Shown here: piece by piece, positions 1-64,000 of the stretch
Position numbering within the stretch: the stretch's first letter is position 1
How the letters are laid out: each line of letters begins with the position of its first letter
NCBI GenBank assembly: GCA_017302655.1
Contig: JAFLDE010000010.1
Coordinates: 20,400 to 84,399, forward strand
From: Burkholderiales bacterium
GTDB lineage: Bacteria > Pseudomonadota > Gammaproteobacteria > Burkholderiales > Burkholderiaceae_C
Reading direction: 5' to 3'
DNA: 64,000 bases
The notes under the pieces: model-generated
Told to the model about the DNA's origin: nothing
The model's database searches: none
The model's input: only the letters and a program-made list of their open reading frames with translations
Made by a program: the position numbers and the translations under genes

Positions 1-168
1 GTTGGCGTTGCGGGGCAGCTTCTGCAGTTCCAGACGGGCGGCATAACGCTCTTCCTCCGAGCGCTTGGCGTCATTGATGACGGCCTTGAGCTCGGCGTAC
101 TTCTTGGCGTACTTGGCCACCAACTTCTCGCGCTTCTCTTCGCGCTGCTTGATCGAAAGCTTTGCCAT
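1..168 (-). CDS. rpsN: 30S ribosomal protein S14 (partial, C-terminus outside window)
   Basis: The first 56 residues of S14 are visible, starting [21 protein letters not shown]14 binds the head of the 30S subunit near the peptidyl-transfer RNA path. This is the long, zinc-free type of about 101 residues: the basic helical N-terminus matches and no CxxC pair is seen in this part. The ATG lies 11 bases after the rplE stop, as in the spc operon order rplN-rplX-rplE-rpsN. The gene is cut only by the window edge. Confidence 0.95.
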
Positions 169-179
169 GGTGGTCAGCC

Positions 180-719
180 TCAGTTCTTGAACGGGAACTT
201 GAAAGCCGCCAGCAGGGCCTTGGCTTCCTCGTCGTTCTTGGCGGTCGTCGTGATGCTGATGTTCAGACCACGCACAGCATCTACCTTGTCGTACTCGATC
301 TCAGGGAAGATGATTTGTTCTTTGACGCCGATGTTGTAGTTGCCACGGCCATCAAATGCGCGACCCGAGATACCGCGGAAATCGCGCACGCGAGGCAGCG
401 CGATTGTCACGAAGCGATCCAGGAATTCATACATAGCCGCACCACGCAGGGTCACCATGCAACCGATGGGCACGTTCTCGCGAACCTTGAAGTTCGCGAT
501 GGCCTTCCGGGTCTTGGTGACGACGGGCTTTTGGCCGGCAATCTTGGTCAGGTCGCCGACGGCGTGATCCATGACCTTCTTGTCGGCAACGGCCTCGCTC
601 ACGCCCATGTTGAGCGTGATCTTGGTGATACGAGGCACCTGCATCGTGGAGGCGAAGCCGAACTTCTCCTTCAGCTGCGGAACCACTTTTTCGCGGTAGT
701 GAGCTTGCAAACGAGCCAT
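180..719 (-). CDS. rplE: 50S ribosomal protein L5
   Basis: This 179-residue protein is the usual length for L5, which binds 5S rRNA in the central protuberance and contacts the P-site tRNA. The chosen start gives [20 protein letters not shown], the family N-terminus. The frame stays open for 42 more codons upstream, but those codons overlap rplX and do not look like L5. Conserved stretches such as [14 protein letters not shown] and the C-terminal [20 protein letters not shown] are present. The ATG is 10 bases after the rplX stop, so the two genes are cotranscribed. Confidence 0.97.
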
Positions 720-729
720 AGCGCCTCCG

Positions 730-1047
730 TCAGACCTTGATTTCGGCGCCGCTGCTCTTGAAGACGCGCACTTTTTTGCCGTCTTCCTGCAGCTTGATCC
801 CGACGCGATCGGCCTTGCCGGTGGACGCGTTGAAGATGGCGACATTCGATTGATGAATCGGCATGGTCTTGTCGACCACCCCGCCAGTCGTTCCCTTCAT
901 GGGGTTCGGCTTGACGTGCTTCTTGGCGACGTTCACGCCCTCAACGACCAGGTAATCAGCGTCAACGCGCTGCGAGACGGTGCCGCGCTTGCCTTTGTCG
1001 CGGCCGGTCAACACGATGACCGGATCGCCTTTGCGAATCTTGTTCAT
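730..1047 (-). CDS. rplX: 50S ribosomal protein L24
   Basis: L24 has 105 residues here and is an early assembly-initiating protein that binds the 5' end of 23S rRNA. The N-terminal KOW motif is clear (residues about 5-32, [19 protein letters not shown]), followed by the typical [11 protein letters not shown] segment. A purine-rich ribosome-binding site (GGAAGGAC) precedes the ATG. It sits between rplN and rplE as in other spc operons, with 18 bases to the rplN stop. Confidence 0.97.
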
Positions 1048-1065
1048 GTTTGTCCTTCCGCGACG

Positions 1066-1434
1066 TCAGAGCACTTCGGGAGCCAACGACACGATCTTCA
1101 TGAAGCGCTCGCTGCGCAGTTCACGCGTGACGGGGCCGAAGATGCGGGTGCCGATCGGCTCCAGCTTGGCATTCAGAAGCACGGCGGCGTTGCCGTCAAA
1201 CTTCACCAGCGAGCCGTCTTGGCGACGAACACCCTTGGCGGTGCGCACGACCACGGCGTTGTAGACCTCGCCCTTCTTGACGCGGCCACGCGGCGCAGCT
1301 TCCTTGATGCTGACCTTGATGACGTCGCCAATGCCGGCATAACGCCGCTTGGAACCGCCCAGCACCTTGATGCACATGACGGCCTTGGCGCCCGTGTTGT
1401 CCGCGACGTCAAGCCGCGATTGCATTTGGATCAT
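1066..1434 (-). CDS. rplN: 50S ribosomal protein L14
   Basis: L14 (122 residues) binds 23S rRNA and forms an intersubunit bridge. I chose the ATG giving [17 protein letters not shown], the conserved N-terminus. An ATG four codons earlier (MGND) is possible but would lengthen the protein beyond the family norm. It is the first gene of the spc unit: a candidate sigma70 promoter lies about 190 bases upstream, and a peroxiredoxin gene separates it from rpsQ. It is a single intact domain with no oddities. Confidence 0.96.
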
Positions 1435-1626
1435 GTCGTTTCCCAACTTTTCCCAAGCAGCGCGAGCGCCACCGAGGCAGTCTTGGGCCCGTAAGCTTCG
1501 ACCAACTCCAGAGAGTCAGCCTCGGCGGTTGAGGGCAGAAAAAGCTGTACCGTCAGATTCATCGGCAGATCCCGTCATGCCTTGCATGGCAGGCGCAACG
1601 AATCCCGAAGTGCAGCGAAGCCCAGC

Positions 1627-1656
1627 ATTATGCTCTTGGCATTCGCCGCAAGTCAA
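1627..1656 (-). promoter_or_regulatory. Candidate sigma70 promoter of the spc operon (rplN onward)
   Basis: On the minus strand a TTGACT -35 box (1651-1656) is followed by 18 bases and a CATAAT -10 box (1627-1632). It lies in the 295-base gene-free stretch 1435-1729 between the peroxiredoxin and rplN, about 190 bases before the rplN start. I see no gene in that stretch. Together with the terminator behind rpsQ, it implies that spc is a separate transcription unit, as in E. coli. Read by eye only. Confidence 0.6.
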
Positions 1657-1729
1657 GAGCGGCTCCCCTAGAGCCACCAACAGAGTGCCACCTGTTTGTG
1701 GGCTGGATGTCACGAACAGGCGGCTTACT

Positions 1730-2230
1730 TCACAACCTGGCAAGCATGTTCTCGGCAGAGCTGACTTCGAACTTGCCCGGCTGCTCGACCTGCAGATCGG
1801 CCACCGCGCCATCCTTGATGATCATGGCGAAGCGCTGAGAGCGAACGCCCATGCCACGAGCCGTCAGATCGAGGGTCAATCCGAGCGCCTTGGCCAGGTC
1901 AGCTGAGCCGTCAGCCAGCATACGCACTTTGCCTTCTACGCCCGCGCTCTTGCCCCAGGCGTGCATCACAAATGCGTCATTGACGGAAACACACCAGATT
2001 TCGTCCACACCTTTGGCGCTCAGCGCGGCTTGCTGCGCAAGGTAGCCAGGTAAGTGCTGCGCAGTGCAGGTGGGCGTGAATGCGCCGGGCAGCGCGAACA
2101 ACACAATCGTCTTGCCGGCGCTCGCCTTGGCAGCATCGACTGCATTGGGGCCGACCGAACATCCTTCGGTCGCCACCTCGATGTACTCAAATAGTGTGGT
2201 GGACGGCAGGCGTTGCCCAACTTCAATCAT
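1730..2230 (-). CDS. Peroxiredoxin, Prx5 (type II) family
   Basis: This predicted 166-residue thiol peroxidase reduces hydrogen peroxide or alkyl hydroperoxides. The Prx5 active-site motif PGAFTPTC is present with the peroxidatic cysteine at residue 55; a further cysteine at residue 24 might take part in turnover. The start at MIEVGQRLPS is supported by a GGAGA ribosome-binding site seven bases upstream; the 14 extra upstream codons run into a terminator hairpin and are rejected. There is no signal peptide, so it is cytoplasmic. It sits between rpsQ and rplN, directly behind an intrinsic terminator and ahead of the spc promoter. It is probably expressed by terminator readthrough or from an unseen promoter. 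The electron donor (glutaredoxin/glutathione or thioredoxin) cannot be read from sequence. Confidence 0.93.
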   Translation of the reverse strand: MIEVGQRLPSTTLFEYIEVATEGCSVGPNAVDAAKASAGKTIVLFALPGAFTPTCTAQHLPGYLAQQAALSAKGVDEIWCVSVNDAFVMHAWGKSAGVEGKVRMLADGSADLAKALGLTLDLTARGMGVRSQRFAMIIKDGAVADLQVEQPGKFEVSSAENMLARL

Positions 2231-2248
2231 GGCGATCTCCTGAAAAGT

Positions 2249-2279
2249 AAAAAGCCGCAAGCGCGATTGCACTTGCGGC
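2249..2279 (-). terminator. Intrinsic terminator after rpsQ (end of S10 operon)
   Basis: On the minus strand an 8-bp perfect stem (arms GCCGCAAG and CTTGCGGC at 2272-2279 and 2254-2261, 10-base loop) is followed by TTTTTAC. It begins about 25 bases after the rpsQ stop and ends about 19 bases before the peroxiredoxin start. It should end much S10 transcription, leaving readthrough for the peroxiredoxin. Confidence 0.8.
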
Positions 2280-2303
2280 CAGTGTCGCTTTGACAGCGAT
2301 ACC

Positions 2304-2573
2304 TTAGACGGCTTCAGCCTTCTCGACCAAGCGGGTCACAACCCAGCTCTTGGTCTTGGAGATCGGCTTGCTTTCAGCGATTTCGACCACGTCACCGTTT
2401 TTGTACTCGCCCTTTTCGTCGTGGGCGTGGTACTTGCGGCTGGAGGCTACGATCTTGCCGTAGAGGGCGTGCTTGGCGCGACGCTCCACCAACACGGTAA
2501 CCGTCTTGGCGCGCTTGTCGCTCACCACACGGCCCACGAAGGTGCGAACGACCTTGGCGGCGGCTTCACTCAT
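2304..2573 (-). CDS. rpsQ: 30S ribosomal protein S17
   Basis: S17 (89 residues) is a primary 16S rRNA-binding protein with an OB fold. The hallmark stretch [20 protein letters not shown] is at residues 12-31 and is followed by KYHAHDE. The ATG overlaps the rpmC stop by four bases (ATGA), so translation is coupled. It is the last gene of the S10 unit; an intrinsic terminator follows within 30 bases. Confidence 0.97.
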
Positions 2574-2770
2574 TGCGCAGCCTCCTTCTTCTTCTGTGCC
2601 AGCACGGTCTTGACACGAGCGATGTCGCGACGGGTCTTGCCGAGTTGGGTGTGGTTTTGCAATTGCTGGGTGGCCTTTTGCATGCGCAGGCCGAAATGAG
2701 CCTTGAGCAGCGACTTGACCTCAGCCTCGAGTGCGGCCACATCTTTGGCGCGCAGTTCAGATGCCTTCAT
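2570..2770 (-). CDS. rpmC: 50S ribosomal protein L29
   Basis: L29 (66 residues) lies at the peptide exit tunnel next to L23 and forms part of the docking site for trigger factor and SRP. It shows the expected two-helix pattern with [20 protein letters not shown] at the N-terminus and [16 protein letters not shown] near the end. It lies 13 bases after rplP and overlaps rpsQ by four bases. Confidence 0.97.
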
Positions 2771-2783
2771 GCTGTTCCTCCTC

Positions 2784-3200
2784 TTAAGCGCCGATGCGAC
2801 GCTCGACGAAGGTGCACTTCAGCGGCAGCTTTGCTGCAGCCAGAGTGAACGCCTCGCGGGCGAGTTGCTCGGGAACGCCATTGAGTTCGTAAAGCACCTT
2901 GCCGGGAACGATCTCGGCAACGTAGTACTCGGGGTTGCCCTTGCCGTTACCCATCCGCACTTCGGCCGGCTTCTTGCTGATCGGCTTGTCCGGGAAGATG
3001 CGGATGAAGATGCGGCCACCGCGCTTGATGTGGCGCGAGATGGCACGACGGGCGGCTTCGATCTGGCGGGCCGTGATGCGGCCGCGTTCGGTGGCCTTCA
3101 AGCCGAATTCGCCGAACGAAACATCAGCGCCACGGGTAGCGACGCCGGTGTTACGACCCTTTTGCTCCTTGCGGAATTTGCGACGAGCGGGTTGCAGCAT
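2784..3200 (-). CDS. rplP: 50S ribosomal protein L16
   Basis: L16 (138 residues) sits near the A site and the peptidyl-transferase centre. The N-terminus [17 protein letters not shown] and the internal [20 protein letters not shown] are typical. The conserved arginine region around residue 81, a hydroxylation target in E. coli, lies in [14 protein letters not shown]. It follows rpsC after two bases. Confidence 0.97.
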
Positions 3201-3202
3201 GT

Positions 3203-4015
3203 TTACTCTCCTTTGGGCGCAGCGGCAGCGTCAGCTGCCGGCTTGCGCGCCACGCGGCGGGCACCGCGGTCACCCGCGCCACCTTCACCAGGCTTGCCAT
3301 CGCGACGACGCTCGCCCGGGCGGGCCGGACGACGGTTGCGACGATCGTCTTCGCCTTCCACGCTCTTGAGCACCGGAGCTTCGCCATTGGCCAAGCGATC
3401 GCCGCGGTAGACCCAAACCTTCACGCCGATGACGCCGTAGGTGGTCTTGGCTTCGCTGAAACCGTAGTCGATGTCCGCCTTCAGGGTGTGCAGGGGCACA
3501 CGGCCTTCGCGATACCACTCAGTACGGGCGATTTCGATGCCGTTCAAGCGGCCGGCACTCATGATCTTGATGCCCTGGGCGCCCAGACGCATGGCGTTCT
3601 GCATCGCGCGCTTCATGGCGCGGCGGAACATGATGCGCTTCTCGAGTTGCTGGGTGATCGAGTCGGCGATCAGCTGGGCGTCAACCTCAGGCTTGCGCAC
3701 TTCTTCGATGTTCACAGCGACCGGCACGCCAAGACGCTTGGCAAGTTCGGCCTTCAGGTTCTCGATATCCTCGCCTTTCTTACCGATCACCACACCCGGA
3801 CGCGCCGAGAAGATGGTGATACGGGCGTTCTTGGCAGGGCGCTCGATCAGGATGCGCGAAACCGCAGCGTTCTTCAGCTTGGTCTTCAGGTACTCGCGAA
3901 CCTGCAAGTCTTCGGCCAGCATGCCGGCGAAGTTGCGGCTCGAGGCGTACCAGCGCGACGACCAGTTGCGGGTGACGGGAAGGCGAAAGCCAACCGGATG
4001 GATTTTTTGTCCCAT
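3203..4015 (-). CDS. rpsC: 30S ribosomal protein S3
   Basis: S3 (270 residues) guards the mRNA entry tunnel and has helicase activity with S4 and S5. [12 protein letters not shown] at the N-terminus, a KH domain at about residues 40-110 ([20 protein letters not shown]) and the C-terminal S3 domain ([14 protein letters not shown]) are all present. A basic and alanine-rich tail of about 50 residues ([20 protein letters not shown] onward) makes it longer than the E. coli protein (233), as is common in betaproteobacteria. It starts 15 bases after rplV. Confidence 0.97.
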
Positions 4016-4030
4016 AGTCCTTTAGCCCCC

Positions 4031-4360
4031 TCAGTTCCCGACCGACAGGTAGATGTGGCAGGTCGGCTTGCTGATGCGGTTGCCACGGCCCTTGGCGCGC
4101 GCCGTGAAGCGGCGCAGCGTGGTGCCCTGCTCGACATAAATCGAGGTGACCTTCAGCGCGTCGATGTCCGCACCGTCGTTGTGCTCGGCGTTGGCGATGG
4201 CCGACTCCAGCACTTTCTTGACGATGACGGCGGCCTTCTTCTGCGTGAAGTTAAGGATGTTCAGCGCCTGGTCCACCTTCTTGCCGCGAATCAGGTCAGC
4301 CACCAGGCGACCCTTGTCCACGGAGAGGCGCACGCCGCGCAGGCTTGCATTGGTAGTCAT
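4031..4360 (-). CDS. rplV: 50S ribosomal protein L22
   Basis: L22 (109 residues) lines the exit tunnel with a long beta-hairpin; macrolide resistance maps there. [20 protein letters not shown] and the C-terminal [20 protein letters not shown] are family signatures. I chose MTTNASLRG over the ATG three codons earlier because an AAGG box lies nine bases before it. The earlier ATG would touch that box directly. It follows rpsS closely. Confidence 0.94.
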
Positions 4361-4371
4361 GTCAGGCATCC

Positions 4372-4650
4372 TTACTTCTTCGCAGCCTTCTTGTCGGCTG
4401 GGTGGCCTTTGAAGGTGCGGGTCAGCGCGAATTCACCGAGCTTGTGACCGACCATCTGATCGCTCACATACACCGGCACATGCTGCTTGCCGTTGTGAAC
4501 GGCAATGGTCAGGCCAATGAACTCAGGCAGGATGGTCGAACGGCGCGACCAAGTCTTGATCGGCTTCTTGTCCTTGTTGGCGCTGGCCTTCTCGACCTTG
4601 GCCAGCAGGTGCCCGTCAACGAACGGGCCCTTCTTCAGAGAACGACTCAT
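4372..4650 (-). CDS. rpsS: 30S ribosomal protein S19
   Basis: S19 (92 residues) in the 30S head binds S13 and contacts the A-site tRNA region. [20 protein letters not shown] at the start and the [16 protein letters not shown] core are near-invariant family features. It lies 11 bases after rplB in the standard S10 order. Confidence 0.98.
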
Positions 4651-4661
4651 GGCTGCCCTCC

Positions 4662-5486
4662 TTACTTCTTGCGACGCGAGACGATGAAGGTCTGCGTGCG
4701 CTTGTTAGAACGGGTGCGGAAGCCCTTGGTCATCGTGTTCCACGGCGACACAGGGACCTGACCTTCACCGGTACGGCCTTCGCCACCACCGTGCGGGTGA
4801 TCCACCGGGTTCATGGCGGTACCACGGACGGTCGGGCGGATGCCCAGCCAACGCTTCGCACCAGCTTTGCCGTACTGGCGCAGGTTGTGCTCTTCGTTGC
4901 TGACCTCACCCAGGGTGGCGCGGCAGTCGATGTGCACGCGACGCACTTCGCCCGAACGCAGACGAATCTGCGCGTAGGCGCCGTCACGGGCCATCAGCGT
5001 GACCGACGTACCTGCCGAACGCGCAATCTGCGCACCCTTGCCAGGCAGCAACTCCACGCAGTGGATCGTCGCGCCGATGGGGATGTTGCGGATCGGAAGG
5101 GTGTTGCCCGGCTTGATCGGCGCCTCGGCGCCCGACATCAGCTGCGCGCCAACCTCGATGCCGCGGGGGGCAATGATGTAGCGACGCTCGCCGTCGGCGT
5201 AGCACAGCAGCGCGATGTGCGCGGTGCGGTTCGGGTCGTACTCGATGCGCTCGACCTTGGCCGGGATGCCATCCTTGGTACGACGGAAGTCCACCACGCG
5301 GTAGTGGTGCTTGTGACCACCACCCTTGTGACGCATGGTCACGTGCCCGTTGTTGTTGCGACCAGAGTTCTGCTTCTGCGGCTCGAGCAAGGGCGCATAG
5401 CCTTCACCCTTGTGCAGGTGCTTGTGCACCACTTTGACCACGGCACGGCGGCCGGGCGAAGTCGGCTTGACTTTGACGACTGCCAT
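4662..5486 (-). CDS. rplB: 50S ribosomal protein L2
   Basis: L2 (274 residues) is required for subunit joining and for a functional peptidyl-transferase centre. The N-terminal OB-like and C-terminal SH3-like domains are complete. The conserved [14 protein letters not shown] loop, with the essential histidine, lies near residue 225. The start codon overlaps the rplW stop by one base (TAATG), giving coupled translation. Confidence 0.98.
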
Positions 5487-5800
5487 TACGCGGCCTCCCC
5501 GAACTGCAGCTCTTGACCCGGCTTGAGGGCCACATAGGCCTTCTTCACGTGGTCACGGCGGCCGACGCGGCCACCGAAGCGCTTGGTCTTGCCCTTGACG
5601 TTGACGACGCTGACGGCGGCCACTTCGACCTTGAACATCAGCTCCACGGCAGCCTTGATTTCCGGCTTGGTGGCGTCACGCATCACCTTGAACAGCACTT
5701 GGTTGTGCTTCTCACCGACGCTGGTGGCCTTTTCGCTGACGATCGGCGCCAACAGCACCTGAGCCAGACGACCTTCGTCGTACTTCTTCGGCGCGCTCAT
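5486..5800 (-). CDS. rplW: 50S ribosomal protein L23
   Basis: L23 (104 residues) is the trigger-factor and SRP docking protein at the exit tunnel. The N-terminal [11 protein letters not shown] and the central [20 protein letters not shown] loop match the family. It overlaps the rplD stop by four bases and abuts rplB, so the rplD-rplW-rplB segment is tightly coupled. Confidence 0.97.
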
Positions 5801-6417
5801 TCGAACATCTCCTTGAGCTGCTCCACAGCGGCCTTGGTCACCAGCACCTTCTTGAAGTGGACCAGCGACAGCGGATCCGCATGACGCGGCTCGATGACCA
5901 GCACGTTGTGAAGATTGCGCGAAGCCAGGAACAGGTTGTCATCGACCTCGTCCGCGATCACCAGAACCGACTCGAGACCCATGGCCTTGAATTTGGCGGC
6001 GAGCAGCTTGGTCTTGGGCGCCTCGACCTTGATCGAGTCGACAACGGCCAAGCGGCCTTCACGCGCCAGCTGCGAGAAGATCGACGCCATACCGGCGCGG
6101 TACATCTTCTTGTTCAGCTTCTGGGTGAAGTTCTCTTCCGGACGGTTCGGGAAAATCCGGCCGCCTCCACGCCACAGGGGCGAAGAGGTCATACCGGCGC
6201 GGGCGTTGCCCGTGCCCTTTTGACGGAAAGGCTTCTTCGTCGAGTGGTGAACCTCGCCACGATCCTTCTGGGCGCGGGTGCCTTGACGGGCATTGGCCTG
6301 GAAGGCGACAACGACTTGATGAACCAGGGCCTCGTTGTAGTCACGCGCGAACACGGTGTCCGGCGCGTCGACCTTGCCAGCGGCCTGGCCTTGCTCATTC
6401 AGGAGCTCGAGCTGCAT
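5797..6417 (-). CDS. rplD: 50S ribosomal protein L4
   Basis: L4 (206 residues) extends a loop into the exit tunnel. In gammaproteobacteria it also represses its own S10 operon through the leader RNA; whether that happens here is unknown. The tunnel loop is clear at about residues 60-95 ([20 protein letters not shown] and RGGGRIFPN). The ATG at 6417 overlaps the rplC TGA (TGATG). A GTG one codon earlier is possible but unnecessary. Confidence 0.97.
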
Positions 6418-7085
6418 CACTGGGCTCCTTTGCTCTTGGCCTTGACGGCCGGGCGCACGACCACATGGCCGTTCTTGCTGCCCGGAACAGCACCCTTCAC
6501 CAGCAGCAGCTGGCGGGCCTCGTCAATGCGGACGATGTCCAGGTTTTGGGTGGTGACGGTCTCGTCGCCCATGTGACCGGTCATCTTCTTGCCCGGGAAC
6601 ACGCGGCCCGGATCTTGTGCCATCGAGATCGAGCCCGGCACGTTGTGCGAACGGCTGTTACCGTGCGACGCGCGCTGCGAGCTGAAGTTGTGACGCTTGA
6701 TGGTGCCTGCAAAGCCCTTACCGATGCTGGTGCCCTGGACGTCGACCATTTGGCCGACCGCAAAGAGGGTCACGGGCACGGCGGCGCCGGGCTTGTATTG
6801 ACCCGCCACATCGGCGGCAACACGGAATTCCTTCAGGACCTCGCCAGCTTCAACGCCAGCTTTGGCGAAGTGACCAGCCTCCGGCTTGCTGACCCGGGAA
6901 GCCTTACGAGCTCCGAACGCCACCTGAATGGCGCTGTAGCCGTCCGACTCCTCGGTCTTGACCTGGACCACGCGGTTATTGGACACATCCAGCACGGTCA
7001 CGGGGATGGCGTCGCCATCGTCCGTGAAGATGCGCATCATGCCCACCTTGCGGCCCAGCAATCCGAGACGATTGCTAAGACTCAT
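6417..7085 (-). CDS. rplC: 50S ribosomal protein L3
   Basis: L3 (222 residues) initiates 50S assembly and reaches the peptidyl-transferase centre. The start [20 protein letters not shown] is preceded by GGAGAAAACC. The frame stays open for 39 codons upstream but those codons are leader sequence. The central loop [20 protein letters not shown] with [14 protein letters not shown] is conserved; its glutamine is the PrmB methylation target in E. coli. It appears to be the first gene of the S10 unit here, because a terminator and a candidate promoter separate it from rpsJ. Confidence 0.97.
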
Positions 7086-7158
7086 GGTTTTCTCCAGCCC
7101 GGCTTGGCCGAGCCTTGGTTTGACACACCCGACAACGATTGGCCGGGCGCCCTTGCTC

Positions 7159-7219
7159 TTTCCCCATCCGAAGTCGGGGAAAGCCCGCGATTCTAGCCAC
7201 ATGGCAAGCCAATGACCAA
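7159..7219 (-). promoter_or_regulatory. Candidate S10-unit promoter and leader hairpin before rplC
   Basis: On the minus strand a TTGGTC -35-like box (7214-7219), an 18-base spacer and a TAGAAT -10 box (7190-7195) precede rplC. Just downstream, the leader can form a 7-bp perfect hairpin (TTTCCCC/GGGGAAA, 7159-7182, 10-base loop). Leader hairpins of S10 operons are classical control sites, but L4 binding here is only a guess. Confidence 0.45.
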
Positions 7220-7241
7220 GCAGAATCTGCAGGCATCAGAA

Positions 7242-7267
7242 AAGAAGCGGCCTTGCGGCCGCTTCTT
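7242..7267 (-). terminator. Intrinsic terminator between rpsJ and rplC
   Basis: An 11-bp perfect stem (arms AAGAAGCGGCC and GGCCGCTTCTT) with a four-base loop is followed on the minus strand by TTCTG, so the T-rich run reads CTTCTTTTCT. It begins about 28 bases after the rpsJ stop. It separates the str unit (ending in rpsJ) from rplC, probably partially, because a promoter follows. Confidence 0.75.
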
Positions 7268-7294
7268 GTGGCGAAGAAGTCTCGATCGAGGTGC

Positions 7295-7606
7295 TTATTG
7301 CAGCTTGATCTCGACGTCCACGCCAGCTGGCAGATCCAACTTCATCAGGGCATCGACCGTCTTGTCGGTCGGGTCGACGATGTCCATCAGACGCTGGTGG
7401 GTGCGAATCTCGAACTGGTCGCGGCTCGTTTTGTTGACGTGCGGCGAACGCAGGATGTCGAAACGCTCCAGGCGGGTCGGCAGGGGCACGGGACCCTTGA
7501 CGATGGCGCCCGTGCGCTTGGCCGTGTCGACGATTTCGAGAGCCGACTGGTCGATCAGCTTGTAATCAAACGCCTTCAAGCGAATGCGGATCTTCTGCTT
7601 CTGCAT
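7295..7606 (-). CDS. rpsJ: 30S ribosomal protein S10 (NusE)
   Basis: S10 (103 residues) acts in the 30S head and, as NusE, in antitermination and transcription-translation coupling with Nus[21 protein letters not shown] at the start and the DVEIKL ending are typical. It follows tuf after 13 bases and so belongs to the str transcript. A terminator lies between it and rplC, so it is grouped with tuf rather than with the rest of the S10 genes. Confidence 0.98.
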
Positions 7607-7619
7607 GGTGATTCCCGCC

Positions 7620-8810
<1,191 letters not shown>

Positions 8811-8924
8811 TGCAAATCTCCAAGTAAAGAACAAAGGCCCGTCTGCGGTTTAGGGTCTGTCGCACCGTTCGGACTCCACCGGGACGGGCACTGGTGGCGA
8901 GCGGTTCGCAGACCATAGAGAAAC

Positions 8925-11027
8925 TTACTTGCTACGCGCGGTGATGATCGCGTCGGCCACGTTCTTGGGAGCTTCGCTGTAGTGCTTGAACTCCATCGTG
9001 TAGGTGGCGCGGCCTTGCGACATCGAGCGCAGCGTGGTCGAGTAGCCGAACATCTCCGACAGCGGCACCTCTGCCTTGATGACTTTGCCACCACCGACCA
9101 TGTCATCCATGCCCTGAACCATGCCGCGGCGGCTGGACAGGTCACCCATCACCGAGCCAGCGTAGTCTTCCGGAGTCTCGACTTCCACGGCCATCATCGG
9201 CTCGAGGATGACGGGGCTGGCGCGGCGGCAAGCCTCCTTGAAGCCCATCGACGCGGCCATCTTGAACGCGTTTTCGTTCGAGTCCACTTCGTGGTACGAA
9301 CCGAAGGTCAGGGTGACCTTCACATCCACCACCGGGAAGCCGGCCAGCACACCGTTCGGCAGGGTATCAATGATGCCCTTCTCGACCGCAGGAATGAACT
9401 CGCGCGGCACCACGCCACCCTTGATGGCATCGACGAACTCGAAACCTTTGCCCGGCTCCTGAGGTTCGACGGTCAGCACCACGTGACCGTACTGACCCTT
9501 ACCGCCCGACTGGCGAACGAACTTTCCTTCGACGTCGGTGGCCGACTTGCGGATGGTTTCACGGTAGGCCACCTGCGGCTTGCCGACGTTGGCTTCCACG
9601 CCGAACTCGCGCTTCATGCGGTCGACGATGATTTCCAGGTGGAGCTCGCCCATGCCGGAGATGATGGTCTGACCAGACTCTTCGTCGGTGCGCAGGCGGA
9701 AGGAGGGATCCTCCTTGGCCAGGCGACCAAGCGCGATGCCCATCTTCTCTTGGTCGGCCTTGGTCTTGGGCTCAACAGCCTGCGAAATGACGGGCTCGGG
9801 GAAGACCATCTTTTCCAAGGTCACGACCGAGTCCGGATCGCACAGCGTCTCGCCCGTGGTCACTTCCTTCAGGCCCACGCAGGCAGCGATGTCGCCAGCC
9901 AGAATTTCCGAGATTTCCTCGCGCTGGTTGGCGTGCATCTGCAGGATTCGGCCGATGCGCTCCTTCTTGCCACGGATCGGGTTGAACACCGAGTCGCCAG
10001 ACTTCAGCACACCCGAGTACACGCGAACGAACGTCAGCTGACCCACGTACGGATCCGTCATCAGCTTGAAGGCCAGCGCGGAGAACTTCTCGGCGTCATC
10101 CGCATTGCGGGTAACAGGCTGCTCGTTCTCGTCGGTGCCGCTGACGGGCGGAATATCCACTGGCGAAGGCAGAAACTCGATCACCGCGTCGAGCATGCGC
10201 TGCACGCCCTTGTTCTTGAAGGCGGTGCCGCAGAGCATCGGCTGGATCTCGGTGGCAATGGTGCGCTGACGAATCGCGAGCTTGATCTCCTCCTCGGAGA
10301 GGTCGCCCGACTCCAAGTACTTGTTCATCAGCTCTTCGGTGGCCTCTGCCGCCGCTTCGACCATCTTCTCGCGCCACTCCTTGGCCACCTCGGCCAACTC
10401 GGCCGGGATGTCCTGGTACTCAAACTTCATGCCCTGGCTGGCCTCGTCCCAGATGATGGCCTTCATCTTGAACAGGTCAATCACACCCTTGAAGTTGTCT
10501 TCCGCGCCGATGGGAATGACCACCGGGACGGGGTTCGCCTTCAGGCGCGTCTTCATCTGGTCCACGACCTTGAAGAAGTTCGCGCCAGTGCGATCCATCT
10601 TGTTGACGAACGCCAGACGGGGCACCTTGTACTTGTTGGCTTGGCGCCAGACGGTCTCCGACTGCGGTTGCACACCACCCACGGCGCAATAGACCATGCA
10701 GGCGCCGTCGAGCACGCGCATCGAACGCTCCACCTCGATGGTGAAGTCGACGTGCCCCGGGGTGTCGATGATGTTGAAGCGGTGCTCCGGGAAGTTCATG
10801 TCCATGCCCTTCCAGAAGCAGGTCGTGGCAGCGGACGTGATGGTGATACCACGCTCCTGCTCCTGCTCCATCCAGTCCATCGTGGCGGCGCCGTCGTGCA
10901 CCTCACCGATCTTGTGGTTCACGCCGGTGTAGTAAAGGATGCGCTCGGTCGTGGTGGTCTTGCCGGCGTCAATGTGCGCGCTGATGCCGATGTTGCGATA
11001 GCGCTGGATGGGGGTCTTGCGGGCCAT
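8925..11027 (-). CDS. fusA: Elongation factor G
   Basis: EF-G (700 residues) is the GTPase that drives tRNA-mRNA translocation and, with RRF, ribosome recycling. The P-loop [15 protein letters not shown], the switch [10 protein letters not shown] and NKMD are present, and domains II to V run to the end ([20 protein letters not shown] in domain V). Length matches the bacterial EF-G 1 family. A GGAG box lies nine bases before the ATG. It follows rpsG after 69 bases. Confidence 0.98.
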
Positions 11028-11096
11028 GGTTTGCTCCGAAATGCGTGAGCCGCCTACGGGTTGGTAGTAACCCGAGGCGGCCGAAGGGGCTGAAGT

Positions 11097-11567
11097 TTAG
11101 AAGCGGAAGTGCGAGAAGGCCTTGTTGGCCTCGGCCATGCGGTGAACCTCGTCACGCTTCTTCATGGCACCGCCGCGGCCTTCTGCGGCCTCCAGCAGTT
11201 CATTGGCCAGACGCAGGGCCATCGACTTCTCACCACGCTTGCGCGCCGACTCCTTCAACCAGCGCATGGCCAGGGCCATGCGGCGGACGGGGCGAACTTC
11301 CACGGGAACTTGGTAGTTCGCACCACCCACGCGGCGGGACTTCACCTCCACCAGCGGCTTGATATTGTTCAGCGCGGTCGTGAACACTTCCAACGGATCC
11401 TTGCCGGATTTCTTCTCGACCTGCTCAAAGGCACCGTAAATGATGCGCTCGGCGACCGCCTTCTTGCCCGACTCCATGATCACGTTCATGAACTTGGACA
11501 GGTCAACGTTGTGGAACTTCGGATCCGGCAGGATCTCGCGCTTGGGTACTTCACGACGACGTGGCAT
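11097..11567 (-). CDS. rpsG: 30S ribosomal protein S7
   Basis: S7 (156 residues) nucleates assembly of the 30S head and represses the str operon in E. coli. [20 protein letters not shown], the [14 protein letters not shown] loop and the C-terminal [13 protein letters not shown] are family features. It lies 102 bases after rpsL; in E. coli the rpsL-rpsG spacer is the S7 target, so this spacer is the place to look for autoregulation. Confidence 0.98.
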
Positions 11568-11669
11568 TTCTCTTCCTAACTTTGCTTCAGTTGGCCTTCT
11601 TCAGGCCTCGGGCGGCCATCAACTGCATCGCCCACTTACTCGATCGCACCAATTCGGTGCAACCAACGA

Positions 11670-12044
11670 TTACTTCTTCGGACGCTTGGCGCCGTACTTC
11701 GAGCGCGACTGCTTGCGATCCTTGACGCCCTGCAAGTCCAGAGAACCGCGGACGATGTGGTAGCGCACACCCGGCAAGTCCTTCACACGGCCGCCGCGCA
11801 CCAGCACGACGCTGTGCTCTTGCAGGTTGTGGCCTTCACCGCCGATGTACGAGATGACCTCAAACCCGTTGGTCAGGCGCACCTTGGCGACCTTGCGAAG
11901 CGCCGAGTTCGGCTTCTTCGGGGTAGTGGTGTAGACGCGGGTGCAAACACCGCGGCGCTGCGGGCAGTTCTGCATCGCAGGCGACTTGGACTTCGTGACC
12001 TCGGCCTGACGGCCTTGGCGCACGAGCTGATTGATGGTTGGCAT
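11670..12044 (-). CDS. rpsL: 30S ribosomal protein S12
   Basis: S12 (124 residues) controls decoding fidelity at the A site. The start [13 protein letters not shown] is chosen; 21 further upstream codons belong to the leader. The streptomycin-critical positions carry wild-type residues: Lys43 in [11 protein letters not shown] and Lys88 in [11 protein letters not shown]. The strain is therefore predicted to be streptomycin-sensitive at this locus. It is the first gene of the str unit, with a strong promoter about 105 bases upstream. Confidence 0.98.
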
Positions 12045-12148
12045 TACTGACTTGTTCCCGTTTGAAGTCAACGACAATCCGGTTTTCGCCAGTGCCCTTC
12101 CGCGCAAGCACGCGGGCGCACCTCGGCCAAACCGAAGAAAAGCCGACG

Positions 12149-12176
12149 ATTATATGCAGACGGGCATCCGTGGCAA
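12149..12176 (-). promoter_or_regulatory. str operon sigma70 promoter
   Basis: On the minus strand a TTGCCA -35 box (12171-12176), a 16-base spacer and a consensus TATAAT -10 box (12149-12154) stand about 105 bases before the rpsL ATG. The -10 box overlaps the first base of the divergent PIN-domain gene's ATG, so the str promoter lies partly within that gene. Confidence 0.75.
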
Positions 12177-12651
12177 CCCGGGTTCACCACCGCCGTTGCT
12201 CGATGCAGCCCGGGCACCACAAACCGACAACTGGATCGTCCTCGACACCAACGTCTTGCTCGATCTCTGGCTGTTTTGCAACCCTTCCACGGCCTGGGTG
12301 GCCGAGGCCTTGCAAGAGGGTTCGCTTCAGTGGCTGGCCACCGAGGCCATGCTGGAAGAGTTGAAGTGGGTCGCTGACCGAGCCTTCCCCGCCCGTTACG
12401 TTCGAAACCCTTCCTTTCTCGCAGCACCTGCGCGGATCGTTCCTGCATCCGCCCCATGCCTTGAACTGCGCTGCCGCGACGCCTCGGATCAAATGTTCGT
12501 AGACCTCGCCAAGGCCGCCCAGGCTCCGCTGTGGACCCGCGATCGCGACCTACTGGCTCTGCGCAGGCGCGCGGCTCACATGGGTGTGCTGATCGAAACG
12601 CCCGAGCAGGCAAGGCTGCGACTGCACCCTACTCCCGATGTCGGACGCTAA
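12154..12651 (+). CDS. PIN-domain protein (putative RNase, toxin-like)
   Basis: This 165-residue protein has a PIN nuclease fold. Acidic residues expected to bind metal are visible: Asp31 in VLDTNVLLDLW, Glu68/Glu69 in MLEELKW, Asp109/Asp112 in RDASDQMF, and Asp130/Asp132 in TRDRDLL. PIN proteins are Mg2+-dependent RNases and many are toxins of toxin-antitoxin pairs. No antitoxin-like gene is seen beside it. The ATG at 12154 is chosen because earlier in-frame starts lie within the rpsL leader. A downstream cupin-like gene starts nine bases after its stop, with GGAG between them, so the two are probably cotranscribed. Substrate is unknown; it could also be a tRNA or rRNA processing enzyme. Confidence 0.8.
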   Translation: MQTGIRGNPGSPPPLLDAARAPQTDNWIVLDTNVLLDLWLFCNPSTAWVAEALQEGSLQWLATEAMLEELKWVADRAFPARYVRNPSFLAAPARIVPASAPCLELRCRDASDQMFVDLAKAAQAPLWTRDRDLLALRRRAAHMGVLIETPEQARLRLHPTPDVGR

Positions 12652-12660
12652 GGAGCACAA

Positions 12661-13677
12661 ATGCGCGCCATCAGAACCATCGAACGAATCAACAAGTCAG
12701 AGTTTGAGGAGAGCGTCGCTTCGGGCTACGAGCCGGTCGTGGTCCGCCAGGTGGTCAAGGAGTGGCCGTTGGTTCAGCAAGGGCTCCGCGGCCTTGAGCC
12801 CGCGCTGGAGTACCTGCAAAGGTTTGATCAAGGGCAACGCGTGGACGGAGTGCTGGCGCGCCCAGGGCCGCATCGCGCTTTCGGCTATCGGGAAGGGCTG
12901 AGCGGATTTAACTTCGTGCACGAGAAGCGCACCTTGCCAGAGCTGTTCGAGCAACTCTGGCGCTACAGCCAGTTCCCCGAACCTCCCTGCCTGGCCGTTC
13001 AAAGCGCGCTGGTCAGCCATGTGCTGAGCGGGCTGGAGCGGGAGAACCCATGCCCGCTGTTGAGCGAATCGGTGTCGCCGCGCATCTGGATTGGCAACCG
13101 GGCCTCGGTGCCTGCGCACTTCGACGACTCACACAACCTGGCTTGCGTCGCAGCCGGTCGGCGTCGCTTCACGCTACTGCCCCCTGCCTGCGCTCCACTG
13201 CTTTACTTGGGCCCGCCTGATCACGCCCCCACCGGCGCACCGGTGACGGTCATCCCCAACTTGCACGCCGCCAGCGCCGCAGATTTCCCCCTTTTGGCGC
13301 AGGCGCTGGAACAAGCGCAGGTGGCCGACCTGGAGCCTGGGGACGCGATCTACATCCCACCGCTTTGGTTTCATCAGGTCGAAGCCCTCGCGCCGCAGTT
13401 GAACATCCTGATGAACTATTGGTGGCGGCCACAGCCCGCTGCGGGCCGCTCCGACGACCTGCATCTTGCGGCCATGCGGCTGGCCATGCTGGCATTCCGT
13501 CACCTGCCCGATGGTGAACGGGAAGGCTGGCGGGCGTTACTCGATCACTATGTCTTTGGCGCCCGTGCCGATGCACTAGACCATATTCCCGAAGCTCAGC
13601 GCCACTTGTTCGGCACTATCAGCGCTGACCGAGACGCTGCCCTTCGCAAGGAACTCAGAGACCGCTTGGGCGCTTGA
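12661..13677 (+). CDS. Cupin-like (JmjC-type, Cupin_8) protein, chitin locus
   Basis: This 338-residue protein belongs to the cupin_8/JmjC-like group of Fe(II)/2-oxoglutarate oxygenase folds. The metal triad is visible as His153-x-Asp155 (PAHFDDSHNL) and His238 (PLWFHQVEAL), with a GRRRF stretch (166-170) between strands. It resembles the cupin-like protein at 39667-40674 in layout (GFNF near residue 82, LGPPD, PGDAIYIPPLWFHQVE). No signal peptide is seen. Its stop codon abuts the stop of the convergent halogenase-family gene with no spacing. Related proteins often lie beside TonB-dependent receptors and halogenase-family genes. The substrate is unknown; protein hydroxylation is a known activity of the fold but is not shown here. 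Confidence 0.85.
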   Translation: MRAIRTIERINKSEFEESVASGYEPVVVRQVVKEWPLVQQGLRGLEPALEYLQRFDQGQRVDGVLARPGPHRAFGYREGLSGFNFVHEKRTLPELFEQLWRYSQFPEPPCLAVQSALVSHVLSGLERENPCPLLSESVSPRIWIGNRASVPAHFDDSHNLACVAAGRRRFTLLPPACAPLLYLGPPDHAPTGAPVTVIPNLHAASAADFPLLAQALEQAQVADLEPGDAIYIPPLWFHQVEALAPQLNILMNYWWRPQPAAGRSDDLHLAAMRLAMLAFRHLPDGEREGWRALLDHYVFGARADALDHIPEAQRHLFGTISADRDAALRKELRDRLGA

Positions 13678-15282
13678 CTACCAGAGGTAGAGCTGAAGCG
13701 TCTTGTCTCCAAGTCTCGGCGGAATGTCCGCGAGCAGGTCGCGGTGATCGGGGAAGTTCGTCGCGCTTCGAGCCACGAAGTCGTCCACCGCATCCAGGCG
13801 ATGCCTGGCCTGGTGCGCGGAAGGTGGCTGGAGATCCTGTGCGTCCGGAAAGATGCCCATGCCCGCCAGCAGTGCATACCAGGAGACGATCGGATAGCCC
13901 TGACCATAGCGTCCGGCACGCAGGGCAGGCGCCAGCGGTTGACGAGACATCCAGGTCATCAACACGCCCTGAAGCGAGGGCGACATCGCCATGTTTTCGG
14001 CATTGGCTCGCCAGTAATCCGTATCGGTTCGGGAGTTGGTCTTGTAATGCGCAACGATGTAGTCGCGCGTGTTCTCAAAGCGGGTGCGCATTCCGTCATT
14101 GAAGCGCTGCTGAGCGGCTTCTCCGAGATCACCTAGCTCCAAGGCTTCCACCAGCATGGCCGCCGTTCGTTGCACGAACAAGAGCGCCGTGGCTTCCAAG
14201 GGTTCGATAAAGCCCTGGGAGAGCCCAATTGAAACGCAGTTGCGGTTCCAGATCTTGGCCATCCGGCCCACGCGCATTTTCAGGTGGCGGGCCGGCACAT
14301 CGGCGTCCAGCAGGGCCAAGTGTTGGCGCAATTCGGTCTCTGCTTGGTCGGCACTGCAGTGTGCGCTGCTGTACACGTAACCGTTGCCGTTGCGCTGGGT
14401 CAACGGAATCTTCCAAGCCCAGCCATGTCTCAAGGCGGTGGACACCGTTTGCGACTCGATCTGTGCATCTGGTGCTGAGGGCAAGGCAATCGCAGCATCG
14501 TTGAACAGGTTCTCGCTGTACGAGATGAACGGCGTCTTCAGCGCCTGGCCGATGAGCAAGGAGGCAAAGCCCGTGCAGTCCACAAAGAAGTCGGCATGCA
14601 AGCTCTCACCACCGTCCAATCGCAAGCTGGAAATGTCGCCGCGCTCGTCCAATTGCACGTGCTCGACATGGCGCTGCAGGTGCTGAACACCCCGTTGAAC
14701 CGCCTTGCGCCCGAGGAACTGGCCCAGCAGGGTCGCGTCGAAGTGGTAGCCGTACCAGACATCGAAGGGGAAGTTCGCCGGCGCGCGGGGCGCCCGGCCT
14801 TGCCTTGCCAAGGCAGCTGCCACGAAGAAGCGATCTGGATGGGCAGCAACGTCGGCCCCCTCCAGCCTGGCATGCACGTTGTCCACGAAGGGGTGCATGG
14901 TCAGGTTGTCGAGCATCGACACGAAGGGGTGGAAATAGCGCTCGAAGCCTGGCTTGGTCGACCAGCCCTGGAAAGTGATGCCGCTCTTGTACGTGGCGTG
15001 GCAGGCCGGCATCCATTCGGACTCCTCGATACCCAGCACATCGAAGAAGTTGCGCAGCCAAGGTGTGGAGCCCTCTCCGACGCCAATAATCCCGACCTGA
15101 GGCGACTCCAGCACCGTCACCTTCAGACGCGGGCCGAAAGAAGTGGTGGCCAGCATCAGCGCGGACATCCAGCCCGCCGTGCCGCCTCCGACCACGCATA
15201 CATGCTGGATCGGGGGCTCGCTGCCGGTCGCCAACGAACGCGTGGCGATGTACTGATCGATGACGGTAGCAGTCTCGCTCAT
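13678..15282 (-). CDS. Flavin-dependent halogenase family protein (Trp_halogenase), chitin locus
   Basis: This 534-residue protein is of the FAD-dependent tryptophan-halogenase family. The FAD motif GGGTAGW is at 32-38, a candidate catalytic lysine is Lys99 (ATYKSGITFQGW), the WxWxIP motif is WAWKIP at 288-293, and a glutamate at 363 (IEPLEAT) matches the second catalytic position. All core halogenase motifs are therefore kept, but the natural substrate is unknown and need not be tryptophan. It needs reduced FAD from a separate reductase, which is not in the window. The start MSETATVIDQ is chosen; an earlier in-frame start would lie inside the upstream terminator. It lies downstream of the TonB-dependent receptor, separated by an intrinsic terminator. 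Confidence 0.88.
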   Translation of the reverse strand: MSETATVIDQYIATRSLATGSEPPIQHVCVVGGGTAGWMSALMLATTSFGPRLKVTVLESPQVGIIGVGEGSTPWLRNFFDVLGIEESEWMPACHATYKSGITFQGWSTKPGFERYFHPFVSMLDNLTMHPFVDNVHARLEGADVAAHPDRFFVAAALARQGRAPRAPANFPFDVWYGYHFDATLLGQFLGRKAVQRGVQHLQRHVEHVQLDERGDISSLRLDGGESLHADFFVDCTGFASLLIGQALKTPFISYSENLFNDAAIALPSAPDAQIESQTVSTALRHGWAWKIPLTQRNGNGYVYSSAHCSADQAETELRQHLALLDADVPARHLKMRVGRMAKIWNRNCVSIGLSQGFIEPLEATALLFVQRTAAMLVEALELGDLGEAAQQRFNDGMRTRFENTRDYIVAHYKTNSRTDTDYWRANAENMAMSPSLQGVLMTWMSRQPLAPALRAGRYGQGYPIVSWYALLAGMGIFPDAQDLQPPSAHQARHRLDAVDDFVARSATNFPDHRDLLADIPPRLGDKTLQLYLW

Positions 15283-15301
15283 GGCGGCATCCCAAAGAAA
15301 A

Positions 15302-15328
15302 AGGGGAACGTGGTGGGCACGTTCCCCT
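15302..15328 (-). terminator. Intrinsic terminator between TonB receptor and halogenase gene
   Basis: An 11-bp perfect stem (arms AGGGGAACGTG and CACGTTCCCCT, five-base loop) is followed on the minus strand by TTTTCTTT. It starts about 29 bases after the receptor stop and ends about 20 bases before the halogenase ATG. Readthrough would give much less halogenase than receptor. Confidence 0.8.
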
Positions 15329-15356
15329 GGGTGCAATGCGCTGTGCGCTTAGGGTG

Positions 15357-18155
15357 TCAGTACTTGACGCGTGCAGTCAGGTAGAACTGGCGTCCATTTT
15401 GGTAGATGGCGCGCGGCTGAACCTCCGAAGCGTAGTACTTCAGCTTGGGGTTGTTCAGGTTCTGTGCGTCCAGGCTGATCGCAAAGTGCTGGCTGAACTT
15501 GTAGCCCAGCGAAGCCGACAACACTCCATTGGCCTTCTGGTAGTAGTCCGTGGCGCGATCAGAGCCGATGAAGATGTCATCGGTCAGGCTGTAGTTGACG
15601 CGCAGCGACAGCGAGTCGTTTTCGAAGTAGCCGCCCAGATTGAGCGTGTTCTTCACATTGCCACGCAGCACTTTGCCATCCTCGTCGTGCCCGTTGGACA
15701 ACGTGTAGTTCGCGTTGACACCGAAGTTGGCCGCCACCGGCATCTCAAAGGCAAACTCCAGACCGGTGACTGAGGCCTTCTTGTTGGCCAAGCCGGTGAT
15801 CACGAACTGGCGGTTCACCAACTGCTGAACGGGGCCAGGAACGGTATTGCCGAGCAACACCGGATAGGTGCCGGTGAAGGTGCCATTGGTGATGTAGCTG
15901 CTCATCTCCATGTGGAAGGTACCGACCGACACAAACGATCGAGGCGCGAAGTACCACTCCAGATTGGCGTCGAAGTTGGTCGAACGGATCGGCTTCAGGT
16001 CGGCATTGCCGGCCGTGCCTCCCCCCACCGTGGTGTTGTCCAGGAACATACCCGTGGTGTTCAGCGACGTGAACGCAGACAGGGCCGTGTAGTCGGCGCG
16101 GGTGATGGTGCGACTCAGTGCCAGGCGACCCACCACGTCCTTGCTCACATCCACTCGCAGGCTGGCGCTGGGGAGGAAGTCGGTGTAGGTTCGGTTGCTG
16201 CTGGTGGCGTTGAAGTTGCCGAACAGCGAACTGACATCTGGGGTCTCGTTAGGGAAGCTGGCTCGGAACGAGCCCGAGGTCTGCTCGGTTCGCACCACGC
16301 GCAAGCCGACGTTGCCGCTCCAGCCTTCACCCTCCAGATTGCCCTGAATGTAGGCAGCGGTGGACGTCTCCTTGACGTTGTACTCGCCGCCATCGCCGGG
16401 AGAGCGCCGCGCCACCGGGTCGCGGTTGGTGAACTTGGCGTTGTAGGCGGCCAGCACGTCTGCGGGGATGTACCCGATGTTGGTTGGGAAACCCGTACCT
16501 AGTCCACTGCCAAAGTTGCCGGGGTAGTTGTTCGTCAGCGCGGGCAGGCTGGAGAAGGGCGACAGTGCGGGAGCGTCGTTGCCATTGGCGTCCGCACAGG
16601 CGCTCGGCTTGCTCCAGTCCCAGGGGCCGACGCGGTAGGGCGCGCCACTTGCGCAGCCCGGGCCTTGGTTGACCGTCGCGTCCGTGTAGCGCTTGTGCTC
16701 GGCCTGGCGCGCGCCGAACTTCAGGCTGCGCAATACGCCAGAGTCCAACGTGTACTCCGCATCCAATTGAGCCCAGCTCTCCTGGTCGTGGACCTGCACG
16801 TTCTGGGTACCAAAGATCCAGTCGAGGCCCATCGAGGGGTTAGTGAACCCGAAGGACGGCGCCGCATCGTTCCCGTTCAGAGCGAAGTTCGCCTTGGTGG
16901 TGCGGATGGCCAGTTCGACCACGTCTTGGCTGACCGTCTTGCCCTTGCCCTTGGAGTTGCCCACGCTGGCGTTCAGCACCAGGGCATCACTGACCTTGAG
17001 CGTCCCGTCCAGGCTCACGAAGCCGCTTTCGGCTGAGGCCTTGCGAGAAATCATGTCGTAGTAGCCTGCGGTGGACGCACTGGCCCAGTCGAAGGTCGCT
17101 TTGGCCAGGGTCTTGACCCCGTTCTTGTCGGTGGCCACCTGATAGTTCGAAATCGTGGCCCCATTGACCAGACCCGGACGCGGGGCAATCAGATAGTTGC
17201 GGTTGTAGTTGTCGGCATCCATCTTGGATGAGAAGCCGGTCAAGAGCAGATCCAGGTCCTTGGTGGGACGGAACTGCGCGCGCACCAAGCCACCCTTGCG
17301 CTCACGCTCCTGTGTGAAGTAGGCGCTACCAATCAGGTCGGGGACGTACACGCCTTCCAAGTCGGGACGTGCAGCAATCAGCTGAGGCGCATTGTCCTTG
17401 GTCAGCTGATTGATGAAGCCCAGGGTCTCGACCCCGTCGCGGCGCAAGCTGCGCTTCTCGGAGAACGCTTGCACCAGCAGGCCGAATGTCTTGTCTTCGC
17501 TGCGATAGTTCAGCAAAGCGCTGATTTGCGGGTCAGTCTTCTTGGGCAGGTCGGCGTACACCGCTCCAATGCCCGCCTCGAAGGTCAGAGGCTTGGAGAA
17601 ATCCAGTGGGCGGCGGGTAATGATGTTCACCGATCCAGCTGTGCCACCCTCTACCAGCGAAGCTTCGGAGCTCTTGCGCACCTCTACCCGCGCGACCAGT
17701 TCAGAAGGCAAGAGCGCATAGCTGACGCTGCGCCCCACGCCGGCGCCGGTCTGGTCCAGCACGAACCAGTCCCCATTGGCGATGCCGTGGCCGTCCAACA
17801 GGGTTTGCGTCAAGCTAGGGTTGGTGCCACGCAGGCCCACGCGGTCGCGCTCATCAAAGCCACCCGAGCCACCGGCCGGGCTGTTGAGCACAGAAACGCC
17901 GGGTACCCGCGCCAGCGAATCGGCGACGTTTTTGTCCGGCATCTTGCCGATGTCTTCGGCCGTGATGACGTCCACATGCGCCTCTGCCTTGCGCTTGACG
18001 TTGATGGCTTGCTGCAACGACGCACGAATGCCCGTCACCACCACCGTCTCCAGTTGCTGGGGGTTGGTGGCTTGGGGCGAGGTCTGGGCCAGCACGGCGG
18101 CCGGCAGGGTCAGCAGCACCGCAGCGGCGTGAATCGGCGTAGGGCGGAACTTCAT
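15357..18155 (-). CDS. TonB-dependent receptor, chitin-locus (TonB-Xanth-Caul type)
   Basis: This 932-residue outer-membrane receptor uses TonB and proton-motive force to import ligands too large for porins, here probably chito-oligosaccharides. Residues 1-23 form a signal peptide (AVLLTLPAAVLAQ), ETVVVTG at 36-42 is the TonB-box region, and a plug domain follows (DVITAEDIGKMPDKNVADSL). A 22-strand barrel ends with an aromatic residue (LTARVKY), as outer-membrane insertion requires. The ATG at 18155 has GGAGAG eight bases upstream. It is downstream of the nag operon but has its own upstream region with a candidate promoter and a repeat resembling one at the nag promoter. Chitin as ligand is inferred from its neighbours. 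Confidence 0.9.
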   Translation of the reverse strand: MKFRPTPIHAAAVLLTLPAAVLAQTSPQATNPQQLETVVVTGIRASLQQAINVKRKAEAHVDVITAEDIGKMPDKNVADSLARVPGVSVLNSPAGGSGGFDERDRVGLRGTNPSLTQTLLDGHGIANGDWFVLDQTGAGVGRSVSYALLPSELVARVEVRKSSEASLVEGGTAGSVNIITRRPLDFSKPLTFEAGIGAVYADLPKKTDPQISALLNYRSEDKTFGLLVQAFSEKRSLRRDGVETLGFINQLTKDNAPQLIAARPDLEGVYVPDLIGSAYFTQERERKGGLVRAQFRPTKDLDLLLTGFSSKMDADNYNRNYLIAPRPGLVNGATISNYQVATDKNGVKTLAKATFDWASASTAGYYDMISRKASAESGFVSLDGTLKVSDALVLNASVGNSKGKGKTVSQDVVELAIRTTKANFALNGNDAAPSFGFTNPSMGLDWIFGTQNVQVHDQESWAQLDAEYTLDSGVLRSLKFGARQAEHKRYTDATVNQGPGCASGAPYRVGPWDWSKPSACADANGNDAPALSPFSSLPALTNNYPGNFGSGLGTGFPTNIGYIPADVLAAYNAKFTNRDPVARRSPGDGGEYNVKETSTAAYIQGNLEGEGWSGNVGLRVVRTEQTSGSFRASFPNETPDVSSLFGNFNATSSNRTYTDFLPSASLRVDVSKDVVGRLALSRTITRADYTALSAFTSLNTTGMFLDNTTVGGGTAGNADLKPIRSTNFDANLEWYFAPRSFVSVGTFHMEMSSYITNGTFTGTYPVLLGNTVPGPVQQLVNRQFVITGLANKKASVTGLEFAFEMPVAANFGVNANYTLSNGHDEDGKVLRGNVKNTLNLGGYFENDSLSLRVNYSLTDDIFIGSDRATDYYQKANGVLSASLGYKFSQHFAISLDAQNLNNPKLKYYASEVQPRAIYQNGRQFYLTARVKY

Positions 18156-18498
18156 GAGTGACTCTCCAGGGTGGTAAGGGGTGTGGTTCGCATTGGCATG
18201 CCAGTGATAGCGAATCGCATGCATGGGACTATAGCCTTACTGCAATCCACTTTGCTACCAGTGGTTCACACGTACTTTCCCGAATGAAGACCAGTATGCA
18301 CAGATGGCACTACCGCCCACTCGATATCGCTGCAGGGCGTCGTATTGAGATCGAGGCCTGCAAGGGTGGCGCACAGATCGACGCCACGCAGTCAAGCCTG
18401 TCGCAGAGTGGTATTTAAGTGGCATTTTGTCGACCTGCCAAAGGCCGCCGCAATCCGCCATCTGCCTTGGTTGCACCCCGCCGACGACTCGCCCTGCC
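18156..18498 (-). other. Regulatory region upstream of the chitin-locus TonB receptor
   Basis: This 343-base stretch carries no gene. It contains a candidate minus-strand promoter (separate entry), a second -10-like TATAGT at 18228-18233, and near-palindromic ACCAGTGGT at 18257-18265 close to where its -35 would be. The 16-mer at 18409-18424 resembles one in the nag promoter. The rest shows no clear signal. Confidence 0.5.
18409..18441 (-). promoter_or_regulatory. Candidate promoter with GntR-like operator for the TonB receptor
   Basis: On the minus strand TTGGCA (18436-18441), a 17-base spacer and TTAAAT (18413-18418) form a promoter. The plus-strand 16-mer TGGTATTTAAGTGGCA (18409-18424) covers the -10 box and matches 12 of 16 positions with the minus-strand 16-mer TGGTATTAGACTGGTA at the nag promoter. 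Shared control by the locus GntR protein is inferred. Confidence 0.4.
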
Positions 18499-19761
18499 TC
18501 AGCGCCGCACGCTCGACTTCAGCAAGCGGTGACCGCTGCCCCTGTTCATGGCGTTGAGGAGATCGCCGTTGTCCTGGCTCAGTTCCCAGGCAAACACGCC
18601 GGCCAAGCCCAGTTCGCGGGCAAAGCGCGCCTTGGCTGCCACCGCGCGCGGATCGTCGTAGCCGATCCAGCGTTGGCCGGCCGCGTCAAACAGGCTCCAG
18701 GCTTGCTGAGCTTCGCTGAAGCGGGCCTCGAAACCGCCCCGGCCTCGCCCCTGGGCATCAAGGTATTGACGGGCGATGTCCTTGTAGAAGATCGAACCGT
18801 CCTCGTTGGCTGGGAACAGTCCCTGGCGCGCCACCCCGGGTCGGGGCTCAGCCACACCGGCGAAACCGCGACCGTAAAAGGCCACACCAGCCACCAGTTT
18901 GCTCAGGGGCACACGGTGCCGGTGCATGTGCGCCACCGACTGGGCAAGGCTGTCGTCGGCTCCCGACCAACTGCTGAACAGCGGCGAATGATGGCCCGCG
19001 CGCTCGGTCCAAGGCCCATGAAAGTCGTAGGTCATCAGGAACACCAGATCCAGGGGCGGTGCGGCCTGGCTCCAATCGATGCGGTCCAACACTTCCGCCG
19101 TGGCGTTCACGGCCACGGTGAGTGCGTAACGCCTGGCCCGCTCCTTGCCCAGCACGTCGAGTCCGGCGCGCAGGTCCTTCATGAGCAAGGCGAAGTTCGG
19201 TCCATCCTCGGCGCTTCCCAACTTCACACCATTGGCGGCGCCATTGCTGCCCGGATGCTCCCAGTCGATGTCGATGCCATCGAATCCTTCGTGCGCTCGA
19301 AGGAACCGCTGCATGGATGCCACCAGGGCTGCCCGGCCCTCGGCGCTGGCTGCCAGGTGAAAAATCGGGTCCGACCCACCCCAGCCACCCACCGAGGCCA
19401 GCACCTGCACTGCTGGGTCGCGCTGCTTGAGTCGCACGAAGGCCGCATCGAACATCCGGTGTTGCGGGTGCGGCACCACGTCGTAGTCGGGCCGCCCCTT
19501 GCACGCTTGGGCATCGCGAGCGACTTGCCCCGGCCCGCACAGGTGCAAGAAGGCGTAGAGCACATGGCTCACACTGCCTCGTGGCAGCGCATCGACGCTG
19601 GCGACGGGCCGCTCGTTGATGACGTACACCCCCACCACCCGCTCGGAACCCTTCTTCACTTCGCGGGCGCCGCCGCCGAACCAAGGCGGCTCCGCCTGCG
19701 CAGTAACCTGCAAGGGCCATGCAGAAAGGAGGCTCAATACGAGAAGCAGGACTCGAAGCAT
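18499..19761 (-). CDS. GH18 chitinase (exported)
   Basis: This 420-residue glycoside hydrolase of family 18 cleaves beta-1,4 bonds of chitin by substrate-assisted catalysis. The signature DGIDIDWE is at 161-168 with the catalytic Glu168; the SVGGW motif (123-127) and MTYDFHGPW are also present. Residues 1-21 look like a signal peptide (LLLVLSLLSAWPLQVTAQA), so it acts outside the cytoplasm. No separate chitin-binding module is seen. The start at MLRVLLLVLS is chosen over 24 extra codons upstream because it begins the signal peptide. It lies 13 bases after the GH16 gene and is the last gene of the nag operon. Confidence 0.93.
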   Translation of the reverse strand: MLRVLLLVLSLLSAWPLQVTAQAEPPWFGGGAREVKKGSERVVGVYVINERPVASVDALPRGSVSHVLYAFLHLCGPGQVARDAQACKGRPDYDVVPHPQHRMFDAAFVRLKQRDPAVQVLASVGGWGGSDPIFHLAASAEGRAALVASMQRFLRAHEGFDGIDIDWEHPGSNGAANGVKLGSAEDGPNFALLMKDLRAGLDVLGKERARRYALTVAVNATAEVLDRIDWSQAAPPLDLVFLMTYDFHGPWTERAGHHSPLFSSWSGADDSLAQSVAHMHRHRVPLSKLVAGVAFYGRGFAGVAEPRPGVARQGLFPANEDGSIFYKDIARQYLDAQGRGRGGFEARFSEAQQAWSLFDAAGQRWIGYDDPRAVAAKARFARELGLAGVFAWELSQDNGDLLNAMNRGSGHRLLKSSVRR

Positions 19762-19774
19762 GGCAGGCGTTCCG

Positions 19775-20614
19775 TCAGAAGTCGCAAGTGGGTGGTTGGG
19801 GGGCTGGAGGCAAGCTGTCATGCGCAGCAACACCCTGCGCTCGCAGGCCTAGTACGCGTTCGCGCAGTTGCTGCGGGCTCAAGGGTTCGCCCGCCACATG
19901 CACCACCCAGTCCACGTCGAAGGCGTATTGCCGGGTCGGGCCGGCTGGCAGCAGGTTGCCAGGGCTGAACCAGTGGCTGAAGGCCAGGCCCATGGCTTGG
20001 CGCGGCACGGTGCGACCGGCATGGAAGGCAATCTCTCGCTCATCCACGAACCAGCGGCTGCCCTGCGGCGTGGCCTGAACCGTTAGCTGCACCCAGCGCC
20101 CGCCGAAGGACTGCTTGTCCTCCACGCTCAGGTTGTGACTCTCCCAGGGTTCCAGGCGAACGGTCTGCCAAGCCACCCCGTAGAGCCGCGTGTCCGGCGC
20201 CCCCCAGCCGCCATTGGGCAGGTATTCCCAGTCCAGTTCGCTGAAGAGCGGGTCGTAGTCGAAGCGCAGGGGGCTGACCTGAAAGAAGGCCTGCACGGCG
20301 GCATCGCCATCAGGGCCGGACAGCGGCGTGTCGCTGAAGCGCACCCGGGCGCTGGTGCTGCCCCACAAGAACTGCTGCGGGCGGCAAATCTGGGTTTGGA
20401 AGCTGCCCGCCGGCGTGCCGTCGGTGGCCGCGTGCAGCCGCAGCACACCTTGTCCAGGCAGTTCGATGCGCGCCGGATCCCAGCGAGCACCTGGAATGCC
20501 GGGGTGCCCGGCGCTGCTGCGCAGCGTCCAGCCACCCGTACGCAGCGCAGCCAAATCCGCCTGGTTGAAGTCGTCGAAAAAAAGCGCCGCCGCCAGGGCG
20601 AGCGTCGCGCTCAT
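19775..20614 (-). CDS. GH16-family glycoside hydrolase in the chitin operon
   Basis: This 279-residue protein has the GH16 jelly-roll pattern with the catalytic motif ELDWE at 126-130, of the five-residue ExDxE type. GH16 enzymes act mostly on beta-1,3/1,4-glucans, agars or carrageenans; a few eukaryotic members are chitin transglycosylases. Its true substrate in a GlcNAc operon is unclear. The start ATG overlaps the MFS stop by four bases (ATGA). The N-terminus (MSATLALAAALFFDDF) has little positive charge and is only a weak signal-peptide candidate, so location is uncertain. Confidence 0.8.
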   Translation of the reverse strand: MSATLALAAALFFDDFNQADLAALRTGGWTLRSSAGHPGIPGARWDPARIELPGQGVLRLHAATDGTPAGSFQTQICRPQQFLWGSTSARVRFSDTPLSGPDGDAAVQAFFQVSPLRFDYDPLFSELDWEYLPNGGWGAPDTRLYGVAWQTVRLEPWESHNLSVEDKQSFGGRWVQLTVQATPQGSRWFVDEREIAFHAGRTVPRQAMGLAFSHWFSPGNLLPAGPTRQYAFDVDWVVHVAGEPLSPQQLRERVLGLRAQGVAAHDSLPPAPQPPTCDF

Positions 20615-21864
20615 GCTGCAGCCGCTGGCGCCATCACCCGCCGGCGCACCCAGAACCAAAGCAGCAGCACGGGCAATCCGGCAAGCACTGTCCAGGCGAA
20701 GAAGGCCTCATAGCCCAGCGCCTGCTCCACGTCGCCGCTGATCGTCTTGCTGAAGATGAAGCCCAACTGCATGACGCCGCTGCCCAGCGCGTAATGCGCG
20801 GTGTTGAAGCGACCCGGCGCCACGACCTGCATGATGAACAGGATCATCCCGACGAAACCGAAGCCGTAGCCGGCCATCTCGACAGAGATGGCCGCGGTGG
20901 TCAGCCACAGGTCGGTGGGCAGCACCTTGGCGAGGCCCCAGAACACCGCGTTGGGGATCATCATCGCCACCAGCAGCACCGGCATGGCCCGGCGCAGGCC
21001 CAGGGCCGCGGTGAAGTAGCCGCCCAGGATGGAGCCGACCAGAAAGGCCGCCGTGCCCGCCGTGCCGTAGATGCCGCCCACCTGCTCCGTGCTCAAGCCG
21101 AGACCCCCCTTGTCGCGCGGCTCGATCAGGAACAGCGGGCCGATGGTCTGCACCTGCCCCTCGGCGAAGCGAAACAGCACGATGAAGAGGAAGAACCAGC
21201 CAATGCCCGGCTTCTTCAGGAAGTCAACCAGCACCTCGGCAAAGTTCTGCCACAGCTGGGCGCGCGCCGGCGGCTTGCCGATGGCAGGTGGCAGCACCTT
21301 GGCATTCCAGACAGCCAGCCCAGCGAGCAGCAGGGCCAACAGCAAAAAGATCACCGACCAGGCATTGGCGACGCCGTGGCGCTTCTCCAGCCAACCGGCC
21401 AGCACCAGCAGGCCGCCCAGGGTGAGGAACTTGCTGGCATTGAAGAAGGCGCCCTGCCAGCCTGCATAGGCAGCTTGGCGCTTGGCATCCAGCGAGGCCA
21501 TGTACAGACCGTCACAGGCGATGTCGTGCGTCGCCGAGGCATAGGCCAGCACGAAGAACACCGCAATGCTCAGCGCGAACCAGGCCGGCAACTGCAGGGC
21601 GAGTGCCACCGCCGCCAAGCCGGCGGCACCGATGGCCTGCGCGATGACGACCACGCGCTTCTTGCTCGGCACCAGTTCGATCAGCGGGCTCCACAGCGGC
21701 TTGAACGCCCACGCCAGACCCATGAGCCCGGTCCAGCGGGCGATGTCCGCATTGCTCACCCCGAGGTTCTTGAACATCAGCCCAGCAATGAGGATGACCA
21801 CAAAGAACTGCAGACCCTGAGCGAAGTAGAGGCTGGGGACCCAGCGAAGCGGCGACGAGTTCAT
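20611..21864 (-). CDS. MFS transporter, AmpG-like (putative GlcNAc/chitobiose importer)
   Basis: This 417-residue major facilitator protein has about 12 hydrophobic segments. The ATHDIACDGLYMASLD loop after helix 4 resembles AmpG-type muropeptide permeases. It is predicted to carry chitin breakdown products, N-acetylglucosamine or small oligomers, across the inner membrane. That is inferred from its place in the nag operon. It overlaps the GH3 gene upstream and the GH16 gene downstream by four bases each, so all three are translationally coupled. Confidence 0.85.
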   Translation of the reverse strand: MNSSPLRWVPSLYFAQGLQFFVVILIAGLMFKNLGVSNADIARWTGLMGLAWAFKPLWSPLIELVPSKKRVVVIAQAIGAAGLAAVALALQLPAWFALSIAVFFVLAYASATHDIACDGLYMASLDAKRQAAYAGWQGAFFNASKFLTLGGLLVLAGWLEKRHGVANAWSVIFLLLALLLAGLAVWNAKVLPPAIGKPPARAQLWQNFAEVLVDFLKKPGIGWFFLFIVLFRFAEGQVQTIGPLFLIEPRDKGGLGLSTEQVGGIYGTAGTAAFLVGSILGGYFTAALGLRRAMPVLLVAMMIPNAVFWGLAKVLPTDLWLTTAAISVEMAGYGFGFVGMILFIMQVVAPGRFNTAHYALGSGVMQLGFIFSKTISGDVEQALGYEAFFAWTVLAGLPVLLLWFWVRRRVMAPAAAA

Positions 21865-23357
21865 GCGTGCTCCAAGGCTCGGATGGGGGCGCGCCCTTGA
21901 GCCTGTAGATCACCGTTCAGCCAAGCACGCAGGGCGCGCAGGGCCGGTGCGTCGTAGCCCCAGGTGAGCAGGGTAGGCACGGGCAGGTCGAGCGACTGGA
22001 AGGGGTTCCAAAGCGCCAGATGCAGGTCAATCGGCCAGTCCTGCGCCGACTCCGGATACCGCGCGCGGGTGTTGGAGGCCAACACATTGCATCGACCGTC
22101 GCGCGGAATCTGCTCGGCGCGCAGGGCGCTGAGCTTGGGCACCACCAGCCACTCGATGTCCACATCCGGCTCCCACAGGGAAGCGACGTCGCGCGCGGAA
22201 GGGCCAGCCTCACTGACGCCGTCGCTGCTCACCTCGCCCTGGGTGATGACACGCAGCGGGCCTTTGGGCGGTTGCGGCGCACGCAAAGCAGTCAGCGCGC
22301 GTTCGGCGGCGCGTTCCATCAAGCGCTCGTCTCGCGCCCACTGAGCGGGATCGACTTCGCGCAGCGAGGCCGGGTAGTGCGCCGCCAGCCGATCGACGCG
22401 GTTCGCGGCGAGTTGCAAGGCTTCGGCGTCGAGCCGCCCGTCAAGCAGCGCATCGGTGACCGCCTCGATCGCGCCCTCCTGCTCGGCCAGGCTGCCCTGC
22501 GCCAGCACCATGTCGGCACCAGCCTGCAGGGCCAGGACCGCTGCACGGGCATGGCCCCAGCGGTCGGCGATGGCACGCATCATCAGTGCGTCGGTGATCA
22601 CCACCCCCTGGTAGCCGATGCGCCGGCGCAGCAGCTCGGTCAGAAAGAACGGCGACAGCGTGGCCGGGCGCTCAGGGTCAAGCTGCGGGTACACGATGTG
22701 CGCGGTCATCAGTGCCGGCGCGCAGTCGTTCAGGCGGCGGAAGGGCCGCAGCTCCAGTGCCTCCAGCTCCGGCAGGCTCTTGTCGACCTGCGGCAGTGCA
22801 TGGTGGGAGTCCTCATGCGTGTCGCCATGGCCGGGGAAGTGCTTCACGCAGCAGGCCACCCCTTCGGCCAGGCTGCCTTTCATCCAGGCACCGGCCAGTC
22901 GCGCCACCTCGTCCGGGTCGTCCGAGAAGCTGCGTTCGCCGATCACCGGGTTGGCCGGGTTGTTGTTCACATCCAGCACGGGCGCGAAGTTCCAGTTGAC
23001 GCCCAGCCAGGCCATCGAGCGGGCCGTGGCTGCGCCAACTTGCTGGGCCAACTCGGCGTCGCCCACCGCACCCAAGGCCATGCCGGAAGGTCCGACGGGC
23101 ACGAAGGTGGCGCGCGACACGGCGCCGCCTTCCTGGTCGATGGCCACCAGCCCACGCGGCCCCAGCAAGGCGTGCAGTTCGGCGGTGAGCCGGCGCGTCC
23201 CGGCCAGGCCTGAGAGATTGCGCCGGAACAAGCAGATGGCTCGCAGGGGATAGCGGCGCAGCAGCGCCAGCTCGGGCTCACCGAGCGTAGTGCCGGGGAT
23301 GTCGATCATCACCAGCGCGGCGGCCAGGCGACGGGCGGCTTCGCGGTCGAGTTTCAT
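21861..23357 (-). CDS. GH3 beta-N-acetylhexosaminidase
   Basis: This 498-residue GH3 enzyme releases terminal GlcNAc. The NagZ-type motif KHFPGHGDTHEDSH is at 172-185 and supplies the histidine acid/base; the nucleophile is Asp256 in VVITDALMM; AIDQEGG is at 72-78. It is longer than single-domain NagZ (about 340): the extra 150 residues look like the second alpha/beta domain of two-domain GH3 enzymes. No signal peptide is seen, so it probably acts in the cytoplasm on imported chitobiose. It overlaps the MFS gene by four bases and the SIS gene upstream by four bases. Confidence 0.9.
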   Translation of the reverse strand: MKLDREAARRLAAALVMIDIPGTTLGEPELALLRRYPLRAICLFRRNLSGLAGTRRLTAELHALLGPRGLVAIDQEGGAVSRATFVPVGPSGMALGAVGDAELAQQVGAATARSMAWLGVNWNFAPVLDVNNNPANPVIGERSFSDDPDEVARLAGAWMKGSLAEGVACCVKHFPGHGDTHEDSHHALPQVDKSLPELEALELRPFRRLNDCAPALMTAHIVYPQLDPERPATLSPFFLTELLRRRIGYQGVVITDALMMRAIADRWGHARAAVLALQAGADMVLAQGSLAEQEGAIEAVTDALLDGRLDAEALQLAANRVDRLAAHYPASLREVDPAQWARDERLMERAAERALTALRAPQPPKGPLRVITQGEVSSDGVSEAGPSARDVASLWEPDVDIEWLVVPKLSALRAEQIPRDGRCNVLASNTRARYPESAQDWPIDLHLALWNPFQSLDLPVPTLLTWGYDAPALRALRAWLNGDLQAQGRAPIRALEHA

Positions 23358-24364
23358 GCGGTGCGGGTGACCTTGCGCAAGTGGGGAGGACGGTCGGGGT
23401 CCATGCCGCGCGCACGCGCCAGCTGTTCGACCATCGGGTAGAAGCTCTGCACGGCCGCAATTGGGTCAAGCAACTCGTGCGCGGCCGGGTGCAACGGCAG
23501 GTCGGCACCCGGCGTTCCCGGCGGCGCGGCCAGCAGCACGGTGGCGCCCTGCTCGCGCAGACGCTCGGCCAGAGCCACCGTGCCGGCCTGGGCCGGTCCG
23601 CGCGGGGCCAGCAACAGCGCGGCGAAGCCCTGGCCCATCAAGGCCATCGGGCCATGCTGCACTTCCGCGCTGGAGAAAGCCTCGGCCGAGATGCCACAGG
23701 TTTCCTTGAACTTGAGCGCCGCCTCTTCAGCAATGGCAAGGCAGGGGCCGCGGCCGATGACGAACAAGCGATCCGCACCGCGCAGGCGGTCCACGGCGAG
23801 GCTCCAGTCCAGCGCAGCGGCTTGCTCCAGGCTCTCAGGCAGAGCCTGCAGGCCGGCCAGCAGTTCGGCGTCGCGCTGCCAGTTCGCGACCAGCCGCGCC
23901 CCCGCTACCAGCTGGGCGATGTAGCTCTTCGTGGCCGCCACGGACAGCTCCGGACCGGCACGGAGAGGCAGTTCGAATTCAGCGGCTGCCGCAAGGGGCG
24001 ATCCAGGCGCGTTGACCAGGGCCACGGTGCGGGCACCGCCCTGCCGCAGGTGCTCCAGCGGCGCGATCAAGTCCGGGCTCTGCCCGGACTGCGACAGCGC
24101 CAGCCCCAGCACGCCTCGGCATTGCAGCGGGCTGCGGTACAGCGTGATCAAGGACATCGGCAGCGAAGACACCCACAGGCCCAGCCGGTGCATCAGCAAG
24201 TAGCCAAGATAGTGCGCAGCGTGGTCGGAGCTGCCACGCGCCACGGTCACCGCCAGTTGGGGGGGCTGCTCGCGCAGGCTGCGGCCCAGTCGCTCGTAGG
24301 CCTCGGCGTCCTGCGCCAGTTGCTGCGCCACCATGGAAGGCGCAGCACGGCATTCCGCGGCCAT
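23354..24364 (-). CDS. SIS-domain glucosamine-6-phosphate deaminase (NagB-II type)
   Basis: This 336-residue protein has two SIS domains (about 35-160 and 195-315) and resembles the isomerase half of GlmS without its glutaminase half. ARGSSDHAAHYLGYLL, ALSQSGQSPDL and ELSVAATKSYIAQL are sugar-phosphate binding stretches; EVQHGPMAL carries the conserved histidine and a lysine lies near the C-terminus (HLRKVTRTA). In nag loci this class replaces NagB and converts glucosamine-6-phosphate to fructose-6-phosphate and ammonia. The ATG at 24364 is 16 bases after the nagA stop; longer forms overlap nagA and are rejected. The ribosome-binding site is weak. Confidence 0.88.
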   Translation of the reverse strand: MAAECRAAPSMVAQQLAQDAEAYERLGRSLREQPPQLAVTVARGSSDHAAHYLGYLLMHRLGLWVSSLPMSLITLYRSPLQCRGVLGLALSQSGQSPDLIAPLEHLRQGGARTVALVNAPGSPLAAAAEFELPLRAGPELSVAATKSYIAQLVAGARLVANWQRDAELLAGLQALPESLEQAAALDWSLAVDRLRGADRLFVIGRGPCLAIAEEAALKFKETCGISAEAFSSAEVQHGPMALMGQGFAALLLAPRGPAQAGTVALAERLREQGATVLLAAPPGTPGADLPLHPAAHELLDPIAAVQSFYPMVEQLARARGMDPDRPPHLRKVTRTA

Positions 24365-24380
24365 GCGGCTCGCAGCCGCT

Positions 24381-25499
24381 TCAGGATTCCAGCTCAATCG
24401 ACTCTCCTTCGACAAACACCGCCCGCAGGCGCAGGTCGGCGTCCAACTCCACGAAATCAGCCCAGGCACCGACGACCAAGCGGCCTCGGTCCTGCAGCCC
24501 CAGGTAATCCGCCGGGTGGCGGCTCAAGCGTTGTGCCGCTTCGGCCAGTGGCAGACCGATCTGCACCAGATTGCGCAGCGCCTGATCCATGGTCAAGGCA
24601 CTGCCTGCCAGCGTGCCGTCGGCCAGGCGCACGCCGCCCGCGCAATGAAAGACACGCTGGCGACCCAGTGCGAACTCGCCGTCGGGCATGCCGGCGGCGG
24701 CGGTTGCATCGGTGACCGCGTAGGCGCCCGGGATGGCTCGAAGGGCGGCACGCAACGCCCCTGCATGCACATGCAGCAAGTCGGGGATGAGTTCGGCGTG
24801 CTGGGCGTGCGCGAGCGCGGCCCCAACCAGTCCAGGCGCACGGTGCTGCAGCGGGCTCATGGCATTGAACAAGTGGGTGAATCCGGTCGCCCCGGCCTCC
24901 AGCGCTGCGACACCCTGCTCATAGCTGGCCAGGCTGTGCCCGAGTTGCACGCGCACGCCTCGTTCCACCAGCCAAGGAATCAGGGCCAGGTGAGCCCCTT
25001 CTTCTGGAGCCAGCGTGAGCACGCGAATCGGAGCGCGCGCCAGCAAGTCATGCAAGGTGTCGGTCAGCGCCAATCGGGCGCAGTCGGGCTGCGCACCCAG
25101 GCGCCGCGGGCTGATGAAGGGTCCTTCCAGGTGCACACCGAGCACTCTGGCGGCCCGCGCCGGGCGGGCCTGGCAGTGCGCCGCCAGCGCGTCAAGAGCC
25201 GCTCGCACCTCGTCCAGCGGTGCAGTCATGGTGGTGGCGAGCAAGGCGGTCGTGCCATGGCGGGCGTGCAAGCGCGCCAAGCGTGCGACAGCATCGCCGC
25301 CATCCATGGTGTCCGCACCTGCCCCGCCGTGCACATGCAGGTCGATAAAGCCAGGCAACAGCCAGCGTTCGCCCTCCTTCAGCGCCCCCTCCATGCGTTC
25401 GCCTCGCAGCGCCGCAATTCGACCGTCGCCGTCAACCAGCAACTCGCCACGGAGAAAGTGGCTGCCCTCCTCGGACAGCCAACAGGCGCTGCGCCGCAC
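24381..25499 (-). CDS. nagA: N-acetylglucosamine-6-phosphate deacetylase
   Basis: NagA removes acetate from GlcNAc-6-phosphate. Metal and catalytic residues are visible: HVH at 55-57, Glu125 in HLEGPF, His188 in GHS, His209 in THLFNAMSP and Asp264 in VTDATAAAGM. I use the GTG at 25499, two bases after the gntR stop, giving 372 residues and the usual N-terminal strand (RRSACWLSEEG). An upstream start at 25556 would overlap gntR by 55 bases and add 19 atypical residues. It is cytoplasmic and lies between the regulator and the deaminase. Confidence 0.93.
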   Translation of the reverse strand: MRRSACWLSEEGSHFLRGELLVDGDGRIAALRGERMEGALKEGERWLLPGFIDLHVHGGAGADTMDGGDAVARLARLHARHGTTALLATTMTAPLDEVRAALDALAAHCQARPARAARVLGVHLEGPFISPRRLGAQPDCARLALTDTLHDLLARAPIRVLTLAPEEGAHLALIPWLVERGVRVQLGHSLASYEQGVAALEAGATGFTHLFNAMSPLQHRAPGLVGAALAHAQHAELIPDLLHVHAGALRAALRAIPGAYAVTDATAAAGMPDGEFALGRQRVFHCAGGVRLADGTLAGSALTMDQALRNLVQIGLPLAEAAQRLSRHPADYLGLQDRGRLVVGAWADFVELDADLRLRAVFVEGESIELES

Positions 25500-25501
25500 G
25501 C

Positions 25502-26248
25502 TCAGACCGGTTCGCGGCGCATCTCGGCCACGAAGTCGTAGTAGTCCGAGCGGCAATACGAATGCGTCAGCTCCACCGCCTTGCCATCAGCCAGGTAGCC
25601 GACCCGGGTGATGAAGAGCACTGCAGCGCCGAGCGGCACCTCCAGCAGGGAGGCCAGCTTCAGATCGGCATTCATGGCCCGGATGTGCTGCAGCGCGCGC
25701 ATCGGCGCCTGACCACTCTGCGCCAGATGGGTGTAGAGCGATGCCGCCACCGCCTCAGGGTTCGGGAGCACGCTTTCCGGCAGCACGCTGACCTCGTACG
25801 CCATGACGACGTTGTCGGCCAGGCGCAGGCGCTCCAGCCGCGCCACGCGCTCACCCGCATGCAACTCGAGCGAGAGTTGCTCGTCTGCCTGTGCGGGTGC
25901 CAGCACGCGTTGGAGCCACCGCGATTGCGGCACGAAGCCCCGCTGGTGAAGCTCCTCGGTGAAGCTGGTCAGCCGGGTGAGTGGCTGCTCCAGCCGTGGA
26001 GCGATGTAGTTGCCAGAGCCATGCTTGCGAACGATCAGGCCCTGCTCAACCAAGCGCTCGATGGCCTTGCGCGCTGTGACGCGTGAGATGCCGAGCTCCT
26101 CGGCCAGCACACGCTCCGAAGGCAGAGCCTCATGCGCCTGATAGCCGCCTTCGCTGATGGCGCGAGACAGCGCCAGCGCCAGTTGAAGGTACAGGGGCGA
26201 GGGTGACTCGGCTTCTGCCTCAAAGGCGAAGGGCAACTTGGATTTCAT
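25502..26248 (-). CDS. GntR-family regulator with UTRA domain (NagQ/NagR-like)
   Basis: This 248-residue regulator has a winged-helix domain (about 15-84, PSERVLAEELGISRVTARKA) and a UTRA ligand-binding domain (about 95-240), the HutC/NagR layout. Such proteins usually repress nag genes and release DNA on binding GlcN-6-P or GlcNAc-6-P. Its likely targets are the palindrome in the promoter of its own operon (27194-27205) and a related 16-mer upstream of the TonB receptor. Its start overlaps the kinase stop by four bases. The start MKSKLPFAFE is chosen over 30 extra upstream codons because those overlap the kinase. Confidence 0.9.
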   Translation of the reverse strand: MKSKLPFAFEAEAESPSPLYLQLALALSRAISEGGYQAHEALPSERVLAEELGISRVTARKAIERLVEQGLIVRKHGSGNYIAPRLEQPLTRLTSFTEELHQRGFVPQSRWLQRVLAPAQADEQLSLELHAGERVARLERLRLADNVVMAYEVSVLPESVLPNPEAVAASLYTHLAQSGQAPMRALQHIRAMNADLKLASLLEVPLGAAVLFITRVGYLADGKAVELTHSYCRSDYYDFVAEMRREPV

Positions 26249-27177
26249 TCGCACTCCTGTGCACCGTTCGGCGCGTGGATCAGTCGCAACGCGCCTGCCA
26301 TGGCGTCGCCCTTGGGGGCGGCCCAACGTGCAGCGCAATGGGCTTGCAGTCGTGGGGCCAGTCGCAGCGCCACGCTGCCGGAGAGGCAGACGGACAGGCT
26401 GAACGTAGGGTCGAGTGCCTGCAAATGCAGGGTCAACTCTTCCACCGCACGATTCAGCAGTACCTTCGCCACGGGGTCCTCGTGCTCGAGTTCAAAAACC
26501 AACAGGGCCAGAGCAGCATGGTCCCGCTGGTCGGCTGCGTGCTGCCAGGCGAGGACACCGGCATCGCTCGTGCCCAGTTGGCCCAACAGAGCGTCGGCCA
26601 GGGCCCCGCGGGACTCGCGCCCGTCCAGAGCTCGCACCAAATGACGCAGCGCCGCCTGGCCCAGCCACGCTCCGCTGCCTTCATCCCCAAGCCGCCAGCC
26701 CCAACCGCCCACCCGGCTGCGTCGCCCGTCAGGCCACAGGGCCATGGCGATGGAGCCCGTGCCTGCAATCAGCAACGCCCCCGGCTCGCCAGCGTGAGCA
26801 CCAAGCAAACCTGCCCAAGCATCCGTCTCAAGCGCAAGGCGCACACCCTGTGGAGCGGCATCGGCAAATGCCTGCGCCGCGTGCATCTGGCTGGCCCCGG
26901 AAAGACCCAGGCCGATGGCCGAATGGGCCCATTCGAAGTCGGTGACACCGGCAACAAGCACTGCCTGCTCCACCGCCTGACGCACGTTTCGCCAAGCCTG
27001 TTCGACGCCCTGCCCCAGCGCCGACGGTCCAGCCTGGCCCTCCGCCAACGTCCGCCCCGCAGCGTCGCACAGCCTGGCTCGGGTGCCTGTGCCCCCCCCG
27101 TCCACACCGACCCAGTGCCGGATGTCATCACGCGCAGGGGCAGGGATCGGTGAAGCAGGGGCGGCGATGGTCGGCAT
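26245..27177 (-). CDS. N-acetylglucosamine kinase (BadF/BadG-type ATPase family)
   Basis: This 310-residue sugar kinase has the ASKHA phosphate-1 loop VGVDGGGTGTRARLCD (about 24-38) and the adenosine-side motif GTGSIAMALWPDG with GWGWRLGDEGSG. Family members phosphorylate N-acetylglucosamine or related hexosamines, giving the substrate of NagA next door. The start MPTIAAPASP is at 27177; 77 more codons are open upstream but cross the promoter. With the predicted promoter the transcript begins at or very near this ATG, so the message may be leaderless. It is the first gene of the nag operon. Confidence 0.88.
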   Translation of the reverse strand: MPTIAAPASPIPAPARDDIRHWVGVDGGGTGTRARLCDAAGRTLAEGQAGPSALGQGVEQAWRNVRQAVEQAVLVAGVTDFEWAHSAIGLGLSGASQMHAAQAFADAAPQGVRLALETDAWAGLLGAHAGEPGALLIAGTGSIAMALWPDGRRSRVGGWGWRLGDEGSGAWLGQAALRHLVRALDGRESRGALADALLGQLGTSDAGVLAWQHAADQRDHAALALLVFELEHEDPVAKVLLNRAVEELTLHLQALDPTFSLSVCLSGSVALRLAPRLQAHCAARWAAPKGDAMAGALRLIHAPNGAQECE

Positions 27178-27180
27178 GGA

Positions 27181-27213
27181 TACCAGTCTAATACCAACTA
27201 GTTGGCAGGTCAA
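27181..27213 (-). promoter_or_regulatory. nag operon promoter with palindromic operator in the spacer
   Basis: On the minus strand TTGACC (27208-27213), a 17-base spacer and TAGACT (27185-27190) precede the kinase gene. A perfect 12-base palindrome CCAACTAGTTGG (27194-27205) fills most of the spacer, an ideal repressor position. The minus-strand 16-mer TGGTATTAGACTGGTA (27181-27196) also overlaps the -10 box. Binding by the operon's GntR protein is inferred. Confidence 0.6.
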
Positions 27214-28419
27214 ATGGTAGTAAAGTGGGTAGAAACCAGTTGCCTGCCAGCGGCGTCGGTCACCGACTATCCTTCCCTCGCCTTCGGCGACGCAAACTGC
27301 GCCGCGGTCACTCGATCCCCCGTCTGCACTGTGCTTCCCGAACTGTCTGCCGCCACCCCATTGCCTGCACCCGCCTTGCAGCGCCTTTCTCGAGCGGCCA
27401 CGCGACATCCTTTGCTAGTGGAACGATCGCTCGCCCGAGCTCAGGAGCAGGCGGAAAGGGATCAGCAAGTCCTGGCGGCGGCCGACCTGCTTTATTTGCG
27501 GTTCCATTTGGCGGAGCATGCGGGCCGTGCGCTCGACTTGCGTGAAGCGCTTTCCCGAAGCGCAGATCGACTGGAGCAATGGCCCGAGCGACACGGCGAG
27601 CAGGCAGCCCGCCTGGCTGAGGCCTTGGGTCGGGCGGCGTACCAAACTGGCGACTACCTTGAAGCCACCGAGCAATGGTCTCGGGCACTGGACCTGGCCG
27701 AGTCCGCCAGCGAGCGGCGGGTGGGCGTTGCAGCCCGTGTCGGGCTGGGCCAGATTCACTATGCGATGGGCGCGTGGAACACCGGCCTGCGTTTTCATCG
27801 CGATGCGCTGCTGCAGTTGCGTCCGCTCAACGACTCCTACCTCGCTGCCAAGGTGGCGTTGAACCTGGGCGTGGGCCATCTTGAGAGCCAGCAATTGGAA
27901 GATGCCGAGCGGCAGTTTTCCCATGGTCTGGCCGCAGCACGGCGGGGCGGCCACCGGGAGTTCGAGGCTGAAGCCCATTGGCACCTTGCGCGTGCCGCGC
28001 TGTCGCGTGGGCAATTGCCCTTGGCCGTCGCCGACTGTCGGCTGGCTCTCGACATCGCCACTCGGCTACACCACCACTGGCTGGAAGGTGCTGCCAGCCG
28101 CACGTGGACAGAAATCGCGCTTGCGCGCGGCGACACGCAATCAGCCATTCGCAGCTGCCGCCATGCCCTTGAGCTGGCCGAGCGCATCCAGTCGCGGCCG
28201 CAGCAACTTCAGGCTCACTTGCAACTTGCGCGCCTCCTGGAGCAGCAGGATCAGCCGGCCGAAGCGCTGCAGCATCTCTGGAAATACCTGGCGCTACGCG
28301 AGCACAGCGAGCAGCAGTCGCAAGGCATTGCCGGGCGCAGCCTGGCGCCGCAAGGTCCGCTGGATCCGGCGAGCGTCGGCGAAGGGGGCAGTGGCACCCG
28401 CAGTCCGAGTGCGCGCTGA
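27214..28419 (+). CDS. TPR-repeat protein, function unknown
   Basis: This protein of about 401 residues is almost entirely tetratricopeptide repeats, for example RAAYQTGDYLEATEQWSRAL, GLGQIHYAMGAWNTGLRFHR, and ARAALSRGQLPLAVADCRLA, running to about residue 355. A low-complexity tail follows. TPR arrays of this style often stand in front of GGDEF or histidine-kinase domains; none follows here, so it is either a stand-alone adaptor or a truncated sensor. The start is uncertain: ATG at 27214, TTG at 27202 and GTG at 27331 are all possible and none has a good ribosome-binding site. It diverges from the nag operon and shares its control region, so co-regulation is possible. Confidence 0.65.
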   Translation: MVVKWVETSCLPAASVTDYPSLAFGDANCAAVTRSPVCTVLPELSAATPLPAPALQRLSRAATRHPLLVERSLARAQEQAERDQQVLAAADLLYLRFHLAEHAGRALDLREALSRSADRLEQWPERHGEQAARLAEALGRAAYQTGDYLEATEQWSRALDLAESASERRVGVAARVGLGQIHYAMGAWNTGLRFHRDALLQLRPLNDSYLAAKVALNLGVGHLESQQLEDAERQFSHGLAAARRGGHREFEAEAHWHLARAALSRGQLPLAVADCRLALDIATRLHHHWLEGAASRTWTEIALARGDTQSAIRSCRHALELAERIQSRPQQLQAHLQLARLLEQQDQPAEALQHLWKYLALREHSEQQSQGIAGRSLAPQGPLDPASVGEGGSGTRSPSAR

Positions 28420-28428
28420 CTACACTCG

Positions 28429-28464
28429 CCCGCCACGCCCGCCACGCCCGCCACGCCCGCCACG
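28429..28464 (+). repeat. Four tandem 9-bp repeats (CCCGCCACG)
   Basis: Four perfect copies of CCCGCCACG fill most of the 54-base gap between the TPR gene and lacI. The unit is a multiple of three but is outside both genes. It may vary in copy number by slippage. Confidence 0.9.
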
Positions 28465-28473
28465 CAATTCGGC

Positions 28474-29538
28474 ATGAGCCCGGACTCCAAGCCCTCCAAG
28501 CGCAGAACTCGTTCGACTTCCAAGGCGACCGGTGCCGGTGCGCCCGTGACTCTTGAGCAAGTGGCACTCAAAGCCGGCGTGTCACCCAGCACGGTGTCGC
28601 GCATCCTGAACGGTACCGCCGCAGTCAGCCCTGAAAAGCAGCAGGCCGTGGAGGACGCGATCGAGCAACTCGGATTCCGTCCCAACCCCGTTGCTCGCGG
28701 ACTTGCCGGGGGCCGGACTCTGTCCGTCGGCGTCGTCACTCAGACCATCAGCAGCCCCTTTTATGGCGAGGCGATGTACGGCATCGAGGGGGTGATGGAA
28801 CAGGCAGGCTATGTGCCGCTGTTTGTCAGCGGCAACTGGCAAGAGGCGGATGAGCGCAAAGCCATCGAGACCCTGCTGGCCAGGCGCGTCGATGGTCTCA
28901 TCGTGCTCGCCGGGCGATTGCCCAATGCCGCGCTGCTGCGGTATGCACGCGAACTGCCGATGGTGGTTGTCGGTCGACAGCTGCGAGGCCCACAGATCTT
29001 CAGCCTCAATTTTGAGAACACATTGGGAGCCCGGCTCGCGACTCAGCATCTGGTCGATCTCGGCCATCGCCGCATCGCTTTCCTGTCCGGCGATCTGGCG
29101 CATGGCGATGCGGTCGAGCGACTGCGCGGCTACGAGCAGGCCTTGAAGGATTCGGGCATCCCCTTCGATCCCGCTTTGGTGGTCCAGGGGGACTTCACGG
29201 AGCCGAGCGGCCTACTTGGCGTGATGCGCTTGCTTGACGACGGCGCACCCTTCACCGCCCTGTTCGCCTCGAACGACCAGATGGCCTTCGGTGCTTTGCT
29301 CGCGCTGCACCGGCGCGGACTTCGAGTGCCAGACGATATCTCGCTGGTAGGGTTCGACGACGTTTCGGTCGCCAAGTACGCATTGCCGCCACTCACCACG
29401 GTGCGCCAGTCGGTCTACGAGCTGGGCACAGGCGCGGCTCGCGCCATGCTGGCGCTGCTGCGCGCGGAGACCCCCAGCGCGAACTTGCCGCCGCCTGAGC
29501 TGGTGGTGCGCGAATCGACCCGGCGCCGCATGCGCTGA
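28474..29538 (+). CDS. LacI-family transcriptional regulator of the glucan locus
   Basis: This 354-residue regulator has a helix-turn-helix at 25-47 (VTLEQVALKAGVSPSTVSRI), a hinge helix (NPVARGLAGG, 71-80) and a periplasmic-binding-protein-like effector domain. An unusual basic and Ser/Thr-rich extension of about 24 residues precedes the HTH. Likely operators are the palindromes at 29901-29914, 34201-34216 and 34282-34297, all of the TGAAA-n-TTTCA type typical of LacI proteins. The effector is probably glucose, a beta-gluco-oligosaccharide or a phosphate derivative, judged from its neighbours. Confidence 0.9.
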   Translation: MSPDSKPSKRRTRSTSKATGAGAPVTLEQVALKAGVSPSTVSRILNGTAAVSPEKQQAVEDAIEQLGFRPNPVARGLAGGRTLSVGVVTQTISSPFYGEAMYGIEGVMEQAGYVPLFVSGNWQEADERKAIETLLARRVDGLIVLAGRLPNAALLRYARELPMVVVGRQLRGPQIFSLNFENTLGARLATQHLVDLGHRRIAFLSGDLAHGDAVERLRGYEQALKDSGIPFDPALVVQGDFTEPSGLLGVMRLLDDGAPFTALFASNDQMAFGALLALHRRGLRVPDDISLVGFDDVSVAKYALPPLTTVRQSVYELGTGAARAMLALLRAETPSANLPPPELVVRESTRRRMR

Positions 29539-29962
29539 GTCTGCCAGGGCGGCGCTCCTGCTTGCACGGGACTCTGAGCGCGGGAAGGCATTCGGGGCGA
29601 CGTGCCGTTGAGCGTTCGACATGCGGACGAGCCAAGGGCTGACGGGCTTCGAGGAAAGCGCTGCTGACGGCCCTCGCGGGCACTTCGTGATCTCTCGGAA
29701 TGACGCGCCTTAGGCTGGCGAGTTTGCCGGCCAGCATGTTCATCGGGCCTGCTGCAGCCGCGAACGGGAAGTCGGAGCTTCGCAAGCAACCCACGTCCCG
29801 GCCGGTGCACGTGCGCGCACACGCCACGGGGACTTCATCAGCGCTTCCCTAGGGTTTGTGGGGAATCGGCCGCCTTCGGGCTCCCGCAGAATTCAGTGAC
29901 TGAAAGCGCTTTCATCGCACGGCGCTCCGTCCTCTTGCGTGCCTGTCACAGTCCCCACCTCG
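29539..29962 (+). other. Gene-free stretch between lacI and the ABC operon
   Basis: This 424-base region has no convincing gene. Apart from the LacI-type palindrome near 29901, the one oddity is the minus-strand string CGTCATTCCGAGAGATCACG (about 29688-29707), which resembles dispersed intergenic repeats seen in other genomes. I see no clear lacI terminator. Confidence 0.45.
29901..29914 (+). promoter_or_regulatory. LacI-type operator upstream of the ABC sugar importer
   Basis: TGAAAGCGCTTTCA is a perfect 14-base palindrome with the central CG of LacI-family sites. It is 49 bases before the start of the solute-binding protein gene. The same core recurs twice before the TonB receptor gene at 34312, so one regulator probably controls both. 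Confidence 0.75.
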
Positions 29963-31219
29963 ATGTCCCAGCTCTCACGACGCCAGTTGCTCGCCGGATC
30001 TGCGCTGGCTTGGCCTGCGGCGTATGCAGCGGCCGGTGTGCAGCTGACGGTGACCGCGTACCCAAATGTCGACCAGATCATCCGGGCCGTGCTGCCACGC
30101 TGGGAATCTCAGCACCCCGGGGTGACAGTGCGCCTGGTGAGTCGGCAGTACGCCGATCACCACACCGCCATGACCACTGCACTATCCACATCGGGGCATC
30201 TGCCTGACCTGGTGGCACTGGAAACCACCTACATGGGAGGGTTCGCGCTGGGTGGCGGGCTGCTCGACCTGTCCCAGCAGCCGTTCAACGCCGATCGCCT
30301 GGAGTCGGAGTTCACCGGATTCGCGTTCTCCCTCGCCCGCAATCGCGAAGGCCGGCAGGTGGCGATTCCGGCCGACATCGGGCCTGGCACCCTGCTGTAC
30401 CGCCACGACCTGCTGGCTAAGGCCGGTGTGCCCGAAGCGTCATTGACGGATAGCTGGGCCTCTTACGTGGCGGCAGGCCGCGAGATCAAGAAGGCCACCG
30501 GCGCATACCTGATCAGCCATGCCCGCACCCTCAAGGACATCATGGTTCGATGCAGCGTCCCGGCCGATGGCGGCCAATACTTCGACGCGCAGAACCGACC
30601 GCGGGTGACGGAGCCGGCGTTCGTACAAGCCTTCGAGCTGGCCCGGAAGGTGCGCCGAGACGGCCTTGATGCGCAAGCAGTCAACTGGACGCCTGACTGG
30701 GCCGAGGGCCTCAAGCGCGGGCGACTGGCCACCGAGCTGTCTGGGGCCTGGATGGCCGGTCAGATGGCCAACTGGGTGTGCCCGAACACCAAGGACCTCT
30801 GGCGCGTTGCGCATCTTCCCGAGCAGAGCTTTGCCTTCTACGGGGGCACTTATTACGCCCTGCCCAGGCGCGCCCATCCGATGCGACGCGAGTTGGCTTG
30901 GTCTCTGCTTCAAGCGCTCACCCGCGACCGCCACGTTCAGCTGCAGGCCTTCAAGCAAGAAGACGCCTTCCCTGCGCTGCGTGCAGCCCAGGACGATCCC
31001 TTCTTCGCCGAACCATTGCCCTTCCTCAATGGGCAGCGCGCGCGCTTGCTTTGGCGAGAAGCCGCCCAACGCATTCCGGCTCTGCGCATGCACCGTCAGC
31101 ACAAGTTTGCCGACGAGGTCACCAACTCGGAGCTAGACAACGTCCTGGAGTTCAACAAGCCAATCGAGCAGGCGCTGGCGGATGCCCAACGCGTGCTGGA
31201 AGTGAGGGCCGCACGTTGA
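29963..31219 (+). CDS. ABC sugar transporter, extracellular solute-binding protein (family 1)
   Basis: This 418-residue protein is of the family 1 sugar-binding class. The N-terminus SRRQLLAGSALAWPAAYAAA holds a twin-arginine motif (Arg6-Arg7), so it is probably exported folded through Tat. An in-frame GTG at 29939 would add eight residues before the motif; I prefer the ATG although neither start has a strong ribosome-binding site. It should bind oligosaccharides, presumably beta-glucan fragments given the laminarinase and receptor nearby. It is followed two bases later by the first permease gene. Confidence 0.88.
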   Translation: MSQLSRRQLLAGSALAWPAAYAAAGVQLTVTAYPNVDQIIRAVLPRWESQHPGVTVRLVSRQYADHHTAMTTALSTSGHLPDLVALETTYMGGFALGGGLLDLSQQPFNADRLESEFTGFAFSLARNREGRQVAIPADIGPGTLLYRHDLLAKAGVPEASLTDSWASYVAAGREIKKATGAYLISHARTLKDIMVRCSVPADGGQYFDAQNRPRVTEPAFVQAFELARKVRRDGLDAQAVNWTPDWAEGLKRGRLATELSGAWMAGQMANWVCPNTKDLWRVAHLPEQSFAFYGGTYYALPRRAHPMRRELAWSLLQALTRDRHVQLQAFKQEDAFPALRAAQDDPFFAEPLPFLNGQRARLLWREAAQRIPALRMHRQHKFADEVTNSELDNVLEFNKPIEQALADAQRVLEVRAAR

Positions 31220-31221
31220 GC

Positions 31222-32100
31222 ATGCGCGTGCCGATTCGTTGGGCGCCGTACCTGTTGATCAGCCCCTTCCTGATCCTTTTCGCGCTGTTCGGTCTGTTCC
31301 CTCTGCTCTTCTCGGGTTGGCTGGCATTCCAGTCCTGGGAGCCCAGCTATGGCTTGGAAGCCATGCAGTTCGTGGGCCTGGACAACTTCATCTTCGCGAT
31401 GCAGGACGCGTGGTTCTGGAAGTCGCTCAAGAACACACTCTGGTTGGCAGCCGCGTCGGGCATTCCGCAGCACATGGTGGCACTGCCGCTCGCTGTGCTG
31501 ATCCACAACCACTTCGGGCGCTTGCGCGATGGGGTGAGCGGCGCCTACTTTCTTCCTTACATCACCAGCACGGTGGCCATTGCCATGCTCGCCAGCGCTC
31601 TGTTCTCTACGGACTACGGCCTGGCGAACGCCTTGCTGCAAGCGCTTGGGCTGGACAAGCAAGCCTGGACCACCCATCCGCTCCTCATCAAGCCCACGAT
31701 CGCTTTGGTCGTGTTCTGGCGCTATGTTGGTTTCAACATCGTGCTGTACCTGGCTGCCCTACAAACGGTTCCGCGCGACCTCTATGAAGCCGCTCGTCTG
31801 GACGGCGCCAGCCCCTGGCAGCAGTTCTGGCATGTGACCTTGCCCAGCCTGCGTCCAATGATCCTGTTCGGCGTGACGCTGTCCATCATCGGCGGTCTGC
31901 AGTTGTTCGAGGAGCCGTTCATCCTCACCAACGGCAATGGCGGCACCGATCAGCAGGGCATGACCTCGGGCGTCTATCTTTACCGACTGGCTTTCGAGTT
32001 CAGCGATTTTGGGGGCGCAAGCGCCATAAGCTGGATGCTGTTCGGCCTGGTTGCCTTGCTCACCTGGCTGACCAACCGGGCGCTTGGGGAGCGCCGGTGA
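31222..32100 (+). CDS. ABC sugar transporter permease 1
   Basis: This 292-residue inner-membrane permease (MalF/UgpA-like) has six predicted helices. The cytoplasmic EAA loop that docks the ATPase begins at residue 189 (EAARLDGASPWQQFWHVTLP). The start MRVPIRWAPY follows the solute-binding protein stop by two bases. The open frame extends far upstream but overlaps that gene and is not coding. Confidence 0.9.
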   Translation: MRVPIRWAPYLLISPFLILFALFGLFPLLFSGWLAFQSWEPSYGLEAMQFVGLDNFIFAMQDAWFWKSLKNTLWLAAASGIPQHMVALPLAVLIHNHFGRLRDGVSGAYFLPYITSTVAIAMLASALFSTDYGLANALLQALGLDKQAWTTHPLLIKPTIALVVFWRYVGFNIVLYLAALQTVPRDLYEAARLDGASPWQQFWHVTLPSLRPMILFGVTLSIIGGLQLFEEPFILTNGNGGTDQQGMTSGVYLYRLAFEFSDFGGASAISWMLFGLVALLTWLTNRALGERR

Positions 32101-32912
32101 AGCAACGCTGGATGGCGAGGGCATTGGTGCTGGTGGGCGCGCTCTTCATGCTCGCCCCGTTCTATTTCATGTTCGTGTTCGCAACGCACACGCGTGAAGA
32201 CATCTATAGCTTGCCACCACCCCTTTGGTTCGGCTCCGCGCTCTGGGACAACCTAGCAATCCTCGCTTCGCGCATCCCCTTTTGGCGCAACCTCGGCTGG
32301 AGCCTCTACACGGCGCTGATGGCCACCGCGCTCACGCTGATCTTTTGCTCCATGGCGGGCTATGCCTTCGCGTTGCTCGAGTTCCGTTTCAAGCGCGCGT
32401 TGTTCCTGCTGGTGATGGGCACCATGATGCTGCCCTCCTTCATGACCATGATCCCCAGCTTCATGGTGATGGATGCCTTGGGCTGGATTGACACGCATCG
32501 GGCCCTCTACCTGCCCGGTGCGGCGGGCGCGTTTGGCATCTTCCTGATGCGTCAGTTTGCCGCTGCCAGCGTGCCGAGGGAATTGGTGGAGGCTGCTCGC
32601 ATCGACGGGTGCGGCGAGATTCAGATCTGGTGGCGGGTGGCACTTCCACTGATGAAACCAGCGCTCGGAACCTTGGGCCTGGTCAGCTTCATCGCTTCTT
32701 GGAACAACTTCATGGCTCCGCTGGTGGTGCTTCGCAGCAATGAGCACTTCACCTTCCCTCTGGCCCTTCGCTCCATGCAGTCCGTGGTGAACACGGAATG
32801 GGGCGCCTTGATGGCCGGTGCGGCCATCGCCACCTTGCCTCTGCTCGTCCTCTTCTTGGTGGCCTCCCGGCAGCTCATCGCTGGACTCACGGCCGGTGCC
32901 GTGAAGTCCTGA
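32097..32912 (+). CDS. ABC sugar transporter permease 2
   Basis: This 271-residue inner-membrane permease (MalG/UgpE-like) has the EAA loop at about 165 (EAARIDGCGEIQIWWRVALP). It begins with GTG overlapping the previous stop (GTGA). No ATP-binding subunit lies in this locus; such importers often share one MsmK/UgpC-type ATPase coded elsewhere. Confidence 0.9.
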   Translation: MKQRWMARALVLVGALFMLAPFYFMFVFATHTREDIYSLPPPLWFGSALWDNLAILASRIPFWRNLGWSLYTALMATALTLIFCSMAGYAFALLEFRFKRALFLLVMGTMMLPSFMTMIPSFMVMDALGWIDTHRALYLPGAAGAFGIFLMRQFAAASVPRELVEAARIDGCGEIQIWWRVALPLMKPALGTLGLVSFIASWNNFMAPLVVLRSNEHFTFPLALRSMQSVVNTEWGALMAGAAIATLPLLVLFLVASRQLIAGLTAGAVKS

Positions 32913-33219
32913 TTCATGGCGCCATCGACGTGCTGAGCCCCACCCATGCCGCCTGCCGGCACGTCGATGCCTTCCGTGCCGAACCCAGCCCCCGAGCTCA
33001 GCCTACGCATTTCGGCCCACGGTTGCTGCGTCTAGCGGGTGATTTCGCCTTCTCTCGCGATGTCTGGATCTTCGGCGTCTGGCGCGCCTCGCCGTTCGAT
33101 GGGCCGCATCTCCTGTGGCTCTTGCAGCAGGTCATGCCAGCGGCTCCTCGGCCATTTCTTAAGTGGGGCCGGGGGATCGACGCACTTCCTTTCCATCAAG
33201 CTCCTTTTGAGCTCTCCGC
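32913..33219 (+). other. Gene-free stretch before the laminarinase gene
   Basis: This 307-base region has no supported gene. An open frame across it (starting inside the permease gene) has the composition of a shadow frame. No copy of the TGAAA-type operator is seen here, so the laminarinase may be read through from the ABC genes. Confidence 0.5.
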
Positions 33220-34107
33220 ATGAAGCATCCCATCCCTCTTTGGGTACTTTGCCTGCTCGCCGCCTGCGGCGGAGGTGGCGCCGCCACGCCAGATGCCGCG
33301 CCCAGTCCGGCACCGGCTCCGAGCCCTTCACCCACTCCCCCACCTGCGCCTGCGCCGAGCAACCGCTGGACGCTCGTCTGGTCCGATGAATTCGATGGCC
33401 CGGCCGGCGCTGCACCCAACCCATCGCACTGGAGCTATGACCTCGGCAACCGCGAAAGCGGTGGCTGGGGAAACAACGAGTTGCAGTACTACACCGACTC
33501 ACGCCGCAACTCGCAGCTAGACGGCAATGGGGTGCTGCTCATTCGCGCCGAGAGGCAGGCGCAGGCCGGTCCATGCTGGAACGGGACGATGTGCGAGTTC
33601 ACGTCGGCGCGGCTGTTGAGCCGTGGCAAGGTCGCGGTGCGCTATGGAAAGGTGGAGGCCCGGATCCAGGTACCAGGTGGCAAAGGCATCTGGCCAGCCT
33701 TTTGGTCGCTCGGTGACGGCCGTTGGCCCGATGTCGGGGAGATCGACATCATGGAATTCGTCGGGAAGGAGCCCAACGCGGTGTACGGCACTGTGCATGG
33801 ACCGGGCTACTCTGGCGCCAACGGCCTGGGCAAGGAGAGGCGAATGGGACAACCGGTACCTGACGCCTTTCATGTTTTCGCGATTGTCAAGCGCCCCAAC
33901 GAGATTGAGTGGTTCCTGGACGGCGAGTCTTTCTTCAAGATCACCCCGGCCAGCCTTCCGGCCGGCGCGGCCTGGGTGTTCGAACGCGACTACTTCCTCA
34001 TCATGAACCTCGCCGTGGGCGGGCACTGGCCGGGCTCACCGGACGCGAGCACACCCTTTCCCGCCACCATGAAGGTCGACTACGTCCGCATCTACAAAGA
34101 GGACTGA
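33220..34107 (+). CDS. GH16 endo-beta-1,3-glucanase (laminarinase), lipoprotein
   Basis: This 295-residue secreted enzyme hydrolyses internal beta-1,3-glucan bonds. The laminarinase catalytic motif EIDIMEF is at 174-180 (Glu174 nucleophile, Glu179 acid/base), with WPAFWSLG just before it. Residues 1-15 end in a lipobox (LLAAC), so Cys16 is probably lipidated and the enzyme anchored to the outer membrane. A Pro/Ala-rich linker of about 25 residues joins anchor and catalytic domain. It precedes the TonB receptor and probably supplies it with oligosaccharides. Confidence 0.94.
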   Translation: MKHPIPLWVLCLLAACGGGGAATPDAAPSPAPAPSPSPTPPPAPAPSNRWTLVWSDEFDGPAGAAPNPSHWSYDLGNRESGGWGNNELQYYTDSRRNSQLDGNGVLLIRAERQAQAGPCWNGTMCEFTSARLLSRGKVAVRYGKVEARIQVPGGKGIWPAFWSLGDGRWPDVGEIDIMEFVGKEPNAVYGTVHGPGYSGANGLGKERRMGQPVPDAFHVFAIVKRPNEIEWFLDGESFFKITPASLPAGAAWVFERDYFLIMNLAVGGHWPGSPDASTPFPATMKVDYVRIYKED

Positions 34108-34200
34108 ACTGCGGCGCGGCGACCGCGGACGTCGCGCCGATGCCACGCGGTATTCGGGTGTTGCCTAGGTGCCAACCCAACTTTGCCAGACTATCCTGAA

Positions 34201-34216
34201 CTGAAAGCGCTTTCAG
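34201..34216 (+). promoter_or_regulatory. LacI-type operator 1 upstream of the glucan TonB receptor
   Basis: CTGAAAGCGCTTTCAG is a perfect 16-base palindrome about 95 bases before the receptor ATG. It shares the 14-base core with the site at 29901. A weak -10-like TATCCT (34192-34197) lies just upstream, which would put the operator over the start of transcription. Confidence 0.75.
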
Positions 34217-34281
34217 CATCGCTGCTTGCATGCCGCGCTTCTTGCCCGCCCAGCTCACCCCCGCCCGACAAGCACCCGATT

Positions 34282-34297
34282 CTGAAATCGCTTTCAG
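34282..34297 (+). promoter_or_regulatory. LacI-type operator 2 upstream of the glucan TonB receptor
   Basis: CTGAAATCGCTTTCAG is a 16-base palindrome with a single mismatched pair. It ends 14 bases before the receptor ATG and abuts its AGGAGA ribosome-binding site. Its centre is 81 bases from operator 1, compatible with looping or a roadblock. Confidence 0.65.
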
Positions 34298-34311
34298 CCC
34301 AGGAGACTCGA

Positions 34312-37281
34312 ATGAAGAGGACCTCGATCCACACCGCCAGCCGCCCACGGGCCGCTTTCGCGCACCACGCACTGGCTGGCGCATGCGCCCTGCTGTTTGC
34401 GGGCACCGCATCAGCCCAAGCCGCGCCGCAGCAACTCGACACCGTGATCGTCACCGGCATTCGCAAGAGCCTGGAGACCTCCGTCAACCTGAAGCGCAAG
34501 GGTCAGGGTTTGGTGGACGGCATCGTGGCCGAGGACATTGGCAAGTTTCCGGACACCAATCTGGCCGAGTCACTCAGCCGCATCAGCGGTGTGTCCATCG
34601 AACGCAACAACGGTGAAGGCACGCGCATCACCGTGCGTGGCATGGGCCCGGACCAGAACTTGGTGCTGCTCAACGGTCGTCAAATGCCAGGTTCCAGCTT
34701 CGACGGCGGCGCGCCGGCGTCGCGCTCCTTCGACTTCTCCAATCTAGCGTCGGACGGCATCGCCGCCCTCGAGGTTTACAAGACGAGCCGCGCAAGCAGC
34801 CCGACTGGTGGCATGGGCGCCACCGTCAACGTGCGCACCCAGCGTCCCTTCGACATCAAGGAGACCATCGCGCAAGTCGGCCTGAAGCTGGTGAGCGATG
34901 AGACAGCTCGCAACGTGCCCTCGGAGCAGCAAGGCAAACGCGCCACGCCCGAACTCAGCGCGATCTACAGCACGCAATCTGCCGACGGCACCTTCGGCAT
35001 CGCGCTGATGGGCACGTACCAGGAGCGAGATTCGGGCTATTCGCAGGCTTCTGTCACGAGCGGCTGGAAGACCTTTGACGGCAAGGTGGACAACGACTGG
35101 GGTGGCACCAACGCCCAGTGGGGCGGCTTGCCCCCTGCAGCCTGGGGCGCCATCAAGAACCGTCCGAGCGCCGATTCGATCTACAGCGTGCCGCAGAATT
35201 TGAACTACGCGTTCACCGGCGTGCACCGCGAGCGCCTGAACGGGCAGATGGTCGTTCAGGTCAAGCCCGCCAAGGACGTGGTCGCCACCCTGGATTTCGT
35301 GCTGTCGGAGCAGAAGTTTCGCCAGCGCCGCAACGACATTTCGGCCTGGTTCAACTATGGCGGCCAGTTTGGCGAGTACCAGACCGGATCGCCGTCCTCG
35401 CCCATCATCTATGGCGAGACCATGACGAACTCCGACATCGCCATGGGGGGCTCGCGCATCCAGACCAAAATCAAGAATCAGCAGGTCGGCCTGAACCTGA
35501 AATGGAAGGCCAGCAACGCGCTGAACTTTGATTTCGACATTCACAAGTCATCGGCCACCTCAGGTGCCGACGACCCGCTGGGCACCAGCGTCGTGTTGGG
35601 TACCGCCGCCCTCAACCGCGGCGACACCTACGTGGACTTCAGCAACAAGTTCCCTGTGCTGAACATCGTCGGCGGTGCACTCGACGCTTCGCTGATGCAG
35701 TTGCAGGGTTCGGTGTTCAGCAACAGCTACCAGAAGAACGAAGTCCAGCAGTTGCAGACCAGCGGCAGTTGGAAGATCGACGGCGACAGCAGCCTGGACT
35801 TCGGCGTGTCGCTGACCGAGGTGAAGAACCGCTCGGCTTTCGCCAACGTGCAGCGCGACAGCTGGGGGGCCAATGCCGCTGGCGGTCCAGCTGCCTTGCC
35901 GGACAACATTTGGAAGGCTGAATCGGTCAGCAAGTACTTCGCAGGCATCCCTGGCTCTGGCGACCCGCGCCTCTACAACCAGTTCTTCACCTTCAACTTC
36001 GATGCACTGCGGGCCGCTGCCATCCAGCACCTGGGCTCGGACACCTTGCTGAAGGCCTCGTTCAATTTCACCGACGACCTGCGCACCACCGAGAAATCGG
36101 ACGCCATCTTCGGCCAGTACAACCTGGCTTGGGACTGGGGTGTGCCCATGGACCTATCGGCCGGATTGCGCTATGAGCGCACCCGCGTGGAGTCCCCTGG
36201 CGTCGAGTCGGTCCCCATGGCCGTCCGCTGGGCGGGCGACAACGAGCTGCCGGTGATCTTCAACGGCACCACCAACTCGCTGCGCACCGGCAAGTACAGC
36301 TACGCCCTGCCATCCATCGACTGGAGCGCCGAGCTGTCCCATGACACCAAGATTCGCCTCAGCTACGGCAAGACCATCGGCCGGCCGGGTTGGAACGCCA
36401 TCCAAGGTGGCCGCACCTTGAACGGCCTGGCGCGAATCGATGGGGGCACCGGCTCGGTCGGCAACCCCAATTTGAAGCCCCTGCAGTCGAACAACTTCGA
36501 CTTCTCGGCGGAGCACTATTACGCCAAGAGCAGCTACGTGGCGCTGAGCTATTTCCTGAAGAAGGTGAAGGACTACAACGCGGCGATCATCACCGACCAA
36601 ACCGTACCCGGCCTCACCACCCCGGTCGGCGGCGCCTACTACCGGCAGGCTGTGCAGTCGGGCGGCTGTGCGCCCAACGACTCCGGTTGCATCCGCCAGT
36701 ACATCTTCACCAATCTGGCCAATGCACCGGGCGTCGATGTGGTCAATCGCACCATCACTGGTCAGCCAAGTGACCCGCTGCTGGTGTTCAAGCTGGGCAG
36801 CTTCGAGAACAACGAGCGCAAGAGTCGCATCAATGGCATCGAGGTGAACGCCCAGCACATCTTCAGCAACACCGGCTTTGGCGTGTCAGCCAACTTCACC
36901 AAGGTCAAGTCCGACCGCGACTACGACAACAACAAGGTTGGCGCGCAAACCGATGTGCTGGTCGGCATGGGTGACTCGGGCAACCTGGTCGGTTTCTACG
37001 AGAACGAGACCTACAGCGCACGCCTGGCCTATAACTGGCGCGGCAAGTTCCTGGTGGCCAACTACGGTGGGGCTGAGGGTGCGCAGCCGCTCTACGTGGA
37101 ACCCTATGGCCAGTTCGACCTGAGCGTCGGCTACAACGTGGACAAGCACCTGCGCATCCAGTTCGAAGCCATCAACCTGACCGACGAGTACACCCGCACC
37201 CACATGCGCAACGAGAATCAGATTGGCGGCGTGACCAAGCTGGGGCGCCGCTTCATGCTCGGCGCGCGCTACAAGTTCTGA
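34312..37281 (+). CDS. TonB-dependent receptor, glucan locus
   Basis: This 989-residue outer-membrane receptor starts at MKRTSIHTAS behind an AGGAGA box; earlier in-frame codons are rejected because they cross both operators. Residues 1 to about 36 form a signal peptide ending TASAQA, DTVIVTG at 43-49 is the TonB-box region, and the plug follows (GIVAEDIGKFPDTNLAESLS). The barrel ends with phenylalanine (LGARYKF). Ligands are probably beta-1,3-gluco-oligosaccharides, from the adjacent laminarinase. An intrinsic terminator follows 38 bases later and then the halogenase-family gene. Confidence 0.9.
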   Translation: MKRTSIHTASRPRAAFAHHALAGACALLFAGTASAQAAPQQLDTVIVTGIRKSLETSVNLKRKGQGLVDGIVAEDIGKFPDTNLAESLSRISGVSIERNNGEGTRITVRGMGPDQNLVLLNGRQMPGSSFDGGAPASRSFDFSNLASDGIAALEVYKTSRASSPTGGMGATVNVRTQRPFDIKETIAQVGLKLVSDETARNVPSEQQGKRATPELSAIYSTQSADGTFGIALMGTYQERDSGYSQASVTSGWKTFDGKVDNDWGGTNAQWGGLPPAAWGAIKNRPSADSIYSVPQNLNYAFTGVHRERLNGQMVVQVKPAKDVVATLDFVLSEQKFRQRRNDISAWFNYGGQFGEYQTGSPSSPIIYGETMTNSDIAMGGSRIQTKIKNQQVGLNLKWKASNALNFDFDIHKSSATSGADDPLGTSVVLGTAALNRGDTYVDFSNKFPVLNIVGGALDASLMQLQGSVFSNSYQKNEVQQLQTSGSWKIDGDSSLDFGVSLTEVKNRSAFANVQRDSWGANAAGGPAALPDNIWKAESVSKYFAGIPGSGDPRLYNQFFTFNFDALRAAAIQHLGSDTLLKASFNFTDDLRTTEKSDAIFGQYNLAWDWGVPMDLSAGLRYERTRVESPGVESVPMAVRWAGDNELPVIFNGTTNSLRTGKYSYALPSIDWSAELSHDTKIRLSYGKTIGRPGWNAIQGGRTLNGLARIDGGTGSVGNPNLKPLQSNNFDFSAEHYYAKSSYVALSYFLKKVKDYNAAIITDQTVPGLTTPVGGAYYRQAVQSGGCAPNDSGCIRQYIFTNLANAPGVDVVNRTITGQPSDPLLVFKLGSFENNERKSRINGIEVNAQHIFSNTGFGVSANFTKVKSDRDYDNNKVGAQTDVLVGMGDSGNLVGFYENETYSARLAYNWRGKFLVANYGGAEGAQPLYVEPYGQFDLSVGYNVDKHLRIQFEAINLTDEYTRTHMRNENQIGGVTKLGRRFMLGARYKF

Positions 37282-37318
37282 GCCCCATCGCGCGCAAACG
37301 CTCTTGCTGAGCGTCCGA

Positions 37319-37345
37319 AGGGCCGGCAACGACCGGCCCTTTTTC
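37319..37345 (+). terminator. Intrinsic terminator after the glucan TonB receptor
   Basis: An 8-bp perfect GC-rich stem (AGGGCCGG/CCGGCCCT, six-base loop) is followed by TTTTC. It lies between the receptor gene and the halogenase-family gene, matching the arrangement in the chitin locus. Confidence 0.85.
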
Positions 37346-37392
37346 ATCGAGGCTCGTGAAAGGCACTTGGCGGTGGGATTGAGGACTTCATC

Positions 37393-38925
37393 TTGAACGA
37401 ATCTCTGCAACGGGTGGTGGTGCTGGGCGGAGGGTCCGCAGGCTGGCTGGTGGCTGGACTGCTTGCCGCCGAGCACCCAGCGCTTCACATCACCCTGATT
37501 GAATCTGACGAGGTGCCGGTGATCGGCGTCGGTGAGGGCACTTGGCCATCAATGCGCGACACCTTGCGGCGCATCGGGGTCTCGGAGACGGAGTTCATCC
37601 GTCGCTGCCACGTTTCCTTCAAGCAGGGATCGCGCTTCGACGGCTGGCAGCGGGGAGCGTCTGGCGCCTCGGGCGACCGCTACTACCACCCCTTCATGCT
37701 CCCCGTAGGTTACGGCGACGCCCAACTCGTGGCCGCCTGGTGCGGCACGCCAGGTGAACGGGCCTTCGCCGATCTGGTGAGCCCCTCGGTGCAGGTGTGC
37801 GAGGCCGGACTGGCGCCCAAGCAGGTGCAGACGCCCGAGTTCGGCGCCGTAGCCAACTACGCCTACCACTTCGACGCTGGCCTCTTCGGCCAGTTGCTGC
37901 GCGAGCATGCCACCAGCCGTCTGGGTGTGCAGCACGTGGTCGACCATGTCGAAGCGGTCATGCCCCAGGAGAACGGCGACATCGCCGCGCTGCGTACGCG
38001 CAACCGGGGTGAAATGGCAGCCGATCTGTTCATCGACTGCTCAGGCCTATCGGCTCGTCTCATCCACGGGCATTACGGCGTGCCGCTGCGCAGCGAGCGC
38101 GAAGTCCTGTTCAACGACGCCGCCATGCCCGTGCAGGTGCCCTACGACCGTGTCGATGCCCCGGTGGCCTCTTGCACCGTGGCCACCGCTTGGGCAAAGG
38201 GTTGGATATGGGATATCGGACTGCCCACGCGCCGCGGCGTGGGTTGCGTGTTCTCACGCGCCCATGCCAGCGAAGACGAGGCAAGAGCTGCGCTGCAGGC
38301 CTATCTGCAGGCCACTGGCGCGCCGCCGGACACGCCGACGCCGAGGGTCATCCGCTACGACCCAGGCTACCGCAAGCAGTTCTGGGTGCGCAACTGCGTC
38401 GCCATCGGCCTCTCATCCGGCTTCATCGAGCCTCTTGAGGCTTCGGCACTTGCGCTGGTCGAGCTGTCTGCCCAGCGCCTTTGCATGGATCTGCCCATGG
38501 CCCGAGCCAGCATGGACGCCGTGGCGCGCCGTTTCAATGAAGACTTCAGCTATCGCTGGGCGCGCGTCATCGACTTCCTGAAACTGCACTACCTGCTCTC
38601 TGCGCGCGATGACAGTGAATACTGGCGCGCCCACCGCGACCCTTTCAGCTGGCCCGAGCGGCTGCGCGAGCTGATACCCATCTGGCGCCTGCGTCCGCCT
38701 GCACGCCACGATTTCGGCCGCATCGACGAAGTCTTTCCCGACGCCAGTTACCAGTATGTTTTGTACGGGATGGGTTTCCGCCCGGAGCTCTCGCCACTCA
38801 GCGAGGTCCAATGGAGAACAGCCCAAGCCTGCTTCGACGAGGCGGCACGCCAGGCCCGCCGGTTACTCGCCGGTTTGCCCGGTCACCGCAGTCTGCTCGT
38901 TCACCTTCAACACGCCGCCGCATGA
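37393..38925 (+). CDS. Flavin-dependent halogenase family protein, glucan locus copy A
   Basis: This 510-residue protein of the tryptophan-halogenase family begins with TTG behind a GAGG box. It has GGGSAGW (12-18), Lys77 in VSFKQGSRFDGW and Glu349 in IEPLEAS. The WxWxIP motif, however, reads WIWDIG at 271-276, with glycine for proline. It might be a catalytically altered member or have changed substrate handling. It is followed by a SapC-family gene with a four-base overlap, so this gene, SapC, the cupin-like gene and a second halogenase form one operon. Confidence 0.87.
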   Translation: MNESLQRVVVLGGGSAGWLVAGLLAAEHPALHITLIESDEVPVIGVGEGTWPSMRDTLRRIGVSETEFIRRCHVSFKQGSRFDGWQRGASGASGDRYYHPFMLPVGYGDAQLVAAWCGTPGERAFADLVSPSVQVCEAGLAPKQVQTPEFGAVANYAYHFDAGLFGQLLREHATSRLGVQHVVDHVEAVMPQENGDIAALRTRNRGEMAADLFIDCSGLSARLIHGHYGVPLRSEREVLFNDAAMPVQVPYDRVDAPVASCTVATAWAKGWIWDIGLPTRRGVGCVFSRAHASEDEARAALQAYLQATGAPPDTPTPRVIRYDPGYRKQFWVRNCVAIGLSSGFIEPLEASALALVELSAQRLCMDLPMARASMDAVARRFNEDFSYRWARVIDFLKLHYLLSARDDSEYWRAHRDPFSWPERLRELIPIWRLRPPARHDFGRIDEVFPDASYQYVLYGMGFRPELSPLSEVQWRTAQACFDEAARQARRLLAGLPGHRSLLVHLQHAAA

Positions 38926-39653
38926 CCCGCCCCGCCCTGCTCGATAACGTGACTCACCGGCACCTGCGAGTGCGCACCGAGCGTTCCGCCGCGCTGGGCG
39001 ATGGCCGCCAGTCGGCCTTGGCCCTGCCCGCCGAGTTCCGCCAGTTGCAGGCGCATTTCCCGATCGTCTTCCAGTTGGTGGAGGGCGGGGGAGGTTTCCA
39101 ACCCATCGCTCTCTTCGGCCTGGAAGAAGGGCAGAACTTGTTCCTGACGGACGCCGGTTGGGAGGCGTCAGCCCTGCCAATGGCGCTGCAGCGCGAGCCC
39201 TTTTTGATCGGCCGCGCCAGCGACGACAGTCTGCAGTTGCACATTGACCTCGACAGCCCGCGCATCGTTCGCCCCGAAGAGGGGGAGCTCGGCACCGCCT
39301 TATTTCTGCCGCACGGCGGATTCAGCGACTACCTGGACCAGGTGGTGTCGCTCATGGAGGACCTCCACGCGCAGGCCCAGCAGCTGCCGGCTTTCATCGG
39401 CGCACTGACACATCACCAGCTGCTCGAGCCCTTCGTGCTGGACCTCGAACTCCCAGGGAGCGAAGCCCTGCGCCTCACCGGACTCTTCACCATCAATGAG
39501 GAGCGCCTCTTCTCGCTGCCCGGTGCAGCACTCGAAGAGCTGGCGCGCAGCGGGCACTTGCTGCCGATGACGCTGCAGATCGCATCACTGGCCCAGCTGC
39601 CGGTGCTGGCTCAGCGCGCCACTCAAGCCAGCCGATTCGCCAGCAGGCGCTGA
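38922..39653 (+). CDS. SapC-family protein
   Basis: This 243-residue protein resembles the SapC family, named from Campylobacter S-layer export but of unknown biochemical role. The start MTRPALLDNV overlaps the halogenase stop (ATGA). Typical features are NVTHRHLRV near the start, a central FPIVFQLV strand and LTGLFTINEERLFSLP near the end. No signal peptide is seen. SapC-type genes are often found next to TonB receptors and halogenase-family genes, but no activity is known. Confidence 0.82.
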   Translation: MTRPALLDNVTHRHLRVRTERSAALGDGRQSALALPAEFRQLQAHFPIVFQLVEGGGGFQPIALFGLEEGQNLFLTDAGWEASALPMALQREPFLIGRASDDSLQLHIDLDSPRIVRPEEGELGTALFLPHGGFSDYLDQVVSLMEDLHAQAQQLPAFIGALTHHQLLEPFVLDLELPGSEALRLTGLFTINEERLFSLPGAALEELARSGHLLPMTLQIASLAQLPVLAQRATQASRFASRR

Positions 39654-39666
39654 GCTCGCTGCAACC

Positions 39667-40674
39667 ATGCGCGACATCCCCGACTGGACCGGCCCCTTCA
39701 ACCCGGCCGGCTTGCCGGCGGAGCTGCTTCAGGCCGAACGGCCCTTTGTGGTGCGAGGCGGCTTCGCGCACTGGCCGGTGGTGCAAGCGGCGCGGCGCTC
39801 CGACGAAGCGCTGGCCCGCTACCTGATGAGCCATTACAACGGCGTGCACATCGGCCTGTTCCAGCTGCCGCCCGAAGCGCGTGGCCGGGTCTTCTATGCG
39901 GACGACTCCTTGCGTGGCTTCAACTTCAGCCGCCATGCCGCCACGCTGGACCAGGTGTTGACCGGTTTGCTCGGGCTGGCAGGTGCAGACAAGGCGCCCG
40001 GGCTGTATGTGGGCTCAACCACGGTCGAAGCCGTGCTTCCGGGCTTCCTGGACGCCAACGCCTTGGGCTTGGGCACACGCGACGCCCTCGTCAGCCTGTG
40101 GCTGGGCAACCAGACGCGCATCGCCGCGCACTACGACCTGCCCGACAACCTCGCCGTGGTCGCTGCTGGTCGCCGCCGTTTCACCGTCTTTCCTCCGGAG
40201 CAGCTGCACAACCTGTACCTGGGACCGCTCGACCCCACCCCGGCCGGGCAACCGATCAGCTTGGTCGACTTCGCCGCCCCCGACCTGCAGCGCTTCCCGC
40301 GCTTCAGCCAAGCCTGGGAGGCGGGAGAGCAGGTGGAGATGGCGCCAGGCGACGCGCTCTTCATCCCAAGCATGTGGTTCCACCACGTCGAGAGCCTGGC
40401 ACCGGTGAACCTGTTGATCAACGCCTGGTGGCGGCAGACACCCGAGTACGTGGACTCGCCGCTGAGCACCCTGCGCCTGGCGCTGATGACCCTGCGCGAC
40501 CTGCCCGAGAAGGAGCGGCAGGTCTGGCAGCACCACTTCCAGCATTTCATCTGGGACGCCAGGCCCGAACACTGGGCCCACATCCCGGAGCCAGCCCGCG
40601 GTCTGCTGGGCCCGATCGACGAAACCCTCTCGCGCCAGGCGCGCGCGCAACTCCTGTCCCAATTGAAGCGATGA
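39667..40674 (+). CDS. Cupin-like (JmjC-type, Cupin_8) protein, glucan locus
   Basis: This 335-residue protein is parallel to the one at 12661-13677. Fe(II) ligands are His155-x-Asp157 (AHYDLPDNLA) and His239 (MWFHHVESLA); GRRRF is at 168-172. The sequence GDALFIPSMWFHHVE is typical of 2-oxoglutarate-dependent JmjC-like hydroxylases. It follows SapC by 13 bases and overlaps the next halogenase gene by four bases. The substrate is unknown; it is probably not exported. Confidence 0.85.
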   Translation: MRDIPDWTGPFNPAGLPAELLQAERPFVVRGGFAHWPVVQAARRSDEALARYLMSHYNGVHIGLFQLPPEARGRVFYADDSLRGFNFSRHAATLDQVLTGLLGLAGADKAPGLYVGSTTVEAVLPGFLDANALGLGTRDALVSLWLGNQTRIAAHYDLPDNLAVVAAGRRRFTVFPPEQLHNLYLGPLDPTPAGQPISLVDFAAPDLQRFPRFSQAWEAGEQVEMAPGDALFIPSMWFHHVESLAPVNLLINAWWRQTPEYVDSPLSTLRLALMTLRDLPEKERQVWQHHFQHFIWDARPEHWAHIPEPARGLLGPIDETLSRQARAQLLSQLKR

Positions 40675-42191
40675 ACTCTCAATCTCAATCCTTCCACCGC
40701 GTCGTCATCGCCGGCGGCGGCACGGCCGGATGGATGACGGCCGCGCTGATGAGCAAGCTGCTGGGCAAACAGTTGGACATCAAGCTGGTGGAGTCCGAGG
40801 AGATCGGCACCGTTGGTGTTGGCGAGGCCACCATCCCTGCCCTGCTCAGCTATCACAACCTGCTCGGCATCAACGAAGCCGAGTTCATGGCCGCCACCAA
40901 CGCGACCTTCAAGCTCGGCATCCACTTCGAAGGCTGGAAGGACGTCGGCCAAAACTACTTCCACTCTTTCGGCAACACCGGCAACGACCATTGGAGCGCT
41001 GGCTTCCAGCACTTCTGGCTGAAGGGCCGCGCGTCGGGACTGGCACGCACCTACACCGACTACAACCCCGAGACGGTGGCTGCGTTCGCTAATCGCTTCG
41101 CGCACGTGCCCAACCATGCGCTGAATCATGCGTACCACCTGGACGCCGGACGCTATGCGCGCTTCCTGCGCGCCATGAGCGAGAAGCATGGGGTGCAGCG
41201 CATCGAGGGCAAGATTGCCCGCGTGCTGACGCACGAGCAGGATGCAGGGGCGGCCCGCATCGGCGACATCGCCGCGCTGCAGATGGAAGGCGGCCAGCGC
41301 ATCGAGGGCGACCTCTTCATCGACTGCACGGGCTTTCGCTCGCTGCTGCTGGGCGAAACCCTGGGCGTGGGCTACGAGGATTGGTCGTACTGGCTGCCGT
41401 GCGACCGCGCGGTAGCGGTGCAGACCGCCTCGGTGCGCGAGGCCTGGCCCTACACGCGTTCCATCGCGCACCCCTTTGGTTGGCAGTGGCGCATTCCGCT
41501 GCAGAACCGCGTAGGCAACGGTCTGGTCTACAGCAGCAAGGAGCTCAGCGACGCCGACGCCCCCGACATGCTGCGCCGGAACGTGGAGGGTGAGTTGCTG
41601 ACACAACCCCGCGTGCTGAAGTTCCTGCCGGGCCAGCGGCACCGGGTGTGGGAGCGCAACTGCGTGGCCGTCGGGCTGGCCGGAGGCTTCATTGAGCCGC
41701 TGGAATCCACCAGCATCCACCTCATCCAGCGCCATGCCATCCGGCTGATGCAACTCTTTCCGGCCGGCGGTATCCGCCAGCCCGATGTGGATGAGTTCAA
41801 CCTGCAGTCCAAGCGCGACCTGGAACACATCCGCGACTTCATCGTGCTGCATTACCACGTCAATGCGCGCACCGATTCGGCGCTGTGGAAGCATGTGCGC
41901 GAGATGGACGTGCCCGCCTCGCTGCGCCATCGCATCGCGCTCTTCCGCGAGACCGCCCGCGTGTTCCGGCCCAGCGATGAGCTGTTCGCCGAGAACTCCT
42001 GGATCCAGGTCATGCTGGGGCAAGGCATCACGCCCGAGCGACATCACCCGGTGGCCGATCTGATGGGACCTGAGGAATTGCAGCGCTTCCTGGAGGACAT
42101 CCGCGTGCGTGCGCAGCGCATCGCGGCGAGCTTGCCCCCGCACATCGACTACGTGCAACAGCTCTGCGCGCCCTTCCGCGCCGCAGCCTGA
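40671..42191 (+). CDS. Flavin-dependent halogenase family protein, glucan locus copy B
   Basis: This 506-residue protein is the most canonical of the three halogenase-family proteins in the window. It has GGGTAGW (15-21), Lys81 in ATFKLGIHFEGW, WQWRIP (271-276) and Glu345 in IEPLEST. The lysine and glutamate spacing is close to PrnA Lys79 and Glu346. The start ATG overlaps the cupin stop. It should be an active flavin-dependent halogenase if given FADH2; relatives from similar neighbourhoods act on indole in vitro, but a natural substrate is not known. It is the last gene before the rpoC terminator. Confidence 0.9.
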   Translation: MNSQSQSFHRVVIAGGGTAGWMTAALMSKLLGKQLDIKLVESEEIGTVGVGEATIPALLSYHNLLGINEAEFMAATNATFKLGIHFEGWKDVGQNYFHSFGNTGNDHWSAGFQHFWLKGRASGLARTYTDYNPETVAAFANRFAHVPNHALNHAYHLDAGRYARFLRAMSEKHGVQRIEGKIARVLTHEQDAGAARIGDIAALQMEGGQRIEGDLFIDCTGFRSLLLGETLGVGYEDWSYWLPCDRAVAVQTASVREAWPYTRSIAHPFGWQWRIPLQNRVGNGLVYSSKELSDADAPDMLRRNVEGELLTQPRVLKFLPGQRHRVWERNCVAVGLAGGFIEPLESTSIHLIQRHAIRLMQLFPAGGIRQPDVDEFNLQSKRDLEHIRDFIVLHYHVNARTDSALWKHVREMDVPASLRHRIALFRETARVFRPSDELFAENSWIQVMLGQGITPERHHPVADLMGPEELQRFLEDIRVRAQRIAASLPPHIDYVQQLCAPFRAAA

Positions 42192-42237
42192 GGGCCAAGC
42201 TCGTACCCCGCTTCATCGTTCTGCGGGGCCAGAAAAA

Positions 42238-42267
42238 AGGGCGACGGTTCTTGCGAACCGTCGCCCT
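42238..42267 (-). terminator. Strong intrinsic terminator after rpoC
   Basis: A 13-bp perfect stem (arms AGGGCGACGGTTC and GAACCGTCGCCCT, four-base loop) is followed on the minus strand by TTTTTT. It begins 27 bases after the rpoC stop and closes the rplKAJL-rpoBC transcription unit. On the plus strand it has no T-run, though it may slow readthrough from the halogenase operon. Confidence 0.93.
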
Positions 42268-42293
42268 GGGTCATCCGGCGAAGCCGGAGAGCC

Positions 42294-45200
42294 TTACTCG
42301 GCGTCGCCCTGCTGCGCGTCCAGTGCAGCCAGTTGCACGGCGGCGAGTTCCTCGGCCTCCTGCAGCGCAATGGCCTTTCGCTCGGTCTCGTCCATCTCTT
42401 CCTTGGCCTTGCGTGCCTTGTGGAAGGCCATGCCGGTACCGGCGGGGATCAGACGGCCAACGATGACGTTTTCCTTCAGGCCGCGCAGCTCGTCGCGCTT
42501 GCCCATGATGGCCGCTTCGGTCAGCACTCGGGTGGTTTCCTGGAAGGAAGCCGCAGAGATGAAGGAGTCGGTGGACAACGAGGCCTTGGTGATGCCCAGC
42601 AGCACGTCGGCGTAGGTCGGCGGAATCTTGCCGGCCGCACGCAGCTTCTCGATCGAACCGAGGATCTCGGAACGCTCGACCTGCTCACCCGTGATGTAGC
42701 TGGACTCACCGGCGTCGACGATCTGCACGCGACGCAGCATCTGGCGAACGATCACCTCGATGTGCTTGTCGTTGATCTTCACGCCTTGCAAGCGGTAGAC
42801 GTCCTGCACCTCGTCGACGATGTAGCGCGCCAGTTCCTCGATGCCCAGCAGGCGCAGGATGTCCTGCGGATCCGCAGCGCCGTCGACGATGAGTTCGCCA
42901 CGGTTGACCACCTGGCCTTCGTGCACCAGGATGTTCTTTTCCTTGGGCACCAGCTCTTCGAACACCTTGCCGTCCGGGTCGGTGATCTGCAGGCGAACCT
43001 TGCCCTTGGTCTCCTTGCCGAAGGACACGGTGCCGGTCTGCTCGGCCAGCACGCCCTTGTCCTTGGGCGAACGGGCTTCGAAGAGCTCAGCCACACGCGG
43101 CAGACCGCCGGTGATGTCTCGGGTCTTCTGGCCTTCGACCGGGATACGGGCGAGCACTTCACCGGGGGCGAGATCCTGACCGTCGCGGATCTGGATCAGC
43201 GCGCCGACTTGGAAGCCAATCGTCACCGAGTGATCGGTGCCGGGGATCTTGACCTCGTGGCCCTGGGCGTCGAGCAGTTTGACCTGCGGACGCACGACCT
43301 TGGCCGCGCCGCGGCGCTTCGGGTCGATCACCACCAGGGTCGACAGGCCGGTGACCTCGTCGACCTGCTTGGCGACGGTAACGCCTTCCTCGACGTTCTC
43401 GAACTTCGCCTTGCCGGCGAATTCCGTGATGATCGGGCGGGTCAGCGGATCCCAGGTGGCCAGCTTGGCGCCAGCCTTGACGGCTTGGTCGGCCTTCACG
43501 GCCAGCAGCGCACCGTAAGGCACCTTGTGACGCTCGCGCTCGCGGCCATGCTGGTCGGAGATGATGATTTCGCCCGAACGCGAAATCACCACCAACTCGC
43601 CCTTGCCGTTGGTCACGTAGCGCATGGTGGCGTTGAAGCCGATCAAGCCTTCGCTCTTCGCTTCCACACTGGAGGCCACCGCTGCACGCGAGGCCGCACC
43701 ACCGATGTGGAAGGTCCGCATGGTCAGCTGCGTGCCGGGTTCACCGATGGACTGCGCGGCGATCACGCCCACGGCTTCGCCCATGTTGACCATGCCACCG
43801 CGGCCCAGGTCGCGGCCGTAGCACTTGGCGCACAGGCCGAAGCGCGTGGCACAGGTCAGCGGTGTGCGCACCTTGACTTCGTCGACGCCAGCAGCTTCGA
43901 CCGCGTCCAGGATGTCCTCGTCGAGCATCTTGCCGGCGGGCACCACGACTTGCTGAGTCTCGGGATGCAGCACGTCGACAGCCGCCACGCGTCCGAGGAT
44001 CCGGTCGCGAAGGGACTCGATGACTTCACCGCCTTCGACCAGCGCGCGCATGGCCATGCCATGGTCGGTGCCGCAATCGTCCTCGGTGACCACCAGATCC
44101 TGCGTCACATCGACCAGACGGCGGGTCAGGTAACCCGAGTTCGCGGTCTTCAGCGCCGTATCCGCCAGGCCCTTACGAGCACCGTGCGTGGAGATGAAGT
44201 ACTGCAGAACGTTCAGGCCTTCGCGGAAGTTCGCCGTGATGGGCGTCTCGATGATGGAGCCATCCGGCTTGGCCATCAGGCCGCGCATGCCGGCCAGCTG
44301 GCGAATCTGCGCCGCGGAACCCCGGGCGCCCGAGTCGGCCATCATGTAGATGGAGTTGAAGGACTCCTGGTCGACTTCCTTGCCGTTTCGGTCCTGGACC
44401 TTCTGGACCTTCAGGTGGTCCATCATCTTCTTGCCGATCTCGTCGCCGGCCTTGCCCCAGATGTCAACGACCTTGTTGTAGCGCTCACCGGCGGTCACCA
44501 GACCCGAGGTGTACTGCTGCTCGATCTCCTTGACTTCCTTCTCGGCTCGCTCGATGAGGGTGTGCTTTTCCTTGGGCACCAGCATGTCGTCGATGGCGAT
44601 CGACAGGCCCGCACGGGTGGCCAGGCGGAAGCCGGACTGCATCAGCTTGTCGGCCAGCACCACGGTTTCCTTCAGGCCGCACTTGCGGAAGGAGGTGTTG
44701 ATCAGCTTGCTGATCTCCTTCTTCTTCAGCGCCTTGTTGATGTGGCTGAAGGGCAGGCCCTTGGGCAGAATCTCCGAAAGGAGCGCACGGCCAGCGGTGG
44801 TGGCCACCATGCGCTCTTCGGCGATCCACTCACCGTCGGCGCCCTTGCGGTGCTCGGTCATGCGCACGCTGATGCGGGCCGTGATCTCGACCACGCCGTT
44901 GTCCAGCGCGCGCTGCAGCTCCTGCAGGTCGGCGAAGACCATGCCTTCGCCCTTGCCGTTGATGCGCTCGCGGGTGGCGTAGTACAGGCCCAGCACCACG
45001 TCTTGCGAAGGCACGATCGACGGTTCGCCCGAGGCCGGGAACAGCACGTTGTTGGAGGCCAGCATCAGCGTGCGGGCTTCCATCTGCGCTTCGATCGACA
45101 GCGGCACGTGGACGGCCATCTGGTCACCGTCGAAGTCGGCGTTGAAGGCCGCGCAAACCAGCGGGTGCAGCTGGATGGCCTTGCCTTCAATCAGCACGGG

Positions 45201-46508
45201 CTCGAAAGCCTGGATGCCGAGGCGGTGCAGGGTCGGCGCGCGGTTCAGCAGCACCGGGTGCTCCTTGATGACCTCTTCCAGGATGTCCCAGACCACCGGC
45301 GTGCCGGACTCGACTTCCTTCTTCGCGGCCTTGATCGTCGTCGCGATGCCCATGGCTTCGAGACGGCTGAAGATGAAGGGCTTGAACAGCTCCAAGGCCA
45401 TCAGCTTGGGCAGGCCGCACTGGTGCAGCTTGAGGGTCGGGCCGACCACGATGACCGAACGGCCCGAGTAGTCGACGCGCTTGCCCAGCAGGTTCTGACG
45501 GAAGCGGCCGCCCTTGCCTTTGATCATGTCGGCCAGGGACTTGAGCGGGCGCTTGTTAGCGCCGGTCATGGCCTTGCCGCGACGACCGTTGTCGAGCAGC
45601 GAGTCGACGGCTTCCTGCAGCATGCGCTTTTCGTTGCGCACGATGATTTCAGGGGCCTTGAGCTCCAGCAGGCGGGCCAGACGGTTGTTGCGGTTGATGA
45701 CGCGACGGTACAGATCGTTCAGATCCGAGGTCGCGAAGCGGCCACCGTCCAGCGGCACCAGCGGACGCAGGTCCGGCGGCAGCACCGGCAGACGGTTCAT
45801 CACCATCCAGGAGGGCTTGATGCCCGAGCGCTTGAAGGCCTCCATGACCTTGAGGCGCTTGTTGTTCTTCTTGATCTTCAGCTCGGAGCCGGTCATGTCG
45901 TTGCGGATCTTGTCGATCTCAACGTCCAGGTCCATGTCAGCGAGCAGGCGCTGCACGCCCTCGGCGCCCATCAGCGCGACGAACTCGTCGCCGTGCTTCT
46001 CGACTTCGACGTCGTACTGCTCCTCGGTCAGGATGCCGAACTTCTTCAGCGGCGTCATGCCCGGGTCGACGATCACATACGCTTCGAAGTACAGCACGCG
46101 CTCGATGTCGCGCAGGGTCATGTCGAGCACCAGGCCCAGACGGCTGGGCAGGCTCTTAAGGAACCAGATGTGGGCGCAAGGAGCGGCCAGGTCGATATGA
46201 CCCATGCGGTCACGACGCACCTTGGTCTGGGTGACTTCAACGCCGCACTTCTCGCAGATCACGCCGCGGTGCTTCAAGCGCTTGTACTTGCCGCACAGGC
46301 ACTCGTAGTCCTTGATCGGGCCGAAGATCTTGGCGCAGAACAGGCCATCACGCTCCGGCTTGAAGGTCCGGTAGTTGATGGTCTCGGGCTTCTTCACCTC
46401 GCCGAAGGACCAAGAGCGGATCTTGTCCGGCGAGGCAATGCCGATCTTGATCGCGTCGAAGTGTTCGTCGGGGGTGAACTGCTTGAACAGGTCCAGCAAA
46501 CCTTTCAT
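42294..46508 (-). CDS. rpoC: RNA polymerase subunit beta'
   Basis: Beta' (1404 residues) forms the catalytic cleft of RNA polymerase. The Mg2+-binding [12 protein letters not shown] motif, the N-terminal zinc finger ([20 protein letters not shown]) and the trigger loop and bridge regions are intact, and length is normal for betaproteobacteria. It starts 20 bases after rpoB. It is the last gene of the rpo unit; rpsL, normally close by, lies 30 kb further on. Confidence 0.98.
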
Positions 46509-46528
46509 GTCTCTCTCCTGTCCTTGGC

Positions 46529-50656
<4,128 letters not shown>

Positions 50657-50894
50657 GAAAGCTCCGAGGGAGTTGGGGTGCGTGGGGATCAGTCACGCGA
50701 CCGGACGACTGGCGTCTCGAACATTGCATTCGAGGTTCGGTGACGGGCCACTACCCGCCGCTGGCAGACAACCCGCAGCCTGGCGCCGCGGGCTCGACCA
50801 AACCCGTTCTCTGCAGTCGGATCAGAGAATCTTCGGAAAAGCCCGCGAGTGTAGCCACTTCGGGTTCTTCCGGAGAGGCTCCGGGAAAGCAATG

Positions 50895-50926
50895 AAGGCC
50901 GGCCCCCGTTTCCAGTGCCCGGCCTT
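50895..50926 (-). terminator. Candidate rplL-rpoB attenuator or processing hairpin
   Basis: An 8-bp perfect stem (AAGGCCGG/CCGGCCTT, 16-base loop) lies 15 bases after the rplL stop without a T-run. In E. coli this gap holds a partial terminator and an RNase III site; this hairpin could do the same. The other 230 bases of the gap (50657-50894) show no clear signal. Confidence 0.4.
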
Positions 50927-50941
50927 GTCAGCAGGACTGAA

Positions 50942-51319
50942 TTACTTCAGTTCGGCCTTGGCGCCAGCTTCGACCAGCTTCTTCACAGCGGCTTCGGCGT
51001 CGGCCTTGGGCAGCGCTTCCTTCACGGTCTTGGGCGCGCCGTCGACCATGTCCTTGGCTTCCTTCAGGCCCAGGCCCGTCAGTTCGCGCACGGCCTTGAT
51101 CACGCCGACCTTGTTGGCGCCGGCTTCGAGCAGCACGACGTTGAACTCGGTCTTCTCTTCAGCGGCCGGGGCAGCGGCGCCACCGCCACCAGCAGCCGGG
51201 GCAGCCATCGAGGCGGCGGACACGCCGAACTTCTCTTCAATGGCCTTCACCAGGTCATTGAGTTCCATCACCGACATGCTGTCGAGGGCGGTCAGGAAAG
51301 CGTCTTTATCGAAAGCCAT
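50942..51319 (-). CDS. rplL: 50S ribosomal protein L7/L12
   Basis: L7/L12 (125 residues) forms the flexible stalk that recruits translational GTPases. The N-terminal dimerisation helix ([20 protein letters not shown]), an Ala/Gly/Pro hinge (about 37-50, [20 protein letters not shown]) and the C-terminal domain with [19 protein letters not shown] are all clear. It follows rplJ by 39 bases and is made in several copies per ribosome. Confidence 0.98.
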
Positions 51320-51358
51320 TTGGGGCTCCTATGAATCGTTGAAATGTTGAATGGAATA

Positions 51359-51859
51359 TCAGACAGCAGCGGGTTCGCCACGCTTCGCCGCCAGCGCCGC
51401 CAGCACGGCAGCGGTGCGCTGCACAGGCGACTTGAGCAGACCGGCCAGTTGCGACAGCAAGATTTCCTTGCTGGGCACCGAAGCCAGGGTCTTCAGGCTG
51501 TTCACGTCCAGGGCCTTGCCGTTGTAGGCGCCACCCTTCAGGATCAGCTTGTCATTGCTCTTGGCGAAGTCGGCCACCACCTTGGCGGCGGCGACAGCGT
51601 CTTCCGAAAAGCCGTAAATCAGCGGACCGACCATCAGCTCCGCCGCGGGCTCGAACGGGGTGCCGGCGACAGCGCGACGGGCCAGGGTGTTCTTCAGCAC
51701 ATGAAGGTACACACCCTTGCTCCGCGCGTCGACGCGCAGCTTGTTCAGAGCTTCCACGGTGAGGCCACGGTACTCGGCGATCGCGAGCGTCTGGGACTTG
51801 GCAGCTTGCGCGGCCACTTCCGAGATGACGGCTGCCTTCTCGTTGCGATTCAGACTCAA
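51359..51859 (-). CDS. rplJ: 50S ribosomal protein L10
   Basis: L10 (166 residues) anchors the L7/L12 stalk and represses the rplJL mRNA leader in E. coli. The best start is TTG at 51859 giving [18 protein letters not shown], with AGGAG eight bases upstream. A GTG five codons earlier would place the Shine-Dalgarno inside the gene. The 228 bases between it and rplA probably hold the L10 leader but I cannot fold it by eye. Confidence 0.95.
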
Positions 51860-52087
51860 GGTCTTTCTCCTCACATCGCGACTCTCGGGCTTGCGCCTTT
51901 GAGTCGCACCGGTTTCAGCGACCTTGCCGTCTTGGAGCCCCAGGCGTCTTGCGACTCAAGGGGGATTCCTCGTCGGCGGGTTCGCCATCTGCGCTGGCGG
52001 TCAAGCGACCTTTAAGCAAGTTCTTCAGGCTCGCGCCAGCGGTCTTGGATGGCCCAGCCCGGCAACGGGCTGGCCCACCACTCACAC

Positions 52088-52795
52088 TCAGGCCGAAGCT
52101 TGAGCGTTGATCGATGCCACATCGACACGGGCGCCCACGCCCATGGTCGACGACACAGCCACCTTGCGCAGGTAGACGCCCTTGCTCGAGGCCGGCTTGG
52201 CCTTGGTCAGGGCTTCCAGCAGCGCGCGCAGGTTGCCGGCCAGCTTCTCGTCTTCGAACGAGCGGCGGCCGATGGTGCCGTGGATGATGCCGGCCTTGTC
52301 GACGCGGAACTGGACTTGGCCAGCCTTCGCGTTCTTCACGGCTGTGGCGACGTCAGGCGTCACGGTGCCGACCTTCGGGTTCGGCATCAGGCCGCGGGGA
52401 CCCAGGATCTGACCCAGGGTACCGACGATGCGCATGGTGTCCGGCGAGGCAATGACCACGTCGAAGGGCATGTCGCCCGCCTTCACGCGCTCGGCCAGGT
52501 CTTCCATGCCGACGACATCGGCACCTGCGGCCTTGGCTTCCTCAGCCTTGGCGCCTTGGGCAAACACAGCCACTCGCTTGGTCTTGCCGGTGCCATGGGG
52601 CATCACGACGGCGCCGCGAACCACCTGGTCCGACTTCTTCGCGTCGACGCCGAGCTGCACGGCCACGTCGATCGACTCGTCAAACTTGGCGGTGGCCAGG
52701 CTCTTCACCAGGGCCAGGGCCTCAGCGATGGGATACAGCTTGGTCGTTTCGACCTTGCCAGCCAACGCCTTTTGCTTCTTGGTGAGCTTGGCCAT
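52088..52795 (-). CDS. rplA: 50S ribosomal protein L1
   Basis: L1 (235 residues) forms the mobile stalk at the E site and represses the rplKA message. [15 protein letters not shown] at the start and [19 protein letters not shown] are family signatures. It follows rplK after one base, so L11 and L1 are coupled. The L1 target in E. coli is the leader before rplK; here that leader is the 200-base gap 53229-53428. Confidence 0.98.
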
Positions 52796-52796
52796 G

Positions 52797-53228
52797 TCAG
52801 ACCCCTTCCACGATGATGCCCATCGAACGGGCCGAGCCAGCGATGATGCGAACAGCGCCGTCCAAATCCGCGGCGTTCATGTCCTTCATCTTGACCTTCG
52901 CGATTTCTTCCAACTGGGCGCGGGTCAGCTTGCCGACCTTGTCCAGGTGCGGGCGCTGCGAGCCCTTGTCGATCTTCGCGGCCTTCTTGATCAGCACGGT
53001 CGCAGGGGGCGACTTGATCTCGAAGGTGAAGCTCTTGTCGGCGAAGGCGGTGATGACCACCGGCAGCACCAGACCCGGCTCCACGCCCTGCGTCTTGGCG
53101 TTGAACGCCTTGCAGAACTCCATGATGTTGAGACCGCGCTGACCCAGCGCGGGGCCGATCGGAGGCGATGGGTTCGCCTTGCCGGCCGGAACTTGCAGCT
53201 TGATGAAGCCGACAATTTTCTTTGCCAT
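52797..53228 (-). CDS. rplK: 50S ribosomal protein L11
   Basis: L11 (143 residues) forms the GTPase-associated centre and is needed for the RelA stringent response. [20 protein letters not shown] is followed by [20 protein letters not shown]. The start at 53228 has AGGAGTGAAT upstream; 26 further open codons are leader. It follows nusG with a 200-base gap, where the L1 autoregulatory site is expected. Confidence 0.98.
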
Positions 53229-53428
53229 TGATTCACTCCTGAGGAGAGGCCGCGAAGGCCGCCCCGAGTACAAACGCCAAGCCCGCGGGGGCGCTTGGCT
53301 CCTCATGCCGGGAAACGCGCCCGGCTATCACGACCAGTGGATTCGCTTGCACGAATCGGGCTCTGGCATGCCCTCAGACTTTGCCTACGGCCTCGCGGCC
53401 TTCGGCGAAGTTTGACGCGCGACGCGCG

Positions 53429-53992
53429 TCAGACTTTCTCAACCTGACCGAAATCGAGCTCCACGGGCGTGGCGCGACCAAAGATGGTCACCGACACGCG
53501 CAGCTTGCTCTTGTCGTAGTTCACTTCCTCGATGGCGCCATTGAAGTCGGCAAACGGGCCGTCCTTCACGCGCACCACCTCGCCAACCGTCCACTCGAAC
53601 TTGGGACGCGGCTTCTCCACGCCTTCCTGCATTTGGTTGACGATCTTCATCACCTCTGCCTCGGAGATCGGGGCCGGACGATTGCGCGCGCCACCCACGA
53701 AACCCGTGACCTTGCTGGTGTGTTTGACCAAATGCCAGGAATCGTCATCGAGGACCATCTCGACGAGCACATAGCCCGGGAAGAAGCGACGCTCGGTGAT
53801 CGCCTTCTTGCCGTTCTTCAGCTCGACAACCTCTTCGGTCGGCACCAGGATGCGACCGAACTTGTCCTGCATGCCGGCACGCTCGATGCGCTCCTTGAGG
53901 TTGCGCTCGACTGCCTTTTCCATGCCGGAATAGGCGTGCACCACATACCAGCGCTTGTTGCTGGCGGCCGCCGCCACTTGTTGCTCAGTCAT
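53429..53992 (-). CDS. nusG: Transcription termination/antitermination factor NusG
   Basis: NusG (187 residues) links RNA polymerase to Rho or to ribosomal S10. The NGN domain ([20 protein letters not shown]) and the C-terminal KOW domain ([20 protein letters not shown]) are intact. The stop codon lies within a 17-base palindrome (53414-53430) with no T-run. It is 13 bases after secE. Confidence 0.97.
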
Positions 53993-54005
53993 CGCCTTCC
54001 CTTCC

Positions 54006-54398
54006 TCAGCGCTTCCAGCCCAGCAGCAGGTCGTAAAGCACCCACTCGAGCGACTTGTCGGTCAACCACAGGAACAGGGCCATCACCACCACGAAGGCGA
54101 ACACATAGCCGGTCATCTGCAAGGACTCCTTGCGCGTAGGCCAGACGACCTTTCGCGCTTCGCGCCAGCTGTCGCGCCCGTAGGCGATCAGCGACTTGCC
54201 CTGCTCGGACACAAAGAACAACAGCGCGCCTGCCAGCAGCAACCCGATGAGCGAACCCCATTGGGCCAACGCCCCCTGCTTGGTGAGCAGGTAGTAGGCC
54301 ACCACGCCACCAGCGGCGAGCAGCACGGCGCCGGCCAGCTTGGCCTTTTCGGCACCGGGTGTGACGGTTTGGACTTCGGTGGAGGACATCGTGTTCAT
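54006..54398 (-). CDS. secE: Preprotein translocase subunit SecE
   Basis: SecE (130 residues) clamps SecY in the Sec translocon. Three membrane helices are seen (about 27-45, 50-66 and 105-125), the proteobacterial three-helix form, with the conserved amphipathic region [18 protein letters not shown] use the ATG at 54398 ([10 protein letters not shown]); the ATG at 54389 is an equal alternative. It lies between tRNA-Trp and nusG. Confidence 0.94.
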
Positions 54399-54516
54399 GC
54401 GTTGCACCGGGGGGGGGTTGAGACTTGCCGGCGCCCGGTGCGCCATTCAGCAGCAAGGCCCGCCGGGTCAAAACCGCAGCGGGCCGCTTCGTTTCGAGTC
54501 TTGCTGGCGGTTCAGG

Positions 54517-54592
54517 TGGCAGGGGAAGAGGGTCTCGAACCCCCAACCTTCGGTTTTGGAGACCGACGCTCTGCCAATTGAGCTATTCCCCT
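54517..54592 (-). tRNA. trnW: tRNA-Trp (anticodon CCA)
   Basis: This 76-base cloverleaf has the acceptor arm AGGGGAA/TTCCCCT, the anticodon loop CTCCAAA with CCA, and the T loop TTCGAGA; the 3' CCA is encoded. It lies 17 bases after tuf copy 2 and upstream of secE, a common betaproteobacterial order. Confidence 0.96.
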
Positions 54593-54609
54593 GCGGTGAA
54601 CCTATCGCC

Positions 54610-55800
<1,191 letters not shown>

Positions 55801-55851
55801 TGCTTGCTCCTGGCGGACTGGTCTGTCAGGTTGACGGTGAAAGAAAGAAGG

Positions 55852-55926
<75 letters not shown>

Positions 55927-56001
55927 AGCGACACAGGGCTGCGGACCCAACCGGGCCGGATCCGCAATCCGATGTCGCCTTCGTCCTTACAAGCCAGCCG
56001 C

Positions 56002-56075
56002 TGGAGCGGGAGACGGGAATCGAACCCGCGTCATTAGCTTGGAAGGCTAAGGTTCTACCATTGAACTACTCCCGC
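56002..56075 (-). tRNA. trnG: tRNA-Gly (anticodon TCC)
   Basis: This 74-base cloverleaf has the acceptor arm GCGGGAG/CTCCCGC, the anticodon stem TTAGC/GCTAA and the loop CTTCCAA. CCA is encoded. It is the middle tRNA of the Tyr-Gly-Thr cluster. Confidence 0.96.
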
Positions 56076-56101
56076 TCTGAAACCAGTTCTGGAGCTTCGC
56101 T

Positions 56102-56187
56102 TGGTGGAGGAGGCTGGATTCGAACCAGCGTACGCGTTAGCGGGCAGATTTACAGTCTGCTGCCTTTAACCACTCGGCCACCCCTCC
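56102..56187 (-). tRNA. trnY: tRNA-Tyr (anticodon GTA)
   Basis: This 86-base class II tRNA has a long variable arm and the anticodon stem GCAGA/TCTGC with the loop CTGTAAA. CCA is encoded. It is the first gene of the tRNA-tuf unit. Confidence 0.95.
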
Positions 56188-56203
56188 TGGGAGCGAGCCC
56201 GCG

Positions 56204-56234
56204 ACTATAACACAGCGCCCCGCGTCGTCGGCAA
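56204..56234 (-). promoter_or_regulatory. Candidate promoter of the tRNA-tuf unit
   Basis: On the minus strand TATAGT (56204-56209) lies about 17 bases before the tRNA-Tyr 5' end, with TTGCCG (56229-56234) at a long 19-base spacing. The -10 box overlaps the ung stop codon, so the promoter lies within the ung 3' end. Confidence 0.45.
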
Positions 56235-56900
56235 GGCCAAATCCCAGGACCAATTCACGCCGCGAGCGCTCAACCAAGCCTGCGCCGTTCGAAAGTGTCC
56301 ACAGCCCAGGAAGGGTTGCGGAGGCCGGCGAGCCGACAGCGGCGAGGGGTGATTGGCCGTGAGCACCAGATGACCTTGGCCTTCGATCAGCTCACGCTTG
56401 GCCTGGGCGTGCGCACCCCAGAGCAGGAAGGCCTTGGGCGCCGGATGACGCGCGGCCGCGTGAATGAGCGAGTCGGTCAACGCCTCCCAACCCCAGCGGG
56501 CATGGCTGGCCGGAAGACCATCCTCGACCGTGAGCACCGTGTTCAGCAGCAAGGCGCCACGTTCTGCCCAGGCCAGCAGGCTGACCTGCCCGGCAGCCCG
56601 AATTCCGCAATCGCGCTCCAACTCCGACAGGATGTTGCGCAAACTGGGCGGCGGCTTGAGTCCATGCGGAACCGAAAAGGCCAGCCCCTCCGCCTGGCCA
56701 GGGCCGTGGTAAGGATCTTGGCCGAGGATGACCACATGACAGCGGTCGAGCGCCGTCAGGCGCAAAGCCCTGAGCGGATCCGGCGGGTAGACCGCGACAC
56801 CACTTCGCCGCCGCGCCTCCACGCGCTCGAGCAGCTCACCGTGGGTGGCAGCCCAGGCTTCGTAGATCGGCGCCCAACCGTCGGCGAGTTGCTCGCTCAC
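56205..56900 (-). CDS. ung: Uracil-DNA glycosylase
   Basis: Ung (231 residues) removes uracil from DNA to start base-excision repair. The water-activating loop GQDPYHG (60-66, Asp62) and the leucine-loop motif NHPSPLSA are intact, as is [10 protein letters not shown]. The stop overlaps the promoter of the downstream tRNA-tuf unit. The start overlaps the trpC stop by four bases, so ung is read from the trp operon. Confidence 0.96.
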
Positions 56901-57667
56901 GCAAAGAGCTCAGCCAAGGCCTGCCCAGGGTCGGGGGCGCGCATGAAGGCCTCACCGACCAAGAAGGCGTGGACACCATGCGCACGCATCAGCGCGACAT
57001 CCTGCCGCCCCAGGATGCCGGACTCGGTGATCAGCAAACGATCAGGCCCGACCCGCTCCCGCAAATCCAAAGTGGTTTGCAGGCTGACCTCGAAACTGCG
57101 CAGGTTGCGGTTGTTGATGCCCTGCAGCGGTGTCTTCAGCCGCAGCGCCCGATCCAGTTCGGCGGCGTCGTGGCTTTCCACCAGCACGTCCATGCCCAGC
57201 TCCAGCGCGCATTGCTCCAGGTCGCGCAGCTGCGCATCGTCGAGGCAGGCCACGATGAGCAGGATCGCGTCAGCCCCCATCGCCCGGGCTTCCACCACCT
57301 GCAACTCTTCAACGATGAAGTCCTTTCGAATCACAGGCAGGCGGCAGGCCGCTCGGGCCAGTTCCAGGTTGCGACGACTGCCCTGGAAGAAGGATTCGTC
57401 GGTGAGCACCGACAGGCATGCGGCACCCCCAGCCTCGTAACACCGCGCAATCTCAGCCGGGTCGAAGGGATCGCGCAGCACGCCTTTGCTCGGGCTGGCC
57501 TTCTTGACTTCCGCGATCACCGCCGGTCGCCGCGCGACCAAGGCAGCGGCAAAGCCGCGCGGCGCATCGGCCGCATGGGCCTGCTCCCGCAACTGGGCGG
57601 CCAGCGGGCGCAAGCGGGCGATCTCTTCTTGCTTGACGGCGACGATGCGCCGCAGGATGTCAGCCAT
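56897..57667 (-). CDS. trpC: Indole-3-glycerol-phosphate synthase
   Basis: TrpC (256 residues, monofunctional, without TrpF) closes the indole ring in tryptophan synthesis. The barrel motifs [15 protein letters not shown] and ITESGI are present. The start [16 protein letters not shown] overlaps the trpD stop by eight bases; longer upstream frames are rejected because they overlap trpD. Confidence 0.97.
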
Positions 57668-58697
57668 GCTCGAACCTGCCGTGTGTGGCGTCCACGAAGG
57701 CCTTGAGCTTGGCGCTTGCGGCGCCGCTGTCGATGGCCTTCGCTGCCAGCGCGATGCCCTCGGCCACGCCGCCGGCCACTTGCGCCGCATAGAGCGCTGC
57801 CCCGGCGTTGAGCAGCACGATGTCTCGCGCCGTCCCGGCATCGCCCGCCAGCACGCCGCGCAGCATGGCGGCGCTCTCCTGCGCATCGGCCACCCGCAAG
57901 CGGCGCGTGTGCGCCATGGCCAGACCGAAGTCTTCAGGGTGCAACTCGTACTCGCGCACTTCGCCGTCCTTCAGCTCACCCACCAGGGTTGAGGCGCCGA
58001 GGCTCAGTTCGTCGAGCCCGTCCTGTCCGTAAACGACCAACGCATGCTGGGCACCCAAACGCTGCAGCACACGCACCTGAATGCCAACGAGATCCGGATG
58101 GAACACCCCCATCAGGATGTTGGGCGCGCCGGCTGGGTTGGTGAGCGGCCCGAGGATGTTGAACATGGTCCGCACGCCCAGCTCCTTGCGCACCGGCGCG
58201 ATGTTCTTCATCGCCGGATGGTGGTTGGGCGCAAACATGAAGCCCATGCCGACACGCTCGATGCAAACGGCGACTTCCTCGGGGCCTAGATCAATGCGCG
58301 CACCCAGCGCTTCCAGCACGTCGGCGCTGCCGGTCTTGCTGCTCACGCTGCGGCCGCCGTGCTTGGCCACCTGCGCACCCGCCGCAGCGGCCACGAAGGC
58401 CGAGCAGGTGCTGATGTTGAAGCTGTGCGCACCGTCGCCGCCGGTGCCCACCACGTCCAGCAGGTGCGGCAAGGGCGGCAGCACCACCTTCCTGGACAGC
58501 TCGCGCATGACCTCGGCCGCGGCCGCGATCTCTCCCACCGTCTCCTTCTTCACGCGCAGACCGGTGATGAAGGCGGCCGCCATGACCGGCGACATCTCGC
58601 CGGTCATGATGCGCCGCATCAGGTGCAGCATTTCGTCCGGGAAGATCTCGCGGTGCTCGATGACGCGTTGCAGCGCTTCGGAATCAAGGATCGGCAT
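57660..58697 (-). CDS. trpD: Anthranilate phosphoribosyltransferase
   Basis: TrpD (345 residues) joins anthranilate to PRPP. The [14 protein letters not shown] pyrophosphate loop and the [20 protein letters not shown] stretch are clear. The start [10 protein letters not shown] lies one base after the ltaE stop; 20 more upstream codons overlap ltaE. Confidence 0.97.
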
Positions 58698-58698
58698 C

Positions 58699-59733
58699 TC
58701 AGCGGGCCTCGAAGAAGGAACGGGTGGCGGCGATGGCACGGTCGATGCCTTCGACATCCACGTCCAGGTGGGTGACGAAGCGCAGGCCCACCATGCCGGT
58801 GGCCAGCACGCCCTGCGCCTTCAGATGGGCAAGCAAGGCAGCGGCATCAGGCACCTGCGCGAACACGATGTTGGTCTGCGGCGGTTGGACGCCGACGCCC
58901 GGAATCGCTGCCAGGCCTTCAGCCAATCGGCGAGCCAACGCGTGGTCCTGGGCGAGTCGCTCCACGTGGTGCGACAGCGCGTGATCAGCCGCTGCCGCCA
59001 GCAATCCGACTTGACGCATGCCGCCACCGAGCCGCTTGCGCTCGCGGTGGGCCTGGGCGATGAATTGGCGGCTGCCGCAGAGCATGGAGCCGACCGGCGC
59101 CCCCAGTCCCTTGCTGAAGCAGACCGAGACCGAGTCAAAGCCTTCGCACAAGGCCGCTGGCGGCTGGCCACTGGCAACGGCGGCGTTGAACAGGCGAGCG
59201 CCGTCCAGGTGGGTCGCCAGGCCACGCGCACGGGCCAGCGCGGTTGCCTCGCGCACCCGCTCGGGGGGCAGCACCTGGCCGTTCCAGGTGTTCTCCAGGC
59301 ACAGCAGCCGGGTGCGTGCGAAGTGGGCGTCGTCGGGCTTGATCGCCGCGGCGATGTCCTCGACCCGCAAGCTGCCGTCCGCCTGCTGGGCCAGCGGCTG
59401 AGGCTGGATGCCCCCCAGCACCGCCGCGCCGCCCCCTTCGTAGCGGTAGCAATGCGCCATCTGACCAACGAGGTACTCGTCGCCCCGGCCGCAATGCGCC
59501 AGCAGGGCACACAGATTGCTCTGCGTGCCGCTGCTCATGAAGAGCGCCGCCTCGTAACCCAGCAGAGCCGCCACGCGTTCCTGCAGCGCCTGCACGCTGG
59601 GGTCGTCGCCGAACACGTCGTCGCCCACCTCGGCCGAGGCCATCGCGGCACGCATCGCCGCGGTTGGCCGCGTCACGGTGTCGCTGCGCAGGTCAACGGC
59701 TGCTCGCATGGAAACTGGAGGCCGATCACTCAC
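58699..59733 (-). CDS. ltaE: Low-specificity L-threonine aldolase
   Basis: This 344-residue PLP enzyme cleaves L-threonine and L-allo-threonine to glycine and acetaldehyde. The PLP lysine lies in [29 protein letters not shown] near the start and [10 protein letters not shown] are typical. It is inserted between trpG and trpD, overlapping trpG by four bases and lying one base before trpD. It is therefore coupled to tryptophan synthesis genes; why is unclear, perhaps because glycine or serine supply and tryptophan demand are linked. Confidence 0.93.
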
Positions 59734-60314
59734 GGCGCCATCTCCAGGAAGTTGCGCAGCTGCGCATGGCCATGCTCGGAGAGGATGGACTCCGGGTGGT
59801 ACTGCACGCCTTCCAGCGGCGTGCGCGTGCCGGCCAGCTCGCGGTGCCGCACGCCCTGGATCTCTCCATCCTCGCTGCGTGCAGTGACCTCCAGTTCGGC
59901 CGGACAGCTCGCGGCCTCGATCACCAACGAGTGGTAGCGCACCACCTGGAAAGGCGAGGGAAGTCCCTTGAAGAGGCCCCTGCCGTCGTGCGAGACCTGG
60001 CTCATCTTGCCGTGCATCTGCTGCTTAGCGCGCACGATGCGCCCACCCAGCGCTTGCCCGATGCTCTGGTGGCCGAGGCAGACGCCAAGGATGGGCAGCT
60101 TGCCGATGAAGGCCTGGATGGCCGGCACGCACACCCCGGCCTCGGTCGGCGTGCAGGGCCCGGGTGAAAGCACCAGGTGCGAAGGCGCCAGTTGCGCGAT
60201 GCCGGCCACGTCGATCTCGTCGTTGCGCAGCACCTTCACCTGCGCCCCGAGCTCACCCAGGTACTGGACAAGGTTGAAGGTGAAGCTGTCGTAGTTATCG
60301 ATCATCAACACCAT
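59730..60314 (-). CDS. trpG: Anthranilate synthase component II (glutamine amidotransferase)
   Basis: TrpG (194 residues) supplies ammonia to TrpE. The nucleophile motif [10 protein letters not shown] and the [10 protein letters not shown] histidine-glutamate pair are intact. It could also serve para-aminobenzoate synthase, as in other bacteria with a shared subunit. It follows trpE by two bases and overlaps ltaE. Confidence 0.95.
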
Positions 60315-60316
60315 GA

Positions 60317-61819
60317 TCAGAATCCTCCGTCCACCAGCTCGGCCGCTCGCAGCATGGCGCGCGCCTTGGCCTCAGTCTCGGCCCACTCCAGCTCGGGCAC
60401 CGAGTCGGCCACCACGCCGGCGGCGGCCTGCGCGTGCAGCATGCCGTCCTTGACGATGCCGGTGCGAATGGCGATGGCCAGGTCCATGTCGCCAGCAAAA
60501 CTGAGGTAGCCGCAGGCGCCGCCGTAGATGCCGCGCTGCACCGGCTCCAGTTCGTCGATCAGCTCCATCGCGCGCACCTTCGGCGCGCCGGTCAGGGTGC
60601 CGGCCGGGAAGGTGGCACGCAGCACGTCCAACTGCCCGACGTCCGGGCGCAGCACGCCCTCGACGTTGCTGACGATGTGCATCACATGCGAATAGCGCTC
60701 GATGACGAAGGCATCGGTCACCTTCACGCTGCCTACTTCCGCGATACGCCCGATGTCGTTGCGCGCCAGGTCGATCAGCATCAGGTGCTCGGCGCGCTCC
60801 TTGGGGTCGGCCTTCAGCTCAGCCTCGAGCGCCAGGTCCTGTTCGGGCGTGGCGCCGCGCGGGCGGGTGCCGGCCAAGGGCCGGATGGTCACCTTGCGCC
60901 CGCCCCCCTGCGCCGCAGGGCGGTGCTCCTCGCGCACCAGGATCTCCGGCGAGGCGCCGACGATCTGGAAGTCCCCCATGTCGTAGAAGTACATGTAGGG
61001 GCTGGGATTGAGCGTGCGTAGCGCCCGGTACAGCGCGATGGGCGCGGCCTCGAAGCGGCGCGAGATGCGCTGCCCCACTTGCACCTGCATCAGATCACCG
61101 GCCGCGATGTACTCCTTGGCCCGCAGCACCGCCGCCAGGTAGTCCGCCTTGGCAAAGGGCCGCTCTACCGGCGGTGCCGGGCGCGGCGCCACCTCGGGCA
61201 CCTCCACGCCACGGCGCAACTGCACGGCCAGATCGGCCAGGCGGCTGGTCGCGCGGGCGTGAGCCTGCGGCTCGGCCGGATCGGCCCAGACGATGAGGAA
61301 CAACCGACCCGAGAGGTTGTCGATCACCGCCACCTCTTCGCAGAGCAGCAGCAGAATGTCCGGCGTGCCCAGACCGTCCGGGCGCTCGGCACCGGCCAGG
61401 CGCGGCTCGATGGCCCGCACCGCCTCGTAGCCGAAGTAACCGGCCAGCCCGCCGCAAAAGCGTGGCAAGCCAGGCGGGATGTAGGGCCTGAGTCGCTCCT
61501 GGTAGGCGGCAATGAAGTCCAGCGGGTTGCCCTGGTGCCGTTCCAGCACCTCGCCGTCGCGCACCAGCTCGGTCAGGTCGCCAGTGGCGCGCAGCAAGGT
61601 GCGCGCCGGCAGGCCGATGAAGGAATAGCGTCCGAAGCGCTCGCCGCCAATCACCGACTCCAGCAGGAAGCTGTTGGCGCGGCCAGCGGCCAGTTTCAGA
61701 TAGAGGGAGAGCGGCGTCTCCAGGTCGGCGAGCAAGTCCAGGCTCACCGGGATGCGGTTGTGGCCAAGGGCGGCCAGGCGCAGGAAGTCTTCAGCGTTCG
61801 TCACGTTGCACGGATCCAC
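60317..61819 (-). CDS. trpE: Anthranilate synthase component I
   Basis: TrpE (about 500 residues) makes anthranilate from chorismate. The N-terminal tryptophan-binding part carries [18 protein letters not shown] and the catalytic domain [17 protein letters not shown] and [18 protein letters not shown]. Two GTG starts are possible, at 61819 and 61804; neither has a strong ribosome-binding site. A hairpin with an 8-bp perfect stem lies just upstream (61835-61855) without a T-run, and I see no tryptophan-rich leader peptide. Confidence 0.94.
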
Positions 61820-62051
61820 AAATCGTCGGGGACAGCCGCGTCCAAGCGACGCGGCGCGTTCAGCGGCGTTTCAGCGTCGCCAGGGCCAGGCTCCCCGGCC
61901 GGCCGACCTGTGCATGGGGGATCGTGCGACAAACATGGTGCGGCGCAGTGTAGTGGCGCGGCCCCGTCAACGCGGCTCGGGCTTTCTCGTTGGTGGCGCC
62001 TGCTTTCGCGTCGCCACAATCCACGCTGCGCAAAACATCTGGAGACTCCCC
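61820..62051. other. Divergent region between trpE and the chalcone-isomerase-like gene
   Basis: This 232-base stretch holds the upstream regions of both genes and the hairpin at 61835-61855 noted under trpE. A good pair of promoter boxes was not found on either strand. A GGAGA ribosome-binding site lies before the plus-strand gene. Confidence 0.4.
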
Positions 62052-62636
62052 ATGCGTCGTGCCTTCCTGGCCACCCTGCTGGCCCTTTCCCTGCCCTTTG
62101 GCGCTCTGGCGCAGACCGTCGATGTCGGCGGCGCCAAGATCGACACCGCCACCGAACTGGCCGGCCAGAAGCTGGTGCTCAACGGCTCCGGCGTTCGCTA
62201 CCGTGCCGTGTTCAAGGTCTACGCCATTGGCCTGTACTTGAAGGCCAAGGCCGATACGCCGGACGCCGTGATCAAGATGGACGGCGCCAAGCGCGTCACG
62301 CTCAAGCTGCTGCGCGACGTGGACGGCAAAGACCTCGGCAAGGCTTTCACCGACGGCATGCAGAAGAACATGCTGCCCGAGGAGCGCGCCAAGGCCATCA
62401 ACGGTATCTTCAAGTTCGGCAAGGTGTTCCAGGACATCAAGCGCGCGCCCAACGGCTCAACCATCGGCGTGGACTGGGTGCCCGGCACCGGCGCGCAGAT
62501 CACCATGGATGGCAAGGCGATTGGCGAGGTGATTGCCGAGCCGGAGTTCTACAGCGCACTGCTGCGCATCTGGCTGGGTGAGGACCCGGCCGACGAGAAA
62601 CTCAAAGGCCTGCTGCTCGGCAAGAGCGGGCGCTGA
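62052..62636 (+). CDS. Exported chalcone-isomerase-like domain protein
   Basis: This 194-residue protein has a signal peptide (residues 1-21, LLALSLPFGALAQ) and a chalcone-isomerase-like fold (Chalcone_3 type). The mature part includes YRAVFKVYAIGLYLKA and ITMDGKAIGEVI. It is periplasmic; bacterial members have no established activity and probably bind fatty acids or other small ligands. Its 3' end overlaps gph by 35 bases tail to tail. Confidence 0.87.
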   Translation: MRRAFLATLLALSLPFGALAQTVDVGGAKIDTATELAGQKLVLNGSGVRYRAVFKVYAIGLYLKAKADTPDAVIKMDGAKRVTLKLLRDVDGKDLGKAFTDGMQKNMLPEERAKAINGIFKFGKVFQDIKRAPNGSTIGVDWVPGTGAQITMDGKAIGEVIAEPEFYSALLRIWLGEDPADEKLKGLLLGKSGR

Positions 62637-63306
62637 ACCCGTCCAGCAAGGCCGGCCAGTCGTCCAGGTGGGCGTCGGCCGGCACTACGTCCACCGGATC
62701 GCCGTGGTTGTAGCCATGGCGCAGCAGGAGCACCGGGTGGCAGCCCGCGGTGCGTGCTGCCTCAAAGTCGTTGCGAGAGTCGCCGATCACGCCGCAGGCC
62801 CGCGTGGGCACGCCCAGCTGGCGCGCGGCCGCTTCGAAGGCATCCGGGTGCGGCTTGGCGCGCAAGCCGGGTCGCTGCCCCACCACGTCGGCGAAGTAGC
62901 TCCGCATGCCCAACTGCTCCAGAAGGGCCTCGGCCTGCACCTGCGGCTTGTTGGTCACACAGGCCAAGCGTCGGCCCGACGCCCCCAGCGCCTGCAGGGC
63001 TTCGGCAGCGCCGGGGAATGCTTGTGCATGCTGGCCATTGACCGCCGCGTACGCCGCGCGATAGGCCGCCCAGGCGGTGTCGAAGTCGGGCGCACCCGGC
63101 GGCGCTTCGGCCAGCAGGTCGCGCACCAGGCGCTCGCCACCACGGCCGATCAGCCGGCGAATCAAAGGACGCAAGGTGGCTGCATCGCGGGTCGGCAGGC
63201 CCAGGTTTTGGCTCGCCTGGGCCCACGCGGCCACGAAGTCGCCCAAGGTGTCCACCAGGGTGCCGTCCAGGTCGATCAGCCAGGCCCTTACCGCGTCGAG
63301 GTTCAT
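62602..63306 (-). CDS. gph: Phosphoglycolate phosphatase (HAD superfamily)
   Basis: This 234-residue HAD phosphatase has the nucleophile motif DLDGTLVDT near the start, VTNKPQVQAE as motif II/III region and VIGDSRNDFEAARTAG as motif IV. In Burkholderiales gph usually lies directly before trpE in one operon; here the chalcone-isomerase-like gene sits between them on the other strand. The start MNLDAVRAWLIDLDGT is chosen; 25 more codons overlap the divergent kinase. Other 2-phospho-acid substrates are possible. Confidence 0.9.
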   Translation of the reverse strand: MNLDAVRAWLIDLDGTLVDTLGDFVAAWAQASQNLGLPTRDAATLRPLIRRLIGRGGERLVRDLLAEAPPGAPDFDTAWAAYRAAYAAVNGQHAQAFPGAAEALQALGASGRRLACVTNKPQVQAEALLEQLGMRSYFADVVGQRPGLRAKPHPDAFEAAARQLGVPTRACGVIGDSRNDFEAARTAGCHPVLLLRHGYNHGDPVDVVPADAHLDDWPALLDGFSARSCRAAGL

Positions 63307-63308
63307 GC

Positions 63309-64000
63309 ATGAGAGTGTCGCGTGCGCCGATCTGGTGCCTGGGCGGCGCGGTCTGGGACCGCAAGCTGCGACTGCTCGCACCGCTGGCCGCTGGGAGTTC
63401 CAACCCGGTGGCCGAATCCAGCGCGCCGGGCGGTGTGGCCCGCAACGTGGCGCACAACCTGCGCCTGCTCGGCCTGCCTGTGCAACTGCTGAGTGCCTGG
63501 GGCGACGACGCGGGCGGCGCGCAGCTGCAGGCCGACTGCGAGCGGCTTGGCATCGGGGTAGGGGCCGTGCTGCGTTGCCCCGGGCAGGCCAGCGGCAGCT
63601 ACAGCGCCGTGCTGCAACCGGATGGCAATCTGCTGCTCGGACTGGCCCAACTGGATGCGCTGGAAGCGCTGACTCCAGTCGCGCTGCGTCGCACCACCGC
63701 GCGCCGCCGCACGGCCCCCGTGCAGCTGGCCGACATGAACCTGCGTGCCGACACCCTGACCGCCTGGCTCACCGAGCCGCGCCAAGGCTTGGCCGTGTTG
63801 CTGGCGGTGTCTGAACCCAAGATGCAGCGCCTGCCCGCGAATTTGGCCGGACTCGACCTGCTCATTGCCAACGCCGGTGAATGGCAAGCCGCCGGCGGCG
63901 GAGCGCGGCTGGCACGCCGCGGCCTGCGCCGGGTGCTGGTGACCGAAGGCGCGCGCGGCCTGCGCTGCGGTCACTGGCGAGATGGCCGCTGGCGCTGGCA
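63309..64000 (+). CDS. PfkB-family sugar or nucleoside kinase (partial)
   Basis: The first 230 residues of a PfkB/ribokinase-like protein are visible and the frame stays open to the window edge. It starts MRVSRAPIWCLGGAVWDRKL, has the PfkB glycine motif GGVARNVAHNLRLLG at about 44-58 and LVTEGARGLRCG near the cut. Pseudouridine kinase (PsuK) is a plausible identity given the N-terminal pattern, but ribokinase-type alternatives remain. It diverges from gph with two bases between the starts. Confidence 0.8.
   Translation, partial: MRVSRAPIWCLGGAVWDRKLRLLAPLAAGSSNPVAESSAPGGVARNVAHNLRLLGLPVQLLSAWGDDAGGAQLQADCERLGIGVGAVLRCPGQASGSYSAVLQPDGNLLLGLAQLDALEALTPVALRRTTARRRTAPVQLADMNLRADTLTAWLTEPRQGLAVLLAVSEPKMQRLPANLAGLDLLIANAGEWQAAGGGARLARRGLRRVLVTEGARGLRCGHWRDGRWRW

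Follow-up and report, generated by a model that had tools for sequence, protein, structure and literature searches.

Two glycan loci of a Burkholderiales bacterium (GenBank assembly GCA_017302655.1, contig JAFLDE010000010.1) carry genes for flavin-dependent halogenases and cupin-like oxygenases beside their TonB-dependent receptors, which raises the question of what such enzymes do there. Both loci lie in the window, the whole stretch of 64,000 nucleotides that was analyzed. A sequence-only reading of this DNA had held that the same unusual gene set stands at both glycan systems and probably serves receptor-mediated uptake itself. The repeated association of halogenase- and hydroxylase-like genes with sugar receptors, set out below, points to a chemical modification, possibly of the receptor, as part of sugar uptake.

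Two receptor loci in the window

In the glucan locus, the genes for receptor, halogenase A, SapC, cupin and halogenase B follow one another in a single tight row on the plus strand: TBDR2 (34312–37281), FDHA (37393–38925, TTG start), a SapC-family protein (38922–39653; PF07277) that overlaps FDHA by ATGA, Cup2 (39667–40674; PF13621), and FDHB (40671–42191), which overlaps Cup2 in the same way. A GH16 beta-glucanase-like gene (33220–34107, plus strand; PF00722) and a LacI-family regulator gene (28474–29538, plus strand) lie 5′ of this row. The chitin/GlcNAc locus is a partial copy, comprising TBDR1 (15357–18155, minus strand), FDH1 (13678–15282, minus strand), Cup1 on the opposite strand (12661–13677, plus strand; PF13621, E 3.9e-53; JmjC_2, E 2.4e-6) and a GH18 chitinase-like gene (18499–19833, minus strand; PF00704). 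Open frames and profile matches confirmed all eight genes named in the sequence-only reading, both in position and in family. The repetition of the gene set held in part: the glucan row is complete, whereas the chitin locus shows the theme only, with one halogenase and no SapC. Because Cup1 is convergent with FDH1 and starts 9 bases 3′ of a PIN-domain gene, it may not be co-expressed with TBDR1.

Both receptors score above the curated cut-off of TIGR01782 across the model (559.7 bits for TBDR1 and 584.8 bits for TBDR2, against 310 bits), and the predicted structure of TBDR2 (pLDDT 88.6) has solved TonB receptors as its structural matches. The genes scanned between 12 and 42 kb serve glycan catabolism, transport and regulation, with none of the assembly-line or precursor genes that define a natural-product cluster; in agreement with the earlier reading, no peptide or polyketide synthase family occurs among the genes scanned from 12.1 to 42.2 kb. 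The window loci resemble known carbohydrate TonB receptor loci (CUT loci), in which receptor, glycoside hydrolases, transporter and regulator lie together. To our knowledge, no function has been assigned to the extra enzymes of such loci. Work on the use of GlcNAc by Xanthomonas (J Bacteriol, 2010) reportedly places genes for halogenase, SapC and cupin next to GlcNAc receptors. We found no title or abstract that connects SapC and these halogenases with TonB receptors for glycans, although subscription papers may already report the association.

Linkage of halogenases to TIGR01782 receptors

Among 199 Pseudomonadota genomes, 23 encode at least 84 halogenases at E 1e-60, and 73 of the 84 listed have a TIGR01782 receptor, among the matches listed, no more than 10 kb away, against about 4.6 expected; the binomial and Fisher values for this linkage treat the genomes as unrelated. 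The 11 halogenases with no listed receptor nearby comprise one whose pair is divided between two contigs, one that has a receptor at 133 bp, and nine that have no receptor in the stretch fetched. The split pair belongs to the genome of the window itself, where the last part of the receptor stands on contig C66 ahead of the halogenase and the rest of the pair is on contig C30. All five full-length PF04820 genes of that genome are beside TIGR01782 receptors; a sixth, partial match (22.5 bits) was excluded from the count. At the level of whole genomes, TIGR01782 receptors (E 1e-100) are present in 21 of the 23 genomes with a halogenase versus 10 of the 176 without, and two halogenase genomes (G171 and G193) have none at E 1e-80. 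The co-occurrence survey for which the sequence-only reading had called thus places the pairing of halogenase and TonB receptor far above chance.

The pairing extends to named species. In 80 named loci, which are the top 80 of 589 and form an uneven sample since they were chosen by similarity to group I halogenases (defined below), the fetched stretches contain a receptor in 66 (by a receptor profile built here), a cupin in 58, SapC in 55, and all four families in 51; 11 of the 14 loci without a receptor are stretches shorter than 15 kb. The arrangement receptor-[halogenase II]-SapC-cupin-halogenase I is seen again in named species of the Alpha-, Beta- and Gammaproteobacteria. An annotated glucan version on a plasmid of Sphingobium sp. 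RAC03 comprises receptor, SapC, cupin, halogenase, GH16, LacI, MFS and GH3 genes. A search of 50,697 phage records returned 66 matches to FDHB, mostly from cyanophages and about 30% identical among those listed, and a phage-borne origin of the halogenase was rejected on these grounds. Two unannotated faecal "phage" records are nearer to FDHB (52% and 45%), one of them also with SapC; we provisionally take both for bacterial contigs.

For comparison of receptors with and without a halogenase, we fetched 60 of the 81 receptor clusters that had no listed halogenase and 59 of the 59 that had one. Four of the 60 (L181, L185, L194 and L198) turned out to have a halogenase no more than 2.4 kb away and were scored as linked; the linked and unlinked counts exclude receptors whose distance to a halogenase is 4–9 kb, receptor matches that were partial or weak, and identical sequences. 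In the receptor tree, with ten loci per clade scanned for neighbours, the clades carry characteristic layouts. Clade A has a receptor followed by a halogenase in alpha-glucan loci (alpha-amylase, 10 of 70 neighbours), clade C has receptor-[group II]-SapC-cupin-group I in beta-glucan loci (GH3, GH1 and GH5 in 6, 3 and 3 of 69 neighbours), and clade B occupies mixed loci (GH3, 4 of 68 neighbours). The three receptors nearest to TBDR1 have no halogenase within 9 kb, and four members of its group of 16 (support 1.0), namely TBDR1 and three others, have one within 4 kb, in all cases of group II. The proposal that the set serves receptor-mediated uptake itself is borne out insofar as the set tracks receptor loci across alpha-glucan, beta-glucan and mixed systems, with a layout that follows the type of receptor. 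That these genes form a receptor-coupled enzyme set is well supported.

Regulatory sites and enzyme families

The window contains three LacI-type operators, against 0.02 expected: a perfect palindrome 5′ of the ABC transporter genes (TGAAAGCGCTTTCA, 29901–29914, plus strand), and two sites before TBDR2, one a perfect palindrome (34202–34215, plus strand) and one with a single mismatch (34283–34296, plus strand). A similar pattern occurs within 520 bp 5′ of 27 of 132 receptors in halogenase loci versus 4 of 66 receptors in loci without a halogenase (background 0.017 per stretch); most receptors of either kind have no operator-like pattern. The glucan-locus site is absent from the module on contig C57 of the same genome. 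The chitin locus has no LacI-type palindrome pair, and its one tandem repeat, at 18408, has a counterpart in 13 of 100 shuffles.

A second regulatory feature is shared by both loci. A terminator-like hairpin with a T run stands after each receptor, between TBDR1 and FDH1 (15294–15328, minus strand) and between TBDR2 and FDHA (37318–37349, plus strand). Across genomes, 65 of 115 junctions between receptor and first accessory gene have such a hairpin (20 shuffles gave a mean of 3.1 and a maximum of 5), compared with 1 of 97 gaps of at least 60 bp between accessory genes. A ready-made hairpin scan does not list the receptor hairpin, probably because it counts A-T pairs into the stem. On a plain reading, the hairpin would leave the receptor in excess and the enzymes in small amounts, as for catalysts.

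The halogenase set holds 100 sequences from 130 sources. Assignment to PF04820 is indicated by a GxGxxG flavin motif, the catalytic Lys and Glu, and a WxW motif; FDHA has WIWDIG where the family has WxWxIP. Both catalytic residues are retained in 92 of 100 sequences, including all three window copies, and seven of the eight divergent sequences that lack both are in receptor loci that also have active-type copies. Group I includes FDHB (nearest to Xcc4156, 9luq and BrvH) and group II includes FDH1 and FDHA, the latter with 2pyx, the nearest, 9ltb and 9lu2 as its closest solved structures. At least seven paralogues occur in each of six genomes, and a four-gene module of Xanthomonas arboricola contains a close relative of Xcc4156.

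Profile matches of the halogenases to QhpG, LodB and GoxB, which act on Trp of proteins, were weak and fell below curated cut-offs. MibH (5uao), a flavoprotein that acts on Trp inside a peptide, is of the same family as FDHB but ranks with its weakest solved matches. FDHB and Xcc4156 (6y1w; E 2.6e-204) align over nearly their whole length, the two sharing the catalytic residues and both lacking the free-tryptophan motif. This Trp-binding motif of free-Trp halogenases, as given in PMC8269204 (YHGLPPYS-like, PrnA/RebH type), was found in 0 of 100 halogenases by a strict pattern and in 2 by a loose one. According to PMC7336383, Xcc4156 and BrvH (6frl) do not halogenate free tryptophan but act in vitro on free indole and indole derivatives, their native substrates are described as unknown, and the Xcc4156 active site is open, so that its authors consider that it may take peptides; bromination of model substrates by Xcc4156 is likewise described there. 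The weak similarity to QhpG, LodB and GoxB points in the same direction as this open site, namely to protein-bound Trp. Xcc4156 and BrvH have been described as isolated enzymes, whereas here the genes sit in receptor modules; the accessible text of PMC8269204 mentions neither "TonB" nor "receptor" nor "SapC", and that of PMC7336383 neither "receptor" nor "gene cluster".

The cupins have FIH, C2orf60, JMJD5 and JMJD7 as nearest solved relatives, the FIH match spanning the catalytic part. C2orf60/TYW5 acts on tRNA and not on protein, which counts against a protein substrate for the cupins. Both window cupins, Cup2 being the FIH-JMJD5-like one, have the JmjC/cupin_8 iron ligands HxD...H, with the distal His read directly in each; over the whole set, HxD...N is present in 87 of 87 cupins (78 by a longer pattern), and the pattern for the distal His was too narrow (2 of 87). 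They share their ligand set with the JmjC hydroxylases FIH and JMJD5, from which they differ in being bacterial and only distantly similar. Cup1 and Cup2 are accordingly described here as putative Fe(II)/2-oxoglutarate oxygenases.

DUF6445 (PF20043) emerged from the neighbourhoods as a further partner. It follows LacI regulators, GH3 proteins and alpha-amylases among the leading neighbour clusters of receptor loci, and it was found in 16 loci with a halogenase versus 0 of 62 without, the linked stretches being longer (about 20 versus 13 kb). Among the clusters named, it is the one that most frequently stands 400 bp or less from a halogenase (13 cases), and 12 of 18 DUF6445 matches in the 23 genomes are no more than 3 kb away from a halogenase or 5 kb away from a receptor. 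DUF6445 and halogenase are fused in one open frame on contig C57 of the window's own genome and in a Comamonadaceae genome; neither window locus has a copy. By sequence, DUF6445 matched no solved structure, and its HxD...H...R pattern, as in Fe(II)/2-oxoglutarate oxygenases, makes it a candidate member of that class.

The predicted model of SapC is confident (pLDDT 95.8, pTM 0.89), and Foldseek returned no match at E 0.001 among solved (PDB) or viral structures. Its N, P, F, S, H, W and Y residues include invariant or nearly invariant positions. SapC is present in 67 of 199 genomes, 45 of which have no halogenase, and 20 of the 43 SapC genes in the 23 halogenase genomes are distant from a halogenase or listed receptor, so SapC must have a further role too. 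No neighbour was common to more than 6 of 20 stretches around solitary copies, and an assignment of function from these neighbourhoods was rejected.

Candidate substrates of the receptor-linked enzymes

Our leading explanation, which we hold tentatively, is a cytosolic set of oxidative tailoring enzymes whose substrate is a polypeptide and, most likely, the partner receptor. In the glucan locus this set would be under glycan control. Its flavin-dependent halogenases would brominate, chlorinate or hydroxylate an indole or phenol ring in the polypeptide, the Fe(II)/2-oxoglutarate oxygenases (cupin-like proteins, and DUF6445 in other loci) would oxidize polypeptide side chains, and SapC would be a carrier or docking protein. 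In their first 40 residues the window accessory proteins are less hydrophobic than the receptors and the GH16 protein, and the cofactors of such enzymes are cytosolic; modification of the receptor would therefore precede export. We infer that the partner TonB receptor is changed in this way, perhaps at a Trp of its ligand face, and that the modified receptor would bind or release its glycan better.

The distances between halogenases and those between their receptors correlate, for group I with r 0.61 (n=52; 0 of 2000 within-genome permutations as high) and for group II with r 0.63 (n=18; 4 of 2000). This co-divergence fits a halogenase of its own for each receptor, but joint inheritance would yield the same pattern, since loci inherited as units co-diverge even without any contact between their products. 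Column scans of linked against unlinked receptors (61 versus 65 and 132 versus 65) gave no single candidate residue common to the linked receptors, and one shared target residue was rejected because only clade-specific residues were recovered. A general enrichment of Trp was also rejected (1.3% in linked and unlinked receptors alike). Each of the three receptor clades with group I halogenases does have a clade-specific Trp, in 28 of 28, 14 of 14 and about 71 of 74 linked members, versus 2 to 3 of 65 unlinked receptors; at least 16 linked receptors have none of the three. Among unlinked receptors, the three of clade B and the two of clade C retain the Trp of their clade, whereas the sole clade A receptor does not figure among its carriers. 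On the TBDR2 model these positions fall near 465, near 514 and at W640, at predicted strand ends for which loop lengths suggest the extracellular side. The Trp residues are a lead only, as they might simply stack on sugar and clade-specific residues of other kinds are equally frequent. A fully specified form of the receptor reading, in which a glycan-induced set halogenates and hydroxylates Trp-bearing outer loops before export, with SapC as a docking protein of new fold and a separate halogenase for each receptor class, is somewhat unlikely; it would amount to post-translational halogenation of a transport protein.

One of the two main rival readings, itself somewhat unlikely, has the enzymes produce or degrade a small aromatic compound, such as an indole derivative or the aromatic part of a plant or algal glycan, that is imported with the glycan or signals its presence. 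The activity of Xcc4156 and BrvH on free indole and its derivatives in vitro speaks for such a substrate. Several paralogues per genome, each tracking its own receptor type, are hard to fit to one shared metabolite, however, and the genes scanned include no assembly genes. Laminarin and chitin, moreover, carry no aromatic groups.

The other main rival, which we consider unlikely, places the modification on a different protein encoded in the locus (SapC, the GH16 protein or a protein on the TonB side), for example on SapC as a modified carrier. The ATGA overlap of SapC with halogenase A, its place among halogenase and cupin genes in a recurring order, and its confident fold without a solved match but with conserved N, P, F, S, H, W and Y residues would suit such a role. 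In the first receptor tree, however, the clade A loci with receptor and halogenase lack SapC in their stretches, which rules it out as the general substrate unless a copy far from the locus works in trans.

It is distinctly improbable that the modification shields the receptor from docking phages or bacteriocins rather than helping uptake: TonB receptors are docking sites for both, and the candidate residues appear on the outer side of the model, but the glycan-type regulator operators in the window operon and the recurrence with glycan genes fit nutrition better. Neutral hitch-hiking in mobile glycan loci, with no function in uptake, is the most improbable reading, since catalytic residues are intact in 92 of 100 copies and both gene order (in named Alpha-, Beta- and Gammaproteobacteria) and hairpin are repeated, even though glycan loci move as blocks and both window loci lie between rpsL and rpoC.

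The enzyme families themselves were known; what is added here is the DUF6445 partner, the fusions, the LacI operators, the receptor hairpin and the SapC fold. We found no prior description of the fusion, the DUF6445 link or the hairpin, including in the accessible parts of PMC7336383, PMC8269204, PMC11337851, PMC2996990 and PMC5343134. SapC and DUF6445 have had no firm function, and their tie to one receptor class yields a short list of candidate substrates; for halogenases of the BrvH/Xcc4156 type, the receptor link likewise gives candidate native substrates. If receptors are indeed halogenated, nutrient uptake would involve a protein modification of a new kind, and these loci would supply enzymes for the halogenation of peptides.

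Genomic setting of the glycan loci

The 30-kb block that carries both the chitin and the glucan loci is bounded by rpsL-rpsG-fusA on one side and by rpoC-rpoB on the other (window 8925-12041 and 42294-50656). These two gene groups are usually adjacent; the block resembles an island placed at a junction of housekeeping genes. A PIN-domain gene (PF13470; window 12184-12651) ends immediately before the cupin-like gene Cup1, and the tandem repeat GTGGTATTTAAGTGGCATT (window 18408-18426), 5' of the receptor gene TBDR1, is a possible regulator site.

Fused and divergent halogenases

A halogenase is joined to a DUF6445 oxygenase-like domain in a single open frame in two of the stretches analyzed (L044:10836-13199 and L212:8986-11217). 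Eight divergent halogenase-like copies lack the catalytic Lys and Glu; seven (L084, L090, L103, L107, L117, L129 and L138) lie in receptor loci alongside putatively active copies, and the eighth (L112) in a stretch without a receptor. Halogenase is also carried by two unannotated faecal 'Bacteriophage sp.' records from the phages collection, MT835646.1, which additionally carries SapC, and MT837902.1; both are possibly bacterial contigs.

Solitary SapC genes

Among halogenase-bearing genomes, 20 of 43 SapC genes are distant from halogenases and from the TIGR01782 receptors listed in the genome survey (e.g. L051 and L288-L306), and no neighbor widely common to these solitary genes was found among the stretches compared. 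Across the genome survey, SapC is more widely spread than the halogenase.
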